Origin: a virus
Reading direction: 5' to 3' (one strand)
DNA length: 37,984 nucleotides
Virus record (IMG/VR): IMGVR_UViG_3300046532_003821
Coordinates: 1 to 37,984 of that record
Both the position numbers and the translations under genes were made by a program. Shown here piece by piece: positions 1-37,984 of the stretch. Position 1 is the first letter of the stretch. Each line of letters begins with the position of its first letter. The notes beneath the pieces are model-generated. The model had not been told where the DNA came from. It was given only the letters and a program-made list of their open reading frames with translations, and searched no databases.

Positions 1-513
1 AGTCCGTGGATATTACAAAACCATACAACACTAAAAGGGCTAAGGAAGGCTACAGGCAACCTATGCATCAAGGTTAGGTCGGATGAAATTTACCCAGGGC
101 TAGAAATTTTCTACAAAAGAATGATAGAGGATCAGCATAAAGCAGGCGGAATAAAGTTCCACACGAGCGATATATTCTTCAGGGCAGACAGGGAGGAAAA
201 GTTCCATATTTCAGACCATATAATCGGAGGCCCAAAGTGCGCCATGATTAGCGCTTTCGAAAAATCTACCAAAGAATGCTGCAATAAGAGAATAAAAGAA
301 TACACCTTCCCCGAACAGCTAATATGTAAATCAATACTAAGAAGCAGGGGGGTCGAAATCAAAGACTATAAGTCAAAACAGATCATGAAGGAAAATTTTG
401 AAATAGTACCAATAAACTCAATGAAGGATTCTATATGGACATGCAGTTACAGAAAGTACGACAAACTAACCACGCAAGAGACTGGGTGGCTGCAAGATAT
501 AAAAAATATCTAA
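1..513 (+). CDS. WavE-like glycan-synthesis protein, C-terminal part (truncated by window edge)
   Basis: The frame is open from base 1 to the TAA at 511-513, so only the last 170 codons are present; the ATG at 121 is probably internal. The visible protein has KVRSDE (residues 24-29), FHISDHIIGG further on, and FPEQLI in the C-terminal half. This ordered trio resembles the WavE lipopolysaccharide-synthesis family, a glycosyltransferase-like group seen in surface-glycan loci and some phages. No signal peptide or membrane segment is visible in this part. Two further sugar-transferase genes lie about 4 kb downstream, which fits a glycan role. The assignment rests on remembered motif pattern only, and the acceptor sugar cannot be inferred. 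It could also be another GT-A-like enzyme. Confidence 0.5.
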   Translation, partial: SPWILQNHTTLKGLRKATGNLCIKVRSDEIYPGLEIFYKRMIEDQHKAGGIKFHTSDIFFRADREEKFHISDHIIGGPKCAMISAFEKSTKECCNKRIKEYTFPEQLICKSILRSRGVEIKDYKSKQIMKENFEIVPINSMKDSIWTCSYRKYDKLTTQETGWLQDIKNI

Positions 514-541
514 AATAGTTATCAACATTTTCTCTTTTTAG

Positions 542-570
542 TTGTAATTAATGTTCTACTATGGTACAAT
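542..570 (+). promoter_or_regulatory. Predicted sigma70-type promoter of nrdA
   Basis: TTGTAA (542-547) and TACAAT (565-570) are separated by exactly 17 bp. The bases TGG directly before the -10 box give an extended -10 element. Transcription should start near 577, leaving a leader of about 12 nt before the nrdA ATG at 589. It lies in the 75-bp gap after the upstream gene, which holds nothing else I recognise. Confidence 0.6.
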
Positions 571-588
571 TTATAAAGAATAAATCAA

Positions 589-3015
589 ATGCAAGTTAAA
601 AAACGAAACGGACGACTAGAAGACTTTAATGTAGACAAGATTAATACTTGCGCCGAAAGGGCCTGCGAAGGGATAAGCGGGGTGTCTGCCAGCGAAATAA
701 TACTAGATGCACAGCTACAGCTTTTCAGTAAGATAACTACAGCGGAAATAGACCAAGCTCTCATATTCTCGGCAAGAGACAAAATATACAAAGAGCCCAA
801 TTACTCTTTTGCGGCAGCAAGAATACTCCTAAACTGCCTATACAAAGAAGTGTTCAAAGAGGGAGCGGACTCAGATATCCTAGAGCTTCAGTACAGGAAG
901 TGCTTTGTTCAGAATATTAAGATATTAACAAAAGACGAAAGGTTAAGCGAAAAAATGCTAGAGTTTGACCTGAAGAGACTTTCGGAAGCCCTTGTGTTAT
1001 CAAGAGATAACGACTTTAAATACCTAGGGATTAAGACCTTACACGATAGATATTTCATTAGAGCAGAGAATAAAATCATGGAATCCCCTCAGGGATTCTG
1101 GATGAGGGTGGCTATGGGGTTGTCAATAAACGAGGAGGATAAAAACGAGAAGGCAATAGAGTTCTATAACTTAATGTCTCAATTTTTATACACACCGTCT
1201 ACGCCAACTTTATTTAACAGCGGGTCCGTAAGGTCCCAATTAAGCTCCTGCTATCTAAATACCTTTGAGGATAGCATCGATGGAATATTTGACGGAGCAT
1301 GGCAGGAGGCAAGAAAATCAAAGTATGCAGGAGGTCTAGGGTTAGATGTAACTCCCTTTAGGGCAGCAGGCTCTCACATTCGGGGTACGAACGGAATCTC
1401 AAGCGGGCTTGTGCCGTGGCTAAAAATTTACAATGATCTATTGATCGCAGTCAACCAAGGGGGCAAAAGGCCAGGGGCAGGCTGCGCTTATCTAGAGCCC
1501 TGGCACTTAGACTTCGAAGACTTCTTAAATCTACGAAGGAATACGGGGGACGAAAGGCTAAGGTGTCACGACATGAATACTGCTGCATGGATCCCCGACG
1601 AGTTCATGAGAAGAGTCCAAAGCGAAGAGGACTGGTATATGTTTGACCCGTCAGAAGTCGGATTGCACGACCTTTTCGGAGAAGAGTTTGACAGTTCGTA
1701 CAAAAACTTATGCAAAAAAGCAGAAGAAGGCAGCGTTAAAAATTGGAGGAAAATGCCGGCTAAGGATTTGTGGAAAAAAATGCTAAAAGTTCTCTTTGAG
1801 ACGTCTCACCCATGGAACACCTTCAAAGACCCCTGCAATATTAGATATACAAATCAGCATAAAGGGGTGGTACATAGTTCTAATTTATGCACAGAAATAA
1901 CACTTCATACAAAAGCCTCCTCTTATGATAAAGGGGAAAAAACAGAAACAGGGGAGACGGCGGTATGTAACCTAGGATCGATCAATCTAGCCAGACACAT
2001 AAGAGAACACACAAACGCAGAAGGAAAACTTTGCTACGACATCAACTGGACAAAGCTCGCAGAAACGACAGAGACTGCAGTCAGAATGCTAGACAATGTG
2101 ATAGACCTAAACTTCTACCCGACGAAAGAAGCCTCAAACTCAAACCTAAAACACAGACCCGTCGGGTTAGGAATGATGGGACTGCACGATTTACTGCATA
2201 AAATGAATATAGTTATCGATTCAAAGGAAGGAATTGAGTTCAGTGACAGACTTTTCGAATCCTACAGCAAGAATGCAATACTGTCAAGCTCCAAGCTAGC
2301 GGCAGAGAGGGGAGCATATAGCAGTTATTCAGGGTCACTATGGGACCAAAACGTTCTACCAATAGACAGCCACAACAACCTAATGGATTACAGAAAAAAA
2401 GACAATGCCAACGAAAAACTACAGGAATGGAACGAAGTAAGATCTCATGTTAAAAAATACGGAATGAGAAACTCTAATGTTATGGCCATAGCTCCGACGG
2501 CGACAATTGGATACATAAATGGGGTAGAGCAAAGTATCGAGCCAAATTTCTCCACGCTGTTTGTTTACGAAAATAAGTCCGGAAACTTCTATATAATCAA
2601 CGAACACTTTGTCAACGATATGAAGAAGCTAAACCTATGGAACCCGACTACGGCAGATTTAGTCAAAAAGGCAGACGGAGACTTATCCTTATTAAACGGC
2701 GAAATTCCAAATGAAATAAAAGACAAATATAAAACAGTATTCAACAGGGATATGTTTAAGCTAATAGAAGCAAACGCAGCTAGGCAAAAATGGATGGACC
2801 AGTCAATAAGCTTCAACCTTTACAACAGCGGCACTTCGCTCAAATACCTCAACGATATATACATGGCCTGCTGGGAAGCGGGATTAAAAACAACTTACTA
2901 TTTAAGAAACAAGGCTGCAACTAAAGTTGAAAAATCAACCTCAGAAGAAGCGAAAACCGAAGCCTGCAGTATAGAAGCAATGAGCAATGGAGGAGAGTGC
3001 GAAAGCTGCCAATAA
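589..3015 (+). CDS. nrdA: Class I ribonucleoside-diphosphate reductase, alpha (large) subunit
   Basis: Reduces ribonucleoside diphosphates to deoxyribonucleotides in the cytoplasm, feeding phage DNA synthesis; it needs a radical-generating beta subunit (NrdB), which is not in this window. An N-terminal ATP-cone-like region (about 1-90) precedes the catalytic barrel. All class I alpha-chain landmarks are visible: active-site N432, C434 and E436 in SNLCTEITL; the redox pair C221 and C460; the radical-transfer tyrosines Y770-Y771; and the C-terminal shuttle cysteines C804 and C807 in GGECESCQ. Its 808 residues are normal for the family and no frameshift is seen. The ATG at 589 follows a good promoter at the expected distance, although the Shine-Dalgarno sequence is weak. 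It is followed by a 43-bp gap that contains a second promoter. Confidence 0.96.
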   Translation: MQVKKRNGRLEDFNVDKINTCAERACEGISGVSASEIILDAQLQLFSKITTAEIDQALIFSARDKIYKEPNYSFAAARILLNCLYKEVFKEGADSDILELQYRKCFVQNIKILTKDERLSEKMLEFDLKRLSEALVLSRDNDFKYLGIKTLHDRYFIRAENKIMESPQGFWMRVAMGLSINEEDKNEKAIEFYNLMSQFLYTPSTPTLFNSGSVRSQLSSCYLNTFEDSIDGIFDGAWQEARKSKYAGGLGLDVTPFRAAGSHIRGTNGISSGLVPWLKIYNDLLIAVNQGGKRPGAGCAYLEPWHLDFEDFLNLRRNTGDERLRCHDMNTAAWIPDEFMRRVQSEEDWYMFDPSEVGLHDLFGEEFDSSYKNLCKKAEEGSVKNWRKMPAKDLWKKMLKVLFETSHPWNTFKDPCNIRYTNQHKGVVHSSNLCTEITLHTKASSYDKGEKTETGETAVCNLGSINLARHIREHTNAEGKLCYDINWTKLAETTETAVRMLDNVIDLNFYPTKEASNSNLKHRPVGLGMMGLHDLLHKMNIVIDSKEGIEFSDRLFESYSKNAILSSSKLAAERGAYSSYSGSLWDQNVLPIDSHNNLMDYRKKDNANEKLQEWNEVRSHVKKYGMRNSNVMAIAPTATIGYINGVEQSIEPNFSTLFVYENKSGNFYIINEHFVNDMKKLNLWNPTTADLVKKADGDLSLLNGEIPNEIKDKYKTVFNRDMFKLIEANAARQKWMDQSISFNLYNSGTSLKYLNDIYMACWEAGLKTTYYLRNKAATKVEKSTSEEAKTEACSIEAMSNGGECESCQ

Positions 3016-3020
3016 AAAAC

Positions 3021-3049
3021 TTGACTTTAGGGTATTTTTCATGTATTAT
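3021..3049 (+). promoter_or_regulatory. Predicted sigma70-type promoter of the secreted protease gene
   Basis: TTGACT (3021-3026) and TATTAT (3044-3049) have a 17-bp spacer, close to the sigma70 optimum. The expected start of transcription, about 3055-3057, is only 2-4 nt before the protease ATG at 3059, so an mRNA from here would be almost leaderless. Read-through from nrdA could also supply transcripts. Confidence 0.55.
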
Positions 3050-3058
3050 ATCATATAT

Positions 3059-3991
3059 ATGAAGCATATAATTATATCGACAATAGCAGTACTACTGTCA
3101 GCGAGCCTGTGCTACTCGCAAGCTAGAGCCCTCCCAAACAAGAAGGACGTGGCACAGTTCCTTCAGGATGTTTCCGTAACGATTAAATCCGAATCAGAAA
3201 ACAGTAAGTCAGAGGGGTCAGGGGTACTAATTAACAGAAAGATAGGTGCCGAGCAGGTAGCCTTTGTTTGGACCTGCGCGCACGTGATAGATAATCTCAG
3301 AAATATCAGAAACGTAGTAAACGAAAAAGGAGGATCAGTGAAGATTGTGGAATTTGACGACCCCCAGATAATAAAAGAGTTAGTAGAGGGAGGGAGAAGG
3401 GTCGGCGAAATTAAAATGGACGCAAAAGTAATCAAGTATAGTGACTACGAACACGGACACGACCTGGCACTCCTTATGGTTAGAGCAAGGGACTACAGCA
3501 AGGCTAGTGCAAAATTTTATCTAAGTAAAGAGGATTCAATAATCCCAATTGGCACCAGATTATTTCACGTCGGATCCCTATTAGGACAGATGGGAGCGAA
3601 TAGTATGACTACAGGTATCATTTCCCAAATAGGAAGAGTAGAGGACAAGGTTGAATTCGATCAGACTACGGTTACGGCTTTCCCAGGGTCTTCAGGCGGA
3701 GGTGTTTATCTAGAAGACGGACGCTATGTAGGAATGATAGCAAGGGGAGCGGGAGAAGGTTTTAATTTAATGATCCCCATTAGGAGAATAAAAAACTGGG
3801 CAAAAGAAAATAATGTTCTATGGGCAATTGACCCAACAGCAAAGACCCCTCCTGTCAAGGAAATTTTATCAATGTCGATTGAAAGCTCAGGACTAAAAAC
3901 AGCCGAAACGAAGAAGTCGAAAAACAAAAAAAGGATGAATTTCCTAATAAGGACAACAAAATATGAATCTCAGTCTATACAAACCCAATAG
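3059..3991 (+). CDS. Secreted trypsin-like (S1/DegP-type fold) serine protease
   Basis: A 310-residue protein with a complete chymotrypsin-fold triad: H75 in WTCAHV, D135 in GHDLALL and S212 in PGSSGGGVY, matching the usual TxxH, DxAL and GxSGG motifs. Residues 1-22 are a positively charged start plus hydrophobic stretch ending near QARA, so export by a Sec-type signal peptide is likely. I chose the ATG at 3059 because it opens directly on this signal; the frame extends up to an ATG at 2987, but that would bury the signal and overlap nrdA. No PDZ domain follows the protease domain; the tail is lysine-rich and overlaps the next gene by 29 nt. The substrate is unknown. Cleaving host envelope proteins, or processing virion proteins, are both possible. 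Confidence 0.8.
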   Translation: MKHIIISTIAVLLSASLCYSQARALPNKKDVAQFLQDVSVTIKSESENSKSEGSGVLINRKIGAEQVAFVWTCAHVIDNLRNIRNVVNEKGGSVKIVEFDDPQIIKELVEGGRRVGEIKMDAKVIKYSDYEHGHDLALLMVRARDYSKASAKFYLSKEDSIIPIGTRLFHVGSLLGQMGANSMTTGIISQIGRVEDKVEFDQTTVTAFPGSSGGGVYLEDGRYVGMIARGAGEGFNLMIPIRRIKNWAKENNVLWAIDPTAKTPPVKEILSMSIESSGLKTAETKKSKNKKRMNFLIRTTKYESQSIQTQ

Positions 3992-4499
3992 TAAAAACAG
4001 CGGATGTGCGTTCAGCTTCAGCGTGGGGCCAGGAACGAAAGGCGTTCCTTCTATTTATTGCAGCGCAATACAACAGCACAGTTGGAATTCGGGAACAAAA
4101 ACCGCAAATTTCTCAAAAAACAGAGAAGATGCGGAGAAGAATATTAACGTAAAATTCAACGAGTTTGAGATAGGGGCAATAATATCAGCATTCAACAATA
4201 GATACGAGTATAGCACCTACCATACCTTTGACGAGAACTCTACCTCAATAAAGCTAACTCCGTGGGATAAATCCCAAAAAACAAAAGACGGAAGCCAAAT
4301 TGTTCCAGCATTCGGACTTGTGCTAACCAGAAACGGGAGCCAGACATTCAGGCTTCCGATGGAACCTGGAGAAGTCGAAGCCTTAAAAATGCTTTTTGCA
4401 AGGTACTTCGATGAGCTGTTTACATTTTCTGCTAACAAAAAAAAACAACCAGAGGAAGCCAGGTCGCAACCAAAGTCGACTAACGAGGCTCCCTTCTAA
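3963..4499 (+). CDS. Probable single-stranded DNA-binding protein (PC4/whirly-like?)
   Basis: A 178-residue protein with alternating beta-rich segments and a helical stretch containing PGEVEALKMLFARYF (about 136-150), followed by a disordered, lysine- and proline-rich tail ending NEAPF. A flexible tail ending in Pro-Phe is typical of phage and bacterial SSBs, where it recruits partner proteins. The body does not look like a classic OB-fold SSB; a strand-rich half ending in FGLVLTRNGSQTFRLPM followed by a helix recalls PC4/whirly-type ssDNA binders. It sits between nrdA and a possible recombination gene, which fits DNA metabolism. It starts inside the protease gene (29-nt overlap) behind a good TAAGGA Shine-Dalgarno site and ends in a TAATG overlap with the next gene. 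The function is inferred, not recognised by direct homology. Confidence 0.4.
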   Translation: MNLSLYKPNSKNSGCAFSFSVGPGTKGVPSIYCSAIQQHSWNSGTKTANFSKNREDAEKNINVKFNEFEIGAIISAFNNRYEYSTYHTFDENSTSIKLTPWDKSQKTKDGSQIVPAFGLVLTRNGSQTFRLPMEPGEVEALKMLFARYFDELFTFSANKKKQPEEARSQPKSTNEAPF

Positions 4500-6451
4500 T
4501 GGCTAAAAAAAAAATCCTATTCCACAGTAACTGCTCAAGAGTCTTTACGGGATTCGGGAAAAATGCCAAGAATATATTAACCCATCTCTTTTCAACAGGA
4601 AAGTATGAGATAATAGAGGTGGCGAACGGAGTAAAGGAGGAGTCTCCAGCTCTGCAGCTTTTTCCATGGAAATGTATAGGGAGCTTTCCTAACGACCCTG
4701 CTATTGAAAAAGAGTGCGATACAAACAACTCAACTAAAAGCAAAGCGGGATATGGGCACTTCAGGATAGATGAAATAATTTTTAAAGAAAAACCAGATAT
4801 ATATATTGGCTCGGAGGATATATGGGCGTTTAACGGGTTCTGCGAAAGGCCTTGGTGGTCGCACATAAATACCATACTTTGGATAACTCTAGACTCGACT
4901 CCAATACTAGATACGACAGCTTCTACAGCAAGGAACACGGACAAGTTCCTAACCTGGTCAAATTTCGCCCAAAAAGAGCTAGCATCTCAAGGAGTAGGGA
5001 ACGCCCAATGTATACATGGACCGATAGATGACTCAAACTTTTTTAAATTAAAAGACGAACAGAGAAAAAAAATAAGAAATAACAGCAACATAGAAGAAGA
5101 TGACTACATAATAGGATTTGTATTTAGGAACCAGCTAAGGAAAAGTGTCCCAAACCTATTAGACGGATTTGCCAAGTTCAAAAAAGAAAACAGCAAAACC
5201 TCAGCAAAACTATTACTTCACACTAACTGGCAAGAGGGCTGGGATATTCCCAAATTAATCAAAGAGAAGGGCATAGAAAACAAGAATGTTTTAACTACAT
5301 ATTTTTGCTCGAAATGTAAAAAATACAAAATACAACCCTTTGCCGCAGACAATAAAAAGGGAGGAGAAAAGCAATGCTGCCCCCACTGCGGTAGCAAGCA
5401 GGGGCTAAACACATCAAGCGTGCACGAAGGGCCAAGCGAAAGCCAGCTAAACGAAATATATAACCTCATGGACGTATACTGCCACCCCTTTACTTCAGGA
5501 GGTCAAGAACTACCCATTCAAGAGGCTAAGTTATGCGAATTAATAACACTAGTTACGGACTACAGCTGTGGACAAGATTGTTCCTCAGAAGACTCAGGAG
5601 GCATGCCTCTATCTTGGGCAGAATACAGAGAGCCCGGAACGCAGTTCGTAAAAGCAAGCACTTGTCCCCACAGTATATGTAGCAAACTAACAAAATCCCT
5701 CAAAATGAATAACGCAAAAAAGCTAAGGATGGGAAAAAAAGCAAGAGATTTCGTAGTTAAAAACTACTCGATAGAAGCTTCGGCAAACAAATTAATGAAA
5801 ATAATTGATGACATGCCTGAGAGTGACAAGGGTATGCTCAACAAGGATAAACTAAAAGCAAACCCCAATTGCATAATCCCAGAGGCAGAAACGGACGAGG
5901 AGTTTATAACAAAAACATACAAGAACCTTTTGAGAGTAAAACTAAAAACCCATTCAGAGGTATTTGAGTTTTTGCTAAAAAAAATCAGAGCAGGAACCTC
6001 AAGAGAAAAAATATTTGCAGCACTAAAAAAGAATGCGGAAAGACAAATACAGTCCTCAAAGAAAAAGGAAAAAACAATAGCAGATTTCCTAGACGACTCC
6101 GACAAAGGAAAAAGAATAGCAATAGTGCTACCAAAAAGCATAGGAGATATATTTATGGCAACAAGCCTACTGGCAGACATTAAAAAAACATACGAGGACT
6201 ACAATCTGTATTTCATATGTCAAGAAATATACCACGAGATACTAGAAGGAAACCCCTATATACATAAGGTTCTCCCAATGACTCCAGAGTGCCACGACGC
6301 ACTAACACTAGAAGGCTTTAGCGGAAGAACAGACCGGCCGGATGAGGAAGGTTTTTTTGAAGTAGCAATACTTCTCCACATAAATAACCAGAGAGTATTA
6401 AACTATACAAGAAACGGCAAAGACAAAATATCCCTAGACTTATGCACCTAA
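4499..6451 (+). CDS. Multidomain glycosyltransferase: GT-B (GT4-like) with zinc ribbon, DUF4214-like segment and N-terminal half of a GT9 domain
   Basis: Residues 1-430 look like a GT-B glycosyltransferase, with a GT4-type donor motif near 330-345 (FTSGGQELPIQEAK). A zinc ribbon is inserted: C270-x2-C273 and C294-x2-C297. Residues about 464-515 resemble a DUF4214 helical segment (TKTYKNLL...IRAGTSREKIF). From 537 onward the chain looks like the N-terminal Rossmann half of a GT9 heptosyltransferase (RIAIVLPKSIGDIFMATSLL), then stops at residue 650 in mid-domain. The missing GT9 half is the next ORF, in the -1 frame. The gene begins in a TAATG overlap with the SSB-like gene behind GAGG. Likely role: transferring sugars to a cell-surface, phage or nucleic-acid target; donor and acceptor are unknown. 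The GT-B call is firm, the DUF4214 call tentative. Confidence 0.75.
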   Translation: MAKKKILFHSNCSRVFTGFGKNAKNILTHLFSTGKYEIIEVANGVKEESPALQLFPWKCIGSFPNDPAIEKECDTNNSTKSKAGYGHFRIDEIIFKEKPDIYIGSEDIWAFNGFCERPWWSHINTILWITLDSTPILDTTASTARNTDKFLTWSNFAQKELASQGVGNAQCIHGPIDDSNFFKLKDEQRKKIRNNSNIEEDDYIIGFVFRNQLRKSVPNLLDGFAKFKKENSKTSAKLLLHTNWQEGWDIPKLIKEKGIENKNVLTTYFCSKCKKYKIQPFAADNKKGGEKQCCPHCGSKQGLNTSSVHEGPSESQLNEIYNLMDVYCHPFTSGGQELPIQEAKLCELITLVTDYSCGQDCSSEDSGGMPLSWAEYREPGTQFVKASTCPHSICSKLTKSLKMNNAKKLRMGKKARDFVVKNYSIEASANKLMKIIDDMPESDKGMLNKDKLKANPNCIIPEAETDEEFITKTYKNLLRVKLKTHSEVFEFLLKKIRAGTSREKIFAALKKNAERQIQSSKKKEKTIADFLDDSDKGKRIAIVLPKSIGDIFMATSLLADIKKTYEDYNLYFICQEIYHEILEGNPYIHKVLPMTPECHDALTLEGFSGRTDRPDEEGFFEVAILLHINNQRVLNYTRNGKDKISLDLCT

Positions 6452-7635
6452 TAGAAAACTACGCTCTGGCGGCAGGATGCAAAATAGGAACTCCCCATAT
6501 TGAACCTCTATTCTATCCAATAGAACACGATAAATATATAACAATACATGGGGGCTCCGGAATGGATTCGAAAAATTATTCTTATTTCGAAAACGTTATT
6601 AAATTAATTAAACCGAAATTAAAAGAGCAAGGAATCAAAATACTCCAGATAGGGGAAAAGAAAGACGAGAGCATAAAGGGGGCAGAGAGCCTATTAGGAG
6701 AAACGTCACTAAGGCAATCCTTTTTTGTCCTAAAAAACTCCATGCTCCACCTAGGCAACGACTCGTTCTCGACCCACGTCTCGGCGTTTTACGAGACCCC
6801 AGTAGTAGCTCTCTACGGGCCCGTAATAACGAATACATGTAGCCCCTACTGGGGGGATAAAAACACACAATCCCTAATCTCCCCAGACTATTCCTCGAGA
6901 AAGCCTTCCTTCGCGACAAAAGAAGTAACCAAGAGGGTTGACGAAATCTTTCCAGATCATGTCGCAAGCGAATGCCTTAGGTTATTAAACATAGACAACA
7001 ACCTAAGCGAAAATAAGCCAATCCACATAGGTAGCAACTTTCACACACAAATAATAGATATAGTCCCAGATTCAGAACCCCCAAAGACAATACAAATCAA
7101 GGAAGGAAGTATGATAAATATAAGGGCGGACTATACAGACAATCCATATATGACAGAGTACTGGGTAAGGAAACACAAATGCGCAATCTACTTAAATAAA
7201 GAGATAGAGCTTAAACTAATAGAAGAAAATAAAAACAACATAAAAATAATATATTTATTTATATCAGACGAAACACCAGAAGACTATATAAACAAAATCA
7301 TATCAACAGGAGTTAAATTAAAACTATTATATATAGGAGAAGACATTTCTTCAATTAGGTTAAAATTCTTTCACCAAAATATTTACAAAGATCAAGAGCT
7401 GTCGAAAAAAGACCTTGACAATCCAGACAATCTATGTCATAATTATACATACTATGAATCCAGTCTCAACATTATCAGGGGTGACAAAATCTACCCAAGC
7501 AAAGCAGCGATGGATCTTGAACTTGAAAAACAGTGCAATACAACATTCCTGCAGAAAATCATAGACAATAGAAGCTTTTACCAGGAAATAGATTACTTTA
7601 AAATATACAAAAATGACAAAGACAAAAAAGACTAA
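6442..7635 (+). CDS. C-terminal half of split GT9 (heptosyltransferase-like) protein with unknown C-terminal domain
   Basis: Residues 1-180 match the donor-binding half of GT9 heptosyltransferases: YITIHGGSG near 32-40, then the linked motif LHLGNDSFSTHVSAF and PVVALYGPV (about 102-128). The acceptor half is at the end of the previous ORF. The two frames overlap by 10 nt, and a -1 shift after the TTA codon at 6440-6442 would join them seamlessly as SLDL-MHLIEN. Residues about 195-397 form a lysine-, asparagine- and isoleucine-rich region that I do not recognise; its DNA (about 7080-7620) is visibly more AT-rich than its neighbours. Either the two proteins assemble as halves, the gene is broken, or one base is missing from the assembly. 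It overlaps the next gene by 23 nt. Confidence 0.65.
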   Translation: MHLIENYALAAGCKIGTPHIEPLFYPIEHDKYITIHGGSGMDSKNYSYFENVIKLIKPKLKEQGIKILQIGEKKDESIKGAESLLGETSLRQSFFVLKNSMLHLGNDSFSTHVSAFYETPVVALYGPVITNTCSPYWGDKNTQSLISPDYSSRKPSFATKEVTKRVDEIFPDHVASECLRLLNIDNNLSENKPIHIGSNFHTQIIDIVPDSEPPKTIQIKEGSMINIRADYTDNPYMTEYWVRKHKCAIYLNKEIELKLIEENKNNIKIIYLFISDETPEDYINKIISTGVKLKLLYIGEDISSIRLKFFHQNIYKDQELSKKDLDNPDNLCHNYTYYESSLNIIRGDKIYPSKAAMDLELEKQCNTTFLQKIIDNRSFYQEIDYFKIYKNDKDKKD

Positions 7636-8365
7636 AGATTACGGGCCGGACATTTACATAAGAGACGAACATGGGTTACTACAGAACGCGGAGTATGAAT
7701 TCAATGTGGACGGCTCAGTGAACTGGAGGGCGATGATTGACCCGTCCCACCTATTCCCAAGCAGGGACTGGTTCAAGACGAGGAGAATGGACATGCCCAC
7801 CTCGATTGAAGGATTAAAGGATCACCAACTATTAATCAAACTAAGCGGAATTAAGGAGCTTGCTAGACTCAGGGGTTTCTCGGAAATTCACTACGAAACA
7901 GTAAAATGCGAACAGGATCACGTGGCTGTAGTTTGTAGAATAAAATTTATCCCTAACTATGAAACAGGCGGAAGCCAAGTTGTATTTCAAGATATGGCGA
8001 ATGCTACAATTCATAACACTAGCGACTTCGGCCAAATATTTCTAGAGACAATAGCCTGCAACAGAGCGTTCGTTCGGTGCGTTAGAAACTTTCTAAATGT
8101 ACATATCGTCGGAGACGACGAAATCAACAAAAACAATAAACCAAAGAAGGATCACTCTCCCGTGGCAGGATTAACCCCTCATTCCATACTTAGTGGCGCC
8201 GCGCAGAAGAAACTAAACTGCGATTCATTTGACGGCTTTAAGCAGGTACTAAGAGACTGGTGGAGAGAAGAGAAGTACAGAAACGAGGACATCTCCAGCT
8301 GGGAGACGTGGGAAGATATTCCAGCCTCAGAATCAAGAGTTCTTCTCAAGCTCGTCAACGGCTGA
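7613..8365 (+). CDS. Possible Rad52-like single-strand annealing or recombination protein
   Basis: A 250-residue soluble protein without signal or membrane segments. Its centre (about 80-170) has strands ending in CRIKFIPNYETGG, then FQDMANATIHNTSDF and a helix ETIACNRAFVRCVRNFLNV. The arrangement of a beta sheet followed by a helix with A..NRAF.RC.RNFL recalls the Rad52-type signature in which a conserved helix carries KRAL-like residues, and I have the impression of similar uncharacterised proteins in marine phages. The C-terminal part is tryptophan-rich and acidic (RDWWREEKY, SSWETWED). Its neighbours include an SSB-like gene and nrdA, which fits replication or repair, but also sugar-transferase genes. 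It is the last plus-strand gene and overlaps the tail fibre gene tail-to-tail by 33 bp. The function is uncertain; the coding call is firm. Confidence 0.4.
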   Translation: MTKTKKTKDYGPDIYIRDEHGLLQNAEYEFNVDGSVNWRAMIDPSHLFPSRDWFKTRRMDMPTSIEGLKDHQLLIKLSGIKELARLRGFSEIHYETVKCEQDHVAVVCRIKFIPNYETGGSQVVFQDMANATIHNTSDFGQIFLETIACNRAFVRCVRNFLNVHIVGDDEINKNNKPKKDHSPVAGLTPHSILSGAAQKKLNCDSFDGFKQVLRDWWREEKYRNEDISSWETWEDIPASESRVLLKLVNG

Positions 8366-11300
8366 CTCTAGGGATACGACTTTTTGTGAGAGAGCCTTAA
8401 TACACTCAACAAGAAGAGGAACAATTTTTTCATACTTGACAGCCTTGTCTCCAGACTCTCTTTCTGAGACGACCTCAGGAAGAACCTTTTCAACCTCTTG
8501 AGCTATAAGCCCGACGTCTCTTCCGGAGTATACATTCTGATTATCCCTCCAGTCAAAGGATACCCCTCGAAGCTCGTTAACTTTTCGCATGGGTTCTGAG
8601 ATTACAGATATGTTTTTCTTATACTTCTTATCCGAAAGGGCGAACGAAATAACATCTCCAGTAAAGTAAGCGCCTCCATCAGCAGCAAAGAACAGTCTTG
8701 TTAAAGAGTCGGTGCTAGAGCCCGCGAGATAAGGGTTACCGAAATAGAAGGCGTTCTGCATTTGCTCAACCGTTGTTAGCTTAAAGTTAGACCCGAATAT
8801 AGCGCAAGTGTTAGCGCTGTAATTACCAACGAGCTCATTGTTATTACCGAACACATTCAAAGCAACCACGTCGCCAGGATTAGAATATGCCGAATTAGTT
8901 TTTTCGCTCGCACCGATAACTCTATTAGCATTCCCTAAGAAAACTGAGGAGGTTGTATTAAAGATAATATTGTCTGACCCCATAACTGTAAGCTGAGCCT
9001 CTTCATTCCCAGCACCAGAATTATCCCAGCATATTTTATTTTTAGAACCCAGGGTCGATACGGATGAGTACAAACAATCCGACCCCCCCTGCTTATTGTT
9101 TATTATATTTCCAGCACCACCGAGCACGGCATTCTTTAGTCCGTATCCTGAAGTCGAAGTGGATGCGATTATCAAAGAGTTCTTTGAGTTATGCAGGGAG
9201 TTTCTTTTGCCGCCAACAATGGAGTTATAAGAAAATAATTGACTAGACTCATCTGAATCACCCAACTCAACAAACTCCAGCATTCGCCTCATCTCGGAAA
9301 GGTTTCGGGAAGATTCCGTTGTTTTACCGGTGGCCCACATGTCTTCACCTCCTGATGATGACAGATCAAGACTAGCTAGCTTGGTGGTATTTTTGTCTGC
9401 CGGCCAAGTATGGCCCCCCACCGCGCCGCCGTTAATCATATTCGCCGCAATAACAAATGCGTCAGGCAGCGTGGCAGCTCCTAATGCCGCGTCGCCCCAT
9501 GAGAGATCGCTACTGGAACTATAATATGCCTCAGACACGGATTTTAGAGTAACAACCCTCAAATTATCATCCAGCCCAGACTGCAGAAGCATCCAAATGC
9601 CTTTGCCGCTACCTGCGTAGACATAAATCCACGGGAAAAAGTTTCGATCAATCCAAAGCACATGACCAACCAAGCTCGAGTCGGTCCTGTTAATATAATT
9701 TGAGTTAGGAGGGAGCTCGCCTCCGAGATTGTGGGCTTCGGTATTAATACGGTCTACAGGAACTTCCCCTAGCCAATACGCGTGCTTGTGACCATAGAGG
9801 GGAATAAGATACATATCCTTCCCCTGAATTTTAAAGGACTCACACTTGAACGCCCCAGAATGAGGAGCGGAGACATCGTTACTATGCTTAACAGTTAAAG
9901 GGAGAGAGTTTCTGTCGCAAGGCATGGTTAGAGCAATAAACGGATTAAGATTGGCGTACGGGTGGTCGCCGGCCTCCCAATACACATCTTCATATTCTCC
10001 ATTGGTCTGCTGAGTACTCCAATGGGTAAGGTAATTGCTTTTAGGAAATGTTAAACTGGCCCTACATGCACCACCAAACATCTCAGATAGCATCTGGGAA
10101 TACAAGTCGGAAGAGAAACCTTTCAGAGTAGTATATCCACCATTATTACCGAAAGTATTTTCAAACCACGCAAAATCACCTGCCGTCCATTGGTCCATTA
10201 CCCCCGCAGCCAAAAGTTTCCTTCTATAATCCCTCGAGAGATCAACAACAACCTCGGACCACCAAGGGGCTGCGGGACTCTGATGAGAAGAGCTAGTCAT
10301 AGGATAATTCTCAGAGCTACCAGTTCCGACGCTTTTCCAATTATTAAAATTCACATTACCAGAGCCTATAAAATTAGATTGACCATTAATAATACTACCA
10401 TAATCGCTCTTGCTAATTACATTACCAAACCCAGTAAGAATTGCACTGTGATCAGAATTAACAATCTTATTTGCCCTACCAGTCAATATAGCATTAAAAG
10501 AATCAGGCTTACTATCTGTATTTAATATAGCATTAGCAAAACCAGAACCAATAAAAGAAAAATCATTATCCAAAATATAATTACCATAACCAGAACCAAT
10601 AAAAGAGAATTTGCCAAATAAACTATTGTGTGCGCCACCTGTGATAGTTGAACATAGATTAGATTTTGTATCGGTAATATAATTAGCTACCCCACCTCCA
10701 CAGAATATTTGACCGCCAATCAATTTCTCATTACTAAAGCTAACGTGATTGAGGGCGTGATCTGTTCCGACTCCGATTGATATTGTACCGCTATCATTTA
10801 TTGAACCATTTATAACAGAACCAAACATTTCAAGTCTTAATCCGTTCCACCTAAGATAATTGCCCATGGGGCTATACAGCTCAAACATCGGAAGAGCAGG
10901 TGGAGCAACATACTTCGAACCATCTGCGTAAGTTAAATTACTAAATACTCCATCGGGGCATAGTTTTGTCGGATGGTATCCAAGAAAGTAACCAGGCTCT
11001 CTTGCGTATGGAATCGTCCATGTGGTTACATGAGGTTTGGCTTGAGTAGCCACAGGTGTTGGTGTGGAAGAAAATTTATCGGTATTATTAGGGTCATTAG
11101 GATCAATGTAATACTCAAGGGTATGCTGTGTATTTCCTACTGTTACGCTTGTGATATTGCGCATTTCAGGCTCATTTGCGTTAGCATCTCTATCGTTATA
11201 GTTTTTTCTAGGATCAGGTAGATTGTCTCCATTAGCAACATTATTTTGATATTCGTGGGCTGGATCGTTTTGGTTTTGAGATGGGCCATCTATCATTCGA

Positions 11301-14300
11301 TATATCATTTGATATACCGTAAAATTTTGCGTCAGCCAAAACGCAAGACCACTCACATCAGCGCTCCTGCCTAATACATTTTGATAAACCGCTTGAATTG
11401 CATCATTGTTATTTAATATAGAGTCTGCGAAATAGTGTTTAATCCCATTGTGAGATACTGAATACTTACCATCAGACACAAGATTACCATTCTCGTCGTA
11501 TTGCTCAACATTTGCAGTAACAGGGTAATTAGTACCCAAAGAAGAATTCAAATCAACCTTGACTCCGCCGGCTCCTGGAGTATATCCAGTTTGGTCCAAC
11601 TGGCTAGCTATAAAGCCCTGATAAGGATCATCTATACCTGTAACAATGCCTCTCTTGACAAATACATCGTCAGCAAGAAGCAGGTTAGTTGCGACTTGCT
11701 GGAAATGGATGCCAAACCTTTCCCATATTCTTGAGTTATCGCCCGGGGTAAAAGAGTCGTTGCCCGATGTGTTTTCTGTGGTGCCCGTAGGATATGTAAG
11801 ATCGTATATTGCTTTAGTAAAACCTAAACCGTAACTATCATTAAGCCTTCTAGTGGGAATGTCTTGGCCGAAAGCAAACTCTTCGGCGCCTTCTTTGGCA
11901 AGCCAATATTTTGCATTATAATATACAATATCCCGCCTCTCTTTCGTCCCAAAGTACGTTTCATCGACCTTCCAAGTTCCCCTGTAGGTAGTTGTCGCTC
12001 CGGTTGGACCGCTCTTTCTTGCGGAGATTACCCTATTGACAGTTTCCGCTTGACCCCCTTCAGTTTTCCAGTAGTCTCTCGTGTCGTAAACAACTACCCC
12101 AATAGGTATAGACACCTGACTTTCTTCGTCGAAATACTTTACCGGATTAACGCCTTGAGTTGTCGGCTTGAAAAATGTAAGCGCGGCCTGAATATCCCGA
12201 TCAAGGTGACCAGCGTCATAATCACCGGGCGAGGCAGGGTCCCCAGTCTCATTGGCATAATCATAAAGAATTTTATGAGTCACCTTATGAATGTCAGCAT
12301 TCTGGGCAAGTGGAGGGGATGCATTAACCAACCCCAACACGGAAGTTAAATTAACGCCAGCTTGAGAACCTTCTCCAGCCTCTTGGGTAGTATATCTTTT
12401 AATCCCAGATATTACTGGTACGGTATCAGCAACAAATATACCATAAGTCATAGGCGCGGGCATATCCGCCCAAGCCAACAGCTGGTCGCCGGCATTAAAC
12501 AGGGCGAGCTTAAAGCCCGGGGCTAAAGTTGGATCGCTATCAGAAGGAAGGCTAATGGTCACATACTTAACATCTTGATCGGAGACGTTGGACATGTCGC
12601 CATCAGTTCGTTTTTCTACCGTGGTCTGCATACTAGAACCGTAAGCGCTCGGGCCTCCATCCCGTACGTACTTTCCGTTATTATAATCGTGATAGTAAAA
12701 ATCAATTTGCTTGCCATCATAATTAGATATAGCATTAGGCGTAACAACCCATTTAATCTGATCTCCACTGCCGTCATAGTCGAAGTTGTGACCGTCTATA
12801 GTAAGATAACTAGGCGCGAGACAAGCCTTATTCAAACCGATGTACGCCTCGATTGTCGAAGTCAAGGCCTCAACCGACACAATCACCTCGGTTGCGCTAT
12901 CAGATGTAATAGGTATTTCGGTATTAAGGTTATCGGTAAATAAAGTTACAGTACTAGACCCATTATTTATCTCGACAACAGGAAGCTCCTCGGTGTCGAT
13001 ATAAGTCCGGCCAACCGTCCCGCCAGGATTAGCAGCCCCGCTATCAATTCTCGCAAGGGGCTGAGAAAGCTTGGTATACGTAGTCTTAATCTTTATCCTG
13101 TCCGCACCAATCGTTTTTTGGGAAACAGGGATATAGTACATATAATCCTTACCCGCACCGCTAGAAGTGTCCACGTAATCATTCCCAGAACCAGAATCTA
13201 CATCCTGCAAAAAGTGCCACTTTAAACCGCTGTAATAAATTAATTCTCTTTCCGTAGGATTAGCGCCTGTGGCAGCAGACAAAGTTTTTGGGGCGCCAAC
13301 TGTATATCTGTCAATTAAGTTCCTTGCGTCAGTCTTACGAGTTTTAGGGTAACATTCCCCATCAGGATCTCCATTCAAAAACTTTTCATCTACGACAAAA
13401 CCCTCGGAAGGAATAAGCTCAAAGGAAATGTTACTGCTAGTTGTAGCGTCTGCATGAAATTCATCAGACACATTCTCCGTGCCAAGAAATATCTGCATAG
13501 GCACGATGTTCTCAGCCCTATCAAGATCACCAACCCCCGTCTCCTCATAATACCTTGACCAAGTTATCATCTTTCGCAACAGATTCAATCTTATCGCATG
13601 ATCAATAGGCTCAGCGGTGTTTATATAAACTTCAGTAGAACCATCAAAAAGACTGTTTCCATCCACTACACCACTCCACTTAACTGAGTCCTTATCGACA
13701 GCGTCGCCTGTTGTATTATACGTCTGAAGAACTTTTGTTAGAATCTTTATCTCACTAACGTGATCTGAATTATCAAAATCTAAGTCCAGCCTAGCCTTAC
13801 CAACAACCTTTCCATTAGGATCTGTAATTTCAAATATATTTCCAGAAGCAGAACTCCCTTCATGAGGGTCTATAGCGTAACCCACTGGAGATGCATCCGT
13901 ACTAACAATAGAAACATTGGAACCCTGGATATAGTTTCCACGCAAAACATTACTTATCACCAAGTTAAACAAATGGGTATATGTATTAAGAGATGTACCC
14001 TCTCCAGTAGGAGCAAACAAAGATAGCTTACAAGGAATAACTCGGCTTATTATAGGTTGAAGCTGATGCCTGTCTGCGTAGTCAAGAGAACTTCCTGTAT
14101 CTGCTGCAAATCTAGTATCAAGCAGCCTCGTAATAAACTGGTCGTCAGAATCAACAGTCTCAACAAGTATATTAGCCTTTCCGTCATGAAGATCAACGAC
14201 TTCGAACTCATCAAGAATTTTAATGTTTTCCGCTGTAATTGCTGCGTCCCAGTTGTCGATAGTTATAGTGCCAGGGAAACTGTAATCAAACTTCCTGTCA

Positions 14301-17300
14301 ACCAAAAAGAAAGTACTCTTTCCATCGACAACTGAATCACTAACAGAATAAGTAAACTGTAGCGGATAATTACCCTGCCAGTCACTGCCGTCTCCTGGGT
14401 CAGCATTCGGAAGAGCGCCCCATTGGCTTGAAGTTATAACGGCCCCGTTGACACTATGAACATAGTCTCCCCACTGCCTCCTCAACATAAAGTGAGTCTC
14501 CTGGGGGTTATTAGGATCGCCCTCGACAGTAGGAGGCCCTTCATAAATAGCCAATTGCTCTCGCATAGACTCAACCCAATCAAGACCAATACTCTGAACA
14601 TTTAAATCATGCTCCTCAGTACCATACTTTAATTTAGGATAGATATTTATTATAGCAGTAGAGTCATCTCCGTTTCTTATTATACTACCCTCATCGGAAG
14701 TGAGTATGATAGATGCAAGATTAGCAGGCTTATCCTTTCTTGTTATAGTTATTTTTTTTCTATCCAGAGAGAACTCCTCTGGAATAATTCTCCAGTAATC
14801 GCCTTGAGTTATGGAATACTCTCCCAATGAGCTATTCCAACTATCAATCATCGCCTGGAGTTCGGCAGTGATATCTATTGAGGGGGCTTGGTTTATTAGC
14901 TCAGCACCAGAATGTACGTTTATACTTCTAAAAACGGCTCCATTGTATTTAGCTAAGTCTCCAGCAAGGTAGGTTCTATTCGAGTCGTAGGCAGGAGTCC
15001 TAGGCTTAATCATAAACTCCACAGTATAAGAGTCCGCCATAGGAATTAAGCTAGAAGGAAGCGCTTCGTTGGGGTCCAATAAATCAAGCTCTTCAAGATC
15101 GTCTTTAATTTCCTCTAAAGTATCTCTCTCGACATCATTAGAATTATCTGTTGCGTCGGTAATTGGCTTGCCAGTAAAAAGAATTAGTTGATTATTAAGA
15201 GAATCTACCTCAGGAATTGGGGTGCCTCCTCCCAAGAAATCTAAAGTAATAGAGCCTCCAGCATTAATATCGGAAAGGTCATTTAGACCCATAATGCCTA
15301 TCGCATCATTAGATATAGGCCCGTAAGCGTCATAAGCCTGCTGCTCCTCAACAGTTAAGCTGTCATGCGCGTTTTTACTAATGTATTGATCGTGAGATTG
15401 ATAATGCGCAGACTGCTTCCATATTCCAGGGTTTGTACCAGGCTCGGTTGAACTGTCGTTAACCAAAGCCTTATAAGAAAGATTATTATGCTTAACTATA
15501 TCCCCAGCGACATAGCTGCTACCACTAGCCCACTCCTTGCGCTCGTGAGCATAGGTTTGATTACCGACAAGCCTCGCAACATCACTACCGGCTAGAGTTT
15601 TACTAACGTCTCCGTCCACATAAATTCTAAGCTCAAGCTCGCTAGCGGTATAAGGAGAGCCGTCAACATGCCTAGCGTTTTGAATGGAATATTCTACAGT
15701 AATTCTTCCGTCAGAAGGAGAAATCAGTTGAGTTCGTGTTCCATAAATATCCTTATTAGAAGTATAGTAATGATTCCCTGCATGCTCGTCAAATGATACA
15801 AATTGACTCGTTGTAGACATTTCAATCTTAACAAATGGGTCCGCGCTTTCTTGAACCAAGGTTCCGCGCAAAACTAATTCCGCAGGAGTCCCCGTTCCAT
15901 CATCCCTAAGATACAACCCTCCCCTTGTTGTCTGAAAACCAAATTGCCCATCACCGCTAATAAAAAACCCAGGAACCCCCATTGTATCATGACCAAAACC
16001 CTTACTAGTAATAGATCCATACTCGTATTGAGAGCCGACAACAGAAAAAGGCTTAAAGCCGTCTTCATAAACCTGTTCAAGCATAGGTTGGAATAGAAGC
16101 TTCTCAGAGACGCCTAACTCATTGAAAGCTTGTTGCGTAATATAAGGATCCCCATTAGAGATATCAAAATTTTTAGTGGTGTCCTTCTTTTCATACATGT
16201 ACTTTTGCGAATCAGAGAGGACTCCTCCATTACGGGAAGGCTTAATAGAGTTGCCGATTTCTATCTTATGTGAACCAATAACTCCAGCCGTAATTTTATC
16301 TGCGCCAAGGTCAGCAACCTGAGCACTTGTTATTGTAGCGTTAGCTATGTTAGCTTGGCCGATTGTTGCATTGTTGAACGTTTCAAAATTAACCTCGACA
16401 AAATAATCATATCCACTAAGCTTAGTTCCGTTAGGCGTTCTGTCGATTCGAGCGATCTGAAAAGTGCCAGGATTCCTTGAGTCTTTCCTAAACAGACTTC
16501 TAGATGAATCAGTCTGTATCTTTTCGCTCTTTTGAACATGCAGCCCCCAAGTGCCGAGGCCATTAGGATTAGGTCCCGTAGCGCTAGTAGGCTCATCACC
16601 TTGAGGTACAATTCTTTTTGTACCACTCGAATTAGTAGTAGAGTCTCCATCGAAATCGTTAAGAATATCATTAAGCAGGCCAATTCTTGGGCCGTCTATA
16701 AGGTCGCCCAAGTTATCAATGTCAGTTGCCTCTGAATCTATAACCTCTGTGCCATCAGTTTCAAGTGCGTTATAAGTGTTAGAGGCTGGATTTCCCGTGC
16801 AAAAAAGATAGTAGCCAGAATATTGAATGCCAGTATCACGATCCTTCTCCTCTATGCCAGAATCAGAAGAATCGCTGCCGTGACCAAGGTCGCTCTCGAT
16901 ATCTCGTATGGTTATCCCCTCGTCAAAAGCATTGTGTCGCGAAAACCTAGGGGATACAGAATGATTAGTGTCATACCCATAAGCCCGATCAAAATATATA
17001 TATCTTACATGCTGATCGTCAGTGAGTTGAGTGGGACTGATATCTGCGCCGGAAGCGTCTTTGTATCTCGCGAGGTTTGCGGCGAAGAGCTCGTGCTGAA
17101 CACTCATTTCCCCAGAATCAATATAATAACCCTGTCCGGCGCTATACAAATAATGCCCATGCCACTTAAGGTATACGTCAGCACCGTCCTCCCTGAAAGA
17201 AAACGGATTATCAGGACGAAGCATTAAAGCGTGCGGAAACTCAGAGCTAAGGTCCTGCTCAAAATTCTCTATGTCTCGAATTGCAGGCTTGCCGAGATCC

Positions 17301-20300
17301 TTCTTGACCTGACTACTGTCAGGATTAACAGGGTTAGCATGAAGCCTGCTTCTATTTCCCGCGCGATCAACGGACTCTAAATAAAAGTAACCTCTGGCGT
17401 TAGAATCTCCTTGAACGCTAATTGAAGTTTCCGTAGACGGAACCTGTACCTCAACGATCTCTACATTGGGGATCAACTTCCAGTGAGTAGTGTCCCCTAC
17501 CGCACTTGGCGCGTTACCAGCATTAGAAGTAGTCTTAGACTTAAAACAGCGGCTACCCAGAAAGACAACATCATTAACACTATAACTCTTAACAACACTA
17601 TAATATATTAAATTATAAGTATGAGAACCAGTACCATTATTCAATACAGTATCAGTTCTTACTCGATCAATAATATCATCTTTATATATAATATTTCTAT
17701 CATCATATATTGTAGCATTAGGCAATAGAGCCCATTTTGCAGGAGTGTCATTCGGAGACTCATCAGTAACGCTCTCTAAGGCCCTGTAAAGCCTTGTTCC
17801 CGACTTGTTTGTGCCTAGTATCGTTGGCTTAAATTGAACAAGGTCACCAGAGCCATAGGGCTGCCCAGCAACCCAGTAGGGCCAACTTACATCTAAGGCG
17901 TTTTTAAAGTCAAAGTCTTGCTCAAGGAAATCAGACTCCTGGTAGCTGTACCCTTCGGTATTAAAATTAATAATCTCCTCTTCGCTGGCGGATTTACTAA
18001 TCGGATCACTACCAACCAAATTCCAGAACATTTGAGTATGATCCCGATTATCTAAAATATAATACAAATTATAATAATCAAGGTCAGTAGTACCAACAGG
18101 AGGAGTCCAGTTAAGCTGAAATGTTTTATTGGCGCCGGTAATTTTTAAATCGACAGGCTCAGAGGGAGCATCGAAATCAAGAGTTCCTATAGCTCCTCTT
18201 TCGTCCTGGCTATACCTATGAGGACTGACTGGGGTAACACCTTCAAAAAGCTCGGCCTGCCCGCTACCAAACAAGTCAAACGGAATAATCATGTAGTCAT
18301 ACTCTGTGTCTTGAGCAAACCCGTTCTCACAGAGCATAGGGGGGAAGTCTTGGTATGAGCTATTATTTTCTGTTACCCCTATATTAATTCCGTTAACAAT
18401 AGGCTGCTTAGAGGTATTACCTAAGGAAGAAACTCTTCTTACATAAAAGCCGTCCCCTCCTCCGTATTGCTGCTCCCCGTTTGTAGGATTAATCCCGTAG
18501 TTAAACAACATCATCTCCTCTGAATTTGCGGTTAAGTCTTGGTCTACAAAAAAGTCAGTGGACTGCTTGTTATAAAAATGGCCACCTTGCTGCGGGTTAG
18601 AATTGTCTTGATAAACTTCGGAGTAGCAAGTGACAGGATCGCCCGACAAATCTGGCTCGACATGAGGCCTTCTAAATATTTCTATATACTGAATTCTTTC
18701 GTTAGGGGGCAGCTCAAAATGGACGTTTCCAGCATGAACCCTGACGGCAGAGTGATTACTGCCTCCGTCAGTATTATCATTCTTAGAATTACCCTGATCG
18801 TTCAAACTTTGCGTGCCTCCCCCCAACTGAAATACCGGCGGAGAATTATAACCAGTTTCTTCGACAAGGTGAGTGGTAACATTGTTTTTGTTTATCAACT
18901 CAACTCGAAGCTTCACCCGCCTTTGAGCGTCAACATGCCTCTCCTTGCTATCAAGATTGTGAGGCGTTACATCACTACCATAACTTGCATTATATACAAC
19001 CCTAAACGGATCGTGGACAGATTTATCAAACGACATATCGACTGCTCGCCTTTGGTTGCGGTTATGATCATTAAACCAGCTTCGATATAAGTGCTCGCTT
19101 TGCTCCTTGGTTAAAATGAAAGAGTTCTCTGAAGAAATTTGAAGTTTATTTTCGGCCTTTAGAACAACTCCCGGCTTGTCAATAGTAGAAGACCCCCCTC
19201 CTGCGTCAGCAGGTTCCCCGTTAATAATTGCGAGCGCTGGATCTGCTTCGGAAGGAATTAAGTGCGACAAGTCCCTTGCGTCTCTAACGGGAAAGCTGGA
19301 GGCGGCATCAGAGTAATCGTCAGGACATATAAAACACGCAGTAAAACCCTCGATAGTATTTACAGTATAATCGGTCTTTATCTTATACGCGACATTTCCG
19401 TCTAGATCTTTAGTTATGTCAACCGTATTCCCGACGGAGTCCTTGACTTCCCAACTAATTTGAAAAGATCCCTTATTCTCCCCAAGCGTTGACCCGCTTT
19501 CTTTTATTTCTAAATTTTGTATCTCAAGATAAGAGCTCCAAACCTGAGTCGAGTCAAGAGCAAGCTCAGGAGTGTCAAACTCCTCATGAGAAGTTCCAGA
19601 TTTCTTTATTCTCCCATTGTTAACGGCGAAGTAAGACCCAAACCCATACGCATCATGTAGCTCTATTATATATTTATAATAATTAGAGTGCGTGGCAGAG
19701 TGCCACTCCTGTAAAGACGTAGAAACCTGTCGTATAAGCAGCCTCTCTGAACTGACAAGGGAATAAGCTCCTCCGCTAGCATCGCTTCTGTATTTAAGAA
19801 GCTTTATCTGGCCGTGGTCAAGGTCTGGATCAGAAGCCTGAACCTCGACCTCCATGCTTTGGCCGTAAAGCTCAAAGGTGGCAGATTCAAGAAAAGGTTT
19901 ATCATTTTCCAATATAGCTATAGCACTAAACTTATGATCATCTTTCTCATCACCATTAGCATCAAGATCTATGTTATAAAAAATATCATAACCAACTATC
20001 TTAACTATAATCCTTCTATCCTGATCAGTAATATTATTATACCTATACAAACTAATAATAGATTCTTTATTTAAATAAATTGAAAAGTCTGTATAATTTT
20101 CTAATTTCTCTTGACTATACAGCCAATCGTCAGGCACGTTAAGCTTACCGACAAGCCCACTATCGTTAACCGTAGTCCCATCCCAAGAGGTATAGAACTC
20201 AACATTAAAATGGCTAAACATCGGGTTATCAGAACTCACAGAACCGGCCTTATTGCCAGCCAATCTAGCGTTAGCCTTCAAGGAGAATTGTAATTGAAAA

Positions 20301-20782
20301 CTGGCGGAAACAAATTCGTGCTCTTTAATATAAAGGTTACTCGTCTTCTTCGCTCGCCGCCTGACGGAAGCCCTATAGCCAGGCTTCTCTGATTCTATAT
20401 CCCGCACATCCAAAGACTGAAACCTAAAAGTGCCACTTATATCAGCGGGTAAAATGTTTTTTTCTAACTCAATAAAAGGAGACCTTATTCCAAGTTCGTT
20501 TTCAGCGTACAGCCTGATCATGAAATCACCATATTCCTCACCTAGAGAAACAGGGACGGAAACTACTAGTCCGCTCTCGACATAAGTTTCGTCCAGAGTT
20601 TTACCGTCGTCCACAGGAATGCCGCCGACCTTCTTGAGTAAAGGGTCAATATCCCCAGTATAAAGCCGCTCCCCAGTTCCAAGGTCTCTAGTAAAGTCTC
20701 CAGTCTCGGAAGTTCCGACCATAAAGTAAGAGTCCGTTAAGCTACGTATCTTAAACGTGGCCAATATGTTTATTCTAGACAT
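8333..20782 (-). CDS. Giant tail fibre / central fibre protein with C-terminal S74 chaperone (4149 aa)
   Basis: The likely host-binding fibre, encoded directly after the J-like hub and overlapping it by 8 nt. The N-terminal 1000 residues are beta-rich and include an FN3-like domain (LNWTPP..., about 18010-18170), as in the fibre part of lambda gpJ. Two CBM5/12-like modules follow, then a J-like linker rich in NATI/ITAGVIG repeats (about 16240-16385), three more such modules, a DUF4214-like segment with VYQNVLGRSADVSGLAFW, and a 16-residue repeat tract interrupted by a 365-residue insert. The C-terminus is an S74 intramolecular chaperone: SDKKYKKNI with predicted self-cleavage at S4050, then GLIAQEVEKVLPEVV and a coiled coil. 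Such chaperones trimerise fibres and are then cut off. No frameshift is visible over 12.45 kb. The family is clear; receptor and module functions are inferred. Confidence 0.9.
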   Translation of the reverse strand: MSRINILATFKIRSLTDSYFMVGTSETGDFTRDLGTGERLYTGDIDPLLKKVGGIPVDDGKTLDETYVESGLVVSVPVSLGEEYGDFMIRLYAENELGIRSPFIELEKNILPADISGTFRFQSLDVRDIESEKPGYRASVRRRAKKTSNLYIKEHEFVSASFQLQFSLKANARLAGNKAGSVSSDNPMFSHFNVEFYTSWDGTTVNDSGLVGKLNVPDDWLYSQEKLENYTDFSIYLNKESIISLYRYNNITDQDRRIIVKIVGYDIFYNIDLDANGDEKDDHKFSAIAILENDKPFLESATFELYGQSMEVEVQASDPDLDHGQIKLLKYRSDASGGAYSLVSSERLLIRQVSTSLQEWHSATHSNYYKYIIELHDAYGFGSYFAVNNGRIKKSGTSHEEFDTPELALDSTQVWSSYLEIQNLEIKESGSTLGENKGSFQISWEVKDSVGNTVDITKDLDGNVAYKIKTDYTVNTIEGFTACFICPDDYSDAASSFPVRDARDLSHLIPSEADPALAIINGEPADAGGGSSTIDKPGVVLKAENKLQISSENSFILTKEQSEHLYRSWFNDHNRNQRRAVDMSFDKSVHDPFRVVYNASYGSDVTPHNLDSKERHVDAQRRVKLRVELINKNNVTTHLVEETGYNSPPVFQLGGGTQSLNDQGNSKNDNTDGGSNHSAVRVHAGNVHFELPPNERIQYIEIFRRPHVEPDLSGDPVTCYSEVYQDNSNPQQGGHFYNKQSTDFFVDQDLTANSEEMMLFNYGINPTNGEQQYGGGDGFYVRRVSSLGNTSKQPIVNGINIGVTENNSSYQDFPPMLCENGFAQDTEYDYMIIPFDLFGSGQAELFEGVTPVSPHRYSQDERGAIGTLDFDAPSEPVDLKITGANKTFQLNWTPPVGTTDLDYYNLYYILDNRDHTQMFWNLVGSDPISKSASEEEIINFNTEGYSYQESDFLEQDFDFKNALDVSWPYWVAGQPYGSGDLVQFKPTILGTNKSGTRLYRALESVTDESPNDTPAKWALLPNATIYDDRNIIYKDDIIDRVRTDTVLNNGTGSHTYNLIYYSVVKSYSVNDVVFLGSRCFKSKTTSNAGNAPSAVGDTTHWKLIPNVEIVEVQVPSTETSISVQGDSNARGYFYLESVDRAGNRSRLHANPVNPDSSQVKKDLGKPAIRDIENFEQDLSSEFPHALMLRPDNPFSFREDGADVYLKWHGHYLYSAGQGYYIDSGEMSVQHELFAANLARYKDASGADISPTQLTDDQHVRYIYFDRAYGYDTNHSVSPRFSRHNAFDEGITIRDIESDLGHGSDSSDSGIEEKDRDTGIQYSGYYLFCTGNPASNTYNALETDGTEVIDSEATDIDNLGDLIDGPRIGLLNDILNDFDGDSTTNSSGTKRIVPQGDEPTSATGPNPNGLGTWGLHVQKSEKIQTDSSRSLFRKDSRNPGTFQIARIDRTPNGTKLSGYDYFVEVNFETFNNATIGQANIANATITSAQVADLGADKITAGVIGSHKIEIGNSIKPSRNGGVLSDSQKYMYEKKDTTKNFDISNGDPYITQQAFNELGVSEKLLFQPMLEQVYEDGFKPFSVVGSQYEYGSITSKGFGHDTMGVPGFFISGDGQFGFQTTRGGLYLRDDGTGTPAELVLRGTLVQESADPFVKIEMSTTSQFVSFDEHAGNHYYTSNKDIYGTRTQLISPSDGRITVEYSIQNARHVDGSPYTASELELRIYVDGDVSKTLAGSDVARLVGNQTYAHERKEWASGSSYVAGDIVKHNNLSYKALVNDSSTEPGTNPGIWKQSAHYQSHDQYISKNAHDSLTVEEQQAYDAYGPISNDAIGIMGLNDLSDINAGGSITLDFLGGGTPIPEVDSLNNQLILFTGKPITDATDNSNDVERDTLEEIKDDLEELDLLDPNEALPSSLIPMADSYTVEFMIKPRTPAYDSNRTYLAGDLAKYNGAVFRSINVHSGAELINQAPSIDITAELQAMIDSWNSSLGEYSITQGDYWRIIPEEFSLDRKKITITRKDKPANLASIILTSDEGSIIRNGDDSTAIINIYPKLKYGTEEHDLNVQSIGLDWVESMREQLAIYEGPPTVEGDPNNPQETHFMLRRQWGDYVHSVNGAVITSSQWGALPNADPGDGSDWQGNYPLQFTYSVSDSVVDGKSTFFLVDRKFDYSFPGTITIDNWDAAITAENIKILDEFEVVDLHDGKANILVETVDSDDQFITRLLDTRFAADTGSSLDYADRHQLQPIISRVIPCKLSLFAPTGEGTSLNTYTHLFNLVISNVLRGNYIQGSNVSIVSTDASPVGYAIDPHEGSSASGNIFEITDPNGKVVGKARLDLDFDNSDHVSEIKILTKVLQTYNTTGDAVDKDSVKWSGVVDGNSLFDGSTEVYINTAEPIDHAIRLNLLRKMITWSRYYEETGVGDLDRAENIVPMQIFLGTENVSDEFHADATTSSNISFELIPSEGFVVDEKFLNGDPDGECYPKTRKTDARNLIDRYTVGAPKTLSAATGANPTERELIYYSGLKWHFLQDVDSGSGNDYVDTSSGAGKDYMYYIPVSQKTIGADRIKIKTTYTKLSQPLARIDSGAANPGGTVGRTYIDTEELPVVEINNGSSTVTLFTDNLNTEIPITSDSATEVIVSVEALTSTIEAYIGLNKACLAPSYLTIDGHNFDYDGSGDQIKWVVTPNAISNYDGKQIDFYYHDYNNGKYVRDGGPSAYGSSMQTTVEKRTDGDMSNVSDQDVKYVTISLPSDSDPTLAPGFKLALFNAGDQLLAWADMPAPMTYGIFVADTVPVISGIKRYTTQEAGEGSQAGVNLTSVLGLVNASPPLAQNADIHKVTHKILYDYANETGDPASPGDYDAGHLDRDIQAALTFFKPTTQGVNPVKYFDEESQVSIPIGVVVYDTRDYWKTEGGQAETVNRVISARKSGPTGATTTYRGTWKVDETYFGTKERRDIVYYNAKYWLAKEGAEEFAFGQDIPTRRLNDSYGLGFTKAIYDLTYPTGTTENTSGNDSFTPGDNSRIWERFGIHFQQVATNLLLADDVFVKRGIVTGIDDPYQGFIASQLDQTGYTPGAGGVKVDLNSSLGTNYPVTANVEQYDENGNLVSDGKYSVSHNGIKHYFADSILNNNDAIQAVYQNVLGRSADVSGLAFWLTQNFTVYQMIYRMIDGPSQNQNDPAHEYQNNVANGDNLPDPRKNYNDRDANANEPEMRNITSVTVGNTQHTLEYYIDPNDPNNTDKFSSTPTPVATQAKPHVTTWTIPYAREPGYFLGYHPTKLCPDGVFSNLTYADGSKYVAPPALPMFELYSPMGNYLRWNGLRLEMFGSVINGSINDSGTISIGVGTDHALNHVSFSNEKLIGGQIFCGGGVANYITDTKSNLCSTITGGAHNSLFGKFSFIGSGYGNYILDNDFSFIGSGFANAILNTDSKPDSFNAILTGRANKIVNSDHSAILTGFGNVISKSDYGSIINGQSNFIGSGNVNFNNWKSVGTGSSENYPMTSSSHQSPAAPWWSEVVVDLSRDYRRKLLAAGVMDQWTAGDFAWFENTFGNNGGYTTLKGFSSDLYSQMLSEMFGGACRASLTFPKSNYLTHWSTQQTNGEYEDVYWEAGDHPYANLNPFIALTMPCDRNSLPLTVKHSNDVSAPHSGAFKCESFKIQGKDMYLIPLYGHKHAYWLGEVPVDRINTEAHNLGGELPPNSNYINRTDSSLVGHVLWIDRNFFPWIYVYAGSGKGIWMLLQSGLDDNLRVVTLKSVSEAYYSSSSDLSWGDAALGAATLPDAFVIAANMINGGAVGGHTWPADKNTTKLASLDLSSSGGEDMWATGKTTESSRNLSEMRRMLEFVELGDSDESSQLFSYNSIVGGKRNSLHNSKNSLIIASTSTSGYGLKNAVLGGAGNIINNKQGGSDCLYSSVSTLGSKNKICWDNSGAGNEEAQLTVMGSDNIIFNTTSSVFLGNANRVIGASEKTNSAYSNPGDVVALNVFGNNNELVGNYSANTCAIFGSNFKLTTVEQMQNAFYFGNPYLAGSSTDSLTRLFFAADGGAYFTGDVISFALSDKKYKKNISVISEPMRKVNELRGVSFDWRDNQNVYSGRDVGLIAQEVEKVLPEVVSERESGDKAVKYEKIVPLLVECIKALSQKVVSLESAVDELEKNS
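8336..8641 (-). other. Peptidase S74 intramolecular chaperone domain
   Basis: Residues about 4048-4149 of the giant fibre. The self-cleavage Ser is expected at 8633-8635 in SDKKYKKNI; conserved RGVSFDWR, GLIAQEVE and a VKYEKIVPLL segment follow, ending in a heptad-like coiled coil. In this family the domain drives trimer folding and is released by cleavage before the Ser. Confidence 0.88.
8785..9237 (-). repeat. Second tract of 16-residue type beta repeats in the fibre
   Basis: Degenerate copies of the S-x-I-x-x-G-x-x-N-x-I pattern (NSIVGGKRNSL, NAVLGGAGNII, LTVMGSDNII, SSVFLGNANRV, LNVFGNNNELV, CAIFGSNFKL) lie just before the S74 domain. They suggest a trimeric beta-roll or beta-helix shaft like YadA head repeats. 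Confidence 0.7.
9240..10342 (-). other. Non-repetitive insert (about 365 residues) in the fibre repeat tract
   Basis: The 16-residue repeats stop at NFNNWKS and resume at SYNSIVGGK. The intervening sequence is aromatic-rich and non-repetitive, with stretches such as MYLIPLYGHKHAYWLGEVP and VLWIDRNFFPWIYVYAG. I recognise no family. Its place near the fibre tip, before the chaperone, makes it a candidate receptor-binding head. Confidence 0.5.
10345..10720 (-). repeat. First tract of 16-residue beta repeats in the fibre
   Basis: Successive copies read SFIGSGYGNYILDNDF, SFIGSGFANAILNTDS, NAILTGRANKIVNSDH and SAILTGFGNVISKSDY, giving S-x-I-x-x-G-x-x-N-x-I-x-x-S-D-x. At DNA level CCAGAACCAATAAAAGA recurs 48 bp apart (10542 and 10590), so part of the tract expanded recently. 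Confidence 0.8.
11290..11430 (-). other. DUF4214-like segment in the giant fibre
   Basis: The fibre reads DAIQAVYQNVLGRSADVSG followed by LAFWLTQN here, the core of the DUF4214 pattern (Y..vLgR.aD..Gl.yW). DUF4214 domains occur in large surface and secreted proteins; what this one binds is unknown. Confidence 0.65.
11881..11995 (-). other. CBM5/12-like module in the fibre (most divergent copy)
   Basis: GTWKVDETYF...RRDIVYYNAKYWLAKEG follows the W...Y...D.V...a.YW.A order, with the glycine before the Asp replaced. The closing P...W part is not clear. Confidence 0.4.
14785..14995 (-). other. CBM5/12-like module in the fibre
   Basis: DSNRTYLAGDLAKYNGAVFRS matches Y..GD.a.y.G..f.s. After a longer loop it closes with GDYWRIIPEE, the same W-x-I/L-I/L-P ending seen in the other copies. 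Confidence 0.55.
15415..15545 (-). other. CBM5/12-like module in the fibre (best-preserved copy)
   Basis: EWASGSSYVAGDIVKHNNL, then SYKALVND and EPGTNPGIWKQ, reproduces the full chitin-binding type-3 pattern: Trp, Tyr, GD-x-V, aromatic-K-A, then P-G...W. Confidence 0.7.
17467..17885 (-). other. Tandem pair of CBM5/12-like modules in the fibre
   Basis: The first copy (about 17735-17885) has WVAGQPYGSGDLVQF, LYRALESV and a closing WALLPNATI. The second (about 17467-17612) has SYSVNDVVFLGSRCFKSK and a closing HWKLIPNVEI. The matching W.L(L/I)PN endings argue for local duplication. Confidence 0.65.
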
Positions 20783-23700
20783 TCGTAATAACCCCCCTAT
20801 AAGTTGTATCCTTTACAGCAAAATCTTTTGGAGGAAGAGGGATCTCCATGCTTACCTGAGGAGGGATAGGGAGAGTGGGGCGATTAAGGCTGATTTCATT
20901 TTCAATAATAGAGAACTTTTCCCTGTTGTACTCAGAAGCGTTAACCTCGTATTGGCCGTACTCAGACTCAACAACGCTACTAATCCTGTACTGCCTTCGT
21001 CCGACATTTCTGAAGTCATCTATACTTATCTCTATAGTATCCTGAGGTGGGGCCGTAGCAGGCTGCGTATCAGGGATACTCAGCGTTCCAAGGCGACTAA
21101 TCCATTCGTCGAGTTGGCTCTGACTAGGCTTAACAGAAGCTAGGCGAATATAGTCGTGTCCATCATGCGATGAAATTAGATATTTTTTATCGTTTATTAT
21201 CTTATAAAGATTATTTGACGAGCCCCCTATAATTCTAAATATGTCGGTATCCAAAGACGATCTAAACAATGTGGTGGCCGCGCCATTACTATCCGTGACG
21301 ACGATGGTATTGCCGTCGATAAGCTTTACTTCCCTCAGAGAGTTTTGAAGATCGATGTGTCGACTGGACTGAAAATGATCTACATTAACAAGTACAGCGC
21401 CCAGACCCGAACCAGAAGGCCCGCGTTGCTTAAAAGACAAAACAGTACCCTTAGTAGTGTCAGTAGCCTGACCAGAGAAAGAAAAAGAACCGAGGTGCTC
21501 AGAAAAGTAAGAATATTTCTTGCCTTTTATTTGCTTAGCCTCGAGCCCTCCGTTCTCTAATGAATTAAGAATAAAATTGGATAAGACGTTTTCGGAAACA
21601 GACTCAGGCCTAAGAAAGAGATCCTTTTTAAAACCTCTTATTGACCATACAGACCCAACCATCATAGACTCCAGGGCTTCTTTTGTTTCGTCTCTGCCGT
21701 CTACCCGGCGAAACCTTGAGTAAAAATGTTCGCCGCCAGAGATTTCAGCCCCAGCATCAATATCAACCGAGCTATTAAAAGTTTTCCTCATAGCAAACCC
21801 TTGGTCAACAAAGTCTACAGGAGCGCCTCCTTTTGTCTTAGATATTTTAAACGAGGAAAAAGAGTTAGACGATGAAACCGCGTAATAAATACTGCTCTCG
21901 TTAAGTCTTTCTACGACATCTTGCCCACTTCCGTCAACGAACCTATACTGAGGAAGTACTCCAAAAGAAGAAAACCTCAAAGAATCCCCATCCTCAAGTC
22001 CGTGATTACTCCGAATAATAACATCAGAATTTTTATTTACATCAAACTTCTCCTTCTTAACTAGGTTTTTAATTTCCCTTTTATTCTCAGAAATAAAGCC
22101 GTCAAAATAAACCATTTGACTTCTCCTAGTTTCGGAAACCAAGGAGAGCTGGTCGGCTTCAGTAAATGAAGGCAATTTAGACTTACTCTCTGCGACCTCG
22201 TCGAGCTTGTTTGGATCCTCAAAGCCCCTCGGGCTTAGAATACACAGCTCAACTCTATCACTATCAAGACCGGTTTCGGGGTCCCAAAAGCTCAAGTTAG
22301 ACATGAGTTTGTCAACCTTAACAGCGTAATCATTAGGACTTATAGACTTTATTCGGCCATTAATATTCTCGCCAAACCTTCGGCTGTCAGAAATCTCTAT
22401 AACAGAGCCGGGCAAAAGTAACGCACCCTCCATTCCGGTTGTAAACGAAACCATTTCAGTTTCCAAAGTGGGGGCTAGAACCGTAAATTTAGCAAACCTC
22501 TTGGCCTGACCCTTTGAAGTGCATCCGAGTGCGAGAACTTCAGACTCAACATACCCAAACTTATCAATGCCACCGGGGTCTTCATAATACTCAACCTTAG
22601 GCTTAAATCCGTCAAACTTATCTAAATACCTTATTTTAGCAGCAGTAACCCTAGTGCTCTTACCAGAGCCAGCGTAAGCGAAGCCGTCCTTAGAAACGTT
22701 AGCGTCAGTAAACATAAGCAGGGGATCCCCTTTCTTCTCGGTGGAAAAAGAAACTTTTCCACCTATATAATTCAATACAGTCCTAAATTGAGCGACCAAT
22801 TCCTTAACGGTTTGAAGCGCAGACTCCTGACGATTATAATAGACATTTAAAGAAAATCTTGGTTCAACAAGGGGGTAAGTTTTTTCTATACAACAAAAGC
22901 CTGCTGTTCTTTTACTTGAGTCGGTTGAGTTATGATCAATAAAAGTAGGGCCATAGACCTCAACGTAATGAGCGTTGGCTTCAATCTCAGCAGAGAGACT
23001 AGGAACAGACCCTTTGGCAGTAGCCCCCAATACGTTTTTAATTTTTCTCCTCTGAACAGATCCGTCGCTCATGAAGAATGCTATAAATTTACCATTAGTC
23101 GCAAGCCTATCTGGGACAGAATCATTAAATTCATCCAAGAAAGAGGGTCGAGTAAGCTTATCCTTTTGTTTGCTATTAAAAATCCTAATAAAGAAAGAGT
23201 CTCCGTCACGAAGGTCTTCCAGGTACCTACTCCTACTGCCCAGGTAAGAAAGATTATCCCCGTTTTGCGTGGAAAAATTATTTGTCTCAAAGTATCTCTT
23301 GGGAGTCTCTAAAGGAAGCCCGGTCTCCACCAATTCATCGCAAAATCTTGCGGCGCTATATAGGTGCCACTTGTCAACGTCAGACATAGTCATACCATAT
23401 CTACCAAGGCCGAACCTTTTATTTGTCATTATATCTAAAAGAATCCAGGCGGGATTATCAGTCCAAACCAACTCCTTCTCAGAAACCTCTGCATTTGTGT
23501 TCACTCCGCTTTTGCCCCAGGCTCCGGCCCAAGCTCCTATGTATGTTCTGGTTTCAGCGTGGTAATTATCAGGGGTGGCAACTTTTTTAAGCTTTGCAAG
23601 ATAACTTCTATTAGGAACCTGTTGGAAATTCACAGAATCCCAAAAGGTTTTAATCCAGGCGGTGCACGGATAGTCGAATCTCATAAGCTCGCCCGCCAAA

Positions 23701-26069
23701 CATTTATGACCCCTCACAGCCTTCAAAGAGAGTCTTTTTGAGGTTGTGGCCATTTCATCAACACTACTAATCTCCGCAGTGCATCTTAACAACTGAATTG
23801 AGGCGGCCTCCCCTGGACCAATATAAGGCAATTGAAAAGAGTAATCAATAGAGGCAGGGCTAGTACTTAAACCTTTAACATAAATCATCCCCTGGTTTTT
23901 AATTTTCTCAGATGCTTTCCATACTTGGTACAAGGCGGGACTACCAAGGGATTTGTATTTTCTCTCAGATATCGTTTTTGCCGTAGGTAAAACCATCCAA
24001 TATTGGTTTCGCGCAATATAAGCAGCCGAATCAAACCAGCGCATCATGGCGAACTGCGTCAATTCTAATTTACTAGGTCCAACGTAAGTCCATAGGCCGC
24101 TATCCTTTTCGGCAGGAGTAAGAGATCCCTTCTTTACCATGTCACTCGGTTTATAATAAACCTTTTCTTGTATTGCGTAAATTTTTCCCGAATTAGCAAG
24201 GGTAAGTGTGTCGTCAATTATTGCGGCTTTAACAATAGACATTGTCTCGTGAAAAAACCTCTTAAATAATGCCTCAGGATTATAAGAACCATCGGAAATC
24301 TCTGCGAAAACCCCAGCGAAAAGCACAGCCATACGACTAGGGTCTTCGTTAGAGTCTTGAGCCAAAGACCCATTAGTAGTCTTTCTCATTTTTTGAGCAA
24401 AGTATAAATCAAATACTTTATTCATAGTATACGACTCTCCAGTGTCTCCGGTAAAAATCTCTGGATAGTTAGCATCTCCTGCAGAAATGTAAGAGGTCAA
24501 CCTCAACTTGTAGAACTCAGATATTAAATCCTTAGCATTGGAAAGGAAAAAGAAAATGATATCCTTTCGAAGTAATCCGAGACCGCCAAGGCTATACTCC
24601 AAAGCGTCTGCGGAATCAATATCTCCAGTGTCACTAAATATAGCATAAACGTAAAAGCGAAACATGTCCTGAGCTCGGGAAGGAGTATAGGAGACCTTTT
24701 TTCTAATATCACTCTTATTAAGAATGCCGGAGATATAATACTTACTTGTGGCAGGTACGCCGAGAGAATCACTAGAGCTACCATCAATCCCCTCTAGAAG
24801 ATTTCCGGACTCGCATATTATGGGGGATATAAACTTCTTGCCGTCAAATATCCTTACGGCAACAGCAAGGGTAACCGGATCGGTACCCTTATCAACCTTA
24901 ACTCTCCTACTAAACCACCTCCTCCTAACCCTCTGGTCTGTCCAATTATGATACTGTCCCTCTGAAGATAAGGCTAGAGTAACCATTCCCACTTCTCTAT
25001 CTGTAATGGGGTGAGTAAAGCTTTTAGCGCCGCCCCATCGAGAAGTTTCTCCTCCTCCGCTGGCGGCAACTTTTTCTGGGTAAAAACCGCCAATATCAAA
25101 TTGTGGACCAGGCAGGGCGGAACCAGATGCGCGAGGTTCATATTCAATTCTAGAATTTATGCCACTAAATTGAGAGTCATGAGCCGAAGAACCCAAGGAA
25201 AACTTAGGAATCTTTATTGGTTGGTCCTCTGAAGGCATGAAATTCAATTCGTTCGATTCGTTCTTTATAGGGAGCTCGTTAATATAAATTGATTTCACAA
25301 ACTCATTATCATCCCAATCCGAGCCTCCAGTATTTTTCCCATTTAGTACGTTGCCAGAGGAATCACAGAAGCCCTCAATAGGGCCTTCGCAAATCAGGTC
25401 TTGCACGTGAAATTGAGTGTACGATTCTATAGTGTCGTTATTCAAGCTTCCGGGAAGAAATCTGTTTTGCCCAAAAAAACCGATAGTATTACTACCAACC
25501 CTAAGCATTCCATATCCAACAGGAACGGCCCCGCCCTGCTCAAGGAGGTTAGCTCGACCTCCGAACATGTAGGACTTAGTACTCTTCGTGTTATTAGTTA
25601 CCTTCACGGGAGGAAACATGGCTGCTGCTATGCCGGCGACAACCATGCCAGCGACCATAGTAAAAGCCATGGACGCGAGACTTATGCTAGCCATGGCAGT
25701 ACCAACAGCTGTAGCAATGATGCCAATTGTTGCACTTATTACTTCCCCTTGAACACGTGGGGCGAAATGAATTTCCTCGAAGTCAGAACAAACCTCCATC
25801 TCATGAGATTCGACTAGAATATCCTTAAGCAAATCCTCATCGTACTCCCCAGAGGAATTAACCTGATCGACCCTCTGTCGAGTATGACTGTTTATTTTCC
25901 ATACAACAATATCAACATTCCTATGGTAGTTGTCGTGAATATTCCTAAGTAACTGGTCGTCAGTATTGCAATTAATTGCACGAATAGCCTCAACAGGAGA
26001 GTCAACAATTAAGTCCCACTCGCCACCGACCTTATCAGCCAAAAACCCATGTAAGAATACCTTTTTCAT
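20775..26069 (-). CDS. Tail tip hub: fused lambda gpI-like and gpJ-like protein (1764 aa)
   Basis: Residues 1-34 (KVFLHGFLADKVGGEWDLIV...EAIRAINC) match the start of the lambda tail assembly protein I family, and a long hydrophobic stretch (about 109-152) resembles the hydrophobic part of gpI. From about 165 the chain matches lambda gpJ: DLICEGPIEG (224-233), RTYIGAWAGAWG (841-852), NKRFGLGRYGMTMSDVDKW (883-901), LGCTSKGQAKR (1181-1191) and PGSVIEISDSRRFG. GpJ forms the baseplate hub that closes the tube and supports the central fibre. Here the FN3 and fibre part lies in the next gene, overlapping by 8 nt. About 140 residues (920-1060) without an obvious lambda counterpart sit inside the J core. 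Shine-Dalgarno-like AAGG precedes the ATG, and the JAMM gene stops 4 nt upstream. Confidence 0.88.
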   Translation of the reverse strand: MKKVFLHGFLADKVGGEWDLIVDSPVEAIRAINCNTDDQLLRNIHDNYHRNVDIVVWKINSHTRQRVDQVNSSGEYDEDLLKDILVESHEMEVCSDFEEIHFAPRVQGEVISATIGIIATAVGTAMASISLASMAFTMVAGMVVAGIAAAMFPPVKVTNNTKSTKSYMFGGRANLLEQGGAVPVGYGMLRVGSNTIGFFGQNRFLPGSLNNDTIESYTQFHVQDLICEGPIEGFCDSSGNVLNGKNTGGSDWDDNEFVKSIYINELPIKNESNELNFMPSEDQPIKIPKFSLGSSAHDSQFSGINSRIEYEPRASGSALPGPQFDIGGFYPEKVAASGGGETSRWGGAKSFTHPITDREVGMVTLALSSEGQYHNWTDQRVRRRWFSRRVKVDKGTDPVTLAVAVRIFDGKKFISPIICESGNLLEGIDGSSSDSLGVPATSKYYISGILNKSDIRKKVSYTPSRAQDMFRFYVYAIFSDTGDIDSADALEYSLGGLGLLRKDIIFFFLSNAKDLISEFYKLRLTSYISAGDANYPEIFTGDTGESYTMNKVFDLYFAQKMRKTTNGSLAQDSNEDPSRMAVLFAGVFAEISDGSYNPEALFKRFFHETMSIVKAAIIDDTLTLANSGKIYAIQEKVYYKPSDMVKKGSLTPAEKDSGLWTYVGPSKLELTQFAMMRWFDSAAYIARNQYWMVLPTAKTISERKYKSLGSPALYQVWKASEKIKNQGMIYVKGLSTSPASIDYSFQLPYIGPGEAASIQLLRCTAEISSVDEMATTSKRLSLKAVRGHKCLAGELMRFDYPCTAWIKTFWDSVNFQQVPNRSYLAKLKKVATPDNYHAETRTYIGAWAGAWGKSGVNTNAEVSEKELVWTDNPAWILLDIMTNKRFGLGRYGMTMSDVDKWHLYSAARFCDELVETGLPLETPKRYFETNNFSTQNGDNLSYLGSRSRYLEDLRDGDSFFIRIFNSKQKDKLTRPSFLDEFNDSVPDRLATNGKFIAFFMSDGSVQRRKIKNVLGATAKGSVPSLSAEIEANAHYVEVYGPTFIDHNSTDSSKRTAGFCCIEKTYPLVEPRFSLNVYYNRQESALQTVKELVAQFRTVLNYIGGKVSFSTEKKGDPLLMFTDANVSKDGFAYAGSGKSTRVTAAKIRYLDKFDGFKPKVEYYEDPGGIDKFGYVESEVLALGCTSKGQAKRFAKFTVLAPTLETEMVSFTTGMEGALLLPGSVIEISDSRRFGENINGRIKSISPNDYAVKVDKLMSNLSFWDPETGLDSDRVELCILSPRGFEDPNKLDEVAESKSKLPSFTEADQLSLVSETRRSQMVYFDGFISENKREIKNLVKKEKFDVNKNSDVIIRSNHGLEDGDSLRFSSFGVLPQYRFVDGSGQDVVERLNESSIYYAVSSSNSFSSFKISKTKGGAPVDFVDQGFAMRKTFNSSVDIDAGAEISGGEHFYSRFRRVDGRDETKEALESMMVGSVWSIRGFKKDLFLRPESVSENVLSNFILNSLENGGLEAKQIKGKKYSYFSEHLGSFSFSGQATDTTKGTVLSFKQRGPSGSGLGAVLVNVDHFQSSRHIDLQNSLREVKLIDGNTIVVTDSNGAATTLFRSSLDTDIFRIIGGSSNNLYKIINDKKYLISSHDGHDYIRLASVKPSQSQLDEWISRLGTLSIPDTQPATAPPQDTIEISIDDFRNVGRRQYRISSVVESEYGQYEVNASEYNREKFSIIENEISLNRPTLPIPPQVSMEIPLPPKDFAVKDTTYRGVITNV

Positions 26070-26073
26070 TACC

Positions 26074-26421
26074 TTATGCCTTAAGTGGTATACACTTTTT
26101 TAAATCAAAATAAATAAAATTGTCGTAAAGCATACTATATATTAAATATGGAATCCCCAAAGCTTTGGAATAAGAAATATCCGAATCAGAAGGAAAGGCT
26201 GAAGCCAAAGGATGGGAGTGGAATATGCAGAAGATCTTTTTTTTAATTAAATGTACTTTAGGACTGAGCTCAAAGGCTCTTTCGTTCGCGATCCTATTCT
26301 GCATTGGAAAGAAAACTTTAGGAGTAAAATTCAACACAATTCCGCAGGACTCTCGACCAGGAGACTTGGAGGCGTGTCTTGAGCATTGCTCGAAAATGTG
26401 TGTAGAAATAACATCATCCAT
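26074..26421 (-). CDS. JAMM (Mov34/JAB1-type) metallopeptidase, lambda gpK N-terminal domain equivalent
   Basis: A 115-residue zinc peptidase with an intact JAMM motif: E24 in GRESCGIVL, then H68-S-H70-x7-S78-x2-D81 in FHSHPLASAFPSDSD. In lambda-type tail modules this domain is the N-terminal half of gpK, next to L and I, which is exactly its position here. The NlpC/P60 cell-wall peptidase half normally found in gpK is absent, so peptidoglycan cutting must come from elsewhere or be missing. Its substrate in tail assembly is not established. The ATG lies inside the last codons of the L-like gene (8-nt overlap), implying coupled translation, and the stop is 4 nt before the I-J fusion. Confidence 0.88.
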   Translation of the reverse strand: MDDVISTHIFEQCSRHASKSPGRESCGIVLNFTPKVFFPMQNRIANERAFELSPKVHLIKKKIFCIFHSHPLASAFPSDSDISYSKALGIPYLIYSMLYDNFIYFDLKKCIPLKA

Positions 26422-27448
26422 TTTTCATGTTTTCGGTAGAAGGAAAGCCTCCGAAGCGAAGGGAGCTTCCACTGGAGTTTGTGGCCTTGTCGCCAAATCT
26501 CTTCAAGCAGGAATCTAAAGTTTTTCCACACGAATCCAACCCCCAATACTCTTCGCTAATAGCGGGGAAAGGAGAGGGGGACTGATGATCCTTAACACAA
26601 ACAAAATGAGAAGGGACAGCAGGCTCCTTTTTGCTTATGTATACAACGACATCGCCAAGAACATAAGAGTTATCAGTATCCCATTCTCCCCTGTTAGTAA
26701 ATTTATATACCCCGTACTCCGAGAACCTTCGGTTTTTATGGTTTTCTACAGGGCAGCCGGTATAGCCACACGAGTCAGCCTGGCGGTAACGAAAGGAGCA
26801 ATGATCGGCAAGCATATTCCTACCAGGGAACAATGCGTCATGAACCTCAAGAATAGAAGTCATTTCAAACTCAAGAGAGTCACGGTTTTCAACAATCTTT
26901 CTATGTATATAGTATACCTCGTCAGGAAGATGCGCTTCGGAATCCTGTTTGCCTCCAAAAGGGTTCAGGCCAGATAAAGACTCGTTCCTTTCGGAAGACT
27001 TAACAGTTCCATCGGCATCTGTATAAGAGGTGCTATTTGGAGCAAAATTAACGTCGTCTAAAAACTTAGCAAAAGTCCTCCTTCTTGTAACTTTGCAGCC
27101 ATGAAAATCATAGTTAGAGGAAACTATTGAGGATAGTATGCCGCTAGGATTAGAAATCCTAAGTGTTGGACGGGGAAGCCTCCCGTCAGAAGGAGCCTCA
27201 AGGCCAGAAACATCCACAGGCAGGGGTTGGTAAGCTTTATTCTGCCAGTATATAGGGTTGGAATTATTTATATTAGAGGTAAACCTATAAACAGGGTCAG
27301 AATTAGTTCCGAAACTAATCTTGTATCTTTTTTCAAGCAAAGAGAAGTCCTCCTGCAAATGCGAAAAGTCTATCTCAAAAAATTCCAGCAAAGAATCGGG
27401 CTGCATCTTAAGCAGTTCCTTAGTAATATTTTTACTTGAGTCGGACAT
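26414..27448 (-). CDS. Minor tail protein L homologue (tail tip, probable Fe-S protein) with inserted CBM-like module
   Basis: A 344-residue homologue of lambda gpL: YWQNKAYQPLPVDVSG, RLPRPTLRISNPSG, CKVTRRRTFAKFLDD, HLPDEVYYIHRKI and RQADSCGYTGCPV occur in the family order. GpL is a tail tip protein whose C-terminal domain holds a 4Fe-4S cluster on four cysteines. Here the matching residues are probably C217 and C227, then C307 and C314 in DSCGKTLDSCLKRFG. Between the two pairs lies an extra segment of about 55 residues with the W...Y..GD.V...F.C....P...YW pattern of CBM5/12. C232 and C284 are additional cysteines. A gap of 23 nt separates it from the M-like gene; it overlaps the JAMM gene by 8 nt. 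Confidence 0.9.
   Translation of the reverse strand: MSDSSKNITKELLKMQPDSLLEFFEIDFSHLQEDFSLLEKRYKISFGTNSDPVYRFTSNINNSNPIYWQNKAYQPLPVDVSGLEAPSDGRLPRPTLRISNPSGILSSIVSSNYDFHGCKVTRRRTFAKFLDDVNFAPNSTSYTDADGTVKSSERNESLSGLNPFGGKQDSEAHLPDEVYYIHRKIVENRDSLEFEMTSILEVHDALFPGRNMLADHCSFRYRQADSCGYTGCPVENHKNRRFSEYGVYKFTNRGEWDTDNSYVLGDVVVYISKKEPAVPSHFVCVKDHQSPSPFPAISEEYWGLDSCGKTLDSCLKRFGDKATNSSGSSLRFGGFPSTENMKNG
26543..26692 (-). other. CBM5/12-like module inserted in the L homologue
   Basis: Residues 253-302: RGEWDTDNSYVLGDVVVY, then HFVCVKDHQ and EEYW. It matches the repeated tail module and lies between the C217/C227 and C307/C314 pairs. Confidence 0.65.
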
Positions 27449-27471
27449 ATATTATAATAGCCTTTCAGAAG

Positions 27472-30400
27472 TTAAACATCTACTATTTTGCCAGAAAAGA
27501 AAGGCTGGTCTATAGTATCTCCAGAGAGGGTTAATGGCGCGGAAGTATGAGTAGAAGCGGAGTAGGTATTGTAAGTGATATCTAGAAAAGAGTCTTCTAC
27601 TTTTATGGCGTAGCCAGGAAGTCCACCTTCGGCAAGAACCTCTGAGTTAACCTCCAGGTTCGTACCAGCCTCACCATATCCGCCGCCCTTAGTGCCGCCT
27701 CCTAAGTGAGTTTTAAAGTTATGATCGTTATTTATAGCCAGGCCTCCTAGCCCTCCACCCGAAACAGTGCCAGGTTTACCGCTGGGAGAACCAGAAATAC
27801 CAAAGGGAGCTCCGCCACCGCCACCGCCTCCAAAATTGACCAAGCTATGAGTTTTAATTCTTTTTCCATCTCCCACGAACAATCCTCCCGCTCCCCCGCC
27901 TCCTCCGCCGCGAACAGACGATCCTTCAAGGAAGTATAATCGAAGTTGAACTGCGGAATCGCCTTCAAGACCATCTATAAATATAGCTCCGCCACCATTT
28001 TCACCCTTGCCTGCTGGAATATAATTTTCATTTGAAGTGGTAGGTTTTCCGGCCTCATATATCTCCCCCTCAGAAACCATCCCCTCACCCCCGGAACCTC
28101 CTCGACCGTTAATGCTACAAGAGGAAACTATTAATCTATAATCAGATGCAGAAGGGAGACTCTCTCCGCCCCTAATTTTATCTGCGAGAGTTTTTGTTTC
28201 GCCATTGGTTTGATGAATCCACGATGCGTTCCCCAAATAGAGGTTAATCTTAACCTCATCATTCCAAGGTCCGCCAAGTTTCAGTGCGGGCTGGTGCGGG
28301 TTTGGGGAATTTACATTCCCGGAAAGAAAAATATTGACTTCCTCAAAGTCTTCTAGACTCATAGCCCCAACCTCACCAGAAGAAGAAATCCTTTGAGCTA
28401 GGTTAATAGAAGAAGATTTCTCTTCCACGACTTTTTGCACAATATACCCCTCGACAGGAGAATCGGATAACGAAGAAAAAGGAGCGACCTTTAAAACGAA
28501 AGAACTAGAGTCATTAAGGCCTGCAAAATAACCATCAGGAACCTGTAGCATCAAGATTCCAGGAATGTTTTTATCCGTATCAGAGTCCCAGACTAAACCA
28601 CTAGAGGCTGTTTCGGGTTCGGGAATAATATCCTCTATAATTTTTTCAGCATTCACCAAGGCACCAGAGTCGTTAAGAACCTCATCGCCCAAAGTATCAT
28701 AATCTACATATTTTCCCCCATCCCAATAAACCCTGGTCAAATAAAAACCCCCAGAAATAGAAGGTAGTTTCGAGATAGCTAGAAGGTCCTCTTCAGATGA
28801 AACTAGGGCAAGACGACAACCGTCATGAGAGGCGTTAAGAGCGGCGTTTTTATAAAAGTTTTCACCGTTTAGATCCTTATAGAAGTCAACGGTATCACTA
28901 AAACCATGGTTATCAAAGTAATAAGAATGGCTATCAACCGAAGCCGGAAAGTTTAAATTAACATATAAACTAGATTTACGCAGGTCATTCTTGGATTTAT
29001 TAACGTAAGCGTCTATAGAGGAAGATATTAAAGTCTTATGCTCTATATAATTACTCGAGTCATTCGCGAAGGTGCTGGATGTAAAATCAGAAGCAACCCG
29101 ATACACAACTCCCCCCTCTTGAATTAAGTTTCCCTCAAGATACTCCTGACCATTCTCCTTATAAGTAAGCTCTTGGGTTGCCCCTGAAGAGTATTCTAGC
29201 GAAAGAACAGACCTCTGGGTCGCAGAGGCTGCGGCGGTAAAATAAACCTCAACAAACCTTTCCTCGCCAGCTGGGATCGTTAAATTTTGAGATATTATAT
29301 TAGTAAAGTGCTGGTCTATACCAAGGTAATCTCCATCAAGAAACACTCGTCCGGTAGAATCATGTAGGTAATAGTTAGACCCGTCACTATAAACAACGGA
29401 CCCGTCACCAGAACTAGAGCAAGTCAAACTATAAGAACCGTCAGGAATGTTAGTCATACCAGAGACGGGGGTGGTCTCAGAGTAAACCCCAATATTACTT
29501 TTTGAAAATAGTGCCGAATTAGTAAGGGAAACGGAAGAAGGAAAAATAATAACCTCCTTGCCCCCGATATTTTTAATGGAAATAACCTTTTTCAAGTGCA
29601 AACTCGCAGAGCCTACGGGTTTATTGATATCGAAATCTACATCCAGATCCATAGACAGAACTCCAGAGGAATCCTTTTCTGCAGGTAATATATTATCAAT
29701 CTCGTCATCATCAAGAGGAGTGTTCTGCCCAAGGGGAAACTGCTTAAAGTTAGCGCTGATAGTATGGTTATTTCTGAAGACATAAGTATGATCCCAGGAT
29801 TCACAATAAAACCTTCGCTTCCTATTGTAAGGAGCGGGAGGGGTAAACAAGAAAGACAAGTAACCTAAGTGAGACTCAAGAAAATGGAGAATAGAGTAAG
29901 CTTCTTCGTTGTTTCGGTTTTCAAATTTTAGATTGAATTCTAAGTTGTTTATGTTTTGTTTGTGTTCAGGAAAGTATTGAGAGTATGAAGAAGAGGCGGC
30001 GGAGTACTCCTTAATTGAAGGTTTATGGTCAACAGATAAGGGGATGGAGGGCTTCCAGTAAAACTCTCTAGTCCAGAGGTGCTTATTAACCGAGGTTGCA
30101 ACGCCCGACTGAGAAACGCAAGGCTTGAAAGACCTATTAACGGAATCAGTCCAAGAATAATAATATTTTAAATTCTCAGGACAAAGCACTACGCTATGCT
30201 GAAAGTATTCATCCTCAGCAGACCAAGCTTCAGCTTTCGTAACAAACATTTGAGTGGCGACATTTAAAGTAGAGGCGGTAGTATTAATTATATTTACATC
30301 AACAGTATTAACATCTTCATTCTCAATCTCATGCTTATAATCAAAACAATAAAATCTTCTTATTAAATTTTCATTATTTCGATAAGGATAATATAACGAA

Positions 30401-32058
30401 TCCCCATCCATCCTAAAGCCAGAGATGCCTTGATCATATCTAAGCTCATGAGTCTGCTTATCGGTTTCATGTTGACCAAGATTATTTTCCAAGAAATGGA
30501 CAATACAATTTGCCTCTCGACTGCTCCTATTGGAAAACTTGAGATTCATTTCCATCCTCAAGGAATTAATACCCATGGGAGATACAGATTGATAACCATC
30601 TCCGAAATCAAAAATTTTATTCCTGGAATTAAAACTAACAGTAGACCCGTAGTCTGGGTCGAAAAAGAATTGATCAGAAGACCAAAGCTCGTGATCAGCA
30701 CTGTCAATACTAATATCTATGGATTGCCTTATAACATCGAATGATACAGGGGAAGGTGAGCCAGAATTATCATAAGCTTCTGGTCGCATTAGTTGACCAA
30801 CGCCAAACTCAACTGGGTCTAGAGCCCCATAAATACCTAGGTATAATATGCTTGAGCTTCGACCAATAACTATAAATCGTTGTCGGTTTTGAACATAAAC
30901 CAGACTAGACCCGCTAAAATCCAATACGTTACCTATTTTTAACTCGGTAAAATCAGAGGAAGCGCTACCGTTAACACTGACACTGCCACTCCCAAGCTCG
31001 ATAGTGCCAACGTGTCTTGAATTTTCCACATTCTCTATCGGGGATTTTATTATAACATTAGCAAGAGCTATAGCATCCCCGGAGTCAAATTGATCAGGCT
31101 GAGAGATGTCAGTTCTAGCGTAACAAAACAAGTGGGAATAAGGATTCCTAACGACGTCGAACTGAAGGTACTCAGTATTCTTTTCAAAATTTCCTTTGTA
31201 ATTCTGTACGCTTGAAATATAGTAAGCGTCAGAGTCGGTTTCCCCCTGAACGTCATTAAAACCCACCTCCAAAGAAGAGTCGGTGGAACCGTATTTCCCT
31301 TGAACAATAGTAGTCAACCCACTGGAACTATATTCTTGGGCAGATACATCATAATCATTTGGAGAGCTCCACTCGGAGTTAACTATGCTTGAATAATCGG
31401 GGTCAGAGGACTCGACCTTTACCCAGAATACTGGATTAGATTCAAGAACAGAACCGTTAGGCCCCTTCCAGAAACTCGGTTGAGATGTGTCAAAGTTCTC
31501 GTGATAATACTCGCTCTTAGTCCAGCCGTCAGAATTTTCAGCAACGGACATCAAGTCCCTCCCGTTAAGATTAACAGCTCGATCGTTCCTTTGGAGCATC
31601 AACGTTTGAGCTTCAGACCTAGAGAGGTGTTCCCCAACAACCCATTCCTCAGAGCCAGAAGAAGCGATAACCACCCAATCGGAATTAGAAGTAATATATT
31701 TTTCGTAAGTAGGTACAAGTCCGCCTTCGTCAGAAATCCTGGGTAACCTAAAATATTTGAGAGGACAGTGATAATTAGTATCGGATCTTTCCCACAGTAA
31801 GGTGGAACCAATACTATTTGGGGCATGTCCGGTTTCTACCTTGGCGGTCCAAAGCCAAGATGAATCAGAAGAAGTAAATACAACGCTATCAACAGGATAA
31901 GTAAACCCAGTTCTTCGCCGGTAAGAAGAAGCGGGAGCTTTAATGCACTTGTATAGCACAGGAGATTGATCGTATCCAGAGGAAGAATAATATTGAACGA
32001 GATCATCTTCAGTATAACTCGCTCCGGGATCCCAAAAACCTTTATAAGTATAACTCAT
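27472..32058 (-). CDS. M-like minor tail protein with duplicated M domain, CBM-like modules and glycine-rich C-terminus (1528 aa)
   Basis: By position (after the tape measure block, before L) and sequence this replaces lambda gpM. Two related M-like domains are visible. Copy one (about 455-600) has KIFDFGDGYQSVSPMGIN and NLKFSNRSSREANCIVHFLE. Copy two (about 668-778) has INNLEFNLKFENRNNEEAYS, LHFLESHLGYLSFLFTPP and RRFYCESW. CBM5/12-like segments occur near residues 6-40, 50-90, 288-316, 609-662 and 964-1005. About 1310-1490 is very glycine-rich with runs of six and seven glycines, resembling glycine-rich phage adhesins. GpM itself is only about 110 residues, so most of this protein is added. 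Start: ATG at 32058 behind AGGTGG, in an ATGA overlap with the previous gene. M homology is fairly sure; the adhesin role is inferred. Confidence 0.75.
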   Translation of the reverse strand: MSYTYKGFWDPGASYTEDDLVQYYSSSGYDQSPVLYKCIKAPASSYRRRTGFTYPVDSVVFTSSDSSWLWTAKVETGHAPNSIGSTLLWERSDTNYHCPLKYFRLPRISDEGGLVPTYEKYITSNSDWVVIASSGSEEWVVGEHLSRSEAQTLMLQRNDRAVNLNGRDLMSVAENSDGWTKSEYYHENFDTSQPSFWKGPNGSVLESNPVFWVKVESSDPDYSSIVNSEWSSPNDYDVSAQEYSSSGLTTIVQGKYGSTDSSLEVGFNDVQGETDSDAYYISSVQNYKGNFEKNTEYLQFDVVRNPYSHLFCYARTDISQPDQFDSGDAIALANVIIKSPIENVENSRHVGTIELGSGSVSVNGSASSDFTELKIGNVLDFSGSSLVYVQNRQRFIVIGRSSSILYLGIYGALDPVEFGVGQLMRPEAYDNSGSPSPVSFDVIRQSIDISIDSADHELWSSDQFFFDPDYGSTVSFNSRNKIFDFGDGYQSVSPMGINSLRMEMNLKFSNRSSREANCIVHFLENNLGQHETDKQTHELRYDQGISGFRMDGDSLYYPYRNNENLIRRFYCFDYKHEIENEDVNTVDVNIINTTASTLNVATQMFVTKAEAWSAEDEYFQHSVVLCPENLKYYYSWTDSVNRSFKPCVSQSGVATSVNKHLWTREFYWKPSIPLSVDHKPSIKEYSAASSSYSQYFPEHKQNINNLEFNLKFENRNNEEAYSILHFLESHLGYLSFLFTPPAPYNRKRRFYCESWDHTYVFRNNHTISANFKQFPLGQNTPLDDDEIDNILPAEKDSSGVLSMDLDVDFDINKPVGSASLHLKKVISIKNIGGKEVIIFPSSVSLTNSALFSKSNIGVYSETTPVSGMTNIPDGSYSLTCSSSGDGSVVYSDGSNYYLHDSTGRVFLDGDYLGIDQHFTNIISQNLTIPAGEERFVEVYFTAAASATQRSVLSLEYSSGATQELTYKENGQEYLEGNLIQEGGVVYRVASDFTSSTFANDSSNYIEHKTLISSSIDAYVNKSKNDLRKSSLYVNLNFPASVDSHSYYFDNHGFSDTVDFYKDLNGENFYKNAALNASHDGCRLALVSSEEDLLAISKLPSISGGFYLTRVYWDGGKYVDYDTLGDEVLNDSGALVNAEKIIEDIIPEPETASSGLVWDSDTDKNIPGILMLQVPDGYFAGLNDSSSFVLKVAPFSSLSDSPVEGYIVQKVVEEKSSSINLAQRISSSGEVGAMSLEDFEEVNIFLSGNVNSPNPHQPALKLGGPWNDEVKINLYLGNASWIHQTNGETKTLADKIRGGESLPSASDYRLIVSSCSINGRGGSGGEGMVSEGEIYEAGKPTTSNENYIPAGKGENGGGAIFIDGLEGDSAVQLRLYFLEGSSVRGGGGGGAGGLFVGDGKRIKTHSLVNFGGGGGGGAPFGISGSPSGKPGTVSGGGLGGLAINNDHNFKTHLGGGTKGGGYGEAGTNLEVNSEVLAEGGLPGYAIKVEDSFLDITYNTYSASTHTSAPLTLSGDTIDQPFFSGKIVDV
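27619..28110 (-). other. Glycine-rich adhesin-like region of the M-like protein
   Basis: Residues about 1317-1480 contain SVRGGGGGGAGG, VNFGGGGGGGAPFG, GGGLGGLA and GGGTKGGGYG separated by short beta-type stretches. This is compatible with polyglycine-II packing as in gp38-type adhesins, but no specific family motif is recognised. Confidence 0.5.
29044..29169 (-). other. CBM5/12-like segment in the M-like protein (copy 5)
   Basis: QEYLEGNLIQEGGVVYRVAS follows the Y..G(D/N).(V/I)...G..Y pattern. The closing Trp is not evident, so this copy is weak. Confidence 0.35.
30073..30234 (-). other. CBM5/12-like segment in the M-like protein (copy 4)
   Basis: EAWSAEDEYFQHSVVLCPEN, then YYYSWTDSV and HLWTREF, keeps the Trp, Tyr, V-V, aromatic and closing Trp. 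It lies between the two M-like domains. Confidence 0.5.
31111..31197 (-). other. CBM5/12-like segment in the M-like protein (copy 3)
   Basis: GNFEKNTEYLQFDVVRNPYS and LFCYARTD match the first half of the module (aromatic, Y, D-V-V, aromatic). The closing Trp is not evident. Confidence 0.4.
31783..32043 (-). other. Two CBM5/12-like segments at the N-terminus of the M-like protein (copies 1 and 2)
   Basis: Copy 1: FWDPGASYTEDDLVQYY and LYKCIKAP. Copy 2: RTGFTYPVDSVVFTSSDSSW, ending in HAPNSIGSTLLWERS. Both keep the Y...D.V.....(Y/W) core. Confidence 0.55.
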
Positions 32059-32996
32059 TTAACCACCTGCCTAACTGTAAAATTCCCATTCAAATAAGAG
32101 CCGTCCTGAGCGGATAGGCTCTGCTGAGTAACCTGCCCAGCGCAACCAAACTTAGCAAGAAGATTACTTTGACCATCTCCAGCCTCGTCCTTAGCTTCAA
32201 ATAGCTGTAAAGCAACCTCGACAGCAGAAAAGTCTTCGCCGCCAAACCCATGCTGCATCTTGCCTGTTTCGTTTATCGCGGGTATTATTTTATTTGAAGT
32301 AATTCGAGTCTCAATGACCAAACCGGAGAGAGAAACCCTATAAGGCATGATTGCCCCGGGAACATAATTTGCAACAGGATGCTCATTAGCCCTTATCGAG
32401 AAGTTGTATTTCCGATCAGCCCGTACGCTGTATTGCGCAGACAATAACTGAACATTAAACCGAGACTTATCCTGTAAATTGATGCCGTCAACAACAACGT
32501 CCCCGAAACTCTTCAAGCCTTCAGCTGGATTCAAATTATCTATAACATCTAACTCCTTAGATATCTGTATAATACTGCCAAATATCTCATACTCTGCGGT
32601 TGCGCGAACAAGGTCAAAAGGGCGCATACTAAAAGAGAAACTTTTCAGCCCCGCATTAAAAAACCTATATTCCCCAACCCTCCCGAACTGCTGAAGGGCG
32701 GTAGAGGTTTGTTTATTTAATTCAAAAATGCTAGCAATCGTATTCCTGTTATTAACCTCATCATATATAAAATGCTGCTTAGAAATAACAAAGTCCACAG
32801 ATAAAGTTCCCTTTACTCCGTCGGTAGGGGTGAGTGTTGGATTATTTACGGTTGCCCCAACTTGGTCAATATCAAAGCTGTCGAATCTGATATCCTTAGT
32901 TAGGGAGGTTTGCATGTCTAAAGAAACGGAGGTCGCGTATACCTGAAACGCCCCTATCGTAACCATGCAATCCCTAAAACTAACGAACTGGCCCAT
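32055..32996 (-). CDS. Tail protein of unknown exact role, possibly tube-like (313 aa)
   Basis: A soluble, beta-rich 313-residue protein without signal peptide or membrane segment. It lies between a 432-residue tail protein and the M-like protein in an operon of 1-4 nt overlaps, so it is almost certainly virion-related. Its N-terminal part (FQVYATSVSLDMQTSLTKDI then PTDGVKGTLSVDF) can be lined up by eye with the start of the neighbouring 432-residue protein (SQCDMSYNTQTS then PTEGQVELSRY), suggesting distant relatives. Two-domain beta proteins of this kind could be tail tube or distal-tail ring proteins; lambda has no counterpart between H and M. The start codon overlaps the previous stop in TAATG, with AGAAGG just upstream. 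It ends in an ATGA overlap with the next gene. Confidence 0.6.
   Translation of the reverse strand: MGQFVSFRDCMVTIGAFQVYATSVSLDMQTSLTKDIRFDSFDIDQVGATVNNPTLTPTDGVKGTLSVDFVISKQHFIYDEVNNRNTIASIFELNKQTSTALQQFGRVGEYRFFNAGLKSFSFSMRPFDLVRATAEYEIFGSIIQISKELDVIDNLNPAEGLKSFGDVVVDGINLQDKSRFNVQLLSAQYSVRADRKYNFSIRANEHPVANYVPGAIMPYRVSLSGLVIETRITSNKIIPAINETGKMQHGFGGEDFSAVEVALQLFEAKDEAGDGQSNLLAKFGCAGQVTQQSLSAQDGSYLNGNFTVRQVVK
32063..32068 (-). promoter_or_regulatory. Ribosome binding site of the M-like gene
   Basis: AGGTGG lies 4 nt before the ATG at 32058 and supports this start, which overlaps the previous stop codon in ATGA. Confidence 0.55.
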
Positions 32997-34294
32997 TACC
33001 TTCTTGTCTCCACTTGTGCGTGTTTATATTCAGGAAGGCTGCTGAGCTCTATATATTTAGAAGGGTCCTCTTTGTATACCTCAGTATAATTCCCCCTCCA
33101 ATCCCCGCCGTCAGCAGGATCGATAGTAGGAAGAAGCAGCCACTGGGCCCTGTATACTACAGCTCCCGTATCCGAGTTCATATACTCCCCAAAGAAAGGG
33201 GAAAAATCCTCAGTGTCAACGCCTTCAAAAGAAACTGTTAAGGTGGACTCCTGCTGAGAAGGGGAGGAGATTCCTTCGCTTAGAAGCTTTGCCTTGCTTA
33301 TACTATATTCCATTAGAACGCTCCCGTCTTGGGGGTTCTTCACTTCAACGACAACATCTTGCTCGATCCTGCCGTTAACCCAGTTAGCATAATCTAAAAA
33401 CGCTCTCATGTCAGACAACTTATAATTGTCCATGGAAACAGTAAAATCAAATGTTGTTTTAATTGGGTAAATAATCTGTATATCAAGTGCTTCATAATCT
33501 GTTATAGGTGTACCGCTATCAGCCTCTTCCCGTAGAGCATATAACGAATCTAAATCTAGACCTCTTGAATAATTAAAACCAAGTATGGGATTAGAACCAG
33601 CAAACTCACTTAAAGTATTTGTAGCATTCTTATATATTGAACCTTTAAAACTTATATCTATACTACCTTGTGTTGGAATAATATAATTTCTTTCTTTTAC
33701 TTTTGAATTTTCCGCCAGCACCTCTTTCGCGTCAAGCATGGATATGAAGTTCCAATCAGAGGAGTCTTCTGGAGCAGTATTACTAGCCCCAGAAGCGGGA
33801 GCGGGGATTATATTTTTAGCTTTATAAACCTTATCTTCAGCAAAGCCGTCCGAGGCGGTGTGTTTTCTGGAAACTAAATCATCAGCAGCATATGCACTAG
33901 AAGGATTCCATAAAGAGAACGGGCTCACTCCGCCACCAAGGTTACCGTATACTTTAAAACTATTACTAATCTCAGGAATTTGACCGACATTGCAACTAAC
34001 CCTATAATTAAGCAGCCTACCCCTTGTGAAACCCACACTTCTTCCGCTGTCAAATATTATACCACCCTGAACCTGATCTTCATCACCTATATCCTTAATA
34101 AAATCTTCGCCCAGCATGTATCGAGATAATTCAACCTGTCCTTCGGTTGGCCCGCTAATAAAATTATCAACATATCCAAGCCCGGCAATATACAATGGGC
34201 TTGTTTGAGTATTGTAGGACATATCACATTGGGATATGCCAGAAACTAATTGATTCTGAACTATAAATACTTGTTCATGACCAGAAAAGCTCAT
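32996..34294 (-). CDS. Tail protein of unknown exact role with inserted CBM-like module (432 aa)
   Basis: The first gene after the tape measure, starting in a TAATG overlap with it; AGGAGG lies 12 nt before the ATG. The protein is beta-rich with no membrane segments. A CBM5/12-like insert occupies about 127-183 (SLWNPSSAYAADDLVSRKHT, VYKAKN, SSDWNFI). The C-terminus carries WLLLPTIDPADGGDWRGNY, a motif also present in the giant fibre. The rest may share a tube-like fold with the next gene. The AT-richest stretch, about 33430-33700, covers the middle of the protein and differs from the flanks. A structural role in the tail is nearly certain from context, but the specific role (tube, ring or accessory tip protein) cannot be read from sequence. 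Confidence 0.6.
   Translation of the reverse strand: MSFSGHEQVFIVQNQLVSGISQCDMSYNTQTSPLYIAGLGYVDNFISGPTEGQVELSRYMLGEDFIKDIGDEDQVQGGIIFDSGRSVGFTRGRLLNYRVSCNVGQIPEISNSFKVYGNLGGGVSPFSLWNPSSAYAADDLVSRKHTASDGFAEDKVYKAKNIIPAPASGASNTAPEDSSDWNFISMLDAKEVLAENSKVKERNYIIPTQGSIDISFKGSIYKNATNTLSEFAGSNPILGFNYSRGLDLDSLYALREEADSGTPITDYEALDIQIIYPIKTTFDFTVSMDNYKLSDMRAFLDYANWVNGRIEQDVVVEVKNPQDGSVLMEYSISKAKLLSEGISSPSQQESTLTVSFEGVDTEDFSPFFGEYMNSDTGAVVYRAQWLLLPTIDPADGGDWRGNYTEVYKEDPSKYIELSSLPEYKHAQVETRR
33746..33916 (-). other. CBM5/12-like module in the 432-residue tail protein
   Basis: SLWNPSSAYAADDLVSRKHT, KVYKAKNIIPAP and TAPEDSSDWNFI keep Trp, Tyr, D-x-V, Y-K-A, P and the closing Trp. It begins right after a glycine-rich GNLGGGVSP stretch, as expected for an inserted unit. 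Confidence 0.6.
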
Positions 34295-37200
34295 TAGCCT
34301 AATAATCCTCCTGGCCTATTTTCCTGCTTAATAACCATGACTACTTGTTGTTTAATCTTCTTGGTAAGGTTGTCCATGTTCGACTTAGAGTCGGCCGCTG
34401 TATCGCTTGACTTAGAACCATCCTTTGCGTTTCCGCCCTCGACATTTACGTTTATGCTTATGTTATTAGTCATGCCGCCTGCGGAAGAGCTTTCTCCAGG
34501 CTTAGTGGTGTCCCCAACCAAGCCTCCTTCGTTAAATTTTCCAGAATTTATTTTCTCAAGGCTGGGTATGCCTATTTTTCTTGCGGCGTTTGCATTTATT
34601 ACATACTCGCCTTCTGTTAGCATTGCGGGAACCTTATCTATTCCTGCCGGGCCTGTGATTTTGCCGCCTGTATAATTTTTGTTCCAGCTGTATCCCTTTT
34701 GCCACATCGACTTCGGTGAGTTCTCAAGCTGCTCACTAACTTTATTGTATTGGTCAAAGTTCTCATAGTCGCCGTCATCCATCGGGCGGAGCGCCGCTTC
34801 ACTACCAGGCCCGTAACCCTGTTTATCCAAGCCCCATTTCTGCATCTTTAAACCAGCCTTCTTATAGCCAAGAGCATTGTCCGCCCTGCCAAAAGCAGAC
34901 ACACCCTCTTTACTCCCCCAGCCAGTTCCAGAACTAAGCTCATTCCCCAATCCCGACATTGCGGCGTTACCAATAAGAGAAACAACTTGCCTGCCAAGAG
35001 CTTGTTTTTTATTCTGCTTATCTATCCACTCTTGTTCCTTAGCTTGGAGGGCCTGCCTGGCCATGCTAGCTTCATTCTTAACATCGGAACTGTTTTGCAT
35101 AAAATGGGCGGACATATTATTACGCTTCCACGCTCGGTTTTTCTGAAACGCATCGTCAGGACGTTGCCATGGTTTATCGCTTTCTGCCTTTTTTTGCATT
35201 TTTTGCATAAGCCAACCAGTGCCCATAGCCCCTAGTCCAGAACCCAAGCTATCCTGAAAGCCTCCAGCAAATCCACCTTGGTTATATGCGGGAATTTTTC
35301 CCTTGTTCAATTGAGCCATTCCCCCTTGACCAAACCTTGACACAGCATCCCTTCCCATAACAAATTCTCCGTTGGTGAGCATGGAGGGAACCTTGCCTCC
35401 CTTATTTAAACCAACTGGGCCGCCCCGAAATTGCTTGGCTGGTGACGATGGAGCCGGCATCGAGCGAATCGCGCCAGCCAAATCCGAAATTCGCCCAGCC
35501 AAAGCGTCAATGCTTCCGGTTAATTTAAAGTTCGTATTATTTAGGGTTTGCGTCGCATTGATAGATTGCTGGGCTTCTGTATCTCCATTGTCATACATTC
35601 CAGCCATCATGTTATTCATCATATTTTCAACAAACATTTGATTCATCGTATCCAGGAACCCTATCGCAGCACCGCGCAGAGCATCCCCAACACTTCCCCC
35701 TTCCCTTGTTACTTGCATTATGGCTTGGCTCATGTTTGAGGCAAAGGCTTTAGGAAGAGCTTCCCCTATGTCATACTTAAATTTTGCGGCGCTATCACTA
35801 GCGTCCTTAAAGGCTTTCTGCATGCCGTTCGAAAAAGCATCACCCCCGTAGACAAATTCGTGCTGGATTTTTACGAGCTCCTGCATGCTCTTAAAGCGCT
35901 GGTCTTCTTGCTCAAGCAATTTTTCATTTCCTTCAATCATTTTTTGTACATTCGCAAGTTGATCCATCTGAGCGGTAGAATAGCCATTCGAAATAAGTTC
36001 TTTGTGAGCCTGGAGAGCGGAGATTTTGCCTACCTCGCCATTTCCACTAACCTCTTCTGCCTCGATTCTTGAGTCAATAGTGTCCGTGCTGTAATACCCT
36101 TGGGCTTGCTTAAGTAAGTCTTTAGCAGGTGTATTGTGCAGATCTTCTGAGCCAACAGTTTCATAGAATCCAGTATCCTTCATTATATCTTGAATTTTCT
36201 TTCGGGCGGTATTTTCTCGGTCCTCTCTAGTTAAAGTCCTGTCAACTGAATTTTTAGAGATGGCTTTATTTCTGGAAAAATTATATTGCTGAGCAACGGT
36301 GCCTCCGCCAACCCTAGCAAGAGCAGTCTGTCCCTTTAAGCTTTGATTCTCCAAAGTCAAACTAGAATATTTATCCGCAAAACCTTTCCCAACGTCCCTA
36401 CTGTCCTGCAAGCTCTTAAGGGTCTGCAGTATATCGGCCCTAGATTCAAGAACTTCATTTATATCCCTCTCATTATCCAGTTTTCTAATAGAGAGGTTAT
36501 TCTCGTCTTTGGCCTTTTGATTTAAGCCTTCCTTAATCTTAAGTTGCGCATCATAAAATCTTTTTAAGTTTGCGTTGCCAAGGATCTGTGCATTCAATTT
36601 ATCCAATATCTTACCGAAGTCTTCCGCAGATAAACCTGCGATAGCTTGATCTATATCATTTTCCGCTATAGCCTGAAAACCTGCAAATTTACCCTCTCCC
36701 AAAACACTTTTTAACGCACCGTTGTTAGCTTCGTTGTTGAATAAATTTTTTATCTCCTGGCCGAGCCCCGTTGAACTATCTTGGGATTTTTGAATGAAGG
36801 CATCCTTCATGGATTTGGTTGCAGCGAGTTGAGCTTGACGGTGTTTTGAGTTAACCTTGTTAACTTCCATGTTGTGTTTGATTTGGCCTCGCGCGCTCGC
36901 GGTTAATGATTTATTGTAAAGTTTTAGAGCTGAGTTCGCACCTTTATTTTCTTGCATCAAACTTTGCCTAATTTGATTTCCGGCAGCTTGAAACTTTGCG
37001 TCAGAAATAGCCTTGATTCTAAGAAAATTTAATTGTTTTTTCTCTTGATTTAATAGCTTGTCGTTTTGTTGAAGCTGTGCACGAAGCTGCTTTCTACGAT
37101 CTTCTCGAAATTTTTCAATCCTGGCCGTACCATCAGATGGACTGTCTTTACCATCCACCAAACCAATCCTTCTTGCAGTAGTCATCGCTGATCCATTCTC

Positions 37201-37984
37201 GTCACCAAACCCGCCACGCATCAAAGTGGAGATATCTTTACCGGATAACTCTTTATTTTTTAGTACGCCTCCCTTAATCGCGTTACCATCACTACCCATC
37301 TTACTCACCTGAACTTCCATATTGTGTATTTTCTTTGACTCTGTGGCACTAGAAAATGCATTGCCTATTATTTGGTCAAGATAATCGTTAGCGCTATCCT
37401 TGATAGAAAAAGAGCCATCAAGAAGACCCTCCCTCCCTTCTTGGTAGCTTTTGTGAGCTTTTGTAGCGGAGTAGGTAGCTTGATGCAATGTGTTACTTCC
37501 GCCACCTGGCTGAGCTGTCAATCCGATCAGCATTTTCAGATCGGATTTTAGGTTTTGCTCGGGCGACAAACCTTCCTGCGTACTGACTCTCCTCTTCGTA
37601 GACTGCAGCACCCCGCCCTCGTACTTCTTAAAGCCAAAGGACATATTTTGTTGCATGAGCTTTACATTTTTGAGGAACTCCTTGTCGGTGTTGTCTTTAG
37701 CTGAATCTGGTATTTCCAGATTCCACTTGCCCTTTGCCATTTGTTTATCGAAAGATGCTACTACTTCCTTGCCCGCGAAAGTGTTGGGGTCAGATTTTAA
37801 TATCGATTTCCCAGTTTCAGTGGCCGCCCCGTCTCCATCAGCTATATTGTACAAATCTTTAATAGACTTTAATGGACTCCTACCCTTAAATATGTCAGAC
37901 TCACTTTTTCCTTGTTGTGAGAGCAGATTGCCTGTGTAATCATCGCGTTGAAGAAGCTTCACGAATTTATCAGATGACGTAGAG
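34294..37984 (-). CDS. Tail tape measure protein (N-terminus beyond window edge)
   Basis: At least 1229 residues. The frame stays open to the right edge; the first available start is a GTG at 37960-37962, but seven sense codons precede it, so the true start may lie outside. Most of the chain is helical and charged, with long coiled-coil stretches (for example EKFREDRRKQLRAQLQQNDK). It then passes to a methionine- and alanine-rich segment (AFASNMSQAIMQVTREGG, GFLDTMNQMFVENMMNNM). Two copies of a tape-measure motif lie near the C-terminus: KVPSMLTNGEFVMGRDAV (about 35340-35400) and KVPAMLTEGEYVINANAA (about 34580-34640). The protein sets tail length and fills the tube before DNA passage. At about 0.15 nm per residue, as in lambda, the tail would be at least about 180 nm. 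It ends in TAATG with the next gene. Confidence 0.88.
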   Translation of the reverse strand, partial: STSSDKFVKLLQRDDYTGNLLSQQGKSESDIFKGRSPLKSIKDLYNIADGDGAATETGKSILKSDPNTFAGKEVVASFDKQMAKGKWNLEIPDSAKDNTDKEFLKNVKLMQQNMSFGFKKYEGGVLQSTKRRVSTQEGLSPEQNLKSDLKMLIGLTAQPGGGSNTLHQATYSATKAHKSYQEGREGLLDGSFSIKDSANDYLDQIIGNAFSSATESKKIHNMEVQVSKMGSDGNAIKGGVLKNKELSGKDISTLMRGGFGDENGSAMTTARRIGLVDGKDSPSDGTARIEKFREDRRKQLRAQLQQNDKLLNQEKKQLNFLRIKAISDAKFQAAGNQIRQSLMQENKGANSALKLYNKSLTASARGQIKHNMEVNKVNSKHRQAQLAATKSMKDAFIQKSQDSSTGLGQEIKNLFNNEANNGALKSVLGEGKFAGFQAIAENDIDQAIAGLSAEDFGKILDKLNAQILGNANLKRFYDAQLKIKEGLNQKAKDENNLSIRKLDNERDINEVLESRADILQTLKSLQDSRDVGKGFADKYSSLTLENQSLKGQTALARVGGGTVAQQYNFSRNKAISKNSVDRTLTREDRENTARKKIQDIMKDTGFYETVGSEDLHNTPAKDLLKQAQGYYSTDTIDSRIEAEEVSGNGEVGKISALQAHKELISNGYSTAQMDQLANVQKMIEGNEKLLEQEDQRFKSMQELVKIQHEFVYGGDAFSNGMQKAFKDASDSAAKFKYDIGEALPKAFASNMSQAIMQVTREGGSVGDALRGAAIGFLDTMNQMFVENMMNNMMAGMYDNGDTEAQQSINATQTLNNTNFKLTGSIDALAGRISDLAGAIRSMPAPSSPAKQFRGGPVGLNKGGKVPSMLTNGEFVMGRDAVSRFGQGGMAQLNKGKIPAYNQGGFAGGFQDSLGSGLGAMGTGWLMQKMQKKAESDKPWQRPDDAFQKNRAWKRNNMSAHFMQNSSDVKNEASMARQALQAKEQEWIDKQNKKQALGRQVVSLIGNAAMSGLGNELSSGTGWGSKEGVSAFGRADNALGYKKAGLKMQKWGLDKQGYGPGSEAALRPMDDGDYENFDQYNKVSEQLENSPKSMWQKGYSWNKNYTGGKITGPAGIDKVPAMLTEGEYVINANAARKIGIPSLEKINSGKFNEGGLVGDTTKPGESSSAGGMTNNISINVNVEGGNAKDGSKSSDTAADSKSNMDNLTKKIKQQVVMVIKQENRPGGLLG
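34307..34312 (-). promoter_or_regulatory. Ribosome binding site of the 432-residue tail protein
   Basis: A consensus AGGAGG within the last codons of the tape measure gene lies 12 nt before the ATG at 34294. The spacing is long but it supports this start in the TAATG overlap. Confidence 0.5.

Follow-up and report, generated by a model that had tools for sequence, protein, structure and literature searches.

CBM5/12-like modules in four distal tail proteins encoded by a lambda-like viral tail operon

Background

In RcGTA and the roseophage R4C, many sugar sites have been proposed over the distal tail protein, the hub, the megatron and the fibres (PMC7296036, PMC10276861). In lactococcal siphophages of the 936 group, carbohydrate-binding modules (CBMs) are distributed over several virion proteins and two of them bind the host as GFP fusions (PMC6669499). 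Among such modules, CBM5/12 domains are built around a Tyr and a C-terminal Trp with a core role (PMC8449059), and characterised members bind chitin through exposed aromatics, namely Trp687 in ChiA1 and a Tyr-Trp pair in CBM5.

Here we analyse an IMG/VR virus contig of 37,984 bases ("the window", i.e. the whole stretch of DNA), which carries a lambda-like tail operon on its minus strand. According to our best explanation, the tail operon in the window belongs to an uncultured lambda-like siphophage that has CBM5/12-fold modules at five kinds of place in the tip. We estimate the probability of this explanation as a whole, including the function proposed below, at about 0.58.

Results and discussion

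Tail operon

The genes of the operon are as follows.

34294-37962, minus strand, tape measure
32996-34294, minus strand, 432-aa protein
32055-32996, minus strand, 313-aa protein
27472-32058, minus strand, M-like protein of 1528 aa
26414-27448, minus strand, L homologue (hub) of 344 aa; Pfam Phage_tail_L 133.4 bits, Foldseek top match lambda gpL (8iyk_L, E 6.9e-14)
26074-26421, minus strand, JAB protein
20775-26069, minus strand, I-J fusion of 1764 aa
8333-20782, minus strand, fibre of 4149 aa with C-terminal Peptidase_S74 chaperone (Pfam PF13884, 52.5 bits)

The I-J fusion matches tail assembly protein phrog_32 at aa 1-196 and central fibre J phrog_31 at aa 1068-1253. Plus-strand genes at 589-7635 face the tail operon and encode a ribonucleotide reductase (575 bits), a trypsin-like protein and two glycosyltransferase-like proteins. 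Megablast for near-identical cultured phages returned no match, and a scan of genome contigs for the L gene in hosts found no relative.

Module copies and their kinship

A strict motif, W.{3,8}Y..[GDN]D[LIVM][VAIL], was run on the predicted proteins. It gave six matches representing five distinct copies, while 0.035 matches were expected in shuffles, and all of them fell into the fibre, M-like, L and 432-aa proteins. Profiles agree with this distribution, so the spread over four distal tail proteins claimed in the original prediction is confirmed. Its wording "nearly every protein" of the tip was too broad, because no copy is supported in the I-J, 313-aa and JAB proteins or in the tape measure. 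Judged from sequence, eight copies are supported, four of them in the fibre (F1-F4), two in the M-like protein (M1, M3) and one each in L (L1) and the 432-aa protein (Q1). They are listed here together with two marginal candidates.

17717..17887, minus strand, F1, fibre aa 966-1022; motif and profiles; ortholog in locus L008
17462..17614, minus strand, F2, fibre aa 1057-1107; profiles; ortholog in L008
15401..15541, minus strand, F3, fibre aa 1748-1794; sole copy over the Pfam CBM_5_12 cut-off
14774..14998, minus strand, F4, fibre aa 1929-2003, with internal insert; PF02839 20.5 bits, E 5e-4, below cut-off
11714..11983, minus strand, fifth fibre candidate (marginal), aa 2934-3023
26531..26695, minus strand, L1, aa 252-306 of the L homologue, inside the iron-sulfur domain
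31777..32046, minus strand, M1, aa 5-94 of the M-like protein, N-terminal, with long internal insert; profile comparisons and shuffles
30064..30240, minus strand, M3, aa 607-665, linker between two gpM-like domains; profile link to L
29035..29172, minus strand, M4 candidate (marginal), aa 963-1008
33737..33922, minus strand, Q1, aa 125-186 of the 432-aa protein, in a loop; fibre profile and shuffles

A check against CBM5/12 profiles had been proposed, and its outcome was divided. F3 (fibre aa 1750-1789, 35.7 bits) passes the curated cut-off of PF02839 (CBM_5_12; 26.2 bits), and its PDB matches are chitin-binding domains of chitinases (4tx8, E 0.0016; ChiA1 ChBD 1ed7, E 0.011). The other seven copies score below the cut-off: M1 and L1 are matched over the N-terminal third only, with 12-15 bits, and Q1, F1 and F2 gave no match with PF02839.

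The first iterated profile might have drifted towards L. For this reason, M1, L1 and Q1 were retested with a profile built without them, consisting of fibre copies and PDB CBM5/12 sequences and containing nothing from the L, M or 432-aa proteins. Each of the three outscored all 1000 of its own shuffles. M3 went undetected by this profile and was tested by profile-profile comparison, in which column-shuffled decoys reached a probability of 3.5% at most. The PDB CBM5/12 set was linked to the fibre copies with 97.9% and to the L modules with 95.4% (E 2e-8, full-length alignment). M1 was linked to fibre (90.6%), L (89.9%) and CBM5/12 (69.4%). Q1 was linked to the fibre (79.6%) and gave no match to the CBM5/12 reference directly. 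M3 was linked to L with 94.1% and to the fibre with 53%, and compared directly with the PDB CBM5/12 set it reached 1%, i.e. no match; we assign it to CBM5/12 kin because of its link to L, which makes the assignment a chain and not a direct match.

Of the "about a dozen" segments originally counted, eight are thus supported, two are marginal and two unsupported, the repeated module in tail proteins itself being real. Five copies had been predicted in the fibre, where four stand; the fifth, like M4, was picked by eye, and in each case 1 of 1000 shuffles scored as well (for the fibre candidate there is also no Pfam match). About five had been predicted in the M-like protein; M1 and M3 hold, M4 (which occurs in L006 too) is marginal, and M2 was rejected, since 66 of 1000 shuffles were as good. 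The single copies expected in L and in the 432-aa protein were both recovered. A weak copy suspected near residue 638 of the I-J fusion was dropped: no profile found it, 21 of 1000 shuffles were as good and Pfam gave no match.

Fold and ligand residues

The L copy was the one modelled. Alone, it gave an AlphaFold model with pLDDT 90.7, whose top PDB match in Foldseek is All3316 (7b5h) from the baseplate of an Anabaena injection system (probability 0.99, TM 0.63, E 0.08). The matched segment of All3316 scores 26.3 bits against CBM_5_12, at a cut-off of 26.2. Among the top 50 PDB matches there is no characterised chitin-binding domain, and no match reaches E 0.001. Structure matches from a viral library with probability 1.00 include phage proteins named chitin-binding type-3, CBM family 5/12 and ChiC_BD. 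The claimed kinship to CBM5/12 therefore stands for F3 by Pfam and for the rest by profile comparison, with the confident model as a further argument in the case of L1.

One could object that the motif arose by convergence, in short beta hairpins with W, Y and GD that are unrelated to CBM5/12. The domains are indeed short, and for two of them, M3 and Q1, the CBM5/12 reference is not matched directly. We nevertheless consider convergence very unlikely, because the L family aligns to CBM5/12 over its full length with clean decoys and the structure of its module matches annotated phage CBM5/12 domains.

The core Tyr and C-terminal Trp are also present in F1-F4 and Q1. The position of the exposed ligand aromatic is non-aromatic in F1-F4 and Q1, Phe in L1 and mostly His across the L family. 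L modules have a conserved His in common with ChiA1 and often an H-H-P-F stretch at the position of the ChiA1 Trp. Because the exposed aromatics are not conserved, chitin binding is not implied, and we leave the predicted ligand general.

Module in the hub protein

L matches Phage_tail_L (PF05100) with all four iron-sulfur cysteines present, and lambda gpL aligns to it in two pieces, one on each side of L1. Cys217, 227, 307 and 314 are invariant in 30 aligned L homologues. L1 is located between the pairs Cys217/Cys227 and Cys307/Cys314, and 29 of the 30 homologues have a module between the pairs. In a wider survey, an insert of at least 72 residues occupies the L1 site in 80 of 81 distinct L proteins, the sole exception (L057) having an insert of 30 residues. 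The core Tyr, Pro and final Trp are kept in all 78 aligned L modules (Y13 and W53 invariant), and a Cys is nearly invariant. Many of the surveyed L genes are from loci that were retrieved by their similarity to the 432-aa protein and not to L, so the conservation of L1 is not a search artefact. In five L proteins from cultured phages (Halomonas, Acinetobacter, Rhizobium, Klebsiella and N15), a short loop stands in place of the module. The AlphaFold model of whole L reaches a medium pLDDT of 72, mostly above 90 in the module region, and its best match is lambda gpL.

Some relatives carry further inserts in L. The L homologues of L041, L044, L045, L054 and L056 are about 700 aa long, with large extra inserts after the second cysteine pair that look laminin-G-like by eye (those of L044 and L056 have no Pfam match), and a PA14-like insert is present in the homologue of L023 (20.9 bits, below cut-off).

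Modules of the M-like protein

M3 separates two domains related to lambda gpM.

30475..30672, minus strand, gpM-like domain A, aa 463-528; PF05939 34.3 bits, alone below the 39-bit cut-off
29740..30066, minus strand, gpM-like domain B, aa 665-773; PF05939 49.1 bits

The presence of two PF05939 domains in one M-like protein (29740-30672) is an arrangement kept in relatives, for example in L076. M3 is conserved between the gpM-like domains in about 55 relatives, while M1 was observed solely in the clade of the window (L005-L010) and in L063. Because lambda gpM forms a ring of six, we infer that three double-gpM proteins could build a six-fold distal ring, which would directly match a three-fold hub.

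The 432-aa protein and the fibre

The loop that contains Q1 varies greatly in length: many relatives have 15-19 residues there, the window's clade has 85 including Q1, and other relatives have up to 506. In L015 (homologue at L015:1578-3923) the loop insert is a GDSL lipase-type domain (43.8 bits), and this homologue is a possible tail-borne esterase. Loop inserts of L123, L118 and L101 gave no Pfam match. The loop is a hot spot at which different modules are inserted and, as such, a natural place for reading the evolution of host range.

As to the identity of the 432-aa protein, Pfam and PHROG returned no match, none of the solved structures was a convincing relative, and its profile comparison with the 313-aa protein found nothing. 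Two homologues have very long C-terminal extensions, one with DUF285 repeats (L109:2144-5764, 802 bits), the other with a metalloprotease-like HExxHxxGxxx stretch noticed by eye (L102:8480-11830). The 432-aa protein also shares a second stretch with the fibre, GAVxxxxxQWxxLPxxDPxDGxDWxGNY (aa 377-403, 33086-33166, and fibre aa 2113-2139, 14366-14446), and a similar one lies at the tail of the L063 homologue. For the central region of the fibre, a pattern search in viral contigs found no relatives.

Origin of the copies

Module shuffling within the operon had been named as the likely source of the copies. In a tree of 64 modules, the copies sort by site and not by genome, with 6 label changes where the minimum is 5 and shuffled labels give 34.2 on average; the tree rests on 72 columns and its deep branches are weak. 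The tree of copies that had been suggested as a check hence speaks against shuffling. The same L1 and M3 sites are, moreover, common to dozens of distant phages. Recent spread within the operon would fit the one loosely supported part of the tree in which the fibre, Q1 and M1 copies stand together with cellular CBM5/12. Because L1 and M3 occupy fixed family-wide sites and modules cluster by site, shuffling is not supported for the main copies; we reject it for L1 and M3 and hold it to be highly improbable as a general origin. Going by the sampled genes, L1 and M3 are ancestral and nearly universal in the family and were in place before these phages diverged. The fibre copies fall among cellular CBM5/12 sequences on the tree, and the fibre, Q1 and M1 copies may be later gains.

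Proposed function

We suggest the following model. The first ancestral site would be the one between the cysteine pairs of the iron-sulfur domain in the gpL-type hub, so that a tip would have three L modules provided that L forms a trimer as it does in lambda. The second would be the linker between the two gpM-like domains of the M-like protein, presumably the distal tail ring. The other sites (N-terminus of M, loop of the 432-aa protein and four in the fibre) are seen only in fibres or in closer relatives of the window. Fibre modules would reach outwards, and those of hub, ring and loop would cover the exterior of the tip. Such a tip could make multivalent, individually weak contacts with host-surface polysaccharide during approach and docking, and weak repeated contacts of this kind are probably the most likely job of the modules. 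That the modules are exposed on the particle we infer from lambda, where the iron domain of gpL lies on the outer surface (PMC10721106).

Glycan binding by the modules is a plausible prediction. In favour of the explanation as a whole are the profile links with their decoy controls, one member of Pfam level, the confident model of the L module with its structure matches, the conservation of the L and M3 modules, the GDSL esterase in the L015 loop and the domain, called oligosaccharide-binding, that RcGTA and R4C have in the same hub slot. Against it, the exposed aromatics are not conserved, the top 50 PDB matches of the L module include no characterised chitin-binding domain, and most copies stay below the Pfam cut-off.

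A fixed and nearly universal module can equally be structural. L1 and M3 might be small beta domains with the task of stiffening the hub and spacing the gpM-like domains, and bind no ligand, only the fibre and loop copies touching glycans, if any. Their almost invariant position would be explained in this way, as would the fact that the residues invariant in 78 L modules are the core-type Tyr, Pro and Trp, plus the nearly invariant Cys, with the ligand aromatics of chitin binders missing. Further, the closest solved domain, All3316, belongs to an injection-system baseplate, and its paper reports no glycan role. On the other hand, lambda-type hubs function without the insert, which is thus not needed for core assembly; L modules keep the conserved His and often the His-His-Pro-Phe patch, and in RcGTA and R4C the equivalent slot has been described as sugar-binding. 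On balance, we consider a purely structural role of L1 and M3 possible but rather unlikely.

A third reading extends the preferred one, i.e. glycan contacts, to signalling. With the module spliced between the two pairs of cluster-holding cysteines, a bound ligand would put strain on the cluster domain; the L module might then act as a glycan sensor coupled to the iron-sulfur domain and help to trigger tip opening. We regard this as very improbable. If it were true, the conserved and unexplained gpL cluster would gain a function. To our knowledge the cluster has no known function, and because it sits at the surface, a conserved module in its domain is a testable lead.

Comparison with known systems

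Glycan-binding inserts in the hub slot and over the whole tip are already published for RcGTA, R4C and the lactococcal 936 phages. Within the open-access literature searched, three aspects appear to be new: that this type of module occupies the hub slot and the M linker, that it is fixed throughout a phage group, and that the loop of the 432-aa protein serves as an exchange site. In a large uncultured phage group, a module of sugar-binding type is thus built permanently into the hub and into the M-like (distal ring) protein and is not a movable ornament.

Lambda gpL (8iyk) resembles the window's L in the whole hub fold and the four cysteines; where the window's family has the module, lambda and the cultured homologues examined have a short loop. 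Compared with CBM5/12 (PF02839; ChiA1 ChBD 1ed7, CjCBM5 6Z40), the modules have the core Tyr, the C-terminal Trp, the GD-V turn and the length in common, and L copies also share the Y/F-x-C....H stretch of ChiA1. They differ in that the exposed ligand aromatics are not conserved and most copies fall short of the Pfam cut-off. All3316/Cis13 of the thylakoid-anchored injection system in Anabaena (7b5h), the best structural match of the L module, belongs to a tail-derived baseplate and has a segment that passes the CBM_5_12 cut-off, but it is a small protein of its own, predicted to have a transmembrane domain, and not a hub insert. The 936 phages, too, have CBMs on several virion proteins. Their hosts, however, are Gram-positive, and the CBMs are in the neck, the major tail protein and evolved Dit instead of the gpL iron-sulfur domain.

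The RcGTA and R4C hubs (gp13 type, PF09931 + PF09356) resemble the window's L in having a small domain inserted between the halves of a four-cysteine iron-binding domain. This inserted domain has been called oligosaccharide-binding and occupies the same slot as L1, but it is a different domain: the R4C insert carries other Pfam domains than L1, and the R4C hub searched with the module profiles gave no match above the shuffled hub, so that kinship of the inserts was not found. The insert is CBM5/12-like here and of another kind in RcGTA and R4C; unrelated small domains are thus accommodated in the hub's iron-sulfur slot in different lineages. Unlike in RcGTA and R4C, one module type recurs in four proteins of the window.
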